Source: a virus
Length of the DNA: 55,398 nt
Reading direction: 5' to 3' (one strand)
IMG/VR virus record: IMGVR_UViG_3300027741_000080
Coordinates: 1 to 55,398 of that record
Shown: positions 1-55,398 of the stretch, piece by piece
Layout: every line of letters starts with the position of its first letter
Position numbering within the stretch: the stretch's first letter is position 1
Translations under genes and position numbers: made by a program
The notes under the pieces: model-generated
Told to the model about the DNA's origin: nothing
What the model saw: only the letters and a program-made list of their open reading frames with translations
Databases searched by the model: none

Positions 1-108
1 ATCTTAAATTTTTGGATAGTAATACTTTAATAACCCCAAATAGCCATTTGTAATGGTATTCTTATTGTTGGACCATGTGTCTCTACCCCTACTTTTTAGG
101 AGAAATCA

Positions 109-2904
109 GTGGCAAACGCTGAAATTAATTTTGACCCTACCAATAAGTTGCGTACCTCAAGCCCCCAGGCTTTGATTGATACTGACTTTGAGTATGGTAC
201 ACAGGTCTCCAAGTGGGAAAACCTTGCTATGACCAACAACCGCCCATTTGCTTACGCTAATCCTACTTCACTTGCAGTAACAGCTATGACTATTACTGGA
301 CGTACTGTTACAGTAAGCACTACATCTCCGCCAACAGTTGGCACTCCTGTTATTATTAATGACTCATACTTGTCTATTGCCAATGGCGTATTTGTAGTTG
401 AAACTGTTGTTGCTAGCACAAGTTTTACTTATACGGCTCGTGCTACAAGTAGTCTTGCTGGTGGCACATCAATTTTTGATTCTAATAAAACTTCTGTTAC
501 TCCAGGAATATATTACACAGCTAGCCAAATTAATCAAACTAATTTAACTGGTACTTCTGCTGTTGGTGTTAATAGTATTACCTCTGATAATTCAGCCAAT
601 ACCTCTAAAATTACAGTTGCTATGGCTAATGCTCACGGCCTCTCTTTAGGTAATGAGATTCAAGTTGCTTCGGCAACTACTGCTGCAACGGGCGCATTAG
701 GAGCATTTTATGTTGCTCAAGTACTCAGCCCTACTTCATTTGCGTATTATGCTCGCTCTCAAGTAGCAGCAGCCGTTGGTGCTACAGCAGATTTTAAAAT
801 TTATGCCCGTACGCAAGGTCAAGTTCTTCATCGCCCATTTGATGGTGGAGTTATTTTCTCATCTAATGCTGGCTCTAACTACGAGTCACAAATTCGACAG
901 ACTCGACGTTACTTCCGTTACCAATCTGGTAAGGGTATTCAACTGTCTTCGGGTACTATTCTTAAACCTAACTTCCAAATCGACAAATTATCATACGCTC
1001 AATCCACTGGTCTTATTACTATTACGTTTAAAGATGTTCACAACATTCAAACAGTTCCACCAGATGCTCAAATTACAATTGCTAATGCTAATGAACCTGC
1101 TTTTAATGGTACATATTTTGTTACTAATGTTGTTAATTATAATACTGTTACAGTTACTCCAACTGCAGGTAAGTTTACTGCTGACGCCACAGCCTCAGGA
1201 AACTACTACGTATCAACTTCAGGTTGGTATGGGGCCGTTAACCGCCTTGGTATTTTTGACCAGCAAAACGGTTTGTTCTTTGAATTTGATGGACAAACTC
1301 TTTACGCAGTACGCCGCAACTCAACTTATCAATTGTCAGGTCGTGCTAACGTAGTTGGTGGTTCAACTTCTGTAACAGTTAGTTCTTTAGCCACATTTGC
1401 TAATGCGGTATACACCAAGCAATTAACTGGTGGGGACTATGTTGTTATTAAGGGTCAATCATATCGTGTAGAAAGTGTTCAAAATGATAGTAATTTTACT
1501 ATCTCACCTGCTTACCGTGGTGCTACAGCAAACAACGTCATTATTTCTAAGACTATTGATACTAAAATGCCACAGTCGCAGTGGAATCTTGACACAATGG
1601 ACGGCAATGGGCCATCAGGATATAGATTAGATTTATCTAAAATGCAAATGTTCTACATTGATTACTCATGGTACGGTGCTGGGTTTATTCGTTGGGGACT
1701 TCGTGGAACAAACGGTGATGTACTTTATGTCCATAAAATGGCTAATAATAACGTTAACCAAGAAGCATACATGCGTTCAGGTAACCTTCCAGGTCGTTAT
1801 GAATCAGGAACTATTCCTCCAGTAACCAAGGTAACTAACGCGGTTGCTTCAACTGACACAACAATTACTGTAGCCGATACTAGTGCATTCCCAAGCACAG
1901 GTACTCTTTACATTAAAGACTACCAATATGTAGAATATGTATATTACAAAGGTAAGACTCCAACCACATTCCAAAATGTTGTACGCGCACAGGCTGGTAA
2001 AGGTACTGGAGCGCTTCCTATTACATCAACCACTGCTGCTGGTTCTAATACAATGACTGTTGCTACTACAGATGTTCAGATTGGGCAGCGCGTTATTGCT
2101 ACAAGTGCAACGGCTTTGTCAGATGGTACCTTTGTTACTGCTATTGGTTCAGGAACAGTTACACTTAGCCAAGCGGCATTATCTGCTGATCCAAGTGTTA
2201 TCTTTGTTTCTATGAACGATGGTAATGCTAAAACGTTTACACCAGCAACTAATCCAGTTACTGTTGAACTTGCTTATCCAACACTAGCCCCAACAATTTC
2301 TCACTGGGGTACATCGGTCATCATGGACGGCCGTTTTGATGATGATAAGTCTCTTGTGTTTACTTATGGTCAGACTTCATTTACTACTATTGCTGCTGGA
2401 ACTTCAAAAGGTTTGTTTTCTATTCGTGTTGCTCCATCAGTTGATAATGGTCAAATTGGTGCTTTTGGTGCACGAGAACTTATTAACCGTATGCAATTAA
2501 CGTTAAGAAATTTAGGTATTTCTACTAAAACTGCTAACGCAAACATGCTTGTACGTGCTTATCTAAATGGTGTTCCAAGTAGCGCTACAACTTGGACCAA
2601 TGCTGTAGGTGATATTGCTGGTACTGCAAACTCTAGCCTTGCACAAATTGCAGATTACGCTGCTGGGTCTACAACAGTTTCTGGTGGTGAAATTACCGCA
2701 GGTTTCTTAGTGGCTGGAACGGACCGCCTTGATTTGCTAGATGTGCGTGATTTAGGTAACTCTGTTCTTGGTGGCGGAGGAGCTAATTCAAATACTCAAA
2801 TATACCCTGATGGTCCTGATGTTTTAACTATTGTGGTAACTAATTTAGGTGGTTCATCTATTGATGTGCTTGGTCGTCTATCTTGGACTGAAGCACAAGC
2901 GTAA
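109..2904 (+). CDS. Large virion structural protein with repeated beta-rich modules
   Basis: This 931-residue protein starts with GTG, chosen because AGGAGA lies about 6 bases upstream. I recognise the opening (LRTSSPQALIDTDFEYG near residues 14-30) as typical of a conserved structural protein of environmental contractile-tailed phages; its exact place in the virion is unknown to me. The N-terminal half carries three modules of the form 'His-Gly-Leu...Gly...Val...Tyr-Val...Ser-Pro-Thr-Ser-Phe-x-Tyr' (about nt 277-480, 600-800 and 1000-1200). A second module type (SNTMTVATTDVQIGQRVIAT region, about nt 2027-2223) sits in the C-terminal half and recurs in other tail genes here. The C-terminal region, with VIMDGRFDDDKS near residue 742, looks like the conserved core. 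Position next to neck and tail genes supports a structural role; assignment to head-tail junction or baseplate periphery would be a guess. Confidence 0.75.
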   Translation: MANAEINFDPTNKLRTSSPQALIDTDFEYGTQVSKWENLAMTNNRPFAYANPTSLAVTAMTITGRTVTVSTTSPPTVGTPVIINDSYLSIANGVFVVETVVASTSFTYTARATSSLAGGTSIFDSNKTSVTPGIYYTASQINQTNLTGTSAVGVNSITSDNSANTSKITVAMANAHGLSLGNEIQVASATTAATGALGAFYVAQVLSPTSFAYYARSQVAAAVGATADFKIYARTQGQVLHRPFDGGVIFSSNAGSNYESQIRQTRRYFRYQSGKGIQLSSGTILKPNFQIDKLSYAQSTGLITITFKDVHNIQTVPPDAQITIANANEPAFNGTYFVTNVVNYNTVTVTPTAGKFTADATASGNYYVSTSGWYGAVNRLGIFDQQNGLFFEFDGQTLYAVRRNSTYQLSGRANVVGGSTSVTVSSLATFANAVYTKQLTGGDYVVIKGQSYRVESVQNDSNFTISPAYRGATANNVIISKTIDTKMPQSQWNLDTMDGNGPSGYRLDLSKMQMFYIDYSWYGAGFIRWGLRGTNGDVLYVHKMANNNVNQEAYMRSGNLPGRYESGTIPPVTKVTNAVASTDTTITVADTSAFPSTGTLYIKDYQYVEYVYYKGKTPTTFQNVVRAQAGKGTGALPITSTTAAGSNTMTVATTDVQIGQRVIATSATALSDGTFVTAIGSGTVTLSQAALSADPSVIFVSMNDGNAKTFTPATNPVTVELAYPTLAPTISHWGTSVIMDGRFDDDKSLVFTYGQTSFTTIAAGTSKGLFSIRVAPSVDNGQIGAFGARELINRMQLTLRNLGISTKTANANMLVRAYLNGVPSSATTWTNAVGDIAGTANSSLAQIADYAAGSTTVSGGEITAGFLVAGTDRLDLLDVRDLGNSVLGGGGANSNTQIYPDGPDVLTIVVTNLGGSSIDVLGRLSWTEAQA

Positions 2905-2928
2905 TTATTTGTAGAATAAGGTGTCTTA

Positions 2929-3441
2929 ATGAAATATTTTTCATTTAATTCAAGCACTAAAAAATGGCAATCTATAAATGCTCCGCTTCCTTTGCCAGCA
3001 CCAGTTATTAAGTATGATACAAGCGGCTCTTCTGACAACGTATTTACTCTAACCTCTACCTCATTCGCAAATGTAACAACAACTGCTCAAGGAACTGTTC
3101 AAGTTTCCATTACTTGTCCATACGATTTATACGCAATTGTTGATTACTCTGCTTGGCTTACTGCTGGACCAAACTCTTCTTCTGAAAGTATCCGAGTATC
3201 TACGACTGCAACTGGTACAACAACTTGGTCTCCTGGTGGCGCTAAAGGTTGGGGTAATGCATTGTATACAACTGGTCTTGCAGCCAATGGTTCTGGGCAA
3301 AGTGCTTCAAGTAGTTTCACAACTTTACTAAACGCTGGTACAACAACTATTACAATGCAGGCGTACAGAAGCGCAACTACACTTACAACAGCAAACATAA
3401 GTTTTCCTTATTTGTCTGTTACTCCAGTTACGTGGGCATAG
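2929..3441 (+). CDS. Small putative structural protein
   Basis: This 170-residue protein follows the large structural gene after 24 bases, with AAGGTG upstream of the ATG. It is rich in Ser, Thr, Ala and Gly, without cysteine clusters apart from one Cys near residue 64, and has alternating hydrophobic/polar stretches typical of beta-sandwich virion proteins (for example VQVSITCPYDLYAIVDYSAW around residues 56-75). There is no signal peptide or membrane helix. I do not recognise the family. Location and composition suggest a decoration or adhesion-type virion protein, an inference only. Confidence 0.6.
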   Translation: MKYFSFNSSTKKWQSINAPLPLPAPVIKYDTSGSSDNVFTLTSTSFANVTTTAQGTVQVSITCPYDLYAIVDYSAWLTAGPNSSSESIRVSTTATGTTTWSPGGAKGWGNALYTTGLAANGSGQSASSSFTTLLNAGTTTITMQAYRSATTLTTANISFPYLSVTPVTWA

Positions 3442-3443
3442 TA

Positions 3444-3545
3444 ATGGCTTGTAGAACAGGGTGTCCAACCCAAGACCACGCTGATTATGGCGAGTGTTTA
3501 TTTGCTGCTCGTATTAATATAGATAAAACTAGTTTGAGGCCTTAA
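3444..3545 (+). CDS. 33-residue Cys-containing mini-protein
   Basis: The ORF reads MACRTGCPTQDHADYGECLF and then AARINIDKTSLRP. It starts two bases after the preceding stop and its TAA overlaps the next ATG (TAATG), which fits a coupled translated gene rather than an accident. It has three cysteines (residues 3, 7 and 18) and a conserved-looking 'TGCPTQDHxxxGEC' core of a kind I recall from small ORFs in actinophage structural regions. The function is unknown; a CxxxC...C set could bind zinc or iron. Confidence 0.6.
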   Translation: MACRTGCPTQDHADYGECLFAARINIDKTSLRP

Positions 3546-4282
3546 TGAGTAGAGCGTACACCCCAAGCGGGCGGTTTGACACAGATTTTGAAACCAATGA
3601 AATCCATGACGCTATTACTAAAGACCTTACTAATCCAGTAGGTACTACGGTTCAATGGTTTGTATGGAACTCTTCAGCTTCTAATGTTGACCCAATTTAT
3701 GACGTTGGATCAAACTATTTAACTAGTACTACGGGCGCAAGCATTAATACCACAATGTCTGGAACTGTTGGAACCACGGCTATTACTGTTGTTTCTACTG
3801 CTGGAGTAACTGTAGATATGGCAGTTAACGGCTCAGGTATTGCTAAGGGTACTCTAGTTAAAAGTATCTCTGGAACAACAATAACGCTGACTTTACCTAA
3901 CGTCAACAACATAGCTGCAGCTACAGCTGTAAACTTTACAAGTGATGGTCGTCAATGGAAAACCCCTGTAGATGTTCCTGCTATTCGTGCTGTTGTTAAA
4001 CAAAGTCAAACTAACCTTATTGAAGAAGGTTTTTACAATGCTGACCGTTTGCATTTAACAATTGATAAAGAAATACTTTCTTCTTTAATTCCAGGTGTTT
4101 TAGATGATCCAGACCCATTAAATCGTGACCGTATTGTTTGGAAGGGTCAAGTATACCGACCTCTTATGAATCAATTATTAGGTATTATTTCTGAAAGATT
4201 TGCTATTATTAGTTTTGAATGTCAACAAATTATGCCTGAAGAACTGGTTAATGATCCACAGTTCCAGGCTTATGCTAACTAG
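3545..4282 (+). CDS. Putative neck/head-tail connector protein with inserted beta module
   Basis: This 245-residue protein has an N-terminal segment (FDTDFETNEIHDAITKDL) and a C-terminal segment (DVPAIRAVVKQS, then RIVWKGQVYRPLMNQLLG) that look like one conserved fold. They are separated at about residues 62-133 by a Thr/Val/Gly-rich insert with the core VVSTAGVTVDMAV...GTLVKSISGTTITL. The same kind of insert occurs in the tail sheath and other tail proteins of this phage. The flanks resemble small myovirus head-closure or neck proteins by position and size, but I cannot name the family. Translation is coupled to the 33-residue ORF upstream. Confidence 0.6.
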   Translation: MSRAYTPSGRFDTDFETNEIHDAITKDLTNPVGTTVQWFVWNSSASNVDPIYDVGSNYLTSTTGASINTTMSGTVGTTAITVVSTAGVTVDMAVNGSGIAKGTLVKSISGTTITLTLPNVNNIAAATAVNFTSDGRQWKTPVDVPAIRAVVKQSQTNLIEEGFYNADRLHLTIDKEILSSLIPGVLDDPDPLNRDRIVWKGQVYRPLMNQLLGIISERFAIISFECQQIMPEELVNDPQFQAYAN

Positions 4283-4291
4283 GAAAATACT

Positions 4292-4603
4292 ATGACAGAA
4301 AAATGGCAGAAAAAAGAAGGACAGAATAAAAAGGGTGGCTTAAATGAAAAAGGCCGTAAGTCTTACGAGTCCTCACACCCTGGCTCCGATCTAAAAGCTC
4401 CAGTTAAGTCTGGAGACAATCCTCGTCGTGCATCTTTCCTTGCTCGCATGGGAAATGCACCTGGCCCAGAACGTAAGCCAAATGGTGAGCCAACACGTTT
4501 GCTTCTTTCTCTGCAAGCTTGGGGAGCATCTTCTAAGGCTGACGCTAAGAGCAAAGCAGCCGCTATCTCTAAGCGCAATGCCGCAAAGAAGGGGAAAAAA
4601 TAA
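4292..4603 (+). CDS. Basic DUF6321-like protein
   Basis: This 103-residue, strongly basic protein has a conserved block reading GLNEKGRKSYESSHPGSDLK, followed by NPRRASFLARMG. That pattern matches, from memory, the small DUF6321-type proteins of cyanophages and large eukaryotic viruses; the family number should be confirmed. The C-terminus is an Ala/Lys tail. It opens a tight run of small basic genes, and its stop overlaps the next start (TAATG). Charge suggests nucleic-acid binding or packaging with the virion, but no activity is known to me. Confidence 0.65.
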   Translation: MTEKWQKKEGQNKKGGLNEKGRKSYESSHPGSDLKAPVKSGDNPRRASFLARMGNAPGPERKPNGEPTRLLLSLQAWGASSKADAKSKAAAISKRNAAKKGKK

Positions 4604-4803
4604 TGGCTGAGAAGAAAAAACCCGCAAAGCCTAAATCCAAGGTCAATGAGGCTGGTAATTACACTAAACCAGCATTACGTGCATCTTTGTTTAAAAAAAT
4701 TAAGGCTGGTACAAAGGGCGGCGACCCAGGTGAATGGTCAGCCCGTAAAGCCCAACTGCTTGCGTCAGAATATAAAAAAGCTGGCGGAGGATACAAAGAC
4801 TAA
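4603..4803 (+). CDS. Small basic protein with 'GEWSARKAQLLA' motif
   Basis: This 66-residue, Lys-rich protein has a recognisable core: VNEAGNYTKPALRASLFKKI, then GDPGEWSARKAQLLASEYKK and a GGGYKD end. I recall near-identical cores next to DUF6321- and DUF5872-like genes in other viruses, where it is uncharacterised. It is coupled on both sides by TAATG overlaps. It is probably a nucleic-acid-binding or virion-packaged peptide; function unknown. Confidence 0.65.
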   Translation: MAEKKKPAKPKSKVNEAGNYTKPALRASLFKKIKAGTKGGDPGEWSARKAQLLASEYKKAGGGYKD

Positions 4804-5045
4804 TGGCTAAGGAAAAATCACAAAAGTCTTTAGACAAATGGTCTGATGAAAAATGGCGTACTTCAGACGGTAAGGAATCTAAAGGTAAGAAACGATACCT
4901 TCCAGATAAGGCTTGGGATTCCCTTAGTGATAAAGAAAAAATTGCTACTAATAAGGCTAAAGCTGCTGGTAATAAAAAAGGTAAGCAATACGTAGCACAG
5001 CCTAAAAAAATAGCAAATAAGACTAAAAGTTACCGAAAGGGTTAA
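4803..5045 (+). CDS. Small basic DUF5872-like protein
   Basis: This 80-residue, highly basic protein carries the pattern LDKWSDEKWRTSDGKESKGK, then RYLPDKAWDSLSDKEK and a Lys-rich end with KGKQYV and KKIANKT. The W..EKW / RYLP.KA arrangement is, from memory, the signature of DUF5872-type proteins found in giant viruses, algal viruses and marine or freshwater phages. It sits directly after its usual partner. No catalytic residues are apparent; nucleic-acid binding is plausible from charge. Confidence 0.65.
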   Translation: MAKEKSQKSLDKWSDEKWRTSDGKESKGKKRYLPDKAWDSLSDKEKIATNKAKAAGNKKGKQYVAQPKKIANKTKSYRKG

Positions 5046-5047
5046 AC

Positions 5048-5284
5048 ATGGCTGCTAAAAAGAAAGAAAGTCCTGCTACACTTAAAGTGTCAGGTAAAGT
5101 TCACCGTGTCTATAAAGACAAAAAAGGTGACGTTGTAGTTGACCATGCTGGCACTAAAAAAGAAAATGGCAAATACGACAAAATTGATTTAACCAAAAAA
5201 GCTGGTGCCAAGACAGTTAAAGCTGGTGTAAAAGCCACCAAAGATTGGCATAAAAATAACCCTCATAAAAAGATAGGTAAATAG
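5048..5284 (+). CDS. Small basic protein, 'KVHRVYKDKKGDVVVDH' family
   Basis: This 78-residue basic protein is the fourth of the small-protein run. It begins with a Lys-rich leader and has a compact beta-like core (SGKVHRVYKDKKGDVVVDH), then KYDKIDLTKKAG, an Ala/Lys stretch, and TKDWHKNNPHKK. I recall the same core in unannotated proteins of other environmental phages. The start is two bases after the preceding stop. Function is unknown. Confidence 0.6.
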   Translation: MAAKKKESPATLKVSGKVHRVYKDKKGDVVVDHAGTKKENGKYDKIDLTKKAGAKTVKAGVKATKDWHKNNPHKKIGK

Positions 5285-5285
5285 T

Positions 5286-5459
5286 ATGTGCGCATTATGT
5301 GGATGTGGAATGAAAAAGGGTCAAGCTGGATACGGCAAAGGTAAAGGCGCTGCAAAGAAGCTATCTCCAAAGCAAAGCAAAATTGCTGCAAAAGCTGGAA
5401 ACCCAAAGAAAATTGATGCTGCTGATTTAGCCGCATTACGAAAGACCAAGAAAAAGTAA
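5286..5459 (+). CDS. 57-residue Cys/Lys mini-protein (MCxxCGCG type, copy 1)
   Basis: The protein opens MCALCGCGMKKGQAGYGKGK and continues as a Lys/Ala-rich tail ending RKTKKK. Its N-terminal C-x2-C-x-C arrangement is shared with the next two genes. It starts one base after the preceding stop and its own stop overlaps the next ATG. The Cys cluster could hold zinc or another metal; the basic tail could bind DNA. No known function. Confidence 0.6.
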   Translation: MCALCGCGMKKGQAGYGKGKGAAKKLSPKQSKIAAKAGNPKKIDAADLAALRKTKKK

Positions 5460-5572
5460 TGTGTGCAACATGTGGCTGTGGACAGCCTAAAAATAAGCAT
5501 GGCGAAAAAACTCTTGCCGCTGCTAATAAAAAGTTTGCTAAGAAAAAACCAGCAAAGAAGGTGAAAAAATAA
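5459..5572 (+). CDS. 37-residue Cys/Lys mini-protein (MCxxCGCG type, copy 2)
   Basis: The sequence is MCATCGCGQPKNKHGEKTLA followed by AANKKFAKKKPAKKVKK. The N-terminal MCATCGCG is nearly identical to the MCALCGCG of the preceding gene, so these two are probably a tandem duplication. It is joined to both neighbours by TAATG overlaps. Function is unknown; a metal-binding knuckle with a cationic tail is what can be seen. Confidence 0.6.
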   Translation: MCATCGCGQPKNKHGEKTLAAANKKFAKKKPAKKVKK

Positions 5573-5784
5573 TGTGTAAAAAGTGTGGTAAAGGAAAGTG
5601 CGCTTGTGGTCCAATGAAGGCTTCAGATAAGAAGCAAGATGCTAAGACCATGAAGGGTATGACTCCTGCACAGAAGGCTAAGTTCGCTAAGGAAGATAAG
5701 AAAATGGACAAGAAGCCTATGTCTCGCAAGGAAGATACCAAAAAAGATAACGCCCTTGCTAAGAAAATTAAGGGTAAAAAGTAG
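5572..5784 (+). CDS. 70-residue Cys/Lys protein (MCKKCGKGKC type, copy 3)
   Basis: It opens MCKKCGKGKCACG and continues with a Met/Lys/Asp-rich region (MKGMTPAQKAKFAKEDKKMD) and a GKK end. The Cys spacing (residues 2, 5, 10 and 12) extends that of the two preceding mini-proteins, and it is the last gene before a terminator. The middle 'MTPAQKAKF' helix is reminiscent of uncharacterised small virion-associated peptides. Function unknown. Confidence 0.6.
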   Translation: MCKKCGKGKCACGPMKASDKKQDAKTMKGMTPAQKAKFAKEDKKMDKKPMSRKEDTKKDNALAKKIKGKK

Positions 5785-5827
5785 GGACTGTAGTTCCAAA
5801 GAAGTATCCTATAAATAGGAATGATTT

Positions 5828-5849
5828 AGCCCTTGCAAAGGGGCTTTTT
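5828..5849 (+). terminator. Intrinsic terminator after the small-protein operon
   Basis: AGCCC and GGGCT arms enclose a short loop (TTGCAAAG) and are followed by five T residues. It lies 44 bases after the last mini-protein stop, where a new transcript or attenuation point is expected before the tail operon. Confidence 0.7.
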
Positions 5850-5934
5850 CATTTACACTTATAAGTAGTTCCATTGCAGGAACTGAAATACCCACTGCGA
5901 AATACCCCTGCGACTCCGCCAAGGAGATTACATT

Positions 5935-6060
5935 ATGGCAAGCGATAGAATCTCTTCAGGTTCCGTCACTGACTTTTACGACGGCGCTGCTGGCGATGAG
6001 TCCTTAGGTAATATGGTGTGGTTTCTTATGGGTATAGCTCGTAGTGGGGGCTTTCGTTGA
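5935..6060 (+). CDS. 41-residue protein of unknown function
   Basis: The start is supported by AAGGAG 8 bases upstream. The peptide opens MASDRISSGSVTDFYDGAAG and ends with a short hydrophobic segment (MVWFLMGIARSGG) that could be one weak amphipathic or membrane-seeking helix. Its TGA overlaps the TTG start of the next gene, so it is probably translated and coupled to the tail-completion genes. No family recognised. Confidence 0.5.
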   Translation: MASDRISSGSVTDFYDGAAGDESLGNMVWFLMGIARSGGFR

Positions 6061-6374
6061 ACGAACAACCTGATGCTATTCTTGGAGCAGTTAAAAACCA
6101 AGAACATGAACTCACTTCTCTATTAAAAAGTACGGCTACTCAACACGGCTGGGACGATCACATTGTATCCAATCTTACCGCTAAGGTTGTTGGCGACCAA
6201 ATTCATGCTATATACCCAGAACATTTACGGGATTCTGTATTCAAACTTGAGTATGGACATGAGGCTAACCCACCTAGACCTGCATTTAGAGACTTTAATG
6301 TTAAATCCGAAAGCCTTATCGATCAAGCATTAGGTGAAGGTTTTATTAACGAATTAATGCGGGTGATGTCATAA
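6057..6374 (+). CDS. Putative head-tail joining / virion assembly protein
   Basis: This 105-residue protein has a TTG start overlapping the previous stop; GGGGG about 8 bases upstream may serve as ribosome site. The pattern of a charged N-terminus, a middle helix (HIVSNLTAKVVGDQIHAIYP), and a turn LEYGHEANPPRPAFRDF is like gp10-type head-tail connector proteins, in which a conserved 'E(Y)G...PP.P..R' segment is common. This is a weak, pattern-level match. Placement just before the tail-completion protein and sheath supports a junction role. Confidence 0.5.
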   Translation: MNEQPDAILGAVKNQEHELTSLLKSTATQHGWDDHIVSNLTAKVVGDQIHAIYPEHLRDSVFKLEYGHEANPPRPAFRDFNVKSESLIDQALGEGFINELMRVMS

Positions 6375-7003
6375 TGACATTTGTAATTGCTGAAGATGCC
6401 GCCCTTAAAACCTACCTTACTGGCATGACGGTATCAGATGAAAAAAACGCTTCCCGTTCTGTTAAAGTCTGGTTTGGGTTTCCTGATGTAGAAATCCGTG
6501 CCCAAGAATTTCCTTTTGTAACCATAGAACTTGTCAATGTTCGCAACGCTATTGAGCGCCAAACCTCTGGTTTTATCTACGACCAGGATTTTTCAGGTAC
6601 GGTAACCCCTTCAGGTAATTTGTATTATGGATATGAAGTACCTATTGCTTATGATTTGTTGTATCAAATTAGGTCTTATGCCAGACATCCACGTCATGAC
6701 CGCGCTATAATTTTTCAGTTAAGCCAAAAATTTCCTGGTATGCGTGGGCACCTCCCAGTCCCTAACGACCTAGGCACTTCCACTGCTTATCGCCATATGT
6801 TCCTTGAAAGCACATTAAAAAGCGATAGGGCCGAGGGTGACAATGGAAATAAACGTCTTCTACAAAATATCTACACAATAAGAGTTGTTAGCGAAATGAC
6901 TCCTATGCCTAATTCAGTTACACCTGGACCAAAACCAACATCCGTAAAAATTAATAAAGAAGTTACTTCATCAGTTCCTTCTACAATGACAATTGTTAAC
7001 TAG
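6374..7003 (+). CDS. Putative tail completion/terminator protein
   Basis: This 209-residue protein lies immediately upstream of the sheath gene, as tail terminators (T4 gp15-like) often do. Visible features are VKVWFGFPDVEIRAQEFPFV (about residues 30-49), a segment YEVPIAYDLLYQIRSYARHP (about residues 91-110) characteristic of proteins measuring joint diameter in myovirus tails, and a polar C-terminus. It is coupled to the preceding gene through a TAATG overlap. The assignment rests on context plus the 'P.DLLYQI.......' pattern, so it stays tentative. Confidence 0.5.
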   Translation: MTFVIAEDAALKTYLTGMTVSDEKNASRSVKVWFGFPDVEIRAQEFPFVTIELVNVRNAIERQTSGFIYDQDFSGTVTPSGNLYYGYEVPIAYDLLYQIRSYARHPRHDRAIIFQLSQKFPGMRGHLPVPNDLGTSTAYRHMFLESTLKSDRAEGDNGNKRLLQNIYTIRVVSEMTPMPNSVTPGPKPTSVKINKEVTSSVPSTMTIVN

Positions 7004-7030
7004 TTATTAAAACCTTACTAAGGAGAAACA

Positions 7031-9640
7031 ATGGCTTCAGCCCCATATACTAAGCCTGGCGTGTACGTTGAAGAAACACTTACGCCTAATTTGCCTGTTG
7101 CACCTGCAATATCTAACTCTGTTGCTGTACTTATTGGTGTAGCTGACCGTGGTCCTACAACCACATCTGGTGCTAACGTTGTAGGTGTTCCTACTCTTGT
7201 AAGTACTTGGTCTGACTTTGTTAACACGTTTAGTTTTGGTTCTAGTACTAATACTTTTAGTGGCGCTGGTTTAAGTATGTCCACAACAGGTACAGCTTCT
7301 TCAGGAGCAACTACTGTAACAGTTGCATCTACTGCAGGTATTACTGTGGGTATGGGAGTGTCTGCTACAAACATTGATCCTTCTACTATAGTAACAGCCA
7401 TTTCTGGTAGCGTAGTTACATTATCTTTAGCAACTACTGCAGCCTTTACAGCGGCTGCTATTAGTTTTAATAACAACCCACTTAAGTACGCTGTTAAATC
7501 TTTCTTTGATAATGGTGGCGCAGGGTTATACGTACAGCGTGAAATCAATACAGACGCTACAAAAGCAGGTATTAGTTTCCGAGATAGTAACGGTACAGCA
7601 ACAACTGTTAATACAAACAGTACGACCGCAGTAACTGCAACGGCTTCCGCCTCTGCTACATCACTTGCAGTTCTTAGTACCTCAGGAATAGTTGTTGGTC
7701 AAAATATAACAGCGGTTTCAGGTTTAGCTGCAACTACTACAGTTACCGCTATTTCATCAGTAGTAGCAACAACTATTTCTATTAATACAGCATCATCTGG
7801 AGTTTCTACTATTACAGGTATAACACCTACTGGAGTTGTTCCTGGTCAAATGATTACAGGTACAACTAGTATTACTGCAGGTACTTATGTAAAATCTACT
7901 ACTGCAAGTACCGTTGTTATTTCAGCTACTACAGCTAGTGCTATAAGTAATCAACCATTAGTATTTACTGCTAACAATCTTACAATATCTCCTGCTACAA
8001 CTGGAACTGTTGCTGATGCGGCAGTAGTAACTCTTGTAGGTAATACGTTTGATTTTACAACAAGTACAACTGCACTAAGTATTATTTCTACGGCTGCAAC
8101 ATTTCCAACAGCTACTGTTGGTAAATCAATTAGTTTTTCTGGCGTAACCGCTACAGGATATACTGGATTAAACTCGGGCCGTTATGTTATTAGTGCAGTA
8201 TCCGCTGATGCCAGTTCTATCAGCATTGTTTACAAGGGAACTGCAATACCTATTGCTGGTCAATCAACCGCTGTATCTGTCGTTAATGCTGCAGTAAGTA
8301 CAACCCCAACACTTACAGTTACTGCTAAAGACCCAGGATCATGGGGGCAAGATGTATGGGTTGGTATTTACCCTAATAACAATGCACTTTACTTTGATCT
8401 GCACGTATTCTACTCAGCAACTGCGACCTTATCTACACAGTTAGTTGATGCTAACCGAGTAGAGCGTTTTACTAAATTAAGTATGGATTCAACAGACCCA
8501 CGTTATTTTGTTAATAACATATCTTCTAAGTGGATTACTGTGGCAGATGCTAATTCAGCGGCTACTGATTACAACGACCTTCCAGCGTTTACGGGTGCAT
8601 GGGGAACAGCAATTACTTCAGCCACTTCAGCAAATGTTATAGCTACTACAGGAGCTTTTACTTGGAATTCATCAGGATTTAGCACCTCAACAATTCAAGC
8701 TGCTAAACTTGGCCTTGCTTCAACTACAAATGCAACATTAGCTGCTAGTAGCCAAACAGGGTCAGATGGAACAACAACAGCAACAGCGGCTACGTATACC
8801 TACCCACAACTGGATAATATTTCACAACCACTTATTATTAACCATGTTGCTAGAACAGATGCGACAAGCATTAATGCTTTAACATTATATGCTGCAACTC
8901 GTACTGATTCTTTTGTAGTAATTGACACATTAAACGATACTGTAAGTAACACTTTAAGTGCTATTAAGAGTTATAACACTAATCAAAACTATGGTGCTGC
9001 TTATTACCCTAATATTGTTATTAATGATCCCGCTTCAACTACAGGCGCTCCTAAAACAATTGCACCAGGTGGAGCAGTTGCTGCTCTGTACACTGTTACA
9101 GATACTTCAAGAGGCGTATTTAAGGCACCTGCAGGTTCAGCTACCCGAATTAACTCAGCCGTATCTGTATATTCTTTAAGTTCTGATGAATTTAACACAA
9201 TTGGTGGAACTACCCCTAATCTAAACATTATTCGTTTTGTCCCAGGAGCGGGTATTTGCATCATGGGTGCTCGTACATTAAAGAGTGCCAACACTGATAT
9301 ATATGTACCAGTACGTAGATCGCTTAATTATTTATCATCAAACCTAAAAAACATTACACAGTTTGCAGTGTTTGAGCCTAATGATGCAAATCTATGGGCA
9401 AAAGTTAATGGTATTGTTTCAGGATTCCTTGATGGGTTCTGGCGCAACGGTGGTTTGAGTGGAGCATCTTCTGCTCAAGCTTACTACGTTAAGTGTGATG
9501 GTTCAATTAATACTCCAGCAGCGGTAGCCGCTGGTGAACTACGCATTGAAGTTGGTGTTGCTTTACAGCGACCAGCCGAATTTGTAATTATTAAAATTGG
9601 TCAAATTGATGGTGGCGCTACTGTCACCACTTCGATTTAA
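7031..9640 (+). CDS. Contractile tail sheath protein with extra inserted modules
   Basis: This 869-residue protein forms the contractile outer tail. The N-terminus KPGVYVEETLTP and IGVADRGPTT are diagnostic of sheath proteins, as is the C-terminal region (NITQFAVFEPNDANLWAKVN and the end RPAEFVIIKIGQIDGG). Between the N-terminal strands and the sheath core (DPGSWGQDVWVGIYP near residue 435) about 350 residues are Thr/Ser/Val-rich inserts. One is a clear module at residues 84-147 (TVASTAGITVGMGV...TAISGSVVTLSL), a longer related stretch lies at 210-313, and a third, differently patterned stretch follows. This makes it longer than ordinary sheaths of roughly 450-650 residues. The inserts should project from the sheath surface. 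An AGGAGA ribosome site precedes the ATG. Confidence 0.95.
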   Translation: MASAPYTKPGVYVEETLTPNLPVAPAISNSVAVLIGVADRGPTTTSGANVVGVPTLVSTWSDFVNTFSFGSSTNTFSGAGLSMSTTGTASSGATTVTVASTAGITVGMGVSATNIDPSTIVTAISGSVVTLSLATTAAFTAAAISFNNNPLKYAVKSFFDNGGAGLYVQREINTDATKAGISFRDSNGTATTVNTNSTTAVTATASASATSLAVLSTSGIVVGQNITAVSGLAATTTVTAISSVVATTISINTASSGVSTITGITPTGVVPGQMITGTTSITAGTYVKSTTASTVVISATTASAISNQPLVFTANNLTISPATTGTVADAAVVTLVGNTFDFTTSTTALSIISTAATFPTATVGKSISFSGVTATGYTGLNSGRYVISAVSADASSISIVYKGTAIPIAGQSTAVSVVNAAVSTTPTLTVTAKDPGSWGQDVWVGIYPNNNALYFDLHVFYSATATLSTQLVDANRVERFTKLSMDSTDPRYFVNNISSKWITVADANSAATDYNDLPAFTGAWGTAITSATSANVIATTGAFTWNSSGFSTSTIQAAKLGLASTTNATLAASSQTGSDGTTTATAATYTYPQLDNISQPLIINHVARTDATSINALTLYAATRTDSFVVIDTLNDTVSNTLSAIKSYNTNQNYGAAYYPNIVINDPASTTGAPKTIAPGGAVAALYTVTDTSRGVFKAPAGSATRINSAVSVYSLSSDEFNTIGGTTPNLNIIRFVPGAGICIMGARTLKSANTDIYVPVRRSLNYLSSNLKNITQFAVFEPNDANLWAKVNGIVSGFLDGFWRNGGLSGASSAQAYYVKCDGSINTPAAVAAGELRIEVGVALQRPAEFVIIKIGQIDGGATVTTSI

Positions 9641-9653
9641 GGAGAATTGACAC

Positions 9654-10286
9654 ATGTCTGAAAAACCAACTACTATCAGCGTAATTGATGATAGAGCCAC
9701 AATCAATACCGACCCATTACGTCGGTTTAGGTTCCGTGCGGTATTTAAACCCGCAGTAGGTACCGCTACATTTGATTCACGTATTACCTCTTTTAGTGGT
9801 GGTTTCAATACCATTAATGGCTTAGGTATCTCAGTCAATGCTGTGACTTACCGCGAAGGTGGCTACAACACTACTGACCACAAGATTCCAGGTCAAGCAT
9901 CATTTTCAGATATCACGCTTTCTCGTGGTGCTTTGTATGGTAATGATGGCGCTATTACTTGGATGCGTGGATTATTTGCCGCTGCTGCTGGTGACGGTAT
10001 TGCGTTGTCACAAGCAAGCGGTGGAGGATTCCGTTGCAATGTGGCTATTTATTTAATGGATCATCCAAATGCAGCTGGTGTAACTAACGTTCCTCGTATG
10101 GGTTTTTATATCCATAATGCTTGGATTAACAACATTACGTACTCAGGTCTTGATGCTGGCTCTAACGATTTATTATTTGAAACAATGACGCTTTCACACG
10201 AAGGTCTTTCAGTAGCAATGTTAAACGTAGCCGCAGATGGAACTATTACAGCAGCAACGGGAAGCAAACAACCTGCAGGATTCTAA
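9654..10286 (+). CDS. Tail tube protein
   Basis: This 210-residue protein, directly downstream of the sheath, has the gp19-type tube pattern: RFRFRAVFKP near residues 23-32, then FSGGFNTINGLGISV, a Gly-rich turn, ASFSDITLSRGALYG and a C-terminal strand. It polymerises into the inner tube through which DNA passes. Size and the sheath-tube order are normal for contractile tails. GGAGAA lies 7-12 bases before the ATG. Confidence 0.9.
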   Translation: MSEKPTTISVIDDRATINTDPLRRFRFRAVFKPAVGTATFDSRITSFSGGFNTINGLGISVNAVTYREGGYNTTDHKIPGQASFSDITLSRGALYGNDGAITWMRGLFAAAAGDGIALSQASGGGFRCNVAIYLMDHPNAAGVTNVPRMGFYIHNAWINNITYSGLDAGSNDLLFETMTLSHEGLSVAMLNVAADGTITAATGSKQPAGF

Positions 10287-10325
10287 TTTGTAGTATACTA
10301 ATATGGATAATAATAAGGAGAATCA

Positions 10326-11126
10326 ATGAGTTTTAGTGACATTTCTGAAATTAATAATTTAGCTAAAGAGTTTGAACAAGCGTTTTCAATTGAAGACAAA
10401 GTAAAAATTACAACAGAAGCACCTATATCTAATGTAGTTGAATTACCTGGTGGATTTGTTCTTTCTAACGGAACTCTGGCTACCACAGCAGAAGTTCGTG
10501 AATTAAATGGTCTTGATGAAGAAGAACTTGCTAAAGCCACAACAGCTAATCGTATGTTACACACAGCGTTTTCTAAAGGTTTAGTATCTATTGGTGGTAG
10601 TGAAGCGTATAAAGAAAATTTAAATACTTTATTATCTGGTGATAAAGAAGCAATTCTTCTTGGTATTAGAAATGTTACATTTGGGTCAAAAATTCCCTAT
10701 ACGTATACTTGCTCGTCTTGTTTAGAAGAACAAGATACTGAAATTGATTTACTAAAAGATGTAGAAATTACTAAACTTAATGATCCTGTTAGTGACAGAA
10801 TCTTTACAGTAAAACTAAAAAATGGTGAAGCTGTAGTAACACTGCCAAATGGTGTTACTAATAAAAAACTAATGGATGCGGAAGATAAATCTACTGCTGA
10901 ATTGGTAACTATTATTTTGTCAGGATGCTTAGTTAGCATCAATGGAACACCTTCTTTAGGGGTACAAACTGCCCTTAATCTTGGTATTTTAGATAGAGAG
11001 ACTATCATCTCTGAAATCTATAGGCGCACCCCAGGCCCACGCCTTGGGGAGGTGACTAAGGCTTGCAAGGCATGTGGTAATGAAACTCCATTACCACTAA
11101 GTCTGGCTAGCTTATTTCGTATATAA
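10326..11126 (+). CDS. gp26-like baseplate hub/tail assembly chaperone with zinc-type Cys pairs
   Basis: This 266-residue protein lies between the tube and tape-measure genes, where tail assembly chaperones are encoded. Its layout (helical N-terminus, then YTYTCSSC at residues 126-132, and a C-terminal KACKACGNETPLPLSL at 246-260) matches T4 gp26-like baseplate proteins, in which two CxxC pairs flank the central domain. It would act during assembly and probably be absent from the finished tail. AAGGAG precedes the start. The last codons overlap a +1-frame ORF that may extend the protein (see the next feature). Confidence 0.75.
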   Translation: MSFSDISEINNLAKEFEQAFSIEDKVKITTEAPISNVVELPGGFVLSNGTLATTAEVRELNGLDEEELAKATTANRMLHTAFSKGLVSIGGSEAYKENLNTLLSGDKEAILLGIRNVTFGSKIPYTYTCSSCLEEQDTEIDLLKDVEITKLNDPVSDRIFTVKLKNGEAVVTLPNGVTNKKLMDAEDKSTAELVTIILSGCLVSINGTPSLGVQTALNLGILDRETIISEIYRRTPGPRLGEVTKACKACGNETPLPLSLASLFRI

Positions 11127-11148
11127 ATACGAAAACTACGTTGATTTA

Positions 11149-11259
11149 ATGGACTCCTACGAAGCACTATTCCGAGCATTTCCTGGTTGGAGCCTTTCTG
11201 ATGTGCGCTCCCTTTCCTACAGGGAAAGACTTAACTGGCTACTACGAGCTACTAGATAG
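11149..11259 (+). CDS. Short tail chaperone ORF, possible +1 frameshift extension of the preceding gene
   Basis: A 36-residue ORF (MDSYEALFRAFPGWSLSDVR, then SLSYRERLNWLLRATR) lies between the chaperone and tape-measure genes. Its 'FP..SL.DV..LS.RER..WL' pattern resembles the short proteins that follow gp26-like genes in contractile tails and tailocins. No good ribosome site precedes this ATG. The same frame is open back to 11101 and overlaps the end of the upstream gene, where TTT-C at 11115-11118 could let the ribosome slip forward one base. So the real product may be a C-terminal extension instead of a free peptide. Confidence 0.6.
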   Translation: MDSYEALFRAFPGWSLSDVRSLSYRERLNWLLRATR

Positions 11260-11267
11260 GTGTTGAA

Positions 11268-12773
11268 ATGGCTAATAACCAGAACTTTGGCGATATGATT
11301 TCATCGCTTACTGGTGTTGTAAACAAACTTAACAGTGCCATTAATAATATGTCCAGTGGTTTGAAGAACCTGGGTAATCAGTCTCAAACAATGTCTAATA
11401 CATTTGGTGGAGCTCCATCTATGGGAGGCTATCAAAGTTCAGCCCCTACTCCTCCTAGGTTTTCTAGTTATTATGAACGTACTCAGTTTGGAAAAATTTT
11501 AGGTAGTACTTTTGGGCTTGCTGCTGGTCTTGCTAGCGCAACAGCAATGGCTCTTCCTACTACTCAAGAAGCTGTAGATGTTCAAGCTCTTGCTGAACGT
11601 ATGCGTTTTTATGGTGGTGGTACTGGGTTTAGCGCTTCAGGTAAAATGGGCGGTGCTTACCAAACCCCTAAAGACGCTATGCGAGCACAACTTCAAGCTT
11701 CAGTTATGGGTACAGCTACTAGCCCAGAAGATGCTGCACTTGCTACAAATGCGGCCGCTCAACGTGGGTTACTTCCAGGTTTACAAAACTTTGGTGCTGG
11801 TAAAGGTTACTCGGGAATTATGGGCGGTGCCGCCTTAGCGTCTAACCTTTCCCCTGGTCTTGGGTTAGCTGGAGGCGTAGGTGTTATGGCCTCATTAAAT
11901 AGCCCACAATTAATTAACATGTCTCGTATGTTTGGTATTCAAATCCGTAATGCCAAAGGCACAGGAATGATGGACTTACCAAATATTATTAATCAGTTGT
12001 ACGATATTTTATCTAAAGCTGCTCCAGTTACTAAAGAAAATATTGCTATTTCAGCAATGCCTGGTAACTCTCTTGATAGCATTTTAAATCAATACTTTGG
12101 AATGGACCCTAACGTTCGTAGTGTTGTTATTGCAGGTTTAATTCAAAGAGCTTCTGGTGATAAAGGTTTTGGAAAAGCCGCTCTTATGGGAACAGGTGGC
12201 CTTACTGCTGGTATTGCATCTACAGGTAATAGAGCAGCATCTGAATTAAATTTACTACAACAATTTTCAGGTAGTACTGTGCGTAGCCTAATTGGCGCAA
12301 ATAATGTATTACAAAGTTTATATGGCGGTCTTGTTAATGCTGGTGGAGATAATAGTAAAGGCAACAGCGTTATTTCTGGTGTTCAAAAATTTAGTACTAA
12401 TTTAGAAACACTTGCTGGAGCACGAGGTGGCGCAGGACAAATACTTATTGATTCTATAATTGGTGCAGGTACTACTGGATTATCTGGTTTTGGTCCAATA
12501 GGTAAAATGATTGGTGCTACTGGCTTAGGTGCTGGAGCTTATTTTGGTTATAAGGAATTACAAAAATTAGGATTAAATAGCACAACTCCAAATAGTCCAT
12601 TTGCAAAAGGTTCAGGTATGAATGGTGAAACTTTTAGTCCAACACAGGTTGGAGTAACTCCATCTACTGCTGGTCCTATTTATACAGGTGCTATTACTAT
12701 TAATGTTTCTGGTGGAACTGACCAATACAATACCGCGTCTGCAATTACTGACGCTTTAACAAGGGCAATGTAA
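11268..12773 (+). CDS. Tape-measure protein candidate (short)
   Basis: This 501-residue protein is rich in Gly, Ala, Ser and Met. The start FGDMISSLTGVVNKLNSAIN is followed by a low-complexity segment, then alternating helical and glycine-rich hydrophobic stretches (GKILGSTFGLAAGLASATAM near residues 75-94). Position after the chaperone and before baseplate genes is the usual place of the tape measure. If so, the tail should be short, roughly 75 nm at about 1.5 angstrom per residue. No peptidase or transglycosylase motif is evident. It overlaps the next start by one base. Confidence 0.65.
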   Translation: MANNQNFGDMISSLTGVVNKLNSAINNMSSGLKNLGNQSQTMSNTFGGAPSMGGYQSSAPTPPRFSSYYERTQFGKILGSTFGLAAGLASATAMALPTTQEAVDVQALAERMRFYGGGTGFSASGKMGGAYQTPKDAMRAQLQASVMGTATSPEDAALATNAAAQRGLLPGLQNFGAGKGYSGIMGGAALASNLSPGLGLAGGVGVMASLNSPQLINMSRMFGIQIRNAKGTGMMDLPNIINQLYDILSKAAPVTKENIAISAMPGNSLDSILNQYFGMDPNVRSVVIAGLIQRASGDKGFGKAALMGTGGLTAGIASTGNRAASELNLLQQFSGSTVRSLIGANNVLQSLYGGLVNAGGDNSKGNSVISGVQKFSTNLETLAGARGGAGQILIDSIIGAGTTGLSGFGPIGKMIGATGLGAGAYFGYKELQKLGLNSTTPNSPFAKGSGMNGETFSPTQVGVTPSTAGPIYTGAITINVSGGTDQYNTASAITDALTRAM

Positions 12774-13759
12774 TGGTTTTACCACCACAAGAAACATATA
12801 CTTTTAGTAACCCAGGTGTTGCAGGTGGCGCTGGAGTAGAGAGCAAAGTTAATGCTGCTCTTAAAACCCCATGGGTTGATGACATTGATAGAATAAAAAA
12901 AGAAGTTAGTCCAACAGGCCTTAATGGTTACAAATGGAATTTACCTCCACATAAATGGAGCCTTCCTGTAGAACCATCTTTAGATGATATGGTAGTTGAC
13001 CCTGCAACTAGAGCAATTGGTGCTACTCATAAGTATCGCCGTGGTCGTATATATTGGTATGCTCGTGTAGATAATGAATATGTAAATAGTAATAAATACA
13101 ATGCTGATATTAAAAATGATCCTCGTTACGGGTTTCAATTTATGTGGAATCCAACCGAGTTTAGTACCTCAGTAGCCACTAATATGAGTGTTACGCCAAG
13201 TTTTGCTGACAAGTTTGCCTCTGTTGTAGGAGCATTTCCCAGTGGACAAGCCCTCAGTATTTCATTTGTTTTAGATCGTACTAATGATTTTGCTTGTCTT
13301 AATTCATTGGGTATTAGTGATGATCAGCTTACTTACTTAGACAAATTAGTTAATACTAAACTTGGTAACGATAGTACAGTGTTAGGTAAATCAGTAGCGG
13401 CTTTATTGCCTGAATTAGGATATTACCCTGGACTTTCTTTTGATTACGGATTTGCAGAGACACTTGGGGAAAAAGTTATTGATTTACTTCGTTATGGAAC
13501 TACTTCTGATCTTGAATATATTTATAAAGCTATCAATGGTCCAGGTTGGACTAACGTAGCTACAGGTCGCAATACATCTGAAATTGGTTTTCTTCGCCCT
13601 ACGCTTCTTCGCATTGACCTTGGCCCATTAAGTTATTTAGGATACGTCAGTTCTATGAACGTGGCTCATAATAAATTTACTAAGGGAATGATTCCTATGG
13701 CTACTACGGTAGATTTACAATTTAATTTAATGGCTACTGCAGGTTTGGTGACAAAATAA
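12773..13759 (+). CDS. Tube initiator / baseplate tube-like protein (gp48/54 or CIS tube-like)
   Basis: This 328-residue protein contains FQFMWNPTEFSTSVATNMSV (about residues 121-140), followed by GQALSISFVLDRTNDF. The 'F..NP.E' element and the strand 'LS..F..D' are characteristic of the tube-initiating proteins of contractile injection systems and T4-like baseplates. The C-terminus (LSYLGYVSSMNVAHNKFTKG, then ATTVDLQFNLM) also fits. It would join the hub to the tube. The LysM-like gene follows at once, as in comparable clusters. Confidence 0.7.
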   Translation: MVLPPQETYTFSNPGVAGGAGVESKVNAALKTPWVDDIDRIKKEVSPTGLNGYKWNLPPHKWSLPVEPSLDDMVVDPATRAIGATHKYRRGRIYWYARVDNEYVNSNKYNADIKNDPRYGFQFMWNPTEFSTSVATNMSVTPSFADKFASVVGAFPSGQALSISFVLDRTNDFACLNSLGISDDQLTYLDKLVNTKLGNDSTVLGKSVAALLPELGYYPGLSFDYGFAETLGEKVIDLLRYGTTSDLEYIYKAINGPGWTNVATGRNTSEIGFLRPTLLRIDLGPLSYLGYVSSMNVAHNKFTKGMIPMATTVDLQFNLMATAGLVTK

Positions 13760-14040
13760 TGGCTATTCGAGCAGGCTCTAGGTATGAAAAATCTATTGTA
13801 GATTATTTTAAAAAAACTGAAAATGGAATTACATATCCAATTGTTTTTTATTCTGCAGATAGTTTAACATCAATTAAATTTATTTTACATACTTTTACTA
13901 AAGGTGAAACATTAACTGGATTGTCATGGAGATATTTTAATCGACCAGATGTTTGGTGGATCATTGCTGAATACAATCCTGAAATTACTGATTTTGTAAA
14001 TATTGCTGGCGGAACGGTTTTGCGTATACCTCATGTTTAA
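13759..14040 (+). CDS. LysM/gp53-like baseplate protein
   Basis: This 93-residue protein has the small-baseplate LysM pattern: FTKGETLTGLSWRYFNRPDV (about residues 50-69), then WWIIAEYNPEITD and a final strand GGTVLRIPHV. Such proteins (T4 gp53-like) clamp wedges to the hub; here LysM would act in protein packing instead of peptidoglycan binding. Its stop overlaps the next gene's start region by 8 bases. Confidence 0.75.
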   Translation: MAIRAGSRYEKSIVDYFKKTENGITYPIVFYSADSLTSIKFILHTFTKGETLTGLSWRYFNRPDVWWIIAEYNPEITDFVNIAGGTVLRIPHV

Positions 14041-15352
14041 TTATGTAGCTATTGAGTTTCCGTTGTCGCAAAATCCGCCACAACGTATTTCTTCGTTTAC
14101 TCTAAAACAAGAACGCTATGCTCATGAAATTGCTACAGCCAGGTTTAGAGATTGGGGCGTACGTTATACAAGTATAAAGCCTGGTGACCCTGTACGTTGT
14201 GTGCTTAGAGGTAAAGATTCTAGCCGTGAATTTGTAGGTTATGTACATGATATTAAACCTAATATTTCTCCTAGTGCCAATTTTACTGAAGTAACAATTA
14301 TTGGAGCTTCGTACAGATTAAAGCAAGCTAGACAACGTGTGTTTGAAAACATAACTTCTTCGGATGTTATACGTTCTATTGCTAATGATTATAATTTTAG
14401 TAGCGCTCACGTTGTAGATCACCCAAGAGTGTTTGAACAAATAACGCAAGCTGGACACACTGAACTACAACTTATGAGCCGTCTTGCTAAACAATGTGGA
14501 TACTCACTTAGAATTGAAAATACATCAATTTACTATGCTCCATTTACATATAATTATTCTCAAAAACGTAACAACGCTAAAACATTTGTTATGAGTGAAG
14601 CTAACGATCCAGGTGGTTCTACGTTATATTCATTTCAATTAACTCTTGGAGATAGTGTTGCGTATCGAGATTCATATAAGTCTGCTGTTCAAGTAGGTGG
14701 CGTTAACCCACAAAATAATGAAGTTAATCTTGTAACTAATCCTCGCCAGCAAACTATTAATCAAACTAGTGCTACTGAATTTTTTGATAGTTTTGCTACT
14801 AATGTTGTTGCTCCTAGTTATGAAGCTGCTGCGTACGAAGCAAAAGCTGCGGATGAACGCAACAGATTTCCTTACCGTGCTCGTATACAAGTTATTGGAA
14901 CTCCAGAGCTTAAGCCAGATGATCCTATTTATTTAGATGGTCTTGGACCTAATTACACTGGTTATTGGGTTGTTATGTATACAGAGCATAGTGTTGTTGA
15001 ACAATCTCCAAACATTTTAAAATATACAACAATTGTTGATGTAGGTGCTGACTCTATTGGACAAGCTCAAGTATGGGAAGGTCAAGTAGTTACTGCTCCA
15101 ACCAATATAAGTATAAGAGCACTAGTTCCAGATACTAAAAATGTCCCAGTTCAAAACGCATCATTATTAGTTGAAGGTACTGGTTATTATAATAACTCTG
15201 GATTTACTGAAGTTACTAATAGAACTACAGAATCAAATGTTAAACCTTACACTTGGCAAGCAATAAGCCCTTCATATTTAAATAATTTATCTGATATTAA
15301 AAATCGCACTAATTCTGTAATTAATAGGTTAAGGAACAAAAATGTACTCTGA
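14033..15352 (+). CDS. Baseplate hub protein (gpD / gp27-like)
   Basis: This protein is 439 residues when started at the ATG overlapping the preceding stop; an in-frame TTG at 14003 would add ten unlikely residues. It has the late-control-D pattern: SRDF-like opening replaced by SFTLKQERYAHEIATARFRD, then PGDPVRCVLRG, EFVGYVHDIKP, and the helical insert SSDVIRSIANDYNF followed by ELQLMSRLAKQCGYSLRIEN. It forms the trimeric hub ring carrying the spike. The C-terminal 80 residues are polar and extended. The next gene supplies the OB-fold part of the spike. Confidence 0.85.
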   Translation: MFNYVAIEFPLSQNPPQRISSFTLKQERYAHEIATARFRDWGVRYTSIKPGDPVRCVLRGKDSSREFVGYVHDIKPNISPSANFTEVTIIGASYRLKQARQRVFENITSSDVIRSIANDYNFSSAHVVDHPRVFEQITQAGHTELQLMSRLAKQCGYSLRIENTSIYYAPFTYNYSQKRNNAKTFVMSEANDPGGSTLYSFQLTLGDSVAYRDSYKSAVQVGGVNPQNNEVNLVTNPRQQTINQTSATEFFDSFATNVVAPSYEAAAYEAKAADERNRFPYRARIQVIGTPELKPDDPIYLDGLGPNYTGYWVVMYTEHSVVEQSPNILKYTTIVDVGADSIGQAQVWEGQVVTAPTNISIRALVPDTKNVPVQNASLLVEGTGYYNNSGFTEVTNRTTESNVKPYTWQAISPSYLNNLSDIKNRTNSVINRLRNKNVL

Positions 15353-15611
15353 CCTTATTACTGGTGACTTATCAGATAAAAGATTTTTTGGTATTTATCG
15401 GGGGTTAGTTATAGATATTAATGACCCTAATAATCAAAATAGAATTAAACTGCAAGTACCTCAAATTTTAGGTAAGGCTGTTACAGGTTGGGCTTGGGGA
15501 GTAAGTCCAGCCGTAACAGCTACGTTATTTGTGCCAGACCCAGGTACAGGTGTTTGGGTAATGTTTGAAGGCGGAGACCCCAATTTCCCACTATGGCTAG
15601 GAGCGTTCTAA
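15342..15611 (+). CDS. Gp5-like OB-fold spike base protein
   Basis: This 89-residue protein has FFGIYRGLVIDINDPNNQNR, KLQVPQILG and PGTGVWVMFEGGDPNFPLWL, the classic gp5/VgrG OB-fold signature ('G.V..N.DP...GR..V.VP', 'P..G..VWV.FE.GDP..P.WLG'). It lacks any lysozyme or needle domain, so the membrane-piercing part must come from another protein. It overlaps both neighbours: 11 bases with the hub gene and one with gp25. Confidence 0.85.
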   Translation: MYSDLITGDLSDKRFFGIYRGLVIDINDPNNQNRIKLQVPQILGKAVTGWAWGVSPAVTATLFVPDPGTGVWVMFEGGDPNFPLWLGAF

Positions 15612-16057
15612 TGGCTATTATTTTTAATTCTGTTTCTTCAAATAGCGTTATACCTGTAGAAACATATTCAATAGCTCTTCCATTTAATATATCTAGTAAT
15701 AATAAAATAACTACTGTACTTGACTCTTCTCCTAAAGCGTGGAGAGATAGGGTACTAAGTTTGTTATCTACTGGAATTAATGAACGTGTTTGGTATTATA
15801 ATTATGGTGCTAATTTAGATGGACTTTTATACGAAAGCGCAGCCAATGCTGTTGAAATAGGTCGTCAAGCTATTAAAGAAATGTTTATTTCTTGGCTTCC
15901 ATCTCTTACTCTTCGTCAAGTGGTTCCTGGCTACGATAGTGATACTGGAACGCTTGAACTTAGTATTATATATAAACTTCCCAGCGGGGACACAGATTCT
16001 GTTACAATATCTACAGCCTCTCTTACGGCTGCAGGCGAAACTATTAAGGGCGTATAA
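15611..16057 (+). CDS. gp25-like baseplate wedge protein
   Basis: This 148-residue protein starts at the ATG overlapping the previous stop; an in-frame upstream start at 15593 would put it further inside the spike gene. The middle (WRDRVLSLLSTGINERVWYY) and the region EIGRQAIKEMFISWLPSL followed by a final strand pair fit gp25/lysozyme-like wedge proteins, which nucleate sheath assembly. It sits between the OB-fold spike gene and gp6/J, the normal order. Confidence 0.75.
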   Translation: MAIIFNSVSSNSVIPVETYSIALPFNISSNNKITTVLDSSPKAWRDRVLSLLSTGINERVWYYNYGANLDGLLYESAANAVEIGRQAIKEMFISWLPSLTLRQVVPGYDSDTGTLELSIIYKLPSGDTDSVTISTASLTAAGETIKGV

Positions 16058-17766
16058 TGGCTAATAATTTGTACCTTCCACAGGTAGATTACACTTCACG
16101 AGACTACGCGTCTATTCGTGATGATTTAATTGCGCTTATCCCTAACTTTACTCCACAGTGGACTTCGCGTGATGCTAACGATGTTGGTATTGTACTTCTT
16201 GAGTTGTTCTCATATTTGGGCGATCTTCTTAATTTTCAAATTGACCGTGCTGCTAATGAATCATATTTAGGTACATCTACCCAACGTGACACAGTTATTG
16301 CTATCGCTAGTTTACTTAACTACACACCAAATGGTAATAGTCCTGCTTCGGGTATAGTTACATTTTCTAATTCAGGCGCGTCTGACGTTGTTGTTCCTAA
16401 AGGTACTCAAGTTAGTACATCTTCTGATGGAGTAAACCCCAGCATTATTTTTACTACAACCGCTGAGATTAATGTACCAGCATTTGCATCAGGCGTTAAT
16501 GGTGTAGCAACGGCTACAGTGACTCAAGGGATTTCAACAACTGAAACTATTGGTACGTCTGATGGAACTATTAATCAAATTTATGCTCTTACTAATCAAA
16601 ATGTATTTACAGAAGTTGGTTTAATAGTTTCTGTAAGTGGTCTTCAATACACAAAAGTTCAACATATTGTTGATTATGGTCCTGACGAACCTGTGTATTC
16701 AACTTATACTGATGGAACTAACACTACTTATATTTTTTTTGGTGATGGTGATTCAGGCCGTGTGCCACCATCAGGAACTTCAATTAGCGTTACGTATAGC
16801 TATTCTGCAACTCCAGGAAGTCTTGGAAACGTTGCTTCTGGTACTGTAGTTAATATTAATTCAGACAATATTTCGTTTGGTACTCTTACTGTTACAAATG
16901 CGGCTGTTTTTGCAGGCGGTGCTGACCCTGAGTCTACAGATTCAATTCGTATTAATGCACCAGCAGCATTGCGTACTCTTAACAGAGCCGTATCTTTATC
17001 GGACTACGGTCAATTAGCTTTACAGGTTAGCGGTGTAGCTAAAGCAAATGCTATTGGTACTTCTCTTGCATCTATTGTTTTGTACATTGCTGCCAACGGT
17101 GCTGCGGCTAGTTCTACTGCATTTAAAACAACTGTAGCTAATTACTTTACAAATAAAATGCCTCCTGGAACATCTCTTAAAGTTTTAGACTTTACCCCAG
17201 CATATCCATATTTAAATGCCACAGTTAACGTATTGCCTAATTACAATGTTTCTAACGTAGGTGTTGCAGCACAGTCTGCTTTGTACAGTTTGTTTGCTTT
17301 TGACAATGTAACTTTTAATGACACAATTTCTCAAGGAGATGTCATCTCTTCATTAAAAGCAGTAGAAGGTGTAGCAGGCGTTACGCTTAATGACTATGAA
17401 AAACTTCCTTCTATTTACTCACAATACGCAACGGTAACTGCAACAACTACATCTTCAACAACATTAACTACTTCGGTTACTGTAGATAGTTCGGCTGGGT
17501 TATGGGCAGGTGCCGCTATTACATCTATAACTAATGGTTCTTCAACTTTGTATTCTTATACTACCCCTGTAACTACTATTCAAAGTATTACTAACAGTAC
17601 TACGGTAGTTATAACTAGCACTCCTACAGCAGTTACCATAGCTAGTGGTGCTGTTATTACAGTTCAAGGTAACGCGGGAACTACAGATTTAACTTGTGGA
17701 ATCAATGAAGTTCCTGTACTTAACCCTAACTACATCTATGTCTTTACTACTGGTGGAACATCGTAA
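16057..17766 (+). CDS. Baseplate wedge protein gp6/J
   Basis: This 569-residue protein opens LPQVDYTSRDYASIRDDLIA and has FTPQWTSRDANDVGIVLLEL, VPKGTQVST and the C-terminal half FGDGDSGRVPPSGTSISVTY, all characteristic of the baseplate J / gp6 family. It builds the wedge ring that relays the contraction signal. After the J core, a roughly 75-residue Thr/Ser-rich stretch (about nt 17446-17676, TVDSSAGLWAGAAITSI) interrupts the end; it resembles the module in the sheath and neck proteins. Coupled on both sides by TAATG. Confidence 0.9.
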   Translation: MANNLYLPQVDYTSRDYASIRDDLIALIPNFTPQWTSRDANDVGIVLLELFSYLGDLLNFQIDRAANESYLGTSTQRDTVIAIASLLNYTPNGNSPASGIVTFSNSGASDVVVPKGTQVSTSSDGVNPSIIFTTTAEINVPAFASGVNGVATATVTQGISTTETIGTSDGTINQIYALTNQNVFTEVGLIVSVSGLQYTKVQHIVDYGPDEPVYSTYTDGTNTTYIFFGDGDSGRVPPSGTSISVTYSYSATPGSLGNVASGTVVNINSDNISFGTLTVTNAAVFAGGADPESTDSIRINAPAALRTLNRAVSLSDYGQLALQVSGVAKANAIGTSLASIVLYIAANGAAASSTAFKTTVANYFTNKMPPGTSLKVLDFTPAYPYLNATVNVLPNYNVSNVGVAAQSALYSLFAFDNVTFNDTISQGDVISSLKAVEGVAGVTLNDYEKLPSIYSQYATVTATTTSSTTLTTSVTVDSSAGLWAGAAITSITNGSSTLYSYTTPVTTIQSITNSTTVVITSTPTAVTIASGAVITVQGNAGTTDLTCGINEVPVLNPNYIYVFTTGGTS

Positions 17767-20700
17767 TGGCTCAAGTACCAGTTACTGCTCCTAACTTTAC
17801 AGTTAATGCAGATGCACGACCATCTAATTATTTAGTTAATCATATTAGTTGGGATGCGCCTAGTGAGAATATTAACTGGTCTGAGGTACGCCTTATTAGA
17901 AACACCGCGGGATACCCAGTAAACATTAATGACGGTGTTCAACTGTTTACCGAACAGTCTTACTCTATGTACGCAAAAGTTGCATCTGTACACGCAACAG
18001 GTTCTATTTCAGCCATTACTTATACAGGTGGTGGTACTGAAGGCTCTGGTTCCGAATTTACTACGTATACCGCAGTAAAACAAAGTGCTACTTCTGGTTC
18101 TGGTACAGGAGCTACTTTTGATATTGTACGTTCTTTAGATGTGCTTGGTGCAGTTTCCTCAGTAACTATTCGCTCCGCTGGCGGTAGTTACGCAGCAACC
18201 AACACTATTACTATTCCTAAAGAAAGTATTGGATACACGGCTACAGGTTTTGGTGCTTCAGTTACTGACTTAACAATTACTGTAGGCAGTATCACTAGCG
18301 GCGCATACGGTATTAAAACATTAGATACAATTGCTCAACCTGCTTTGCAAAGTACGTCGGTTAACGGAACTTATACTAACGTAACTGCTTTAAATACAGA
18401 TACCGCTGCTGGTTCTGGCGTATCGTTTGATGTAACTAGAACAAGCGGGTCTTCTACTGCAACTATTAGATCAACAGGTTCTGGGTATAAAGTTGGAGAT
18501 ATTGTACGCATTCCTGGATACAATCTTGGCGGTAGGGTATCTACTACAGACTTAGGGCGCACAGCGTCTTTTCATGTTTATGATAACGGTTCTGCTACAG
18601 GACTTACTACCAATCCTGGTTATGGGGTTACAGGAACTTATTTAAGAGCTCCTAAGTATTATTACTCAGTGTTTCTCAAGTACACAATTAATGGCGAAAC
18701 TACTGCTAGATGGAAAAGAATAGCTACTACATCTAGTTATGCTATTAAAGACAACGGCACATTAGATACCATACTTGGACATCTTCCTTTATTTTATCGA
18801 AAAGATTATCAAGGCAAAGATAATAAAGACTTAAGAGATTTTATGCGCCTTATTGCTTTTGCGTATGACATAGCAATTACATACAACAACGCCGTGTTTA
18901 ATTCGTCTAACTCTTTAAATATAGATGATAAACTTTTAGACCTTACGCTTAAACAGTTTGGTTCTAAATTAAGTGACGTTGTTAGTGTAGCTCAAGGAAA
19001 AACTCTTTTAAATAATATTATTAGGTCTTATCAAGAATCTGGTTCTCTTAAAGGTATTCAAACTTTTAGTTCTAGTAGAACTGGATATGATACCTCTGTA
19101 GTACCTGGTCGTAACTTACTTCAAGATGCTGACACATCTTCGTTTGTTGAATCAACTGGCGCCTGGTGGCCTTTAGCAGCAAGTTCTTACGCAGCAGCTT
19201 CTCCTTATGCATCTAACCTTGTTTGGGCTGCTCCAATTTCTGCGGGTTCTGCTTCTTCAACTATTACATCTTATTTTGATACTAATGGTGTAACTCTTAC
19301 TGGAGCTAGTAACGTAGGAACTCTTATTACGGTAGCAAATACTACTGGTTTACTACCTGGAAGAGCGCTAACAAAAACAGCTGGTAGTGGTACTCTTGCA
19401 GCTGGAACAGTAGTTACCTCTATTGTTAGTTCTACTCAATTTAAAGTTAATATTGCTCCTTCGTCTTTATCGGGAGCAACTTTAGTTGCGTCTTCTAACA
19501 TTTTGTCAGGTATGGCAAAAAATACATCAACAACTGTAGCAACAACCGCATATTATTTAGGGCTTAGACCAGGTCAAGCTGCTGCAACTGCTGCTTCTGG
19601 TACTAACGTAGTTACTGTTAAACCTTCTTTAGCTAAAGTTGGCGATTACATTATTGCCACAAATACTAGTGCTGCTAGCAAAAGTTTTTTCCCACCAAAT
19701 ACAGTAGTAACTGCCGTTAATGCGTCATCTGTTACTCTATCTAATAACTCTTTAGCATCAATTGCTTCAGCAACTGCGCTTGTGTTTACCTCTAATGTAC
19801 AAGCTGCAAGTTGGTCGGGTTCAACTACCAATGCAGTACAAGCAACTGTTTATTCAAGTGATTACACATCTTCTTTATCTGCTTTGCCTACTGTAGAGCC
19901 TGGAAAACCATACGCATTTAGTTTTTGGTTTAACGCAGGAGGAACTGCTGCTGCAACAACTACTGCAAGTATTACTTTTTATAATGCTTCTGGAAATAGT
20001 ATTTCTACTACTAGTGCTTCTTCTACGGTAGGAGCTGTTGTATCTACTACCTCTTGGTACAGAAATAGTGTTACAGGTACTGCTCCTGCAAGTGCGGTAT
20101 ACGCGCAACCAAGTTTTGCTGTGTATCCAAATTATTTTGTAGATGCTATGCAATTTGAAAGTTACATTACCTCTAATGCTGCCTCGTTAACTTCAAACGT
20201 AGTTACCATACTTACAAATGTTGCTCATGGTTTTACTACTACTAATAACGTAACTGTAGTTGGTTATGGCTCACCTATTGATGGAACTTTCCCTATTGCA
20301 AGTATACCAACAACTACATCTTTTACTTACGCAGTTACTGCTAGTAATATTACTGCTATAAATACTACTGGATACGTTGCTTCAGCATCCACATTTCAAG
20401 ATGCTCGTACAACTACAGTAAATATATTAGCTAACCGTAGAAATCTTATTACTAATCCAACATTTACAACAGCAACTACAGGTTGGTCAGTTAGTACATC
20501 GGCAGTTACAATAACATCAACTAATGCTCAATCAATTTATGGAACTACGTCTTTAAAAGTAGATTCTCCAGTATCAGCAGTTACATATATTTATAATACC
20601 AACAGAATTGCAGTAGTTCCTAGCAATGATTACACTGCGTCTGCTCATGTTAAATGGGGTTCTGGTGCTGGAGTTATATATACAATTGAAATTGATTGGT

Positions 20701-21116
20701 TTGTAGCTTCTTCAGGTGGTTCGGCTATTTCTACAGCATCAATGTCATCTTACTTTAATGCTGCTGGTACACAAGTAACTGCAACTACTGCTGCAGTTTC
20801 TACAGCAACTGGTTGGAATAGGTTATTTGTTTCTGGACGTTCACCTAGTAACGCAAATTTTGCTGAAGTGCGTATTATTCGTACTGATGCTGCTGGTAAT
20901 ACAGGAACAGTATATGTAGATGCAGTTATGTTTGAAAAATTATCCGTGCTCAAGCCTTACTTTGATGGTTCTTTTGATGGACAAAGTTACGCTGACGATA
21001 GGGATTCTTTGTGGGAAGGTACAGCAGATGCTAGCGTCAGCCACCTGTACTATAACCGTGTGTTTAACTCTGGTAAAATTGATTCTATGATTACGGATGG
21101 TATGTTCTATGCTTAG
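17766..21116 (+). CDS. gpI-like tail protein with carbohydrate-binding-like regions
   Basis: This 1,116-residue protein has several parts. The N-terminal part carries two copies of a 'GSGYKVGD.I.IPG..LGG'-type module (about nt 18008-18560). The middle holds a P2 gpI-like segment (LPLFYRKDYQGKDNKDLRDF, then KQFGSKLSDVVSVAQGKTLL). The C-terminal half has two jelly-roll-like units beginning 'NLLQDADTSSF' and 'NLITNPTFTTATTGWSVS', the sort of carbohydrate-binding (CBM4/9-like) domain common in actinophage tail tips. Beta modules also seen in the sheath lie at about nt 19275-19510 and 19576-19806. It probably links the baseplate to fibres and may touch cell-wall sugars. Confidence 0.75.
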   Translation: MAQVPVTAPNFTVNADARPSNYLVNHISWDAPSENINWSEVRLIRNTAGYPVNINDGVQLFTEQSYSMYAKVASVHATGSISAITYTGGGTEGSGSEFTTYTAVKQSATSGSGTGATFDIVRSLDVLGAVSSVTIRSAGGSYAATNTITIPKESIGYTATGFGASVTDLTITVGSITSGAYGIKTLDTIAQPALQSTSVNGTYTNVTALNTDTAAGSGVSFDVTRTSGSSTATIRSTGSGYKVGDIVRIPGYNLGGRVSTTDLGRTASFHVYDNGSATGLTTNPGYGVTGTYLRAPKYYYSVFLKYTINGETTARWKRIATTSSYAIKDNGTLDTILGHLPLFYRKDYQGKDNKDLRDFMRLIAFAYDIAITYNNAVFNSSNSLNIDDKLLDLTLKQFGSKLSDVVSVAQGKTLLNNIIRSYQESGSLKGIQTFSSSRTGYDTSVVPGRNLLQDADTSSFVESTGAWWPLAASSYAAASPYASNLVWAAPISAGSASSTITSYFDTNGVTLTGASNVGTLITVANTTGLLPGRALTKTAGSGTLAAGTVVTSIVSSTQFKVNIAPSSLSGATLVASSNILSGMAKNTSTTVATTAYYLGLRPGQAAATAASGTNVVTVKPSLAKVGDYIIATNTSAASKSFFPPNTVVTAVNASSVTLSNNSLASIASATALVFTSNVQAASWSGSTTNAVQATVYSSDYTSSLSALPTVEPGKPYAFSFWFNAGGTAAATTTASITFYNASGNSISTTSASSTVGAVVSTTSWYRNSVTGTAPASAVYAQPSFAVYPNYFVDAMQFESYITSNAASLTSNVVTILTNVAHGFTTTNNVTVVGYGSPIDGTFPIASIPTTTSFTYAVTASNITAINTTGYVASASTFQDARTTTVNILANRRNLITNPTFTTATTGWSVSTSAVTITSTNAQSIYGTTSLKVDSPVSAVTYIYNTNRIAVVPSNDYTASAHVKWGSGAGVIYTIEIDWFVASSGGSAISTASMSSYFNAAGTQVTATTAAVSTATGWNRLFVSGRSPSNANFAEVRIIRTDAAGNTGTVYVDAVMFEKLSVLKPYFDGSFDGQSYADDRDSLWEGTADASVSHLYYNRVFNSGKIDSMITDGMFYA

Positions 21117-23499
21117 AAGAGCCAGCCAAAGTGGTTTAGCATCCGCTATTAAATCAATTGCTTTTGATTCAACAGCCCCAACAGTTGCAACAGCTGCTGC
21201 CGTAACTCTTGTTGTTACCACTGTTGATAATCATAACCTGTATCCTGGTGCTCGTGTTTCTTTTACTGGTATTGCCAGTTCTAATAGTGATGCTGCTTAT
21301 AACGTAACTGGTCAATGGCTTTATAAAATTATTAGCCCTACATCCTTTAGCATTACGCCTACTCTTACTTATGCTTCACAACCTACGTTTACTCTTACTA
21401 ATGCAACGCTTTGGGCTCCTAATGCAGCACTTAATGCTTACAACATTCTTTATGGACAACCTGTAACTATTCCTAGACCTACGTTCTATAACTACGCTTA
21501 TCCTACAATTACTGCTACTCCTTCTGGTACAGGGGTTCTTGTTACTTGGGATGCAAATGGAATTGCAAATCCTGCAATTGATTCTGTAAAAGTTGAAAGA
21601 CTTAGTGGAAGTTCAGTAGTTGCAACTTTATCTTCTGGAATAGACGCTACAAATTTTGCTAATACAATATTTGAAACTGGTTTGGCTGGTGTTACTTTAG
21701 CTACTATTGGTTCAGGAAATTCTTACACGTACAGAGTTACTGCTAAAAGTCCTCTTCAATCAAATATTATAACGCAAGATATAACTACTCTTTATTATAA
21801 TAATATTGCTAGTGTTACTTCTTCAGTTCCACCAGCAACACCTACATATATTCAAGTATCTTGGGCAGCTGCTACAGGTAATACTTCTGTAAGTAACTAT
21901 GAAGTTGAACGTGCAACTAATAGTGGATTTACTGTAGGGACATCTACGCTATCTACAGCAGTATCTGGAAGTTCAACTTCGTACATAGACACTACGGCTG
22001 CAATTAGTACAGATTATTACTATCGTGTTCGCGCTAGAAAAGATTTTACCTACAGTTCAACTAGTTACCCTATGTACAGTAACTATGCAACAACAGCTTC
22101 TTCAATTCGTGTAACTGCTATTAATACTACATTAAATGTAAACACTATTTCTAATACTTCTTATGGTACAGGCGCAGTAGTATCTGGAACTATATCTCCT
22201 AACCCAACTGGTGGCACAGTAACTATTACTGAGTCTGGAGTAACAGTAGGTACAGCAACAGTAGGCTCTTCAGGAACATATACAACTACGTTGTCTACGA
22301 CTACTTCCGTTGCTACACACAATTTATCTCTTTCATATGGTGGTAATGGCATTTACCAACCTTCAACAAATACAGCAAGCTTTACAGTTAGCAAAGCTAA
22401 CACTTCTATAACGGCAGTTCCTGGCTCTGCTACTACATATCCATCTACACCAACAATTACTGGTAGTGTATTACCAAACCCAGGAACTTCAACTTGGACG
22501 TTTACACTTACTGGAAATTCTGTTCCAGATTTGTCAGGAACAATTAACTCTAGTGGTAATTACAGTTTTGTAGCACCTAGCGGCAACGCAGGTACATACT
22601 CAGGTACCGTAGCTTTCCCAGGTAACGCAAATTACAACGCCTCTAGCTCAAGTGTTTCATATACAATTAATTCAAATGCTACTAATACTACAGGGGCAGT
22701 ATCAACAACAGTAATAAATATTGGTTCGTCAGTAACGCTTTCCGTTAACCTTAAAACTGCTTCTGGTTCAAACGTGGCTAGTCAAACTGTTGGTTGGGAA
22801 GCGTCTACAGATAATAGTAATTGGAGCCATATTACTACGGCAACAACAGATGCTAGCGGTAATGCTACATACGTATGGACTCCAGGATCATCGTCGTGGA
22901 ATTACGTCCGTGCTTACTATAACGGTTCTACTAACTACGATGCAAGCATTGGATCAGCAATTGCATTTAATATTAGGGCTAAATACACGGTTACTACAAC
23001 AGTATCTGGTACTGCAAATACGTATAAATATTACGCTAAAATTGCAACTAATGGTCAAGTTGCCTCTACTTGGACAGCCCCAACAATTAGTGGAGCAGTT
23101 AATTTAACCGTGACAGGTATAGCACTTTCTATTGCTGGTCGCACAGGTTATACTGCACCATCGGTTGCAGCAGGTCTTTGGACAGGTGCTAGTTCAGGAA
23201 CACTACTTGCAAATAGTAATAACGTTACATTAGGTCTTAAAGCAGATGGTGGAGCTACATTAGTTAGTTTTGATTTTACTTCGGACTTAGCCGTTTCTCA
23301 AGGAAGTACTTATTTTGTTGGTTTTTGGCGTAATCAAGGTACAGTTAACATGTATACACAATATGATTTAGATACAAGTAGCGGCTTAACCACTAAGTAC
23401 GATAGTAGCACTACTTCTTCAATCACTACTTTTACTAACAACGCAACAACTGTGGGTGACACTTTGTTATATACAGTAACGTATTATTATTACAAGTAA
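21109..23499 (+). CDS. Tail fibre/appendage protein with FnIII and Ig-like repeats
   Basis: This protein is 796 residues when started at the ATG that overlaps the previous stop, with GGATGG upstream; the in-frame ATG at 21097 is an alternative. An N-terminal module (HNLYPGARVSFTG...SPTSFSITP) is followed by two fibronectin III-like domains (about nt 21500-21810 and 21830-22110), two or three bacterial Ig-like repeats (VVSGTISPNPTGGTVTITES type, about 22130-22680), another Ig-like region, and a C-terminal beta domain of unknown type that is probably the receptor-binding tip. It is the last gene of the tail operon. Confidence 0.75.
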   Translation: MLRRASQSGLASAIKSIAFDSTAPTVATAAAVTLVVTTVDNHNLYPGARVSFTGIASSNSDAAYNVTGQWLYKIISPTSFSITPTLTYASQPTFTLTNATLWAPNAALNAYNILYGQPVTIPRPTFYNYAYPTITATPSGTGVLVTWDANGIANPAIDSVKVERLSGSSVVATLSSGIDATNFANTIFETGLAGVTLATIGSGNSYTYRVTAKSPLQSNIITQDITTLYYNNIASVTSSVPPATPTYIQVSWAAATGNTSVSNYEVERATNSGFTVGTSTLSTAVSGSSTSYIDTTAAISTDYYYRVRARKDFTYSSTSYPMYSNYATTASSIRVTAINTTLNVNTISNTSYGTGAVVSGTISPNPTGGTVTITESGVTVGTATVGSSGTYTTTLSTTTSVATHNLSLSYGGNGIYQPSTNTASFTVSKANTSITAVPGSATTYPSTPTITGSVLPNPGTSTWTFTLTGNSVPDLSGTINSSGNYSFVAPSGNAGTYSGTVAFPGNANYNASSSSVSYTINSNATNTTGAVSTTVINIGSSVTLSVNLKTASGSNVASQTVGWEASTDNSNWSHITTATTDASGNATYVWTPGSSSWNYVRAYYNGSTNYDASIGSAIAFNIRAKYTVTTTVSGTANTYKYYAKIATNGQVASTWTAPTISGAVNLTVTGIALSIAGRTGYTAPSVAAGLWTGASSGTLLANSNNVTLGLKADGGATLVSFDFTSDLAVSQGSTYFVGFWRNQGTVNMYTQYDLDTSSGLTTKYDSSTTSSITTFTNNATTVGDTLLYTVTYYYYK

Positions 23500-23505
23500 G
23501 AAAAC

Positions 23506-23533
23506 TTGCATATAAGCAAGCTGGGTGTATAGT
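23506..23533 (+). promoter_or_regulatory. Sigma70-like promoter for the replication operon
   Basis: TTGCAT, a 16-base spacer and TATAGT lie just after the tail operon's end. The next start codon is 26 bases downstream of the -10, with AAGGAGAA as ribosome site. CTTGC/GCAAG repeats overlap the -35 and could be an operator. Confidence 0.55.
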
Positions 23534-23558
23534 AGTTTTCCTACTCTAAGGAGAACCT

Positions 23559-24107
23559 ATGTACGATCTTATTTTTGTAGCGGGTAATGGTAAAACATCC
23601 CGTGCAAACGTTGAAGCATTAGTAGACGATTACATTCAAGCCAACCCCAAAGTTCAGTTTAGTCTGTGCAGTAGCTCTGGCATGTCCGAGGGTCAAGTAT
23701 GGCTTAAACAATACCTTGAAGATAAAGAAATTACTTTTACTGTTGATAAAGAAATTAAAGAAATTTCTAGCGTTGATTTAGATAAACAAGCAATATTTAT
23801 TCTATGGAACGATGAAGATACTGAGTCCCTTAATGCTTTAGCCATAGCCAAATCTTTAAACATTTGTGCATTTGATTTGGTACATGGCTTGTTTGAAATT
23901 CAAGGTAAAGAAGGAATTAGTGGGGTAGTAGCTCCAGAAATACCTATACAAGAACAGATTAATGAATATGAAGTTGAGCCTGAACTTGAGGATGATGAAG
24001 AAGACGAGTATGAGGACCCCCTATATCAAGCCATAAATCTAGTAGCCAGCATCTTTGCTGAGGCTATTGCTAAGGAACTCAAGAAGGTACTTAAGCGAAA
24101 TGATTAG
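23559..24107 (+). CDS. Conserved phage protein of unknown function, first gene of replication operon
   Basis: This 182-residue protein opens with a Rossmann-like strand-turn (YDLIFVAGNGKTSRANVEAL), followed by alternating helices and strands and an acidic linker (ELEDDEEDEYEDP, about residues 147-159), then a hydrophobic helical tail. The opening 'DLIF..GNG.TS.AN...L' and a later strand AIFILWNDEDTES are like uncharacterised proteins I recall next to actinophage replication genes. No P-loop or nuclease motif is visible. It overlaps the initiator gene by 8 bases, suggesting a partner in replication start or its control. Confidence 0.55.
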   Translation: MYDLIFVAGNGKTSRANVEALVDDYIQANPKVQFSLCSSSGMSEGQVWLKQYLEDKEITFTVDKEIKEISSVDLDKQAIFILWNDEDTESLNALAIAKSLNICAFDLVHGLFEIQGKEGISGVVAPEIPIQEQINEYEVEPELEDDEEDEYEDPLYQAINLVASIFAEAIAKELKKVLKRND

Positions 24108-25044
24108 CAGTATCTCTCCTAAGGCTCTCACAGCCCTTATGGCGGGTGCAGCAGGTAAAGTACGCCTGACCAGGTCAGAGCTCTCAAAAGCCTTCCCTGG
24201 GCACGGTAGGGACTACTGGGGGGCTGCTTTAACCGAACTGGAGGAAGCAGGTTTCCTTGAGCGTGGTAGTTACCAGGCTGGGGCAAATAAACAATGGAAT
24301 CATTTTGAAAAGATTACTGACCTAGGTTGGATGTATCTTAGAGATTGGCTACCCCCAATGGAAAACCATGAGTCAACTTGGGGAGCCGCAGACGGATTAG
24401 CCGTCGTCGGCAAACCCGTCGTTCTTATAAGTGAGAACCAGCTTATTAATACTAATAATAAAACTTATAAAGCTAGTAAAGAAGTTCGCGAGGAAAACCT
24501 CGCGAACGAATATAAAACAGTCAATATGCCAGTGGAGGGTAACTTGCCATACGATTTCTTTAAGGGCAATCCAGCGGAAGATGATTACGTCAGGGACGGT
24601 AAAGAAGAAAACCTTAAATACCGCGCTGCAAAAATGGAAGAAGGTAAAACCACTTTTGAGTCTAGAAAAAGTACCACAATGCGGACACGGCATAACCTTG
24701 CTCAAGAACTGTGGGGAAGCAACGAGGTTGCCTTTGAGTTTATGGAACGGTTAACTCAACATTTCCATATCAAAAACAATATTACGATTAGGCTTATTAC
24801 AGGTGCGTTTGCTACGATGCGTAAAGCGCAAAAAACTACAGCGCTTGAAGAAATTAAAATGTTAGACTTGTTTTTTGCTACAACAAAGTTTGAGAAGTAC
24901 GATGACGGTGAACATATGTGGAAGTTATTTATATATCGTGCATCAGAACTTGCGGTGCAAGCCAAACGTATGGTACAAAGTTCAGATCAGAAAGAGTCAG
25001 CTTCAGTTCAAGCTGCTAAGTCACAGGAGTGGTTAGATGGGTAA
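24100..25044 (+). CDS. Winged-helix replication initiator / helicase-loading protein
   Basis: This protein is 314 residues from the ATG inside the previous gene's end (an in-frame TTG at 24055 is less likely). The N-terminus (PKALTALMAGAAGKVRLTRS, then GHGRDYWGAALTELEEAGFL) is a winged-helix DNA-binding domain. Residues about 105-190 are a charged, weakly conserved linker; the C-terminal 120 residues are helical (AQELWGSNEVAFEFMERL). Location directly before a DnaC-like ATPase, DnaB helicase and primase argues for an origin-binding role, comparable in layout to lambda O. The linker DNA carries an inverted repeat and A/T-rich tract that look like an origin. Confidence 0.65.
   Translation: MISSISPKALTALMAGAAGKVRLTRSELSKAFPGHGRDYWGAALTELEEAGFLERGSYQAGANKQWNHFEKITDLGWMYLRDWLPPMENHESTWGAADGLAVVGKPVVLISENQLINTNNKTYKASKEVREENLANEYKTVNMPVEGNLPYDFFKGNPAEDDYVRDGKEENLKYRAAKMEEGKTTFESRKSTTMRTRHNLAQELWGSNEVAFEFMERLTQHFHIKNNITIRLITGAFATMRKAQKTTALEEIKMLDLFFATTKFEKYDDGEHMWKLFIYRASELAVQAKRMVQSSDQKESASVQAAKSQEWLDG
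24400..24507. other. Candidate replication origin inside the initiator gene
   Basis: Three signals lie together. GCCGTCGTCGGC (24400-24411) is a small palindrome containing the first of two direct CCGTCGT repeats (24401-24407, 24416-24422; 15-base period). About 60 bases then follow at roughly three quarters A+T. Last is a perfect 10-bp inverted repeat with an AAAA loop (GTTCGCGAGG at 24484-24493, CCTCGCGAAC at 24498-24507). They encode the initiator's loose linker, where a coding constraint is weak. The arrangement resembles an iteron-plus-unwinding-element origin as in lambda O; this is inference. Confidence 0.45.
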
Positions 25045-25192
25045 GATGAAAAATGAAGATATTGAACGTAATTATCGTGAAGCTGGTTTAACTGAAAGCA
25101 CAGTTGCTCGTATTACACAGTGGATTCAAACAGCAAGTGAAGAAAAAACTTGTGACTGTGACTGTGGTGGCTGCGGGGAATCAAATGATTAA
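25037..25192 (+). CDS. 51-residue protein with Cys cluster
   Basis: The ORF overlaps the end of the initiator and the start of the loader gene. The N-terminal 37 residues look like a small helix-turn-helix (IERNYREAGLTESTVARITQ), followed by a Cys knot CDCDCGGCG. This could be a small DNA-binding or zinc protein acting with the initiator. No family recognised; the overlap on both sides supports real translation. Confidence 0.5.
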   Translation: MGKMKNEDIERNYREAGLTESTVARITQWIQTASEEKTCDCDCGGCGESND

Positions 25193-25877
25193 CGTAAGTG
25201 AACTTCCTGTACGTCGTAAATCATGGTTAGCAATTGCTAACATTCCAGCAAACCGACGTGGTTGGGAATTGTCTGATTGCAAAGAAGTAACTAGCACTGA
25301 TATCAAACGTATTTCTACTTGGGTTAACAAAGTTAAATCTGGGGAAGTAATTCGTGCTGAAGGTAAACCTAAGTGTGGTGTAGGACTATTACTTGTAGGT
25401 GAGCCAGGTCATGGTAAAACTACATTGGCGTTAACTATTTTGCAGACTATGCTTCGCACGTTTTCAATGGATGAGTTTGTAGTTGGTGATGGTAGGGTTT
25501 TAGTTAAGCCTTGTTATTTTGCTACTTACAATGACATTATTGAACTTAAAGGTAAATTGATAAGCAAGGATCATACTGATGAGCAAGAGCGTTTGTTTTT
25601 AGGTATGCATGGTGAGTGTGATGATGATGCTTACAATGTTCGAGTATTAGTTATTGATGATGTTGGTAAGGAACATGTTTCTGGCAGTGGTTGGAATAAA
25701 AACTTACTTCATCACATACTACGTACCAGATTTAATCTTGGACTTCCTACTATAATTACTACAAATTTGCCCGTTGAATCGTGGTCAGCAGCTTATGGAG
25801 AAGCAACTGGCTCGTTTATACATGAAGCTTTTGTGACAATTCAACTAGAATCAATTAAGGGAGATTTACGCAAATGA
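25185..25877 (+). CDS. DnaC-like AAA+ helicase loader
   Basis: This protein is 230 residues from the ATG with GGGGAA upstream; the longer in-frame start at 25104 is unlikely because it overlaps the preceding small gene. Walker A is GEPGHGKT at residues 72-79, Walker B VLVIDDVG at 144-151, and the sensor-1 region TTNLP at 182-186. The order and spacing fit DnaC/IstB-type ATPases that deliver DnaB-type helicase to an origin. The gene sits between the initiator and the DnaB-type helicase. Confidence 0.85.
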   Translation: MINVSELPVRRKSWLAIANIPANRRGWELSDCKEVTSTDIKRISTWVNKVKSGEVIRAEGKPKCGVGLLLVGEPGHGKTTLALTILQTMLRTFSMDEFVVGDGRVLVKPCYFATYNDIIELKGKLISKDHTDEQERLFLGMHGECDDDAYNVRVLVIDDVGKEHVSGSGWNKNLLHHILRTRFNLGLPTIITTNLPVESWSAAYGEATGSFIHEAFVTIQLESIKGDLRK

Positions 25878-26185
25878 GCGAGGAAGTCATGGAAGACACA
25901 AAGTTAGTCCAGATTTTTTTAGGTGGAGCGGGTACACCAGGTCCAGGCATATTTGAAGTAAGCATTACAAAAGATAAAGACTTTATTTGTACATGCCCAG
26001 GTTATATGGGACGTTCCATATGCAAACATACTAGGTTTGTATCTTCACGAGTTAAGCAAAATAATGGCACTTACCCTTTAGAGATTTCTACCCGCGTAAC
26101 TGATGATGATGCAAACAAAGCTCAAGAATCTCCAGAAGAGTTTCGTAGGTTTATTATTAAATTCGGAAAAATAGAAGTCTGTTAA
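25874..26185 (+). CDS. Small SWIM-type zinc-finger-like protein
   Basis: This 103-residue protein contains FICTCPGYMGRSICKHTRFV (about residues 52-71), a C-x-C...C-x-H arrangement typical of SWIM zinc-binding segments. The rest is unremarkable. It overlaps the loader gene by 4 bases and lies in the replication operon, so DNA or helicase binding is plausible; no catalytic motif is seen. Confidence 0.6.
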   Translation: MSEEVMEDTKLVQIFLGGAGTPGPGIFEVSITKDKDFICTCPGYMGRSICKHTRFVSSRVKQNNGTYPLEISTRVTDDDANKAQESPEEFRRFIIKFGKIEVC

Positions 26186-26188
26186 ATC

Positions 26189-26584
26189 ATGTATAAAGGG
26201 GACATCAGTAATAGCATGCCAAAGCGTGTACTTGTAAACGCTGACATACTTATTGTGAAGATGCCTACTACCAAAAAGAAATTTAAAATTTTTAAAGTTA
26301 AATCGCATCATCTTGTTTTTGATAGGTTTTTGCTTAACAAATTTTTTCAATACGCTACTCGTATGAGTTTAACTTTAGAGTTAGTTTCGTTTGAGTACAA
26401 ACCTAATGAATTAGAAGTAATATATAACGACTTAGACCGTGCAGGTCTCAACCCATTCAGAGCATTTATGTATTATCCTTCTCCCAAGAAGTTAGTATCT
26501 GACCTTCCTTATCGACCAGAAGTTCTAGGTGTAATTGACCCAGAGCATCAATTAATGTATGGTCGCTGGGGATTAGACTTTTAG
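26189..26584 (+). CDS. Conserved phage protein, possibly degenerate HAD-like
   Basis: This 131-residue protein may really start at the second Met (26216), since neither ATG has an ideal ribosome site. The opening strand RVLVNADILIVK and the end AFMYYPSPKKLVSDLPYRPE, VLGVIDPEHQLMYGRWGLDF resemble small proteins next to actinophage helicase genes that look like reduced HAD folds, where a strand with Asp pairs with a distal 'Y.SP..L...L.YRPEV..V.D'. The catalytic DxD is not clearly present, so phosphatase activity should not be assumed. Confidence 0.5.
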   Translation: MYKGDISNSMPKRVLVNADILIVKMPTTKKKFKIFKVKSHHLVFDRFLLNKFFQYATRMSLTLELVSFEYKPNELEVIYNDLDRAGLNPFRAFMYYPSPKKLVSDLPYRPEVLGVIDPEHQLMYGRWGLDF

Positions 26585-26592
26585 GACAACAT

Positions 26593-27822
26593 ATGAATTA
26601 TGAACATCTATTAATAAGCCGAGCATTATCTGAACGAAGTTTAAGTTATTTACTTGAGCGTGGGGTATCAGACCAATGGTTTTCTAATGAAGACGACAAG
26701 CGCGTTTGGACTTTTGCTAAAAGTCATCTTACTAACTACGGTGAGGTTCCTAGTCTTGATGTAATTAAAGCTAACTTTCCTACATATGTAGTAGCCACTG
26801 TTGCTGACTCACTTGATTTTTTAGTTGACGAAGTCGTAAAGACACAACGTACAGGTATTATCAACACTGCTATTCGTAACGCTATTGAAGAAATTGAAAA
26901 GTTTGGTAATCATGAGAATGCTGTTTCTATTTTGCAGAAAGGATTCTCGCATTTAGACGACAACGGATTTAGTGCAATCAGTGATATTGACATTACGCAA
27001 AACACTGAGGTTCGTTGGGAAGAATATCTTGAGCGTAAAAATTTACCTAACGGACTTCGTGGCATACCTACAGGTTTTCCAACTATTGACCAAGCAACTA
27101 GTGGTCTACAACCAGGTCAGTTAGTTGTTATTGTTGCTCCACCTAAAACAGGTAAGTCAACACTTGCCCTGCAAATGGCACACAACGTACATAGCAGTGG
27201 CAAGGTACCTGTGTTTCAGTCATTTGAAATGAGCAATCAAGAACAGTTAACTCGTTACGATGCAATGCGCTCACGTATTTCACATCATCGTTTAACCACA
27301 GGTACTCTTACTACAGAAGAAGAAACACGTTACCAAGGTAAGTTGCGTGGCATGGCAATGCTACAGCATAAGTTTTGGCTTACTGATTCCTCAGCAGCAT
27401 CTGTTATCTCAGGTATTGCCAACAAGATTCAACAACTTCAACCAGATGTACTTTTCATTGACGGTGTTTACTTAATGCTGGATGAGCAATCAGGTGAGGC
27501 TAACACTGCGTTGGCTTTGACTAACATCACACGTAGCATGAAACGTCTTGCACAAAAGTTTCAGATTCCTATTGTTATCACTACTCAGACTTTGCGTTGG
27601 AAGATGCACAAGGGTAACGTAACTGTTGACTCTATTGGTTACTCATCATCATTTTTGCAGGATGCCGATGTTGTTTTTGGTTTACAACAAGAAGATGAAA
27701 ACGTAGACGACACTCGTTTGCTTAAGGTTCTTGCAAGTCGTAATTCAGGACCACTTGAGGTTTCTCTTGTATGGGCTTGGGACACAGGAGAGTTCCGCGA
27801 GATTAGTGGTGATGACATGTGA
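26593..27822 (+). CDS. DnaB-like replicative helicase
   Basis: This 409-residue hexameric helicase of the RecA-like SF4 class has an N-terminal helical domain (residues 1-140), a linker, and Walker A APPKTGKST at residues 182-190. Further on are the Gln/Arg-rich conserved strands (QSFEMSNQEQ), Walker B-like VLFIDGVYLM and a downstream ITTQTLRW. It should unwind DNA ahead of the family A polymerase. It ends with a four-base GTGA overlap with the primase gene, so the two are probably translated in proportion. Confidence 0.9.
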   Translation: MNYEHLLISRALSERSLSYLLERGVSDQWFSNEDDKRVWTFAKSHLTNYGEVPSLDVIKANFPTYVVATVADSLDFLVDEVVKTQRTGIINTAIRNAIEEIEKFGNHENAVSILQKGFSHLDDNGFSAISDIDITQNTEVRWEEYLERKNLPNGLRGIPTGFPTIDQATSGLQPGQLVVIVAPPKTGKSTLALQMAHNVHSSGKVPVFQSFEMSNQEQLTRYDAMRSRISHHRLTTGTLTTEEETRYQGKLRGMAMLQHKFWLTDSSAASVISGIANKIQQLQPDVLFIDGVYLMLDEQSGEANTALALTNITRSMKRLAQKFQIPIVITTQTLRWKMHKGNVTVDSIGYSSSFLQDADVVFGLQQEDENVDDTRLLKVLASRNSGPLEVSLVWAWDTGEFREISGDDM

Positions 27823-28745
27823 CCGTAGATGAAATGGAACGTGTACTAGAAGACTTAGGTATAGAACACGCAGGTAGTACTGGAAACGAAGTTCGTGGGT
27901 ATTGCCCAATGCATGAACAACGAACAGGTAAGAAAGACCGTAATCCTTCTTGGTTTATTAATGCTGATAGTGGTGCTTTCATTTGTTTTTCATGCGAGTA
28001 TAAAGGTAACGTTGTAACTCTTACAGCTGATCTTCGAGGTACATCTTATGATGATGCTAAAGATTGGTTAAACACAGGCGGCGATCTTATGGAAGCTTTT
28101 GAGCGGGCTATAAGCAAACCTAAAGAAGTATTTGAAGAGTTGGTTTACATATCAGAAGCATCCCTTGCAGGTTTTACAGACCCACCTATTGAAGCTTTAC
28201 AGGCTAGAGGATTAACATTAGAAGCCGTACAACAATACGGACTTAAGTGGGAACCTCAAAGCGAGAGTTGGATTATTCCTATCCGTGACCCAGAGAACAA
28301 TAAGTTACAGGGTTGGCAAATTAAATCGTTCAACGGTAGACACTTCCGCAATTATCCTGTAGGTGTAAAGAAATCAAACGGATTGTTTGGATTTAACCAG
28401 TACACAGGTGGAGATATGATAGTTGTTGAGTCTCCATTAGACGTAGTACGCCTTGCTTCTATTGGAATTTCTGGGGGAATTGCTGTATATGGTGCATTAA
28501 TTTCAGACATTCAACTGAAATACATACGTTCCGCTGATAGACTTATACTTGCTTTGGATGCTGATGAGGCAGGGCAAACGTCCTCTCTTAAATTAGTACA
28601 AATGACTAAGACTCATAACTTTGAGGCTTGGTTCTTTGATTACTCAGGTACTTCTATGAAAGACATAGGTGGTATGAGTAAGGCAGAAGTACTAGCAGGT
28701 CTTGAATCTGCGCGACATTCAATTCGTTACGCTACTAAACTATAG
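27819..28745 (+). CDS. DnaG-type primase (CHC2 zinc finger and Toprim)
   Basis: This 308-residue protein starts at GTG overlapping the helicase stop. The zinc finger uses C29, H32, C56 and C59 (GYCPMHEQ ... FICFSCEYKG). The Toprim region (about residues 200-265) has MIVVESPLDVVRLASIG and a downstream LILALDADEAGQ, which supply the conserved Glu and Asp-x-Asp. It lacks a C-terminal helicase-binding domain, so it is shorter than cellular DnaG. It makes RNA primers at the fork. Confidence 0.85.
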   Translation: MTVDEMERVLEDLGIEHAGSTGNEVRGYCPMHEQRTGKKDRNPSWFINADSGAFICFSCEYKGNVVTLTADLRGTSYDDAKDWLNTGGDLMEAFERAISKPKEVFEELVYISEASLAGFTDPPIEALQARGLTLEAVQQYGLKWEPQSESWIIPIRDPENNKLQGWQIKSFNGRHFRNYPVGVKKSNGLFGFNQYTGGDMIVVESPLDVVRLASIGISGGIAVYGALISDIQLKYIRSADRLILALDADEAGQTSSLKLVQMTKTHNFEAWFFDYSGTSMKDIGGMSKAEVLAGLESARHSIRYATKL

Positions 28746-28753
28746 GAGAGATA

Positions 28754-29170
28754 ATGGCATTACCCATTATAAATGGTAAGATAACTTGCCCCTTTGGTAA
28801 GCCTGGGGCTATGTGGTCCTCTGGACGCCACGAAGGAGTAGATTTTGCTGTACCAGCAGGAACACCTGTTCATGCTGTTGCTGACGGAACTGTTGCTGGA
28901 ATTGGTACTTGGGGTGCAGCTTTTGGCAAGCATTCTGTAATTATCAATCACGGTAGAAGCACAATGTGCATTTATGCACACTTGATGTCTAATACCGTTA
29001 AAGCTGGTGACAAAGTAACTAAAGGCCAACAGATTGGTCTTTCAGGAGGACGTCCAGGCCACGCAGAAGACGGAAACGTAACTGGTCCTCATTTACATTT
29101 TGAACTACAAAAAGGTCCAGGTTGGGTTCGCGGTGGCGGTCAAGACCCTGCTGCAATCCTTGCTGTATAA
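28754..29170 (+). CDS. M23-family peptidoglycan endopeptidase
   Basis: This 138-residue protein is essentially one LytM/M23 domain. Zinc ligands and catalytic residues are visible: H26 and D30 in GRHEGVDF, H76 in YAHL and H113/H115 in GPHLHFELQK. It should cut peptide cross-links in the cell wall. No signal peptide or wall-binding domain is present, so it needs a holin or release with the virion. It is the last gene before a terminator at the end of the replication operon, with GGAGAG as ribosome site. Confidence 0.9.
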   Translation: MALPIINGKITCPFGKPGAMWSSGRHEGVDFAVPAGTPVHAVADGTVAGIGTWGAAFGKHSVIINHGRSTMCIYAHLMSNTVKAGDKVTKGQQIGLSGGRPGHAEDGNVTGPHLHFELQKGPGWVRGGGQDPAAILAV

Positions 29171-29186
29171 TTAAACACATAAGAAA

Positions 29187-29214
29187 AGCCCAGGTTGCAG
29201 CCTGGGTTTTTTTT
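29187..29214 (+). terminator. Strong intrinsic terminator
   Basis: CCCAGG and CCTGGG arms flank a six-base loop and are followed by eight T residues. It closes the helicase-primase-M23 operon. Confidence 0.85.
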
Positions 29215-29215
29215 A

Positions 29216-29224
29216 TGCTAGAGT
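29216..29224 (+). promoter_or_regulatory. Extended -10 promoter (TGC-TAGAGT)
   Basis: TGCTAGAGT lies at the end of the terminator's T run. It belongs to a recurring TGCTA-type set in this window. A TTGCAG 18 bases upstream of the hexamer may serve as -35. The start codon is 29 bases downstream with AAGGAG. Confidence 0.45.
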
Positions 29225-29253
29225 ATCTTTATCCATTCATTAAGGAGAACTAA

Positions 29254-29475
29254 ATGGTAATCGCACTAAGCATTCTTGCAGTACTTGTACTTGTTATTGC
29301 AGGCGTAGTTGTATCACGTAACAAGAAGTTACAGCATGCTCTTGTTCAAGCAGCCAAAGATATACAGGCTAATCCAGATGTTCAAGCTTTTGAAAAAAAG
29401 ATTGAACAAGAAGCCATCTCTAAGGCAACTTCTGTAGTAGAAGAAAAAGTAAACAAAGTTACTAAGAAAAAGTAA
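29254..29475 (+). CDS. Single-helix membrane protein
   Basis: This 73-residue protein has an N-terminal hydrophobic helix (VIALSILAVLVLVIAGVVV, residues 2-20) followed by a basic stop-transfer (SRNKK) and a charged coiled-coil-like tail rich in Lys and Glu, ending TKKK. It is probably anchored in the host inner membrane with the tail in the cytoplasm. Location next to the M23 peptidase and the P60 enzyme hints at lysis or surface biology, but holin activity cannot be shown from sequence. It overlaps the helicase start by one base. Confidence 0.55.
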   Translation: MVIALSILAVLVLVIAGVVVSRNKKLQHALVQAAKDIQANPDVQAFEKKIEQEAISKATSVVEEKVNKVTKKK

Positions 29476-31061
29476 TGTTTACGGGGACTCTACTGCCCTA
29501 TCAAGTTGAAGCCGTAGATCGTATGTGCGAGCGTAGAAATATGCTTGTTGCATACGATCTCGGCCTCGGCAAAACGGTTCTTACAATTGCTGCTATAGAA
29601 CGGTTAATGGGGGAAAATGAAATTGATGAACCAGGAATTGTTGTATGTTTATCTAGTCTTAAATATCAATGGGCTGGGGCTATTGAAAAATTTACAGGTG
29701 GTACATCTAAAGCACTTGTAATTGATGGCACTCCTAAGCAACGCGCTTCTCAATATGCAGAGGCGGAAGACTGGGTAAATTCTGGCGTTGATTACATAAT
29801 CATGAACTACGAACAAGTAGTTAATGACTGGGCACAAGTTAGTAAGTTACCTCGCGGATTTGTTGTATTAGATGAAGCCACCGCTATTAAATCTTTTAAA
29901 TCTAAACGTTCTAAGCAAGTAAAGAGACTTGGCAATGCGCCATATAAATTTGCTCTTACAGGAACACCTATTGAAAATGGAAAACCAGAAGAACTGTATT
30001 CAATTATGCAGTTTGTAGATCAAGGAGTGTTAGGTCGTTTTGATATTTTTGATTCAACATTTATCGTTCGTAATACTTGGGGCGGTGTTGATAGGTATAG
30101 AAACATACCTACGTTACATACGAAAATGAAAGAAGCTTCCGTTAGGAAGTCACAAAAAGACCCAGACGTAGCACCATATCTACCAGACTCAATTCATAAA
30201 GACCCTATTCTAGTTTACTTTGATCGTAAGTCAGCAAAACTATATAGAAAAATTGTAGACGATTTACTTCTTGAGCTTGACAATGCGCAAACTTTGTTTG
30301 GTGGGTCGTTTAACATATTGTCTCACTATGGATATAACTCTCAAGGCGGAAACCAAGCTGATGAGTTAAGAGGTAAAATTATGTCTAAAGTAACGTGCCT
30401 TAAAATGCTTTGCTCACACCCAGAATTAATTAAGTTAAGCGGTGAAAGGTATGAACAACTTGGAGGCTCGGGTTCTCAATATGCCAACATGCTATTGCTA
30501 GAAGGATTACTAGATGGCGTCACGTCTTCACCTAAATTAGAAGCGCTTATTACTTACGTTACTGACTTTTTAGATATCAATCCAGACAACAAAGTAGTAA
30601 TTTTTGCTACTTATGTAGATATGGTAGATATGATTCAAGATAGACTAGGACTAGAACGTTCTCGTACTTACACAGGGCAGTTGGATGCTAAAACTAAAGA
30701 ACATAATAAACTTGAATTTAACACTAATCCTGATGTGCGTATTCTTATCAGTAGTGACGCTGGTGGTTATGGTGTTGACTTGCCTGCTGCCAATTTACTT
30801 ATTAATTACGACATGCCTTGGTCGTCTGGACTTGCTACTCAGCGTAATGGGCGTATCAAAAGAGCCTCATCAACATGGGAAACCATTGTAATCCAAGATT
30901 TTTTGGTTTCAGGTTCTATTGAAGTACGTCAACACGAGGCCTTACAACAAAAAAACTCCATTGCTGATGCTGTTATGGATGGTAAAGGCATTGATGATAA
31001 AGGCGGAGTAGACCTTACATTAGGCTCTTTAAAGTCATTTATTCAAGGAACTTCAGTTTAA
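29475..31061 (+). CDS. SNF2/SF2-type DNA helicase-translocase
   Basis: This 528-residue protein shows SF2 motifs. Motif I is DLGLGKT at residues 28-34, motif II is a DEAT box at 133-136, and motif III is TGTP at 162-165. The C-terminal helicase lobe reads VVIFATYVDMVDMIQ ... ISSDAGGYGVDLPAANLLIN and then the arginine-bearing QRNGRIKRASS. Such phage SNF2 proteins act in replication or recombination, or help restart forks. The length is typical of the minimal two-lobe form without accessory domains. Confidence 0.9.
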   Translation: MFTGTLLPYQVEAVDRMCERRNMLVAYDLGLGKTVLTIAAIERLMGENEIDEPGIVVCLSSLKYQWAGAIEKFTGGTSKALVIDGTPKQRASQYAEAEDWVNSGVDYIIMNYEQVVNDWAQVSKLPRGFVVLDEATAIKSFKSKRSKQVKRLGNAPYKFALTGTPIENGKPEELYSIMQFVDQGVLGRFDIFDSTFIVRNTWGGVDRYRNIPTLHTKMKEASVRKSQKDPDVAPYLPDSIHKDPILVYFDRKSAKLYRKIVDDLLLELDNAQTLFGGSFNILSHYGYNSQGGNQADELRGKIMSKVTCLKMLCSHPELIKLSGERYEQLGGSGSQYANMLLLEGLLDGVTSSPKLEALITYVTDFLDINPDNKVVIFATYVDMVDMIQDRLGLERSRTYTGQLDAKTKEHNKLEFNTNPDVRILISSDAGGYGVDLPAANLLINYDMPWSSGLATQRNGRIKRASSTWETIVIQDFLVSGSIEVRQHEALQQKNSIADAVMDGKGIDDKGGVDLTLGSLKSFIQGTSV

Positions 31062-31079
31062 GTAATACACCTTGTCTAT

Positions 31080-31108
31080 TTGAACCCTACTTTTTTTTAT
31101 GCTAGGGT
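31080..31108 (+). promoter_or_regulatory. Promoter TTGAAC-N17-TAGGGT with TGC extension
   Basis: TTGAAC at 31080-31085, a 17-base spacer and TAGGGT at 31103-31108, preceded by TGC. The start codon of the next gene is only 8 bases past the -10, so transcript and start codon nearly coincide. Confidence 0.5.
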
Positions 31109-31116
31109 AGAAGTGT

Positions 31117-31590
31117 ATGTTAGACAGAACCAAACGTCTGACCACCGCCGTGGCGCTTCTTACAAGTTTACTTGTATCGCTACCCACAGCCCAGGGTCAG
31201 GCTAATGCTAATGAAATGCAGACAAAAATCGAAACAATAGTTACGGTTAAATCAACTGTATCTATTGCTAAACAATATATCGGAACCCCGTACTGTCGGG
31301 GTGGAAATAACCCCAGATGCTTTGATTGCTCTGGATTTACAAAATACGTATATAACCAACAGGGCATTAAGTTGCCATCAACCGCACAAGGTCAATACCG
31401 TATTGCCACAAGAGTTGCTACCTCAAAAGCAAAACCAGGAGACTTAGTATTTTTTATTACTAAGCATGGTTACGTTTACCACGTTGCAATTTATGTAGGT
31501 AATGGAAAGGTTATTCATTCGCCTAAGCACGGACACCGTGTACGAATAGAAAGTATCTGGACGTCTAACGTCCGCTATGGTAGGATTTAA
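31117..31590 (+). CDS. Secreted NlpC/P60 peptidoglycan hydrolase
   Basis: This 157-residue protein has a signal peptide (KR at 6-7, hydrophobic run AVALLTSLLVSL, small residues before position 32), then an NlpC/P60 domain. The catalytic Cys71 sits in FDCSGF, with His122 in YHVAIYVG and His134 in IHSPK. It should cleave the gamma-D-Glu to diamino acid bond in the wall. Export signals make a holin unnecessary for it. Its promoter places the start codon at or near the transcript's 5' end. tRNA genes follow. Confidence 0.9.
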   Translation: MLDRTKRLTTAVALLTSLLVSLPTAQGQANANEMQTKIETIVTVKSTVSIAKQYIGTPYCRGGNNPRCFDCSGFTKYVYNQQGIKLPSTAQGQYRIATRVATSKAKPGDLVFFITKHGYVYHVAIYVGNGKVIHSPKHGHRVRIESIWTSNVRYGRI

Positions 31591-31597
31591 ACTACCA

Positions 31598-31669
31598 GCC
31601 TCCTTAGCTCAGTGGTAGAGCGTCGCTCTTGTAAAGCGAATGTCATCCGTTCAAATCGGATAGGGGGCT
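31598..31669 (+). tRNA. tRNA-Thr (TGT)
   Basis: The acceptor arms GCCTCCT and AGGGGGC pair with one G-T wobble. The anticodon loop CTTGTAA gives TGT. The T-arm is ATCCG-TTCAAAT-CGGAT. CCA is not encoded. It is the first of three tRNA genes in a row. Confidence 0.9.
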
Positions 31670-31675
31670 CGTAAG

Positions 31676-31754
31676 GCTAGACATGCCCTAAGGTGGGGCA
31701 GCGGACTGTAAATCCGTCGCGCAAGCATGCTTGGTTCGATTCCAAGGTCTAGCA
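31676..31754 (+). tRNA. tRNA-Tyr (GTA)
   Basis: Acceptor arms GCTAGAC and GTCTAGC pair fully. The anticodon stem-loop GCGGA-CTGTAAA-TCCGT gives GTA. A long variable arm of about 12 bases fits the type II class to which bacterial tRNA-Tyr belongs. The T-loop is TTCGATT. Confidence 0.88.
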
Positions 31755-31758
31755 CTAA

Positions 31759-31830
31759 TCCCTGCTAGCTCAATGGCAGAGCGTTCGACTGTTAATCGAA
31801 ATGTTCGTGGTTCGAGTCCACGGCGGGGAG
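31759..31830 (+). tRNA. tRNA-Asn (GTT)
   Basis: Acceptor arms TCCCTGC and GCGGGGA pair with one wobble. The anticodon loop CTGTTAA gives GTT. The T-arm is CGTGG-TTCGAGT-CCACG. CCA is not encoded. Confidence 0.9.
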
Positions 31831-31895
31831 CAAGCCAAGATTATTATTCTTTCTTCGGGTAAACTTTATGTATTGCCCTTAGGAGAGAACTGGCA

Positions 31896-33170
31896 TTGAA
31901 ATCTTTTAAAATTTTTGCTGCTTTGGCATTTGCATTTGTTTTTCCGTTAAGTGTTGTTCAAGCAGATACCAGCCCTATACCTGGAGTTTTGGTGTCTGTG
32001 TACGATGTCTTAGGGCAAAATAATGCTCCTGAGTTACCCGCAGACGCTCAACCTACTTGCAGCATGATATTAGAGGACATCACACATTCCTTTGATGAGT
32101 CTCCTTTATGTGGGTTAACAGAGGATTTTATTGTCCATTACACAGGATACATAACCCCAACAACTGACTCAAACTTAGAGTTTATGCCTCAAGCAGATGA
32201 CGGTGCACGTTTATCTATTGACGGAAAACTTCTTGTTAACGACTGGTACGACAAGGGCGGAGGCGGTTCAGTTAGTGAGTCCATACCCGCTAAAGCTGGC
32301 GTATCTATGGCTATTGATTTGTGGTACTACGAAAATGGTGGGGGCGCATGGCTTCAGTTGTGGTGGATGCACGACAACACATGGGAATTAGTACCTACAA
32401 CAGTGTTGTCTACGGAGCCGTTCCCGCAGCCCACAGAAATAGTAACGCCCACACCGACAGACTCACCAACACCAGAGCCGTCACCATCAGACACACCGAC
32501 AGTAGAACCGACCCCAGAACCTTCAGACACCTCAACACTTGAACCAACGCCTGAGCCAGTACCAAGCATTGAGCCAAGTTTGGACCCAGAGCCAACACCA
32601 ATACCTGAACCTATTCAAAGCGAATCACCAACTCCTGAACCCACACCCGAAGAAACACTTACACCATCACCAGAACCGACTCCTGAAATTGTTGTACCAA
32701 CGCCAGTAGAGACACAGACTCCAGAGCCTGAACCGACTGCGAGTGTTGAACCACCTTTGGAGCCAGAGCCTACACCAATACTTGAACCTACTCAAAACGT
32801 AACACCTGAGCCTCCTACTACGGTAACTGAATTGTTAAACCAGTATACCCCTGATGAGGCCATCCCATTTGATGTGCTTATGGCTTCGGGTATTGACTAC
32901 AGTGAGCTACCTCCAGATCAACCAATTACTTTGGAAAATGGTGTAGTGCTTACCGCTGCAGTGGCAGATGCGCTTCAACTTTTTGAAAACCCATCCGAGT
33001 TATTGTCAGCGGTATTTACAAACCCAGGAAAAGCTTTAAAGGCTCTTTCTAATGTAGGTGCAGATATGACACCTGCTACCCGTAAGAAAGCACAGCAGGC
33101 TGCCGTACCAGCAGTCATTGTGACCCAAATTATCTCTGGTACAGCCTCCCTATTGATAAGGAAACCATAA
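31896..33170 (+). CDS. Secreted PA14-domain protein with Pro/Glu/Thr stalk
   Basis: This protein is 424 residues from a TTG with AGGAGAG upstream. Residues 1-23 are a signal peptide (FAALAFAFVFPLSVVQA). Residues about 30-160 are PA14-like (VHYTGYITPTTDSNLEF, then DDGARLSIDGKLLVNDWYDK), a beta-barrel that commonly binds sugars. About 150 residues of Thr-Pro/Glu-Pro repeats form a stalk. The last 110 residues are helical and unfamiliar (EAIPFDVLMASGIDYSELPP). There is no sorting signal or clear membrane helix. It is a cell-surface or released protein made during infection; blocking superinfection or binding neighbours is speculation. It is followed by a small membrane gene with overlap. Confidence 0.8.
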   Translation: MKSFKIFAALAFAFVFPLSVVQADTSPIPGVLVSVYDVLGQNNAPELPADAQPTCSMILEDITHSFDESPLCGLTEDFIVHYTGYITPTTDSNLEFMPQADDGARLSIDGKLLVNDWYDKGGGGSVSESIPAKAGVSMAIDLWYYENGGGAWLQLWWMHDNTWELVPTTVLSTEPFPQPTEIVTPTPTDSPTPEPSPSDTPTVEPTPEPSDTSTLEPTPEPVPSIEPSLDPEPTPIPEPIQSESPTPEPTPEETLTPSPEPTPEIVVPTPVETQTPEPEPTASVEPPLEPEPTPILEPTQNVTPEPPTTVTELLNQYTPDEAIPFDVLMASGIDYSELPPDQPITLENGVVLTAAVADALQLFENPSELLSAVFTNPGKALKALSNVGADMTPATRKKAQQAAVPAVIVTQIISGTASLLIRKP

Positions 33171-33352
33171 TGAAACTACTTAAGTGGTTCGCTAACGCAT
33201 TTATTGAAACACTAAACCAATTATGGACATTGCTTGGCATGTTTGTAGCGTGGTGTGTGCTTGATGGTTCAGCCAAAACTGTTGTGGGATATGCCATTTT
33301 ATTAACATTATTAATGTGGCTCATAACTATTGGCTTGCGTGACCAAGAATAA
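33170..33352 (+). CDS. Two-helix small membrane protein
   Basis: This 60-residue protein has two hydrophobic segments (about residues 15-32 and 38-56: LWTLLGMFVAWCVL and VVGYAILLTLLMWLITIGL) and charged ends. Size and topology fit a holin or a membrane anchor. It starts one base inside the PA14 gene's stop, so the two proteins are probably produced together. Without a lysis assay, holin and partner/anchor remain open. Confidence 0.6.
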   Translation: MKLLKWFANAFIETLNQLWTLLGMFVAWCVLDGSAKTVVGYAILLTLLMWLITIGLRDQE

Positions 33353-33367
33353 TTGTGATAAGTTAAA

Positions 33368-33431
33368 AGGTGCTCCTCAACACGCAAACCTGGGCGATTG
33401 CCCTATGGGTAAGCCTCGTTGAGGAGCACCT
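33368..33431. ncRNA. Structured RNA element: 14-bp stem with internal hairpin
   Basis: AGGTGCTCCTCAAC (33368-33381) pairs perfectly with GTTGAGGAGCACCT (33418-33431). The 36-base interior holds a second hairpin, GGGC-GATT-GCCC (33392-33403), and AACTTTTTAA follows. It lies between the PA14/membrane operon and the next promoter. It could be a terminator, a processed small RNA or a protein-binding element; the long loop is unusual for a plain terminator. Confidence 0.55.
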
Positions 33432-33481
33432 AACTTTTTAATTAAAACCTGTTTTCTTGTAAATTTGTCAGTACAGGCAGG

Positions 33482-33487
33482 TATAAT
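33482..33487 (+). promoter_or_regulatory. Consensus -10 (TATAAT) of a leaderless promoter
   Basis: TATAAT ends six bases before the ATG of the RHH gene, so transcription should begin at the start codon itself. A TTGTAA lies 19 bases upstream of the hexamer as a weak -35. Confidence 0.55.
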
Positions 33488-33493
33488 ATAAAT

Positions 33494-33667
33494 ATGCCTA
33501 ATGCACCTAAAACACCTACACGCACTCTACGAGTGGATGATGAACTCTGGACTGCTGTCCAAGAACAAGCCCGCATTGACGGAGTCACTGTTACTAGCAT
33601 CATCATTGATGCTTTATACTCATATCTAAAGAATGCACGGGAACGTCAGTCGGATATGCTAGGGTAA
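33494..33667 (+). CDS. Ribbon-helix-helix DNA-binding protein
   Basis: This 57-residue protein has a basic N-terminus and strand (TRTLRVDDELWTAVQEQARI), then a turn and second helix (GVTVTSIIIDALYSYLKNAR), the standard Arc/CopG ribbon-helix-helix layout. It would bind DNA as a dimer of dimers through the N-terminal strand. It is the first gene after the structured RNA and heads the polymerase operon, so control of this or nearby promoters is likely. There is no ribosome site; the -10 lies six bases upstream. Confidence 0.75.
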   Translation: MPNAPKTPTRTLRVDDELWTAVQEQARIDGVTVTSIIIDALYSYLKNARERQSDMLG

Positions 33668-33688
33668 TACTACCTAGAAAGGGGCAGC

Positions 33689-34096
33689 ATGGAAATCGCT
33701 GATATTGTAGAATTAGTACGCCAGAATGCTGTGCTTAAAGATCGTGTGGATAGCACTACGTCTATTCAAAATGAAATTAAAAACAAATTACGTGATGGCA
33801 TTAAAGAACTTGGTGAAGAAGATGACCAAGGCCATATTGTTATAGAAATTAATGACGAAGTTACTGGCATTCGTAGGGTCATGCAACAACGCAAAGTATC
33901 TAAATCTTTAGACATGAGTATTGCTGAAGATATACTTAGAGAAAAAGGGTTGTACGAATCCTGCGTTACTATGGTTCCTGTACTTGATGAAGAAGCAATC
34001 ATGGCTGCATACTATGAAGGTACAGTTACTGAAGAAGATATTGACAAAATGTTTCCAGCAAAAATAGGCTGGGCTTTAGTAATGTCAAAGAGTTAA
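33689..34096 (+). CDS. Conserved phage protein of unknown function
   Basis: This 135-residue acidic protein has a helical N-terminus, a strand pair GHIVIEINDEVTGIRRVMQQ and a C-terminal part DEEAIMAAYYEGTVTEEDID, then KMFPAKIGWALVM. I recall the same arrangement next to DNA polymerase and ssDNA-binding genes in actinophages, where it is uncharacterised. No catalytic motif is visible. GGGG upstream serves as the ribosome site. Confidence 0.6.
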   Translation: MEIADIVELVRQNAVLKDRVDSTTSIQNEIKNKLRDGIKELGEEDDQGHIVIEINDEVTGIRRVMQQRKVSKSLDMSIAEDILREKGLYESCVTMVPVLDEEAIMAAYYEGTVTEEDIDKMFPAKIGWALVMSKS

Positions 34097-34098
34097 TC

Positions 34099-34593
34099 AT
34101 GAGTGATTTGATTGACGAAATGTTTTCTGCTATAGATGAGTATTATCCAGGCAGTAAACGTAAACGAAAAATAGTTAAGGAAGAAAAACCAAAAGTTGTT
34201 GTTGAAAAAACTTGGGATGCTCGTCCTTACGTAAAAACTTTGCCAAACGGTCAAGATGTAGAAATGTTTACACTTGGCGCATTAGCACAGGCTCTAGGTC
34301 GGCCTATTGTTACGGTCCGAACTTGGGGTATGTTAGGGTATTTACCAACACCTCCGTATCGGTTAGCCGATGTGGTAGATAAAAACGGAGATACCCGAAA
34401 GGGGAGAAAGTTATACAGCCGTGCTATGGTTGAGGCTGCTGTAGAGTTATTCACTCAGCATGGACTACTTGAACTCGATAGAATAGAGTGGTCCGACCAC
34501 TTGCAAGTTCCTCAAGAACTTGCTACGATGTGGGAAGAAATAAAAAAGCAAGAAAATTCCATTAATGCCAATAACACAGAAAAAGAGAAATAA
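34099..34593 (+). CDS. MerR-like helix-turn-helix DNA-binding protein
   Basis: This 164-residue protein has a basic N-terminus (SKRKRKIVKEEKPKV) and a MerR/excisionase-type winged-helix core: MFTLGALAQALGRPIVTVRT, then WGMLGYLPTPPYR and an Arg/Lys wing (GRKLYSRAMVEAAVEL). The C-terminus is charged and helical. It probably binds DNA; no effector domain is present. Close spacing to neighbours places it in the polymerase operon. Confidence 0.65.
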   Translation: MSDLIDEMFSAIDEYYPGSKRKRKIVKEEKPKVVVEKTWDARPYVKTLPNGQDVEMFTLGALAQALGRPIVTVRTWGMLGYLPTPPYRLADVVDKNGDTRKGRKLYSRAMVEAAVELFTQHGLLELDRIEWSDHLQVPQELATMWEEIKKQENSINANNTEKEK

Positions 34594-34595
34594 CA

Positions 34596-35279
34596 ATGCC
34601 AGTTAATCGTTCGTTAGAAGATGAGAAGTATTCAGTTGCCGATAATTTCGGTGCAGACTTCGATGTAAACGCCCGCCCTGCTCAAGCAACCAGCGGTGCA
34701 GTTCAGTCAGGCTGGGATGCCGCTGAAAAAATGACTACCCCATCGGGTATGTTTCCAATTGATTTCAAAGCTTCAGAAGTTTTGCAGGTCATTAAGTTCG
34801 TTGATGAAAACGGACCGTTTGCTACATACAAGCAGCACTTCCTTACCAACAAGCCAGGCAAAAAATCATACATTTGCCTAAAGCCAAGCGGTCAGGATTG
34901 CCCATTGTGCACAGTTTTACAGCACAAGCCAGATGATAAGCGCGGGTTTACTATTGTCAACTTTAGTGCAGAGGGTGGACCACAGCGTCAAATCCTTACT
35001 GCAACCCCACCGTTATTCCGTACTTTGCTTGCAGCAAACAGTTCACCGCAAGGTCCACTTACTAAAAACTATTGGGCGTTGAGTCGTACAGGCGAAAAAG
35101 CTGGTACTACTTATCACCTAAACGTTATTAAGACTCGTGATCTTGATGAGGACTGGGGAATTAATCAGGAAGATGCAGAAGCAATTGCTTCAAGCACTGA
35201 GGTATACACTCAAGAAGTTATTCGTGAGACACCGTATGCAGAGATGCTTGAAATTGCTGAAAGCCTTCGCAATTCCTAA
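34596..35279 (+). CDS. Putative single-stranded DNA-binding protein
   Basis: This 227-residue protein has an OB-like core interrupted by a zinc site: C94, C102, C105 and possibly H110 in YICLKPSGQDCPLCTVLQH. The order (basic and helical start, zinc-bearing OB domain, acidic C-terminus DLDEDWGINQEDAEA) is like T4 gp32-type proteins of actinophages. It immediately precedes the polymerase gene, behind a hairpin. It should coat single strands during replication and recombination. Confidence 0.65.
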   Translation: MPVNRSLEDEKYSVADNFGADFDVNARPAQATSGAVQSGWDAAEKMTTPSGMFPIDFKASEVLQVIKFVDENGPFATYKQHFLTNKPGKKSYICLKPSGQDCPLCTVLQHKPDDKRGFTIVNFSAEGGPQRQILTATPPLFRTLLAANSSPQGPLTKNYWALSRTGEKAGTTYHLNVIKTRDLDEDWGINQEDAEAIASSTEVYTQEVIRETPYAEMLEIAESLRNS

Positions 35280-35291
35280 ATAACACAGACT

Positions 35292-35332
35292 GCTACCAGC
35301 GGTGAGAACCCCCCTTGCTCACCGCTGGTAGC
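35292..35332 (+). terminator. 15-bp perfect inverted repeat upstream of the polymerase gene
   Basis: GCTACCAGCGGTGAG and CTCACCGCTGGTAGC form a perfect 15-bp stem with an 11-base loop. Only TCTTT follows, so it may attenuate or protect mRNA ends as much as terminate. Confidence 0.55.
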
Positions 35333-35349
35333 TCTTTAAGGGGCCTGAA

Positions 35350-37329
35350 ATGAATATCATTACTACAGTTGACCAACTGAATGAAACGGTCGCACATTAC
35401 TTAAAGCAAGATGCTTTTGCCTACGACGTTGAAACCGTAGGAGACTTTCGTGGACTTACTCCTATTAACGAAGTGTTGTGGATTACTCTGGCAACACATG
35501 GTCGTTGTGATGTTATCCCTATGGGTCACCCTAATGGAGATTTCTTAGAAGAAATATTTCCACTTACAGGTCAAGGCGAGAAGCGTGTAGAGGCTGGGCT
35601 TACTGCTCGCCCTAGTGATTATTCTCGCGACAAGAAAAAAGCTTCTAAAAAGTTTGGCACACCGCCTGCACAGCTATACCCTGCTCAAGTTTTTGAGGCT
35701 TTACGCCCTTTAATGTTTAACTCAGACATTTTAACTATAGGTCACAACTTAATTTTTGATCTGACTTCTATTGCTAAGTACTACGGTGGTGAAGTTCCTA
35801 CTGGTCCTTATTTTGACACCATGATTGCATCATTTATTACTGACAATCGCAATAAGAATAAGTGTGGCCTTGACGCTTGTCTTAAGCGTGAGTTTGGCTA
35901 TGAGATGGTCAAAGGTGTAGGTAAAGAAGTAGAAAAATATTCTTTTGCCGAAGTGGCTAAGTATGCATATCTTGATGCTAAATACACGTTTCTATTGTGG
36001 AAAGCACTTGCCCCACGTATTTCAGACAATGGGTTAGAAAAAATTATGAGCCTTGAGATGGAAGTGCTAGGGGTATTGTGCGCTATGAAACTTGAGGGCG
36101 CACCTATTGACGTAGAGTCACTTCAGATGTTAGATGCTCAACTGCGTGAGGACATTGAAACAGCTCGCGCTAACATCTTTGCTATTGCTGGTAAGCCTTT
36201 TAATATTAACTCTAATCAAGAGAAGCAGTTTCTATTGTACGGCCCTAAATCCGAAGGGTGTCGTGGGCTTAAAGCTAAGACGTTGACTACAGCAGGACAA
36301 AAACGTGTAGATCAAGGTAACAACCCCGAGTACACAGACTATTCAGTATCTGCTGAAACTCTTGAGGCATACCGTTTAGAAGACCCATTGGTAGATGCCT
36401 TGCTTACATACTCTGATCTTAATAAATTAAGCACCACTTACGTAGTTCCATATTTAGGTGGAGAAGTAGTGCGAACTACAGGAGGTAAAGAAAAACGTGA
36501 ACATAAAGAATCACTTCTTATCAACGGTCGCATCCATTGTGACTTTGTACAACACGGCGCTGAGACTGGTCGTTTTAGCAGTCGTAACCCCAATCTTCAA
36601 AATGTCCCTGCACCTCATACAGTACACGGAAAGGCAATCAGAAACCTTTTCTTTGCCCCCGAAGGATACAAACTCGTAGTTGCTGATTACTCTCAGATTG
36701 AACCTCGTGTCATTGCTTCATTGTCAGAAGACCCAATTATGACTCAAAATTATCTTGATGGCTCCGACATTTATACAACTGTAGGTAATACTATGGGTGT
36801 AGACCGTAAGGCTGGCAAGACTCTTGTACTTGCTATGGCATATGGTGTAGGCGCAGATAAAATTGCTAGGTCTATTGGGTGTTCAGTACCTGAAGCCCGT
36901 GATTTATTATCTAGATTTGGTGCTGAGTTTTCAGCAGTTAGTTCATACAGAATTAAAGTTATTGGTGCTACTAAGATTAACACTCCCCCATTTGTAACTA
37001 CTATTTTGGGTCGTAAGCGTTACTTACCAGAAATTGTATCTCGTGATCCATATTCACGGTCTGCTGCAGAACGTCAAGCCTTTAACACACGCATTCAAGG
37101 TTCTGCTGCTGACATTATTAAGCTTGCTATGGTTCGGGCATACAAATTATTGCCAAAGGGTGCTAAACTTCTTCTCACAGTGCATGACGAATTGGTTACA
37201 TTAACTCCTATTGATAAAGTTGAGGAGACTGTAGAAGCAATTCGTACAGCAATGGAAGGTATTAATTTATTAAAAGTACCTTTGGTAGCAGACATTACAG
37301 TTGTAGATAGGTGGGGTGAAGCTAAGTGA
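35350..37329 (+). CDS. polA: Family A DNA polymerase with 3'-5' exonuclease domain
   Basis: This 659-residue protein has an exonuclease domain (D26 and E28 in FAYDVETVG, then GHNLIFDLTS and a later YLDAKYTFLLW). In the polymerase domain, motif A is VVADYSQIEPRVIA near residue 446, the O-helix region is LAMAYGVGADKIA, and motif C is VHDELV near 611. No 5'-3' exonuclease domain is present. It should be the replicative enzyme working with the DnaB helicase and primase. GGGG 8 bases upstream acts as ribosome site; the GTGA overlap couples the next gene. Confidence 0.93.
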   Translation: MNIITTVDQLNETVAHYLKQDAFAYDVETVGDFRGLTPINEVLWITLATHGRCDVIPMGHPNGDFLEEIFPLTGQGEKRVEAGLTARPSDYSRDKKKASKKFGTPPAQLYPAQVFEALRPLMFNSDILTIGHNLIFDLTSIAKYYGGEVPTGPYFDTMIASFITDNRNKNKCGLDACLKREFGYEMVKGVGKEVEKYSFAEVAKYAYLDAKYTFLLWKALAPRISDNGLEKIMSLEMEVLGVLCAMKLEGAPIDVESLQMLDAQLREDIETARANIFAIAGKPFNINSNQEKQFLLYGPKSEGCRGLKAKTLTTAGQKRVDQGNNPEYTDYSVSAETLEAYRLEDPLVDALLTYSDLNKLSTTYVVPYLGGEVVRTTGGKEKREHKESLLINGRIHCDFVQHGAETGRFSSRNPNLQNVPAPHTVHGKAIRNLFFAPEGYKLVVADYSQIEPRVIASLSEDPIMTQNYLDGSDIYTTVGNTMGVDRKAGKTLVLAMAYGVGADKIARSIGCSVPEARDLLSRFGAEFSAVSSYRIKVIGATKINTPPFVTTILGRKRYLPEIVSRDPYSRSAAERQAFNTRIQGSAADIIKLAMVRAYKLLPKGAKLLLTVHDELVTLTPIDKVEETVEAIRTAMEGINLLKVPLVADITVVDRWGEAK

Positions 37330-37784
37330 GTTGGAAGTTTTGGAAAAAAAATGAGCCTGAGTACTACGTTGAGACACAGGACATACCTGCCACTACGTTG
37401 TACCGTTGGTTTTTATATGATCTTGGAATTGAAAATCCCAACAAATATGCTGACTCAGCAGGGTTTTCCCCTGTAAGTCCAGAAGGTGACGAGTTTGAAC
37501 GTCGTGAAAGCCTTGAGCGTTTACTACAGGTTATTCCTTATAAACCATTTATTGAAATGATGGCTGCTTTTAATGGTGAAATTTTATCTAAGACTCTTAC
37601 TAATATTCTTAGAGATAATGATTTAGTAGATGATGAATTTTCTTTAGAAAGTGACATGCATACAATGGCTGAGTTGTATACCAAGGTATCGGCTTCTGTA
37701 CTTGTCCCAGCGTTTGCTGCCGCTTTGGAACTTGGTATTCTTGTTAACCCAGGAATGTATACAGATGGAGATTTTTATGAGTAA
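37326..37784 (+). CDS. Unknown helical protein after the polymerase
   Basis: This 152-residue acidic protein starts with GTG within the polymerase stop. The start SWKFWKKNEPEYYVETQD and the region ERLLQVIPYKPFIEMMAAFN are unlike families I know; the rest is helical with several acidic blocks. Its tight coupling to the polymerase gene suggests a replication accessory, but that is context only. Confidence 0.5.
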   Translation: MSWKFWKKNEPEYYVETQDIPATTLYRWFLYDLGIENPNKYADSAGFSPVSPEGDEFERRESLERLLQVIPYKPFIEMMAAFNGEILSKTLTNILRDNDLVDDEFSLESDMHTMAELYTKVSASVLVPAFAAALELGILVNPGMYTDGDFYE

Positions 37785-38160
37785 CAATTGGTGGGCAGAT
37801 AAATTAAGCACTCCAGCGCCTTCTGGAAGACCCTCACCTACGCCCCCTAGCACCCCTAACATGCCTGGACCATACAACCCTGTACCCCAACCTCAGATGC
37901 CCCCACAACAGGCTCAGAGGCCCCCTCAGAGCGCTTCAGCGTCACGTTGCCCAGGTTGTGGTAGCGGTAACTACGGTTCCAGTGCCTTAGCCCCTGAAGC
38001 TAAGGCTCGTTGCTATGATTGTGGCTATCCCATAATACAATCAGGTAGTGGACTAGGAACAGGTGTTCAAGGGGCTGCTGCTTCAGGACCAGCTATACCC
38101 GCACGTCAATCAACTACGGCTAACAATTTTAACCCACAAGGAATTATAGGACATATCTAA
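37777..38160 (+). CDS. Proline-rich zinc-ribbon protein
   Basis: This protein is 127 residues from an ATG overlapping the preceding stop. Residues 1-56 are Pro/Gln-rich and disordered. A zinc ribbon uses C58, C61, C79 and C82 (CPGCGSGNYG ... CYDCGYPI). The C-terminus holds IPARQSTTANNF; PARQS followed two residues later by TA recurs in another protein here. Probably an adapter that binds a partner through the tail; function unknown. It overlaps the RecA-like start by one base. Confidence 0.55.
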   Translation: MSNNWWADKLSTPAPSGRPSPTPPSTPNMPGPYNPVPQPQMPPQQAQRPPQSASASRCPGCGSGNYGSSALAPEAKARCYDCGYPIIQSGSGLGTGVQGAAASGPAIPARQSTTANNFNPQGIIGHI

Positions 38161-39215
38161 TGGATGCAGACCTCGCTAAAGCAATTGCAAAACTTAATAA
38201 AAAATTTGGCTCAGAGATGATTGTTCTTGGAGCAGACATTAAAGACAACGTATTAGGTCGTATGACTACAGGCTCACTTGCAGTAGACATGATTCTCGGT
38301 GGAGGCTTCCCTGTCAACCAATGGCATGAAATTGTAGGCGAAGCTTCTAATGGCAAGACAGCACTTGCGCTTAAGACTGTTGCTGCTAATCAAGAACGAG
38401 ACCCAGAGTTCACCACCGTATGGGTAGCCGCAGAAACTTGGGTACCGCAGTACGCAGAGATGTGTGGTGTAGACCTTAACCGAGTATATGTAGTAGCTAC
38501 TAACGTTATGGAAGAAGCCTATGAAGCAGTAATTGAACTTGTAGAGTCTAAGGCTATTGACTGCGTTGTTATTGATTCTCTACCAGCCTTAGTTCCTATG
38601 GCTGAAGATGATAAAAACATGGATGAAGCAACTGTTGGTCGTGGAGCATTACTAACAGGTAAGTTTTTCCGCAAGGTAGGTAAAGCCTCACGTCGTTCCT
38701 TAGTAGAATACGAGCGACCTTTCATTGGTTTAATTATTAATCAGTACCGCATGAAGATTGGCGTTATGTATGGTGACCCTCGTACTACGCCAGGTGGAGA
38801 GGCTAAGAACTACGCATTCTTTACTCGTCTTGAGGTCAAACGCGATGAATGGATTGAATCTGGCGTAGGCCAAGAAAAGCATAAGGTAGGTCAAACTATC
38901 AAGGTACGTACTATGAAAAACAAATCAGCCCCACCTGCACAAGTAGCCTACGTAGATTTTTACTTTGCTGATGGTGAATGTTTTGCTGGAGAGTTTGACT
39001 TTGCTAAAGAAATTGTAGCCCTAGGTATTATTTACAAAATTATTACCCGTGCTGGTGCATACTATTCGTATGGTGACCGAAAGTGGCAAGGTGGAGATGC
39101 TGTGGTAAAATCTATTAGGGAAGAGGTTGACCTCAGAGAGGCGCTTGATAAGGATGTACGACGTGTCGTACGCCCAGAAGAAGGCGCTACTTATGAGGTG
39201 GCTGATGCGGTCTGA
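38160..39215 (+). CDS. RecA/UvsX-like recombinase
   Basis: This 351-residue protein has Walker A GEASNGKT at residues 60-67, Walker B in CVVIDSLPAL near 135-144, and the RecA-type segments TTVWVAAETWVPQYAEMCGV and PGGEAKNYAFFTRLEVKR. It should form filaments on ssDNA for strand exchange. It is shorter than or equal to cellular RecA and nearer phage UvsX in layout. It lies directly upstream of an Hjc-like resolvase gene with an 11-base overlap. Confidence 0.9.
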   Translation: MDADLAKAIAKLNKKFGSEMIVLGADIKDNVLGRMTTGSLAVDMILGGGFPVNQWHEIVGEASNGKTALALKTVAANQERDPEFTTVWVAAETWVPQYAEMCGVDLNRVYVVATNVMEEAYEAVIELVESKAIDCVVIDSLPALVPMAEDDKNMDEATVGRGALLTGKFFRKVGKASRRSLVEYERPFIGLIINQYRMKIGVMYGDPRTTPGGEAKNYAFFTRLEVKRDEWIESGVGQEKHKVGQTIKVRTMKNKSAPPAQVAYVDFYFADGECFAGEFDFAKEIVALGIIYKIITRAGAYYSYGDRKWQGGDAVVKSIREEVDLREALDKDVRRVVRPEEGATYEVADAV

Positions 39216-39537
39216 AGGCCAAATTCAGTCTAAGAAGCATGAGAACAGACTAGCCAAAGTTGTCAATGGTTCTACCGTTGCTGCTAGCGGAGCCTTTTGG
39301 AGCCGTAAAGGTGATGTTCGTTCTCAAGACCTACTTATTGAACATAAGTGGACAGGCAAACAACAGGTTACTGTCAAAGCAGTAGTTCTAGAAAAGATTG
39401 TTAAAGAAGCAATTCTTGATGGTCGGATGCCTGTCCTTGGATTTCATGTTAATGGCGAAAATTACGTCATGCTAGATGAAAACGATTTCCTGGAGCTACG
39501 CCAAAAGCTCCAGGAGTGTAAGTGCGAGACCCATTAG
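39205..39537 (+). CDS. PD-(D/E)xK nuclease, Hjc-like
   Basis: This protein is 110 residues from the ATG behind GAGGTGG; an in-frame ATG 12 bases earlier is possible. It has the Hjc-style order: KKHENRLAK with E13, then ASGAFWSRKGDV with D37, and LLIEHKWTGK with E46 and K48. These are the expected PD-(D/E)xK metal-binding residues. A Holliday-junction or flap nuclease role fits, since the RecA-like gene precedes it. The C-terminal half is helical. Confidence 0.65.
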   Translation: MRSEGQIQSKKHENRLAKVVNGSTVAASGAFWSRKGDVRSQDLLIEHKWTGKQQVTVKAVVLEKIVKEAILDGRMPVLGFHVNGENYVMLDENDFLELRQKLQECKCETH

Positions 39538-39830
39538 ATGTAGAGAACTGGCGAGCGGATGCCAAGTGCAAGGGAATGAACACAGAATTGTGGTTTCCTC
39601 CACGCGAGAAAGAACTTTACAAAACTATTGCGGACAAATCAAAAGGCGTGTGTTTCGGTAGAGATGGCAAACCTGAATGTCCTGTTCGTAAAGAGTGTTT
39701 AATGTACTCTGAAAATATGAACGAACAGTATGGTATTTGGGGTGGGTTAAGCCACAGAGAACGTAATGCGTTACGGCGTAAAGCTGAACGTCATGGCAAA
39801 ACTTTAGAAGAATGGGTTAAAAAAAACTAA
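39522..39830 (+). CDS. WhiB-family iron-sulfur transcription regulator
   Basis: This 102-residue protein starts from GTG with AGGAG upstream. The four cysteines are C16, C44, C53 and C59, and the GIWGG turn lies at residues 71-75, followed by the basic helix (RERNALRRKAER) that contacts DNA. WhiB proteins hold a [4Fe-4S] cluster and act with the sigma factor, and they occur only in actinobacteria and their phages. The middle Cys pair is Cx8C instead of the usual CxxC. It may redirect host transcription. Confidence 0.9.
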   Translation: MRDPLDVENWRADAKCKGMNTELWFPPREKELYKTIADKSKGVCFGRDGKPECPVRKECLMYSENMNEQYGIWGGLSHRERNALRRKAERHGKTLEEWVKKN

Positions 39831-40063
39831 TGACATACGAGCCGTTTAAATGTCCTGACTGTAGTGTGTGGTGGCGTGGAGAGACACACAAGTGTGCTAG
39901 TGTACCTACTAAAGAAAGGTTAATTCCTACAAAGGGTTGGCTTATGTGTCCAAAATGTAGTAAAAATGTTACTAAATATGACTGGCATTCATGCAGTCAT
40001 TATCCTGATTGGCGTAAAGAAAAGGGAAACCGAAAACATAATGACCCACCAGCCTATTCCTAG
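39830..40063 (+). CDS. Small zinc-ribbon protein
   Basis: This 77-residue protein has Cys pairs in FKCPDCSVWW (residues 8 and 11) and MCPKCSKN (residues 40 and 43), with extra Cys/His between and after (THKC, WHSCSH). It looks like two treble-clef or ribbon knuckles. It overlaps the nuclease gene downstream by 23 bases. Function is unknown; RNA-polymerase or nucleic-acid binding would be typical for such proteins. Confidence 0.55.
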   Translation: MTYEPFKCPDCSVWWRGETHKCASVPTKERLIPTKGWLMCPKCSKNVTKYDWHSCSHYPDWRKEKGNRKHNDPPAYS

Positions 40064-40910
40064 CGGAACACTTAAAAAATTAGTAGACATTGGTAAAAAA
40101 GAAACACGAGTACTGGGTTCTGTTGAACGCTGGTTATTAGCACAGCCTCGTGATGCTAGTCGTGCTACTGATGTTATTCATCCGTCAGCTATGGTTAAAT
40201 TTGATTGGTGTCATCGTGCTGAGTATTTTCATTTACAAGGTGCTATCCCAGCACCACCTAAATATCGCGCTTCTATGAAGCAGTATTTAACTTTTGATGA
40301 AGGTCACCGTATTCATGACCGTTGGCAAACATGGTTTTGGAATATGGGGCATTTATATGGTAAATGGTCATGTTTTAATTGCCAACACACATTTTATGCA
40401 GTAAGCCCTACTGAATGCGAATCTTGTAATGCCTCTGTTAAAAAATTAAAGTACAGAGAAGTATCTGTTTACAGTAGCCAATACGGAATGTCAGGTCACG
40501 CAGATGGTTGGCTTAAAGGGTTTGGTAACGATTTACTTCTTGAGATTAAATCTGTTGGAGAAGGTACTGTTGCTTGGGAAGACCGCGTTATGTGGCAAGA
40601 GCATGGGGAAAACTTTAAATCAGTTTGGAAAGCCCTTAAATCACCATTTCATACACATCTTTTACAGGCTCAGGTATACATGAAGTTGCTTGAACTTATG
40701 GACTCAAATAATTTTCCTACTGAAGCCGTATTTATTTACGAATCTAAGGTAGATCAGCAAATTAAAGAATTTGTAGTTCCAAAAAGTGATTTTGGTATCG
40801 CACCTTTATTTGAAGCTGCTGCTATGATTATGGAGTCAATTAAGAACCAGACACCACCAACATGTAACATAAGTCCATCAGGTACTTGCCAAAAATGCGA
40901 AGGATTTTAA
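40041..40910 (+). CDS. Cas4/RecB-like PD-(D/E)xK nuclease
   Basis: This protein is 289 residues from the ATG in the overlap with the upstream gene. The nuclease motif is SGHADGWLKG with H153 and D155, then LLLEIKS with E168 and K170, followed by helical support. An early Cys (57) and C-terminal C275, C283 and C286 fit the iron-sulfur arrangement of Cas4/AddB-like enzymes. A separate zinc knuckle (C111, C114, C126, C129) is inserted. It probably resects DNA ends in recombination. No CRISPR array or cas genes accompany it. Confidence 0.75.
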   Translation: MTHQPIPSGTLKKLVDIGKKETRVLGSVERWLLAQPRDASRATDVIHPSAMVKFDWCHRAEYFHLQGAIPAPPKYRASMKQYLTFDEGHRIHDRWQTWFWNMGHLYGKWSCFNCQHTFYAVSPTECESCNASVKKLKYREVSVYSSQYGMSGHADGWLKGFGNDLLLEIKSVGEGTVAWEDRVMWQEHGENFKSVWKALKSPFHTHLLQAQVYMKLLELMDSNNFPTEAVFIYESKVDQQIKEFVVPKSDFGIAPLFEAAAMIMESIKNQTPPTCNISPSGTCQKCEGF

Positions 40911-41399
40911 ATGTCAATTAAATTACGTGCTGAGGAAAGCCAGCGTACTATTGATACTTTAGTTGCTCAAGGATTTACTATGGAATCCGAGTTTAAAGGT
41001 ATTAATCCAATAATGCCACACGATATTACAGACTTAGATGACTTAGGTGTCATGCGATTGTTTCAAGAGTACAATGCGTTTTTATCATTTGTAGCCGCTC
41101 AACAAGCTTGCGCTCAAATTGATGAAAGTAACGCTAAAAAACGATTAGATTACGCAGAGGCAGCAGCAATGGAAGAGCATGCACAGCCTAAAATGACAGT
41201 GTCTGCAATTAAAGCTAAAATTATGGCTGACCCTAACATTTCTAAACTTATGCAAGCCCATACACAAGCACATGATTATCGTAAAGGTATTGAAATGATG
41301 CATACTAACGTAGAGCGTGATTGTGCGTTTCTTAGCCGTGAGATAACTCGTCGTACATCTTCAGGTTTTACTAACAGAGCCAGTAAGTTTACAACATGA
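40911..41399 (+). CDS. Unknown helical protein in recombination block
   Basis: This 162-residue protein is largely alpha-helical by composition. Visible segments are DLDDLGVMRLFQEYNAFLSF and KKRLDYAEAAAMEE, with one Cys pair far apart. No nuclease or binding motif is visible. The tight spacing (one base after the nuclease gene, four-base overlap with the zinc finger) places it in the recombination operon. Confidence 0.5.
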   Translation: MSIKLRAEESQRTIDTLVAQGFTMESEFKGINPIMPHDITDLDDLGVMRLFQEYNAFLSFVAAQQACAQIDESNAKKRLDYAEAAAMEEHAQPKMTVSAIKAKIMADPNISKLMQAHTQAHDYRKGIEMMHTNVERDCAFLSREITRRTSSGFTNRASKFTT

Positions 41400-41488
41400 C
41401 AATAAATCATCAATGTGCTTATTGTGATAGTCATTTTGTTGAAGTTATTGACCTTATTGCACATATTAAAGAAGTTCATAAAAAATAA
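41396..41488 (+). CDS. 30-residue stand-alone C2H2 zinc finger
   Basis: The whole product reads MTINHQCAYCDSHFVEVIDL, then IAHIKEVHKK. Cys7, Cys10, His23 and His28 give C-x2-C-x12-H-x4-H, the classical single C2H2 finger, with the central hydrophobic residues in place. ATGA overlap upstream and TAATG overlap downstream make translation believable. A single finger usually binds DNA weakly, so pairing with a partner protein is likely. It sits between an unknown helical protein and the RuvC-like gene. Confidence 0.6.
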   Translation: MTINHQCAYCDSHFVEVIDLIAHIKEVHKK

Positions 41489-42033
41489 TGCCTAATCCAA
41501 AAATTTGGGGAAACTCCAATTTAAAAAGTGCAGTAGCCGTTGGTATTGACCAGTCTTATTCTGGTTTTGCATTAACTGCTATTGACAATGAAGATAATTA
41601 CTACACAGAAGTATGGAAGCTAGATGGTACAGGGGTGGAAAGGCTGGCTCAAGCTCAGTTTATTGTTCACAGTTTTACTAATCATTTTAAAGTAACTGCT
41701 ACGGCTATAGAAGGCTATGCGTTTGGTAGTCAAATGGCTAACATGTTAGGTGAATTGGGAGGCGCTGTTAAGCTAGCCCTCAGAGAGATTTACAGCCCTC
41801 AATTTCCAGAAGCTCGGTATCCATTAATCGTCCCACCCACTAGTTTAAAGAAATACATTACTGGCAAAGGCCGAGTAGATAAAAACCAAATTCTTCTTCA
41901 AGTATACAAAAAATGGAATGTGGAATTTAACAACGATAACGCTGCTGATTCTTACGGATTAGCCCGTATTGCTCGTAATAAGCATGATTTTGAATACGAA
42001 AAAGAAGTTTATGACAAGGTAACTTCACCCTGA
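41488..42033 (+). CDS. RuvC-like Holliday-junction resolvase
   Basis: This 181-residue protein has the RNase H-fold catalytic residues in order: D21 in VGIDQSYSGF, E75 in TAIEGYAFGS, and D150/D154 in NDNAADSYGLA, with a Lys-rich strand between (KGRVDKNQILLQVYKKW). It should cut four-way junctions before packaging. It is the second resolvase-like gene in this region besides the Hjc-like one. Translation is coupled to the upstream zinc finger. Confidence 0.8.
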   Translation: MPNPKIWGNSNLKSAVAVGIDQSYSGFALTAIDNEDNYYTEVWKLDGTGVERLAQAQFIVHSFTNHFKVTATAIEGYAFGSQMANMLGELGGAVKLALREIYSPQFPEARYPLIVPPTSLKKYITGKGRVDKNQILLQVYKKWNVEFNNDNAADSYGLARIARNKHDFEYEKEVYDKVTSP

Positions 42034-42042
42034 TTTTGTATA

Positions 42043-42059
42043 TATTATGCCTCATAATA
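42043..42059. promoter_or_regulatory. Inverted repeat in the spoVS promoter region
   Basis: TATTATG-CCT-CATAATA is a perfect 7-bp repeat centred near possible -10 hexamers. It lies 34 bases before the spoVS-like start and 10 bases after the RuvC stop. It looks like an operator for a dimeric repressor. Confidence 0.4.
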
Positions 42060-42093
42060 GATAAAATAACCGTTCTACTATACGAGGTATAAA

Positions 42094-42372
42094 ATGTCAG
42101 AAACACCAGAAGAGCAAGTTCTTAAGGTTAGCGCTGGGTCTAACCCACAATCTGTGGCTGCAGCCATTGCCCACAGTATTTATGAAAATCACACTTGTAA
42201 ACTTCGTGCCGTAGGCGCTGGAGCCGTAAATCAAGCTGTTAAGGCAATTGCTATTGCCCGTGGATATACAGCACCAAGAGGTTTAGACCTAAAGTGCATC
42301 CCAGGTTTTGCCAGTATTGAGTCCCATGATGGCACTATTTCAGCCATTGTTTTTGTAATTACTTCAGACTGA
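42094..42372 (+). CDS. SpoVS-family protein
   Basis: This 92-residue protein is one full SpoVS domain: VLKVSAGSNPQSVAAAIAHS, then LRAVGAGAVNQAVKAIAIAR and LDLKCIPGFASI with a final strand. In Bacillus and others SpoVS is a small nucleic-acid-binding regulator of cell development; its biochemistry in phages is unknown. It stands in its own short transcript between an inverted-repeat promoter and an unrelated small gene. GAGG serves as ribosome site. Confidence 0.85.
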   Translation: MSETPEEQVLKVSAGSNPQSVAAAIAHSIYENHTCKLRAVGAGAVNQAVKAIAIARGYTAPRGLDLKCIPGFASIESHDGTISAIVFVITSD

Positions 42373-42435
42373 CAATACAAGGTTTCGTATCTAAACTTGA
42401 ATAAGGAATTCCTATTCAACTCTAAAGAGGTTTTA

Positions 42436-42753
42436 ATGGCTAAAACTTTAGCTCCTATGCCTGGTTCAGCACCAAGCAGCGCTACCCCTGTAAATGCTTC
42501 CGCGGCTCCTTCAAAAAATACCAAAGGTATGCCTCGTAAAAACACCGCTTCAGGTGACCCGTACGCACAGCCAATTGGCATTCGCAGATATGCTCCAAGA
42601 GAACGTGGTGGAGCAACTTATGGTGTACAGGTTGGCTTTGAAGCACACGTTGCTCCAGAAGCTGGTCCTACATTAGCTAATGGCAGATTGTTCAGTGCAG
42701 CAACAAATCGCAGCGCTCCTAATTTCCTTGCAGGAATGTCTGACCACGCTTAA
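42436..42753 (+). CDS. Small Ala/Pro-rich protein of unknown function
   Basis: This protein is 105 residues from the ATG with AGAGG upstream; a TTG start 39 bases earlier is possible. The first 50 residues are disordered (Ala, Pro, Ser, Lys), followed by a compact segment IGIRRYAPRERGGATYGVQV and TLANGRLFSAATNR. No motif is recognised. A strong terminator follows. Confidence 0.5.
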   Translation: MAKTLAPMPGSAPSSATPVNASAAPSKNTKGMPRKNTASGDPYAQPIGIRRYAPRERGGATYGVQVGFEAHVAPEAGPTLANGRLFSAATNRSAPNFLAGMSDHA

Positions 42754-42789
42754 ATACACTTCCATGCACTATGGCGGACTTTAGACAAG

Positions 42790-42815
42790 CCCCGACTAAA
42801 TTTAGTCGGGGTTTT
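42790..42815 (+). terminator. Strong intrinsic terminator
   Basis: CCCCGACTAAA and TTTAGTCGGGG form a perfect 22-base palindrome followed by TTTT. It ends the spoVS transcript. Confidence 0.85.
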
Positions 42816-42842
42816 GTCGTTTCTAAAACTTGTGGTATGTTA

Positions 42843-42851
42843 TGCTAAAGA
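42843..42851 (+). promoter_or_regulatory. Extended -10 promoter (TGC-TAAAGA)
   Basis: TGCTAAAGA lies about 25 bases before the next start and belongs to the TGCTA set. It follows a terminator, as expected for a new transcript. Confidence 0.4.
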
Positions 42852-42876
42852 ATCAAACATACGACAAGGAGACGTT

Positions 42877-43116
42877 ATGCTTATTGATATTATTAATAAA
42901 CACCTAAACGCTGCAGACTCTAAATGTTCATTTGGAGCGTGGTTAGCGCAGCAAGGAAAAGCAGAACAAGACGGGTTTGAACTTCTTATGAAAAAGAAAC
43001 CCGTAAATGTTGCTAGTATTTATCGTTCTTTAACTATTGAAGTAGAAGACTTACCTTTTAAATCCACTACATTTAAGTCGCATATGCGAGGAGACTGCAA
43101 ATGTCAAACAAATTAA
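42877..43116 (+). CDS. Small conserved phage protein of unknown function
   Basis: This protein is 79 residues from the ATG with AAGGAG upstream; the longer in-frame start at 42814 overlaps the terminator and promoter and is rejected. It has three amphipathic helices (DIINKHLNAADSKCSFGAWL, ASIYRSLTIEVEDLP) and a C-terminus HMRGDCKCQ. I recall this helical pattern in small uncharacterised proteins of actinophages. It overlaps the phosphatase gene by 16 bases. A DNA-binding or regulatory role is possible. Confidence 0.55.
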   Translation: MLIDIINKHLNAADSKCSFGAWLAQQGKAEQDGFELLMKKKPVNVASIYRSLTIEVEDLPFKSTTFKSHMRGDCKCQTN

Positions 43117-44129
43117 CTTTTTTAGAAATTATACAAGCTGCCTTACTTGAACCAGAAATTGGAGAATCAACAAATTTAACGCAAGCCACTCTTGCTACAT
43201 TACCTAAAACAACTAAAGCAAAAGTAAAAAAGAAACCAACTGGTTGGAAATTAGCCGTTGTTCTTCCAGACGCACAAATTGGATTTCGCCGTTATGAAGA
43301 CGGAACTTTAGACCCATTTCACGATGTCCATGCTATTGATATTGCTATGCAAGTGCTTGCTATGGCTGAAGAAGAGCATGGCGTAGATATGGTTATTAAC
43401 TTGGGAGATACTATTGACCTTCCAATGTTTGGTAAGTATGCCCAAGAAAATTCTTTTTACAACACTATTAACGAAACATTGACAGCAGGACACTCTTTCC
43501 TAGCATCTCAACGTGCATTAGCCCCTCATTCTCGTGTTATTTTTATTGAGGGTAATCACGATTGCCGTATTAATAAATACATGAACTTTCAAGCTATGGC
43601 GGCTTCCCGTATGAAGCAAGTAGGTTCAGAGGATGCAGTAAATAGCCTTCAACACTTACTTCGTTTTGAAGATTTACGGGTAGAAATGATTGATGGATAC
43701 CCAGCAGACAAGTTTTATATTAATGACCGTTTAATTGCTCGTCACGGTACAAAAGCTAATTCTAATGGGGCTACTGCTACGCGTTATTTAAATGCTAATC
43801 ATTTGGAAAGCGTTATTTACGGTCACAGCCATCGCCAAGAACTTATGTACAAAACTCATGACACCCGCAAGGGAATGGTTCAAAATGTGGCATACAGCCC
43901 AGGAAGCTTATGTCGTGTAGACGGTGCAGTTCCATCTGTGGCTGGCGGTATCAAAGCAGATGAACGTCCTGTAGAACAGTATGAAAATTGGCAACAGGGT
44001 GTAGGTTTATTGTGGTACAAAGAAGCAGGCGACTTTAGTGGAGCCAACGATTTTACTATTGAAAACATTCACATCATGGATGGTTGGGCTGTTTATGCTG
44101 GTAATGAGTTTAGGTCAACAATTAAGTAA
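43101..44129 (+). CDS. Calcineurin-like metallophosphatase
   Basis: This 342-residue protein has the metallophosphatase blocks in order: D57-x-Q59 where most members have DxH, GDTID at residues 102-106, GNHD at 151-154, His215 in ARHGTKAN, and GHSH at 241-244. The first His being Gln is a notable change and may alter metal binding. It could act on nucleotides, RNA ends or protein phosphates. Phage relatives are often tied to DNA repair, but the substrate is unknown here. Confidence 0.85.
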   Translation: MSNKLTFLEIIQAALLEPEIGESTNLTQATLATLPKTTKAKVKKKPTGWKLAVVLPDAQIGFRRYEDGTLDPFHDVHAIDIAMQVLAMAEEEHGVDMVINLGDTIDLPMFGKYAQENSFYNTINETLTAGHSFLASQRALAPHSRVIFIEGNHDCRINKYMNFQAMAASRMKQVGSEDAVNSLQHLLRFEDLRVEMIDGYPADKFYINDRLIARHGTKANSNGATATRYLNANHLESVIYGHSHRQELMYKTHDTRKGMVQNVAYSPGSLCRVDGAVPSVAGGIKADERPVEQYENWQQGVGLLWYKEAGDFSGANDFTIENIHIMDGWAVYAGNEFRSTIK

Positions 44130-44137
44130 TACGCCTG

Positions 44138-44143
44138 TAAAAT
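44138..44143 (+). promoter_or_regulatory. -10 (TAAAAT) of a leaderless promoter
   Basis: TAAAAT ends six bases before the next ATG, so the transcript should start at the start codon. A weak TCAACA lies 17 bases upstream. The -10 sits right after the phosphatase stop. Confidence 0.45.
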
Positions 44144-44149
44144 TGGGAT

Positions 44150-44689
44150 ATGCCTCAAGCCCATCAAAATATCCAAAACTTAGGCGCCAACGGTTTATAC
44201 GGCACTAATACCACCTATGGTGGTGGCGGTGTGCCAGTTGCTCGTGGTGACCTAGATTTTCTGCGTCTTGGAGTGGGCCGTGTACCATCTGCAGAGTACC
44301 CCGATGGCTATTTAGGGACTATTCGTTCCCGTCGTGATGACCGAGGCCGACCTTCTAGTACTTCAGACACAGTTCTGAACCAAATGAAGGTTCGCCTTGG
44401 TCAACGCGGTTATCAGCGTGGCGTTCATCGTGGTGAACGTATTGACCCAAGTGATTATTATTATCCAACTGAGTTGTCCCCTGAGCGTGGTATTAAACGC
44501 CAGATGAAAGCCAAGTTTGACGGTAATACTTGGATGACAACACGTTATGTAGAAAATCAAACACTAGTTCCAGCACCACATTTACCAAATGACGGTAAAG
44601 CTGGTCCTAATGTACGTAGTGATTCTCCATACAATGTAAACGAAAAGCGTGTTTCTCAGCTGTCAAATATGCGTCCAAGCTGGAGATAA
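44150..44689 (+). CDS. Unknown Arg/Gly-rich protein
   Basis: This 179-residue basic protein has a Gly/Asn-rich start, a central stretch VGRVPSAEYPDGYLGTIRSR, then a tyrosine-rich segment (DPSDYYYPTELSPERGI) and a polar end. No signal peptide or helix. I do not know the family. It starts the accessory operon running to about 48 kb and has the -10 element directly before it instead of a ribosome site. Confidence 0.55.
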   Translation: MPQAHQNIQNLGANGLYGTNTTYGGGGVPVARGDLDFLRLGVGRVPSAEYPDGYLGTIRSRRDDRGRPSSTSDTVLNQMKVRLGQRGYQRGVHRGERIDPSDYYYPTELSPERGIKRQMKAKFDGNTWMTTRYVENQTLVPAPHLPNDGKAGPNVRSDSPYNVNEKRVSQLSNMRPSWR

Positions 44690-44691
44690 TC

Positions 44692-45573
44692 ATGGGTAAA
44701 TTTAAAACGCAAATTAAAATTGGTGGAAACTCAAAAACTAGAGGCAAAGGTCCTATGGACAAGCCTATTGTTTCTACTTCTCGCCCCGCAGATACTTGTG
44801 CAGAAGGTTGTCTATTTAAAGGTTTAGGTATTGACCATAAGCCTAGCGAAGGCGGAACCTCATGCTATGCGGTTAACAAGCCTGGTGGCGGTCCTAACTT
44901 ATTCCAAATTGCAGAGAATAAAGGCGAAAGCGATACTGCTCGGGCTTTTAAAATTCTTGCACGTAATACTCCTGCCGAAGCAACGGTTCGTCATCTTGAA
45001 GCAGGGGACATTAAAACTCCTGAAGAGGGCGATGATTACATTGAGCAGGCTAATAAGTTCCATGCTGACATGCCTAAGACTAAAGGTTACGGGTTTACCC
45101 ATAACCACCCTAATCTTGACCCAAATTCAGTAGAAGGTTGGATGTTACGTGCATCTACTGAAACTCGCGATCAGGCTGAGGCTGCCTCTGCTAAGGGTTG
45201 GAATACAGTCATTGAGTCCCCAGCAAATGACATGTTGTCCTCACGAGGCGAGCGTATTGCAGGAAAACCTGTTCGTCAATGCCCTGCTCAAACTCATCCA
45301 GAAAAAGTTGGGTGTGCTAACTGCAGCATGTGCCGTAATGAAAACGTCGTAGTTGAGTTTCAAATTCATGGCACAAGCAACAAAATTAATGAGCAACGTA
45401 TTAGGGATGTCCGCCATGCAGAGCGTGACAGCACAGTAGACCTAGGAATGCCGTCTATGCCTGCACGACAATCAGTTACAGCATCACCTAGCCCAGACGG
45501 TGACTCAACTGATGTGGATAAGCCTTCACGTAACAGTGGGTTTATTACAGGATTTTCAGGAAGGAATATTTAA
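44692..45573 (+). CDS. Cysteine-bearing phage protein, Gp88-like pattern
   Basis: This 293-residue protein has an early DTCAEGCLFKG (two Cys), GGTSCYAVNKPGG, a His/Glu core (TVRHLEAGD, then KGYGFTHNHPNL), and a late zinc-like set (RQCPAQTHPEKVGCANCSMC). It resembles, at pattern level, the phage/plasmid Gp88-type proteins with a CYA motif, an RH/GD segment and a C-terminal Cys cluster, whose function is unknown. The C-terminus includes MPARQSVTASPS, sharing PARQS..TA with the zinc-ribbon gene at 37.8 kb. It overlaps the next gene by one base. Confidence 0.5.
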   Translation: MGKFKTQIKIGGNSKTRGKGPMDKPIVSTSRPADTCAEGCLFKGLGIDHKPSEGGTSCYAVNKPGGGPNLFQIAENKGESDTARAFKILARNTPAEATVRHLEAGDIKTPEEGDDYIEQANKFHADMPKTKGYGFTHNHPNLDPNSVEGWMLRASTETRDQAEAASAKGWNTVIESPANDMLSSRGERIAGKPVRQCPAQTHPEKVGCANCSMCRNENVVVEFQIHGTSNKINEQRIRDVRHAERDSTVDLGMPSMPARQSVTASPSPDGDSTDVDKPSRNSGFITGFSGRNI

Positions 45574-45920
45574 TGCCAAATTTAACAAATGGCGTATATT
45601 CCAATCGTCCTTGGATTGCCCCACCAGAAGCTGCGTATCCTCCACAAGCTTATATTGGCCCTTTTGCTAGTAATCAAGAGCAGAATCTAAGCCAGGCTAT
45701 GGCAGTATTGACTATGTCAAGTGAAGATATTCAACAATACGTACGTCCCAATCTTCCACAGATTCAGCTATTCCCACCAAGGTTTGGGTACGAAGACCAT
45801 GAATACAGTATTGATGACATGGTTAACCTTAATGTTCCTGTTACTGAGCGGGTTGACACCCCTAACCCAGCAACACAGGCCGAAAGTTCATCCCGCAACA
45901 CGTTAGGATATGGTATTTAA
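45573..45920 (+). CDS. Unknown small protein of the accessory operon
   Basis: This 115-residue protein has a Pro/Tyr-rich opening (RPWIAPPEAAYPPQAYIGPF), a helix (SQAMAVLTMSSEDIQQYVRP), and acid/Ser-rich end finishing NTLGYGI. No motif is recognised. TAATG overlaps couple it on both sides. Possibly virion-associated, by composition only. Confidence 0.5.
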   Translation: MPNLTNGVYSNRPWIAPPEAAYPPQAYIGPFASNQEQNLSQAMAVLTMSSEDIQQYVRPNLPQIQLFPPRFGYEDHEYSIDDMVNLNVPVTERVDTPNPATQAESSSRNTLGYGI

Positions 45921-46516
45921 TGAGTACCCCAGACTGGAAAAAAAATAATTACGACCTTAGTATTAATGTTCCTCAATCTAACATTGATACGCTTAACTCA
46001 AACCAAACGTTTGAGGGTAACGTAGCCCATTACAAAAAATCTGGCCTTGACCCAGTAAGTCGTGAGGCTATGAACCGTTTTTACGGAGTAGACCGTGTTA
46101 AAGGTGTCTTTGGTGACGCAACACCTACTACTATGACACCTGGACGTGGTGGTGACCCAGACAGTCCAAATAACCGAGAAAACAGAGCAGACGAGCCTGA
46201 AAGTCAACGACCAAACGCTCGCGAAGATCGCGGTCCTACAGTTCCCCAAGACCGTGGGCCAAATCCAAACCGTGTTCCACCAGTGCGTGGCATTACCCCG
46301 TACGTGCCTCCAGCAGTTGGTCCAGCAGTGTTACCTCCTCCACCAACAGTGCGTGTTCCACCTACAGCAAGTATAACTCCAGGACCAACTACCCCAGCAC
46401 CTACGCCTAGCGCTACTTCTCGTTTTCCAGGAGTTAACATACCTACTAAACCATTAAATACTCCAGCACCTAACGCAAATACGCGCGAAAATCGCGTTAC
46501 ATCACTAATGGCTTAA
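45920..46516 (+). CDS. Proline-rich disordered protein with RENR repeats
   Basis: This 198-residue protein has a compact first 60 residues (NVAHYKKSGLDPVSREAMNR, then FYGVDRVKG), then a long disordered region with repeated N/RENR-type units (NNRENR, NAREDR, TRENR) and a Pro-rich stretch (AVLPPPPTVRVPPTAS). This composition is often found in linkers between domains or in virion interior proteins. Function unknown. Confidence 0.5.
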   Translation: MSTPDWKKNNYDLSINVPQSNIDTLNSNQTFEGNVAHYKKSGLDPVSREAMNRFYGVDRVKGVFGDATPTTMTPGRGGDPDSPNNRENRADEPESQRPNAREDRGPTVPQDRGPNPNRVPPVRGITPYVPPAVGPAVLPPPPTVRVPPTASITPGPTTPAPTPSATSRFPGVNIPTKPLNTPAPNANTRENRVTSLMA

Positions 46517-46517
46517 C

Positions 46518-46751
46518 ATGGCAATTGACCCAGGTTTAATGACAGATTCTACAGGTAGCGGCATGGCTGGTGGTACAGATGTTGGCGTATTTACCCAAGA
46601 AAGATTGAAAAATACGTACTACAATAATAGTAAGCCTTGTATTGAGTGCGGTCTTAATTTAGACCCGTACCATGCATTGCATAATCAATATTGTGCAAAT
46701 TGTAGTAATCGCAAGTTTTACAAACACGTAAAGAACGGAATGGTGTCCTAA
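46518..46751 (+). CDS. Small treble-clef zinc protein
   Basis: This 77-residue protein has a disordered first half and then CIECGLNLDPYHALHNQYCA with NCSNRKF, giving two CxxC pairs 15 residues apart, a zinc-knuckle pattern. Overlaps by one base with the next start. Function unknown. Confidence 0.5.
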   Translation: MAIDPGLMTDSTGSGMAGGTDVGVFTQERLKNTYYNNSKPCIECGLNLDPYHALHNQYCANCSNRKFYKHVKNGMVS

Positions 46752-46957
46752 TGACCGTACCATATCGCCGCTCGCCTAATGCAGAGCTAAATGAAGGATC
46801 AACCGATGGAAAATACCGAAAGCGTCGCCCAAATACAACAGTCGCTGCTGGCATGGGTGACCAGTCTGTTGTAGCCAACCGCGCTGGTTTGCATCCATAC
46901 ATGAATTACGGATTTATTAACTCTGAAGACCCACAAAAGGTTAACCCAGGTAAATAA
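46751..46957 (+). CDS. Small basic protein of unknown function
   Basis: This 68-residue protein has an Arg/Asn-rich start (VPYRRSPNAELNEGSTDGKY) and a hydrophobic middle segment GMGDQSVVANRAGLHPYMNY. The coupled start and stop positions support translation. No family recognised. Confidence 0.45.
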   Translation: MTVPYRRSPNAELNEGSTDGKYRKRRPNTTVAAGMGDQSVVANRAGLHPYMNYGFINSEDPQKVNPGK

Positions 46958-46959
46958 AA

Positions 46960-48039
46960 ATGGGTAGTAGAAAACTATCCCGCACACTTAGGGATTCTCG
47001 CGAAGCCTGGGATAGCGCAGGATCAACGTATGATGATCCTGATGTTGGTGCGCAATGGTCACACCGTAAAGACTCTGAAACAGGCGCTATGGTGTATTAC
47101 ACACCACAAGGTAAAAAGTATGTTCCAGAGAATCCAGCTCGTGAAAGAACTGTAACAGCTAATCCTACCCCTGTTGTTGGTCCTGATAGGCCAGCTTCTA
47201 GAGCATCTGTATCTGGTGACCCTAAAATAACTACCCCAAAACCTCGTGCAGAAGCATCTCAACTTGTAGAGACTATTGAAAGCGTAGACCCTCAAGCAGG
47301 AATGAGCCATCTTGAAAGACATAAAGCTCGTACAGCAGAAATTGCGCAAAAAAACGCAGAAAGACTTGCTAGAGAACAAAAAATTACAGGTGCACCATCT
47401 GAAAAATCTAAACCTAAAAAAATGGTTACCAAAGAACTTAAATTTAAAGGAACTGGTCCAGATGACCCAGAAGCAGGTACATTTGTAAGTGATATGGACA
47501 TACCTGACCCAGAGCCAGAGCGTACTAGAACTGCTACTGTTAATGAACCAACCAAAGGTAGAGCAAAATTTAAACCTTCCAAAGCTGAATCAACTCAAAA
47601 AGCAGCTCTTGAAAAGGGTAGTGCATCCGATTACTGGTTAAGTACTATTGGTAAAGAAAGTAAACCAAAAGAAGCATCAGAAACAACTGGACGAACAACT
47701 ACTGGTCCTCAACGTAAATATGATGTAGCTCCACAAGGTGCTGTTAGTGACTTAGGTGTAAAAAACGAAGCTGGCAAAGACGTTGGTGGTTTTTGCATTA
47801 ATTGTGACAAGCCTATTCCAGGTGTTCAAGCAGCAACTCCTGTAGGACAACGTAGGAGTTCAACAGGACATATGATTGCAGTATTTGCTGAATCAAATAA
47901 AGGACATGACAGGGGTATATTTAAACCGCGTGATGACACTTTATGTGCAGAATGTACTCCTATGAGCCAAACAGTAACAGCAGAAGGCGCAAATAAACTG
48001 GCTGAAAAGTTTAACGTCTCCCGCACCACAAGAGGATAA
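46960..48039 (+). CDS. Large charged protein with C-terminal zinc-type Cys pairs
   Basis: This 359-residue protein is charged and low-complexity over most of its length (basic/acidic alternation, Thr-Ala linkers). It opens with a helical segment (KLSRTLRDSREAWDSAGSTY) and has a compact end: GGFCINCDKPIPG, then GHMIAVFAES and LCAECTPMS. Two CxxC pairs are separated by about 50 residues. Possibly an adapter that binds a partner at the end; unknown. Confidence 0.5.
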   Translation: MGSRKLSRTLRDSREAWDSAGSTYDDPDVGAQWSHRKDSETGAMVYYTPQGKKYVPENPARERTVTANPTPVVGPDRPASRASVSGDPKITTPKPRAEASQLVETIESVDPQAGMSHLERHKARTAEIAQKNAERLAREQKITGAPSEKSKPKKMVTKELKFKGTGPDDPEAGTFVSDMDIPDPEPERTRTATVNEPTKGRAKFKPSKAESTQKAALEKGSASDYWLSTIGKESKPKEASETTGRTTTGPQRKYDVAPQGAVSDLGVKNEAGKDVGGFCINCDKPIPGVQAATPVGQRRSSTGHMIAVFAESNKGHDRGIFKPRDDTLCAECTPMSQTVTAEGANKLAEKFNVSRTTRG

Positions 48040-48050
48040 TTAAACCTTTA

Positions 48051-48059
48051 TGCTAAAAT
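48051..48059 (+). promoter_or_regulatory. Extended -10 (TGC-TAAAAT) of a leaderless promoter
   Basis: TGCTAAAAT ends six bases before the next ATG. It matches both the TGCTA set and the fixed six-base spacing of the RHH and 44150 promoters. Confidence 0.5.
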
Positions 48060-48065
48060 AGTGTT

Positions 48066-48611
48066 ATGGACTTTAATAACGCTATAGATTTAGGTGCAAA
48101 AGTTAATCAAGACGAACCTATGATTCGTGTATTGGTATGTCGTAATTGCAAAACAATTGAAGAATTGCCAGATTATGATGGTGATCCAGCAACCGATACG
48201 TTGCTAAACATCCTAGTATCTAAGCATCAAAAGCCTGTTGAACACATTGGTATTCTTATGAAGTTTCCGTTTAAATATTGGGCTGTGCCAAAAATTCAAG
48301 CTGAAATTGTTAAACAGATTAAAGGTGGTTCTGAAGGCCTAGATGCCTTTCAAACTAATTTTTATGCCACTAAAAATCAATTTGCAGAAGACGCTATGTC
48401 TTGCTTTTCAGAACATTTGCGCCCAAAAGGACAGTGCCCAGACTATAAATCTGATAAAAAACTACTTAAACCTGATACTGACGCTGACCGTAAAGAGGCA
48501 GGTCTTGAAAAAGCGGGCAAAACTGGCCCTAAAGTCTATTTATGTGACTTTTGCCCAGTAAAATCCTTTAATATGCAGAAGTCTAACGCTGAGAAGGGGC
48601 TATATAAATAG
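48066..48611 (+). CDS. Unknown phage protein with Cys pairs
   Basis: This 181-residue protein has an early Cys pair VLVCRNCKTIEELPDYDGDP, helices around KYWAVPKIQAEIVKQIKGGS, then QCPDYKSDKK and a late LCDFCPVKSF. I recall this two-ended zinc pattern from actinophage proteins with no known role. Helical regions suggest a partner-binding protein. Transcription probably starts at its first codon. Confidence 0.55.
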   Translation: MDFNNAIDLGAKVNQDEPMIRVLVCRNCKTIEELPDYDGDPATDTLLNILVSKHQKPVEHIGILMKFPFKYWAVPKIQAEIVKQIKGGSEGLDAFQTNFYATKNQFAEDAMSCFSEHLRPKGQCPDYKSDKKLLKPDTDADRKEAGLEKAGKTGPKVYLCDFCPVKSFNMQKSNAEKGLYK

Positions 48612-48665
48612 CCTTAAAGTAGTAGACTAGTAGTACACAATCCAAATTACAGGGGTGATTACCAC

Positions 48666-48869
48666 ATGTACATAGAACTAGTTTGCTCCTGCATGGCGTC
48701 AATTAGCGTTGAGCTTGATAAAGGTCGTGAAGATGCTGGTTGGTTACTTGTTGGTAGATTTTCTGCTGCACATGTAGTATGTGGATTAGTAAGCCCGCTT
48801 CTTGAGCAAAAAGAAAAGCCAACTAAAATATTTAACATTAATGCAAAACCAGAGCAGGATAGTCTGTGA
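48666..48869 (+). CDS. Small unknown protein before the nucleotidyltransferase
   Basis: This 67-residue protein has one Cys pair (LVCSCMAS), a helix and a hydrophobic segment SAAHVVCGLVSPLLEQKEK, starting from an ATG with AGGGGTG upstream. It overlaps the next GTG start by four bases. Nothing recognised; coupling suggests joint control with the neighbour. Confidence 0.45.
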   Translation: MYIELVCSCMASISVELDKGREDAGWLLVGRFSAAHVVCGLVSPLLEQKEKPTKIFNINAKPEQDSL

Positions 48870-49792
48870 ATTATTACGAGACACTTGCTAGCCAAGCCGA
48901 AGAAATTAATATTGAACCAGGCGAAACATCCTATTTCAGTGATTCTAAAAGTAATTTAGACCCACGAATATTTCGTGAAGGTGTGCTACTACCTTCAGTT
49001 CGTGACGCTATCCTTACATTGTTATATAACCATTTAGCCCTTGGTTACAATGAAGCGTCAGCATGGTTAAAGGTATATTTAGCAGGTTCAGGTGTTTCGT
49101 ATAATTGGGCTGCTCACAGAACTCCAGCCGATCTTGATTGCTTAGTATCTGTAGATTATCCACAATTTAGACAATCTAACCAAGAATACAAAGGTTGGTC
49201 TGATTCAGAGATTTCAGCAGAGATTAACCAAGGATTTAGAAACGAACTTCACCCCCGTACTAATAATTTTTTAGGCGAATACGAACTTACGTTTTATGTT
49301 AATACCAATTCGGACATTACTGCAATAAAACCATATGCAGCATATTCAGTTCTTGACAACTCGTGGGTAGTTCCACCTAGCGTTATGGAACCCCCAACTG
49401 ACCCAGAATGGTCATCAGCAATAGAGCGTGACAAAGTAAAAGCTGCTGAAATTGTTAATAGATATACAACAGCGCATAATCAAATCAAGAATGCAGCCAA
49501 TGATGCCATGCGAATCAATGCTGAAGCTGCGCTAGCTGTTGCAGTGCAACAAGGCTCGGCTATGTTTGAGGATATTCATACTTCACGAAATACAGCATTT
49601 AGCCCAGCAGGTCAAGGATTTGCGGATTTTTCAAATTACCGTTGGCAAGCAGGAAAACAAAGCGGGGTTGTTCCTGCATTAAAAGTTCTGCACGACATGT
49701 CAAGTGAAGCAGCCTCACGTTTTGCAACTACTACTTATGGTGTAGAGTTACCTGATACAAGCACACTTATTAGACGGGCTTATCGACCATAG
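48866..49792 (+). CDS. Nucleotidyltransferase-fold-like protein
   Basis: This 308-residue protein starts with GTG inside the previous gene's end. The segment YLAGSGVSYNWAAHRTPADL and D91 carry the nucleotidyltransferase pattern (Gly-Ser at 74-75, then D89-x-D91). Downstream is a strand-rich region (ELTFYVNTNSDITAIKPYAA) and a helical C-terminus. Nucleotidyltransferases join a nucleotide to an acceptor (protein, RNA or small molecule); the acceptor is unknown. Similar proteins occur in other actinophages from memory. The acceptor and activity need testing. Confidence 0.6.
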   Translation: MNYYETLASQAEEINIEPGETSYFSDSKSNLDPRIFREGVLLPSVRDAILTLLYNHLALGYNEASAWLKVYLAGSGVSYNWAAHRTPADLDCLVSVDYPQFRQSNQEYKGWSDSEISAEINQGFRNELHPRTNNFLGEYELTFYVNTNSDITAIKPYAAYSVLDNSWVVPPSVMEPPTDPEWSSAIERDKVKAAEIVNRYTTAHNQIKNAANDAMRINAEAALAVAVQQGSAMFEDIHTSRNTAFSPAGQGFADFSNYRWQAGKQSGVVPALKVLHDMSSEAASRFATTTYGVELPDTSTLIRRAYRP

Positions 49793-49835
49793 TGTGATAG
49801 GTTAGATCAACAACAGATACTACTTGGAGAACAAA

Positions 49836-50552
49836 ATGAAACAGAAAGATACTGTAGCTATTGGCTGGTGCCACGCTGGTGAAATTGACACCGAATTCGG
49901 CCTTAGTATTATGCAGATTATTAGAGATGAGCCTAAACGTGTAGGCGATTTTTTCTGCGTTGAAGGCTTAGGATTACTGGCTAAAAGTCGTAATATTATG
50001 GTCAAGCATTTCCTTGATAATACTAAGGATGACTGGCTACTTATGCTAGATGCAGACGAACGTATTTCCCCACATACGTTTAGATTATTAGTTGAAACTG
50101 CAGATCAATATGTTCGACCAGTTGTTGCAGGTCTATATTTTGCAGCCTTGTGGGAAGGTCCAAGCTTACGCCCAGTCCCATTGATTTTTAAAGCGGACGC
50201 TGAAACAGGGTTACAGCCTTGGGATGACTACCCAGAGAACTCAATAATTCAAATTGCTGCCGCAGGTACAGGTTGTCTTTTAATGCACCGTACAGCCCTA
50301 CAGAAGCTTCGTGACGAGGTTGGGGAAGAGCAGCGTGACTGGGCATGGTTCTTAGATGGACCTATTGGTGGCAATAAATGGCTATCAGAAGATTTAACAT
50401 TTTGTTCAAAATTGCATAGCAATGAAATACCTATGTTTGCACATACAGGGGCTATCCTGCAACATCACAAACGTATTTGGGTAGATGAAGCGCACCACCG
50501 TGGTTGGTTAGCCAACAATGAGGCTGGGACAGGGCTGGATCAATTAAAATGA
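49836..50552 (+). CDS. Glycosyltransferase (GT-A-like)
   Basis: This protein is 238 residues from the ATG behind TTGGAGAA. It has LGLLAKSRNIMVKHFLDNTK, then DDWLLMLDADERISP with the DxD-type motif at D72-x-D74, and a later HHKRIWVDEAHHRGWL region. The order resembles single-domain GT-A glycosyltransferases. No signal peptide. It could decorate DNA, virion proteins or wall glycans; nothing in the window decides which. It precedes a chain of overlapping small genes. Confidence 0.75.
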   Translation: MKQKDTVAIGWCHAGEIDTEFGLSIMQIIRDEPKRVGDFFCVEGLGLLAKSRNIMVKHFLDNTKDDWLLMLDADERISPHTFRLLVETADQYVRPVVAGLYFAALWEGPSLRPVPLIFKADAETGLQPWDDYPENSIIQIAAAGTGCLLMHRTALQKLRDEVGEEQRDWAWFLDGPIGGNKWLSEDLTFCSKLHSNEIPMFAHTGAILQHHKRIWVDEAHHRGWLANNEAGTGLDQLK

Positions 50553-50674
50553 CAGGTCAATATGAAGATGAATATGAAGAAGTATGGCAATTATGTGAAA
50601 AATGCCATACCCTTTTACCCACTGTGACGTATTCCCCTGGCTCAGGAAACTCGTGTGATTCATGTCGGTCTTAA
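50549..50674 (+). CDS. 41-residue zinc-ribbon mini-protein
   Basis: The product has two Cys pairs, LCEKCHTLLP at residues 16 and 19 and SCDSCRS at 36 and 39, in a compact 20-residue loop. ATGA overlap upstream and a 13-base overlap downstream support translation. It is one of several tiny zinc-type proteins here. Function unknown. Confidence 0.5.
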   Translation: MTGQYEDEYEEVWQLCEKCHTLLPTVTYSPGSGNSCDSCRS

Positions 50675-51120
50675 TTTTTGTAGACGGCATTATGCGTAGA
50701 GACCGCGATCAATCCATTATTATGGAAGGCGCAGCCCTTTACAAATCTTTAAATGAGACTAACCGTGTCATTCTTATTTGCGACGACGCAGAACGTACTG
50801 ATATTTGGCTTAAAACTAATAATTTAGGCAAAAAATTAGATGATATTGTTGCAATTATTGATACTCCTTTAGATAACCCACGGCTATTAACTATTGAAAC
50901 TTTGCGTAGCAAAGGCAAAATTGATTACGTGGTTACAGAAGACACAGAATTGGCTAAACAATTAATTGAACGTGGCATTACTACTTTAGTATTTCTTAAT
51001 CCAAGATATACTCGATCAGAATTTAGACCAGATGGTCGAGAAGGTATTAAAAGTTGGGCTTTAATTAACGAAGAATTAGACCGTCAACAGGGGATATATG
51101 ATGAGGACCCTAGGTTGTGA
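50662..51120 (+). CDS. HAD-like phage protein
   Basis: This 152-residue protein opens MSVLIFVDGIMRRDRDQSII, close to the HAD motif I strand but with one Asp where HAD phosphatases have DxD. Later VILICDDAERTD and the end NPRYTRSEFRPDGREGIKSW resemble small HAD-type proteins of actinophages. Activity cannot be assumed from one Asp. It is coupled to its neighbours by overlaps. Confidence 0.5.
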   Translation: MSVLIFVDGIMRRDRDQSIIMEGAALYKSLNETNRVILICDDAERTDIWLKTNNLGKKLDDIVAIIDTPLDNPRLLTIETLRSKGKIDYVVTEDTELAKQLIERGITTLVFLNPRYTRSEFRPDGREGIKSWALINEELDRQQGIYDEDPRL

Positions 51121-52667
51121 GACTAATTTATCTGGGTGCAGATGTACCTAGTAATCGTGTAATTATGGAAACAATGGGTGTTAAACACGTAGGTGTATCT
51201 TTTTGGAGACTTACTAAACGCGGATTGCCTAAAAATAAACGGTATATGCTAGAAAACTATTTTCCTTCCTATATGAGTATTCACATACATCCTGGTATTC
51301 CAGATGGCACGTTTCTCACTGAGGTAGAAATGGAAGAGTTTGCTGTAGCCTACGAAGACTTTCTAGCCCATAATATGGACAGGATTGCCTCATTTACAGA
51401 AATAACGCATCCAATGATAGCCAAGCGGGCTCTTTACACGCAGCGAGAAGCTGCTTGGTCAGAAGAGGAAAAGTTTTGGGCCACTATTAGAGACGATAGT
51501 TCTTACTCTGAAATTGTGGATTTATGCCAACAATACACAAACGTAGCAATTCCTTATGACCTTATTGAGTCTGATGTGTCATTATCAGCAAAAACTAGGT
51601 CATTATCTAATCAATACGGAACTACGTTTCATGCGTTAGCCTGTGCCAAGCCAGATAATTTGCGACAAATTAAAGTAGCGTCAGCAACTACACAGTCTTG
51701 GTTATCCCCTATGATGCGTGGAGAGACCATTGTATGGGATGGTAATAAATTAGTTAGATATCCAAAAAAGATGAAAGAACAAGCCCGCCCAAGATATAAA
51801 GCAGTGTACGAGAAAGCAGGCTTGGACTTTGATAAAATTGTACAAGACGACCCAGTTGAGGTGGCTAAACTCGCCTTGTGGTCTTATGACCAATTTGAGG
51901 AGAGATTTAATATGGTAAATAATCCATTCATGTCCGAACAAGATGATGACGATGATGAGTTTACTTCTGAAATTAAAGACTTTATAACAGGTAAAACCCC
52001 AGAACTTGACATAAGCCAGTTATATTATAACAGTGCTGAAATGCATAGTGCAGGAAACGCGGAAACTACCCCCGTTGTACATGATAAGAGGGGGGGTAAC
52101 ATGCGGAAACTTGAACATAGGGATAGTAACGAAATGGTCACCTTACCTGTGTTTGCAACAGAGATTAAAACTATCGTAGAGCAAGATGAAAGTGGATATG
52201 ATGTTATTAAAGATGTTCCACTTATGCGGTCAAATGCAACCAGTTTGCGTATGTGTGATACGTGTTTTGTGGCATCAAATTGCCCTGCGTTTAAACCTCA
52301 AAATAACTGTGCATTTAATCTTCCAGTAGAAGTAAAAACAAAAGACCAGTTAGTTGCACTGCTTAATGCTATTATTGAAATGCAGGCACAACGTGTAGCA
52401 TTTGCAAGGTTTTCTGAAGAATTAAACGGCGGATATCCTGACCCTAACACAGGTCAAGAAATGGATAGACTGCTTAAGTTAGTTAAAAACGCTAAGGACT
52501 TGCAGGACACTTCATCATTTATTAAGATGACTGTTGAAGCCAAAAATGGAGGCGGAGTTCTTAGTCAAATTTTTGGAGAAAAGGCTCGCGATTTAACCCA
52601 ATTACCAAATAATGGGTTGTCTGAAGATGACACTACAAATGTTATTCGAAGGTCTATCGAGGACTAA
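51117..52667 (+). CDS. Large unknown protein, possible TGT/DpdA-like barrel with zinc-type region
   Basis: This 516-residue protein starts at GTG overlapping the previous stop. The N-terminal half reads LIYLGADVPSNRVIMETMGV, then VGVSFWRLTKRGLPKNKRYM, later FHALACAKPDNLRQIK and SWLSPMMRGETIVWDG. That strand order and 'S.tsWl...rRGETIv' resemble TGT/DpdA-type transglycosylase barrels only faintly, so this is a hypothesis. A Cys-rich segment (MCDTCFVASNCPAFKPQNNC) and a helical region with PDPNTGQEMDRLLKLVKNAK follow. DpdA proteins insert modified bases into DNA, but no precursor pathway gene (queC/D/E, folE) is seen here. I recall similar unnamed actinophage proteins. Confidence 0.5.
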   Translation: MRLIYLGADVPSNRVIMETMGVKHVGVSFWRLTKRGLPKNKRYMLENYFPSYMSIHIHPGIPDGTFLTEVEMEEFAVAYEDFLAHNMDRIASFTEITHPMIAKRALYTQREAAWSEEEKFWATIRDDSSYSEIVDLCQQYTNVAIPYDLIESDVSLSAKTRSLSNQYGTTFHALACAKPDNLRQIKVASATTQSWLSPMMRGETIVWDGNKLVRYPKKMKEQARPRYKAVYEKAGLDFDKIVQDDPVEVAKLALWSYDQFEERFNMVNNPFMSEQDDDDDEFTSEIKDFITGKTPELDISQLYYNSAEMHSAGNAETTPVVHDKRGGNMRKLEHRDSNEMVTLPVFATEIKTIVEQDESGYDVIKDVPLMRSNATSLRMCDTCFVASNCPAFKPQNNCAFNLPVEVKTKDQLVALLNAIIEMQAQRVAFARFSEELNGGYPDPNTGQEMDRLLKLVKNAKDLQDTSSFIKMTVEAKNGGGVLSQIFGEKARDLTQLPNNGLSEDDTTNVIRRSIED

Positions 52668-52684
52668 CTCTTATAATATAAGAG
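52668..52684. promoter_or_regulatory. Palindrome containing a -10 (RNR promoter/operator)
   Basis: CTCTTAT-AAT-ATAAGAG is a perfect 7-bp inverted repeat containing TATAAT at 52672-52677. It starts right after the preceding stop and lies 57 bases before the reductase start, so it can act as promoter and operator. A GTTCC/GGAAC hairpin follows in the leader. Confidence 0.5.
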
Positions 52685-52741
52685 ACTCCCGTTCCACTAT
52701 GGAACACCACTTTAGTAAATCACTCACAAATAAGGATAGGT

Positions 52742-54763
52742 ATGCTGTCATTTAAATTGACGGAAGATTTCATTTCAACGTATGAAGGTAAGAAAGTCCC
52801 TTGGGGATATCAAGACGCTGGCGGTAACGCTGTGGGTGAAATTACGTTTCTTAGGACATATTCTCGTAAGAAACCTGATGGCACAAAAGAGACTTGGGTA
52901 GAGGTTTGCCGTCGTGTAATCGAGGGTATGTATTCTATTCAAAAAGACCATTGCAAGACTAACCGTTTGCCTTGGAATGAGAACAAAGCACAGGCTTCAG
53001 CAAAGGAAGCGTTCGAACGTTTGTTTGAACTTAAATGGACACCCCCAGGTCGTGGACTTTGGGTCATGGGTACACCTATCGTAACCGAGCAAAAGAACTC
53101 GGCTGCTCTCCAAAACTGCTCATTCGTGTCTACCGAGTCAATGACTAAGCACAACCCAGCCAAGCCATTTGCATTCCTAATGGAAGCCTCAATGCTAGGT
53201 GTAGGTGTGGGCTTTGACGACAAGGGTGCAGACAAAGAGTTCACCATTTACGCGCCAACACAAACTATCACCGAGTATGTAATCCCTGATACTCGTGAGG
53301 GCTGGGTTGAATCTACCTCGGCTTTGATTAACTCATACCTACGCCACGACCAGCCAACCCTTAGTTTTGACTATAGTGAGATTCGTGAAGCGGGAGAACC
53401 TATTAAAACGTTTGGTGGTACGGCAGCGGGCCCTGATCCATTGAAGGCTCTGCATCAGTACATTATCAGAATGTTTAAAGATAGAGAAGGTTCTCTATTA
53501 ACTAGAGTAGATATTGCTGACATTGGTAACCTTATTGGCGTGTGTGTAGTTAGTGGTAACGTTCGCCGTTCTGCTGAGTTGCTAATGGGTCGTTTGGATG
53601 ATGAAAACTTCCTCAATCTAAAGAATAGTGATGTATTCCCAGAAAGAAACTCCTATGACCCTAAAGCACCAGGCTGGGGATGGATGTCTAACAACTCTGT
53701 TGGCATCTCTGTTGGGGATGACTTGTCAAACATCATTGAGGGAATTGCTCTAAACGGTGAGCCAGGAGTTATTTGGATGGATGTCACTAGGCAGTATGGT
53801 CGCCTCATTGACCCACCAAACAACAAAGACTGGAGAGCATCTGGGTATAACCCATGTGCTGAACAAAGCCTTGAGTCATTTGAGTGCTGTACTTTGGTTG
53901 AAACTTACCTTAACCGCCATGAATCATTAGAGGATTACAAGCGAACTCTTAAGTTTGCCTACCTATACGCTAAGACTGTTACGCTTCTCCCAACTCACTG
54001 GGAAGAAACCAACGCTATTATGCAACGTAACCGCCGTATTGGTACGTCAATGTCTGGTATTGCTAACTTTGCTGATAAGAACGGCTTACCTGCCTTGCGT
54101 AACTGGATGGATAGTGGGTACGACACCGTTACTCGTTATGACGGTATCTATTCGGAATGGTTAGGTATTCGTGAGTCAATCAAGACTACAACAGTAAAGC
54201 CATCAGGAACAGTATCTATTCTTGCTGGAGAATCTCCTGGTGTGCATTGGACTCCAGGTGGTAAGCACTTCTTGCGTTCTATTCGTTTTGCTAATGATGA
54301 CCCTATGCTTCCTCTCTTTACTTTTGCAGGATATCGGGTTGAACCTGCTAGTGAGTCTCCAAAGACTACTAGCGTAGTTTTCTTCCCAGTAGAATCAGAT
54401 GCCTCTCGTAGTGAGAAAGATGTCTCTATTTATGAAAAAGTTGCTCTTGCTTCTATGGCTCAACGCCATTGGTCAGACAACTCGGTATCAGTTACGGTAT
54501 CCTTTAATAAGGACACCGAAACTAAAGATGTTGGTACAGTCCTTCACCTTTTTGATGGGCAACTCAAAACCGTTTCTTTCTTACCTATGGGAAACGAGAC
54601 TTACCCACAAATGCCGTATACGCAAATAACTGCTGATGAGTATCTAGACTACACAATGAAATTGCTACCTATTGACTTCACTGATGTCTATGCAGGAATG
54701 GCAGCCGATGCTATCGGTGAAAAGTATTGCAGTACGGACTTCTGTGAAATACCTAAACAATAA
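52742..54763 (+). CDS. Class II (adenosylcobalamin-dependent) ribonucleoside-triphosphate reductase
   Basis: This 673-residue protein is a single-chain reductase like the L. leichmannii enzyme: C126 in QNCSFVS, C372 with E374 in NPCAEQ, C382/C383 in FECCTLVE, and a C-terminal shuttle pair C663/C668 in YCSTDFCEIP. GNVRRSAEL and KPSGTVSILAGESPG mark the substrate-loop region. It needs vitamin B12 but no radical-generating partner subunit, and supplies dNTPs for phage replication. AAGGATAGGT precedes the ATG. A strong terminator follows. Confidence 0.92.
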   Translation: MLSFKLTEDFISTYEGKKVPWGYQDAGGNAVGEITFLRTYSRKKPDGTKETWVEVCRRVIEGMYSIQKDHCKTNRLPWNENKAQASAKEAFERLFELKWTPPGRGLWVMGTPIVTEQKNSAALQNCSFVSTESMTKHNPAKPFAFLMEASMLGVGVGFDDKGADKEFTIYAPTQTITEYVIPDTREGWVESTSALINSYLRHDQPTLSFDYSEIREAGEPIKTFGGTAAGPDPLKALHQYIIRMFKDREGSLLTRVDIADIGNLIGVCVVSGNVRRSAELLMGRLDDENFLNLKNSDVFPERNSYDPKAPGWGWMSNNSVGISVGDDLSNIIEGIALNGEPGVIWMDVTRQYGRLIDPPNNKDWRASGYNPCAEQSLESFECCTLVETYLNRHESLEDYKRTLKFAYLYAKTVTLLPTHWEETNAIMQRNRRIGTSMSGIANFADKNGLPALRNWMDSGYDTVTRYDGIYSEWLGIRESIKTTTVKPSGTVSILAGESPGVHWTPGGKHFLRSIRFANDDPMLPLFTFAGYRVEPASESPKTTSVVFFPVESDASRSEKDVSIYEKVALASMAQRHWSDNSVSVTVSFNKDTETKDVGTVLHLFDGQLKTVSFLPMGNETYPQMPYTQITADEYLDYTMKLLPIDFTDVYAGMAADAIGEKYCSTDFCEIPKQ

Positions 54764-54775
54764 TTAAATAGAAAG

Positions 54776-54806
54776 CCCCCTAGTTAATCAAAACTAGGGG
54801 GTTTTT
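54776..54806 (+). terminator. Strong intrinsic terminator of the rightward genes
   Basis: CCCCCTAGTT and AACTAGGGGG form a 10-bp stem with a short loop, followed by five T. It ends rightward transcription after the reductase. Confidence 0.9.
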
Positions 54807-54984
54807 CTTATGCCACTTTTTCCTACGGCCGCCAGCTATTTTTCAAAGATGCTAAAGATGCATAAGTTGTAATAATGATTAGATTACAAAAATTTAATTA
54901 AAACTAATAGGATTTTTTTATACAAAACCTTCTCCCCAGCTGGGCCTAGGGGTCTGAAGGAGGAGAGGGTATACTTTGGACAAG
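54807..54984. other. Convergent non-coding region with repeats and hairpins
   Basis: About 180 bases without a credible gene. They hold a direct repeat AAAGATGC (54845-54852, 54854-54861), an inverted repeat TTGTAAT/ATTACAA (54867-54873, 54883-54889) in A/T-rich DNA, and a hairpin of CCTTC-T-CCCC and GGGG-TCT-GAAGG (54928-54960). Read on the minus strand the hairpin is followed by TTTT, so it may be a second leftward terminator. Confidence 0.5.
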
Positions 54985-55020
54985 AAAAAACCACCCGTTC
55001 CCGATTAGGAGAGGGGCGGT
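54985..55020 (-). terminator. Leftward intrinsic terminator
   Basis: On the minus strand ACCGCCC pairs with GGGTGGT (one wobble) and is followed by six T. It lies 26 bases past the stop of the leftward genes. Confidence 0.7.
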
Positions 55021-55045
55021 AGTTTCTGGTCTATTTTATTATGCA

Positions 55046-55264
55046 CTACTCAAAACTATGAATTAAATCTCTCTGTTCGGGAGGGATGCTAACTCCGTTA
55101 TGCTTTCGTAATGTTCTACTGCTCTTGTTAATAGCAACAGGGTTATTACAGGCAGGGCAAAGTGTAGTCATTTTGTTAGAGTCTGGATATGTCCAAAATG
55201 GATGGTCACTCTCATCCACAGTCCCTACAAAATAGCATGGGTTAGTAATGTGTTTATTAGCCAT
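55046..55264 (-). CDS. Small Cys-containing protein on the opposite strand
   Basis: This 72-residue protein (opening MANKHITNPCYFVGTVDESD) has TLCPACNNPVAINKSSRTLR, one clear CxxC and another Cys at residue 10, then a short helical end. It may bind zinc. Its ATG overlaps the stop of the next leftward gene upstream (TAATG), so the two form one operon toward the terminator. No family recognised. Confidence 0.55.
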   Translation of the reverse strand: MANKHITNPCYFVGTVDESDHPFWTYPDSNKMTTLCPACNNPVAINKSSRTLRKHNGVSIPPEQRDLIHSFE

Positions 55265-55398
55265 TATCGCTTCTTACCCTTGCTAACATAACCTGTTTTT
55301 TTCTTATTCATAGAGCCAGGTGTGTTATACCCACCTCGGTTAGGTACATTACGCTTACGCACTTCTAGTGCTTCTAATACTTTTTCGTGGTGCTTACC
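55264..55398 (-). CDS. Partial small basic protein running off the window
   Basis: An open frame enters from the right edge and ends in TAA overlapping the next gene's ATG. The 44 visible residues (GKHHEKVLEALEVRKRNVPN, then RGGYNTPGSMNKKK and a Lys/Gly-rich end) are strongly basic; the N-terminus is outside the window. It resembles the small cationic proteins of the structural block in style. The family is unknown. Confidence 0.6.
   Translation of the reverse strand, partial: GKHHEKVLEALEVRKRNVPNRGGYNTPGSMNKKKTGYVSKGKKR

Follow-up and report, generated by a model that had tools for sequence, protein, structure and literature searches.

Mobile accessory domains have been described on several parts of the phage virion. 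The added (type 2/3) domains of tail sheath proteins are extra beta-rich domains, often Ig-like sandwiches, which lie away from the tube and for which roles in adsorption or stabilisation have been proposed (Evseev et al. 2022, PMC9230969). Phage Ig-like domains (Big_2, I-set, FN3) are mobile between structural proteins (Fraser et al. 2006, as relayed in PMC10684548 and PMC10276861), and RIFT-related barrel domains are common to tail and neck proteins, with neck passage proteins exchanging domains (Smug et al. 2023, PMC10684548). The 936 lactococcal phages carry carbohydrate-binding modules on neck and tail proteins, for which host binding was measured (PMC6669499), and the coat I-domain of P22 and CUS-3 is a six-stranded beta-barrel inserted in a virion protein (PMC11243222).

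We analysed a 55,398-nucleotide stretch of viral DNA, hereafter the window (IMG/VR virus record IMGVR_UViG_3300027741_000080, positions 1-55,398), for which the original prediction had claimed that one beta-rich module, likened to mobile Ig-like domains, recurs in several tail proteins. The module, which we call F1, resembles the type 2/3 sheath domains in being an extra beta-rich domain on a conserved sheath core, but differs from them, as far as the accessible text of PMC9230969 describes them, in that one family is common to sheath, neck, baseplate and other virion proteins, with a barrel as its predicted fold. It resembles the phage Ig-like domains in its mobility, yet lacks a Pfam match and has a different predicted fold. 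F1 may parallel the P22 I-domain, as its model suggests a six-stranded barrel within the fold of a virion protein. Placement on neck and tail is shared with the 936 modules, although host binding was measured for those and F1 is known from sequence and models. In the main text of Smug et al. (2023, PMC10684548), as far as accessible, the term 'tail sheath' is absent and the F1 family is not described.

Results

F1 is a module of about 62 residues, rich in T/S/A/G/V, that recurs in five different virion proteins of the window, all encoded on the + strand: a protein of the phrog_5838 family, the neck protein, the sheath protein (three copies), a gpI-like protein (two weaker copies) and the C-terminus of a baseplate-J protein (the weakest copy). 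A first seed search from two sequences recruited nothing beyond those two; the F1 profile used to score the window came from an iterated search and matched the neck (iE 3e-22), the sheath (5e-21, 4e-14 and 3e-9), the phrog_5838 protein (6e-13) and the second and first gpI copies (9e-5 and 3e-3). Local-composition shuffling of window ORFs of at least 50 aa in six frames yielded, over 20 rounds, 29 matches at iE < 1, the best of which was 0.039. In a comparison of three proteins (sheath, neck and phrog_5838 protein), F1 copies were only 28-43% identical between proteins, which indicates no recent duplication within the genome. Every place named in the original prediction carries F1, with support that is strong for the neck, sheath and phrog_5838 proteins, weak for both gpI copies and weakest for baseplate-J; the sheath was correctly listed, but with one copy instead of three.

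The weaker copies were assessed by profile comparison. Within the gpI-like protein (17766-21116), the first, weak F1-like module (19293-19448) and the second (19584-19790) each matched F1 with 92% probability, and neither value was reached by any of 100 shuffles. A further profile, A4, found the second copy (1e-5) and not the first, and a later, broader F1 profile listed neither at iE < 0.1 or iE < 1. The divergent module near the C-terminus of the baseplate-J protein (module, 17422-17667; protein, 16057-17766) had no HMM match in the window. Its probability against the F1 profile was 26%, which 0 of 100 shuffles reached, and 92.6% against the first gpI copy, while its homologue in locus L007 matched the F1 profile at 2e-8 and the later profile at 7e-5.

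The large phrog_5838 protein (109-2904; PHROG E 8e-259) is homologous to cyanophage structural proteins of about 1,000 aa, and the best tblastn rows against Synechococcus phages showed 41-43% identity at 96-100% query coverage. Its F1 module (2023-2205), which the A4 profile also detected, was found by profile searches in the homologues of L043, L048 and cyanophage S-RSM4, so F1 is probably ancestral in this family, as judged from sequence, rather than a recent insertion. Here the module is a normal part of its family, in contrast to the neck and sheath copies described below, which behave as insertions relative to homologues.

A second module family, F2, has five copies in the window and was missing from the original prediction. 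Three lie in the phrog_5838 protein (283-471, iE 3e-11; 592-786, 7e-13; 1003-1215, 1e-10). The other two were each detected with their own seed, one in the gpI-like protein (20175-20384, iE 2e-20) and one near the N-terminus of a Big_3_5/fn3 protein (module, 21181-21378; protein, 21097-23499; + strand), which matched other F2 profiles with 98-99% probability. The F1 profile matched F2 profiles with a probability of 2-67%, but the first gpI copy, though assigned to F1, reached 83% against one F2 profile. We treat F1 and F2 as separate families that, on these profile comparisons, may have a common origin.

The neck protein (3545-4282) carries one F1 module on a core with a stopper/neck-like fold, and structure comparison of its AlphaFold model aligned the regions on either side of F1 to phage neck and connector chains. 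Presence and absence in homologues, together with pLDDT, delimit a 79-residue insert (residues 56-134; 3710-3946, with the F1 core at 3752-3940). Of 97 matches, we kept 57 distinct necks that were non-identical, near-identical ones included, and had both end motifs; as in the sheath set below, L005 stands for the window. The 79-residue insert was present in 10 and 0-14 residues occupied its place in 47, and the closest pair with and without it is 79.5% identical outside the insert. As the ten inserts agree in length and site, they may all go back to a single insertion.

The ten carriers also bear on whether F1 is a tolerated, cheap passenger, that is, a neutral or selfish domain that recombination between repeat-like, T/S-rich segments has spread and that has no role other than leaving assembly unharmed. 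Consistent with such a passenger, module distances did not track those of the C-part (M-C r -0.12), with N-C r 0.23 (p 0.08) and N-M r 0.50 (p 0.001); a smaller set of eight carriers gave N-C r -0.05 and M-C r -0.40. Among the 47 empty-site necks N-C r was 0.90, a contrast with the carriers that is partly a range effect, since the empty-site set is more diverse. However, insert length is constant in all ten carriers despite module identity down to 48%, which suggests selection for the fold.

The sheath protein (7031-9640, 869 aa) was assigned by phrog_17610/phrog_23, by a Phage_sheath_1C match just below the cut-off and by sheath structures. Its core is that of a contractile tail sheath, with structure matches up to Z 24.9 in a comparison covering the core alone and E 3e-48 to the S. 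coelicolor sheath. One F1 copy lies at site A (7286-7474), between W..F and FF.NGG motifs, as found by profile match and gap comparison, and two lie at site B (7634-7795 and 7787-7969), as found by profile match and comparison with homologues. From 42 matches, 34 non-identical sheaths of at least 480 aa were kept, and site A was measured in 28. There, the gap between motifs spans 15-16 residues in 19 sheaths, 28-40 in six and 90-105 in three, with 90 in the window. The gaps of L049 and L009 span 97 and 105 residues, and the F1 profile scored neither there; the L049 segment looks F1-like by eye alone. At site B, F1 was present at iE < 0.01 in six of the 34 sheaths (two of these, L051 and L052, at a weak 7e-3), F2 in 18, neither in 10 and both in none. 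Thus, one sheath site is alternatively occupied by F1 or F2.

The L030 and L033 sheaths are 92.9% identical over 604 aa and differ by one 64-aa F2 module, which may have been lost in L033 or gained in L030. The two F2 copies of the L030 sheath share 74% DNA identity, which rules out a recent tandem duplication as the source of the extra copy. This cleanest one-module difference between near-identical sheaths concerns F2, not F1. Taken together, F1 recurs and has clean empty sites in both neck and sheath, and the proposal of a mobile domain on several virion parts is borne out by the necks with and without it, the sheath sites and the L030/L033 pair.

Profile searches also found F1 in other viral contigs, a cyanophage and Verrucomicrobia, which makes the original view that this phage had placed the module on its own proteins too narrow. 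The A4 profile matched 19 of 32 records, or 12 of 25 when seven module-fetched records (all matching) are set aside; it was built from copies in several of the 32 records that it scored. Loci L069-L148 and L149-L153 were fetched by module query, and counts over them reflect spread, not frequency. Of 137 confirmed module loci we kept 80, and a separate search confirmed at least five among 596 candidate stretches. Some of 20 further carriers scanned match head-tail adaptor, tail protein, baseplate wedge and tail-fibre families. Several PHROGs families also gave matches (E 5e-5 to 0.06), which we take to mean, at the level of sequence, that F1 is present inside them. A tblastn search of cultured phages with one module returned no match, probably owing to the low-complexity filter. 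When whole records were searched by profile, F1 was found in S-RSM4, and Streptomyces phage pSt2308 had none at E <= 1.

Closely similar F1 modules occur in unrelated proteins. A 252-aa virion protein (phrog_563) and an 821-aa tail-fibre-like protein share F1 at 84% identity over 61 residues, and with the modules masked the two proteins showed no sequence match. At the DNA level, blastn aligned the two loci at the module alone (75% over 158 bases), and tblastx gave two further weak, short matches elsewhere (E 7.5e-4). Among modules of at least 48 residues with 14 or more three-letter words in common, 36 pairs were 60-84% identical while their module-masked carriers had no match at E <= 0.01. 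Identity and composition counts omit L005, L037 and L045 (one contig, whose compared proteins are the same as those of the window) and L046, L074 and L086 (repeats of other contigs), and retain other near-identical contigs.

These pairs bear on compositional convergence, by which T/S/A/V-rich beta segments would come to look alike without common descent. The modules are strongly biased (70% T/S/A/G/V), and the weak relation between F1 and F2 profiles fits such an origin. However, F1 shows an ordered positional conservation that shuffles fail to reproduce, and convergence would have to produce 84% identity between unrelated proteins. On this evidence from sequence, convergence is largely refuted for F1, and we consider it very improbable as a general explanation.

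F1 is predicted to be a small six-stranded beta-barrel. In the AlphaFold model of the neck, six strands fall within residues 66-132, with pLDDT of 85-94 in the ten-residue blocks of residues 71-130 and of 72 and 77 in the flanking blocks. The sheath modules are poorly modelled (ten-residue pLDDT means of 39-62 at site A and mostly 27-56 at site B), and their fold is therefore assigned by homology with the copy in the neck. The best solved match of the neck module is the tail tube of the Acinetobacter phage Mystique (PDB 9n71, residues 103-180; Z 8.9, rmsd 2.0 over 70), with 23% identity in the structural alignment. Mystique also headed the five matches of the F1 profile to PDB sequences at E <= 10, although its E of 0.021 is not significant alone; a literature search for '9N71' found no paper. 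A Bridgette chain was the other best solved match. The remaining rows on the module region alone (a tailspike, a P22 complex chain, a phage capsid chain, F1/V1-ATPase and Uba1) had Z 6-7, a range possibly reflecting a common arrangement. In P22 the match falls on residues 222-344 of one chain (422 residues) in the gp1-gp5-gp4 complex, a segment which we take to be the coat protein I-domain. Its Z is only 6.5 (rmsd 2.3 over 69), below the aligner's safe level, and no P22 sequence was among the five PDB matches.

These comparisons bear on the reading of F1 as an Ig-like adhesion domain, that is, a beta-sandwich exposed on the virion with weak affinity for carbohydrates of the host or of particles. 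Precedents exist in the mobility of Ig-like domains between phage structural proteins, the often Ig-like added sheath domains (PMC9230969) and the host-binding neck and tail modules of lactococcal phages (PMC6669499). However, no Pfam model, Ig-like ones included, matched four module sequences at E <= 5, whereas the same search detected Big_3_5 (E 6e-13) and fn3 (E 0.002, below the cut-off) in the protein at 21097-23499 as a positive control. Pfam searches with whole carrier proteins placed nothing over the modules, and NCBIfam gave the module sequences weak, unconvincing matches (best E 0.0033, 17 bits against a cut-off of 268). Fold comparison of the neck model favours small barrels, although the aligner lists only matches and folds absent from its lists stay possible. 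Furthermore, the modules are poorer than the rest of the same proteins in W/Y/F/H (3.7% versus 10.2%) and D/E/K/R (3.4% versus 13.1%). The Ig-like identity originally suggested was not supported, and we regard the adhesion-domain reading as improbable.

No conserved polar or aromatic site was seen in the modules, in which conservation is highest in columns of G, V/I/L, T, S or F, and side-chain nitrogen is low (0.106 versus 0.258 atoms per residue). Both observations are in line with the passenger described above, which, set against the constant insert length, we judge unlikely.

Discussion

We consider it rather likely that F1 is an autonomously folding, mobile barrel inserted into virion proteins, where it may serve as outer decoration. 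According to this explanation, phages would place the predicted six-stranded barrel of about 62 residues in a loop or at an end of a virion protein, whose core fold would stay unchanged, and F1 would have a history of gain, loss, exchange and multiplication separate from that of its carrier. F1 may lie on the outer face away from the tube, as added sheath domains generally do, which is the weakest step of the proposal. As an in-chain decoration, it could alter contacts between neighbouring subunits or provide a weak surface contact repeated over many copies. Because the modules have no conserved polar or aromatic site, contact or stabilisation is favoured over specific sugar binding.

A broader reading is possible but doubtful: F1, with F2, could represent an unnamed superfamily of clip-on barrels of tailed phages, found across nearly all classes of outer virion proteins (capsid-associated, neck, adaptor, tube, sheath, baseplate and fibre) and shared with multi-copy proteins of Verrucomicrobia. 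It would then be the second great mobile fold beside the Ig-like one, with the P22 I-domain and the Mystique tube segment as isolated solved examples.

Mobile accessory domains of virions are usually discussed as Ig-like, and F1 is a Pfam-less family with another predicted fold that is found in neck, sheath and baseplate. Natural pairs with and without a module, such as the nearly 93%-identical sheaths, provide material for testing the role of such domains. The F1 family would furthermore account for part of the unannotated beta-rich mass in the structural proteins of aquatic phages.

Distribution of the F1 module in virion proteins

The 55-kb virus record carries a contractile-tail gene block, and the original prediction held that one related beta-rich module recurs within several of its tail proteins. 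We found a module of ~62 residues, F1, at all of the places named, with unequal support. An iterated profile located single F1 copies in the neck protein (3752-3940) and in the large phrog_5838-family virion protein (2023-2205). The same profile detected three in the sheath, at 7286-7474, 7634-7795 and 7787-7969, and two weaker ones in the gpI-like protein, at 19293-19448 and 19584-19790. Real F1 copies had per-domain E-values (iE) of 3e-22 to 3e-3 with this profile; 20 rounds of local shuffling yielded 29 matches at iE<1, the best at 0.039. The gpI copies were not listed by later, broader profiles at iE<0.1 or, in another run, iE<1, and a separate F1 profile (A4), built from copies in several of the records later scanned, listed only the second. 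In profile comparison, both gpI copies matched F1 at 92% probability, which 0/100 shuffles reached. The weakest copy of all, an F1-like stretch in the baseplate-J protein (17422-17667), was recognized by profile comparison: it matched the F1 profile at 26% probability, a score equaled by 0/100 shuffles, and the first gpI copy at 92.6%. Its homologue in the related locus L007 scored 2e-8 with the iterated profile and 7e-5 with the later one. The consensus of 214 aligned copies is TgTatsGstTlTVaSTaGivVGm.VtGtGIpaGTtVtsIsGTTVTLSqatTaa.sgatvTFtN. The C-terminal part of the gpI-like protein (17766-21116) also matched NF048003 GTA_spike_fiber at 20433-20960 (E 1.9e-8; score 35 bits, just under the cut-off of 36).

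Seeds taken in other beta-rich stretches revealed a second family, F2, whose profiles matched each other at 95-99% probability. F2 occurs three times in the phrog_5838 protein, once in the gpI-like protein and once near the start of the protein that follows it. The link between F1 and F2 profiles was weak (2-67%), yet the first gpI copy matched one F2 profile at 83%, so that the two families may or may not share an origin.

Elsewhere in the window, genes for tRNA-Thr, tRNA-Tyr(GTA) and tRNA-Asn(GTT) and a queuine tRNA-ribosyltransferase-like gene (phrog_887) occur at 31598-31831 and 51117-52667. Queuosine substrates include Tyr and Asn tRNAs that have G34, which would connect these two tRNAs with the phrog_887 gene.

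Predicted fold

For the neck protein, the model built on 21 aligned sequences (mean pLDDT 76, pTM 0.62) has six strands between residues 66 and 132, with pLDDT of 85-94 at residues 71-130. By fold comparison, the chain outside the module aligned to phage neck, stopper and connector proteins. The module itself had its best fold matches, both with Z 8.9, in residues 103-180 of the Mystique tail tube (rmsd 2.0 over 70 residues, 23% identity) and in a chain of Arthrobacter phage Bridgette (rmsd 3.0). Mystique was also the first PDB sequence match of the F1 profile, at a non-significant E of 0.021. Next, at Z 6-7, came a tailspike, a phage capsid chain and residues 222-344 of a chain in a P22 complex, which we take to be the I-domain of the coat protein, together with ATPase barrels and Uba1. 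The sheath model had a good core (Z up to 24.9) and poorly predicted modules. A Pfam search of the module sequences matched no model. The protein that follows the gpI-like one (21097-23499) does have genuine Ig-like content: Big_3_5 matched three stretches of it, and fn3 matched weakly, below its cut-off.

Presence and absence among relatives

Among 57 distinct neck homologues, picked from 97 matches and aligned, 10 carry a 79-residue insert between 'DPIYDVG' and 'GR.W', and the other 47 have 0-14 residues there. F1 was detected at E<1e-3 in all 10 insert carriers and in 0/47 necks without the insert. The nearest pair with and without it is 79.5% identical outside the insert, and the empty site was directly visible in an earlier alignment of 21 sequences. 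Because the inserts do not differ in length, they may all go back to one insertion event. Within the ten carriers, N-part distances tracked those of the module (r 0.50, p 0.001), whereas C-part distances did not (r -0.12) and hardly correlated with the N-part (r 0.23, p 0.08), which suggests, from only ten sequences, recombination near the module end. The necks of L006, L009 and L050 have C-terminal parts that are 92-94% identical and modules that are 48-62% identical; the L049/L050 pair shows the opposite pattern (modules 76%, C-parts 61%). These patterns suggest a mosaic joint near the module end. Short ORFs rich in lysine lie in a row between the neck and tail genes (4292-5784), and several of them start with Cys motifs (MCALCGCG, MCATCGCG, MCKKCGKGKCACG).

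Two sheath sites, A and B, vary among relatives. At site A, flanked by two conserved motifs, the inter-motif distance in 28 measured sheaths was 15-16 residues in 19, 28-40 in six and 90-105 in three; the window sheath belongs to the last group, and the corresponding part of the solved S. coelicolor sheath sequence is short. At site B, profiles at iE<0.01 found F1 in 6 and F2 in 18 of 34 distinct sheaths, neither in 10 and both together in none. A single 64-residue F2 module separates the L030 sheath from that of L033, two proteins with 92.9% identity over 604 residues; a fresh duplication as its source is ruled out, because the two L030 copies share 74% DNA identity.

F1 is likely ancestral in the phrog_5838 protein, since it also occurs in the L043, L048 and cyanophage S-RSM4 homologues. 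Among the aligned baseplate-J proteins, those of the window and L007 have the C-terminal module, as does that of L008 by alignment only, and those of L023, L054, L055 and L056 lack it; the more distant baseplate-J-like proteins of L076 and L088 also have F1 near the C-terminus.

Spread beyond the window

With the A4 profile at E<=0.01, 19/32 virus records matched, or 12/25 when seven module-fetched records were left out. In S-RSM4, four F1 matches reached E<=1 and three of the four reached E<=4e-8, and a profile search of the Streptomyces phage pSt2308 record gave no F1 match at E<=1. Searching viral contigs with the consensus confirmed 137 of 588 candidate stretches, 80 of which were kept, and searching genome contigs confirmed at least five among 596. 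Verrucomicrobia account for three of the five genome-contig matches listed, with 6, 9 and 10 F1 copies per reading frame. In these loci (L149, L150 and L151), F1-bearing reading frames cover the entire 10 kb; the two scanned, from L149 and L151, matched the autotransporter-associated repeat PATR. In a scan of 20 further viral carriers, some matched head-tail adaptor, virion, tail, baseplate-wedge or tail-fibre families, and one had no family match. F1 was up to 84% identical between carriers that are dissimilar after module masking.

Novelty and possible role

Phage structural proteins are known to exchange domains, and RIFT-related domains are known from both tail and neck proteins (PMC10684548). 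At the level of titles and abstract openings, in a search with most subscription journals outside its scope, we found no description of F1. Mobile virion domains in general are thus known, and what we would call new is a family with no Pfam match and a predicted barrel fold.

Two precedents, by analogy, may bear on its role. In sheaths, added domains are placed at a distance from the tube, and a role in adsorption or stabilisation has been proposed for them (PMC9230969). Lactococcal phages have carbohydrate modules on neck and tail, for which binding was measured (PMC6669499). T/S/A/G/V make up 70% of the modules, which, compared with the rest of the same proteins, are low in charged residues (3.4% vs. 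13.1%), aromatic or His residues (3.7% vs. 10.2%) and side-chain nitrogens per residue (0.106 vs. 0.258). Together with the best-conserved columns, which are G, V/I/L, T, S and F, the low charged and aromatic content fits a module whose fold would be kept for structure, without a common binding site.
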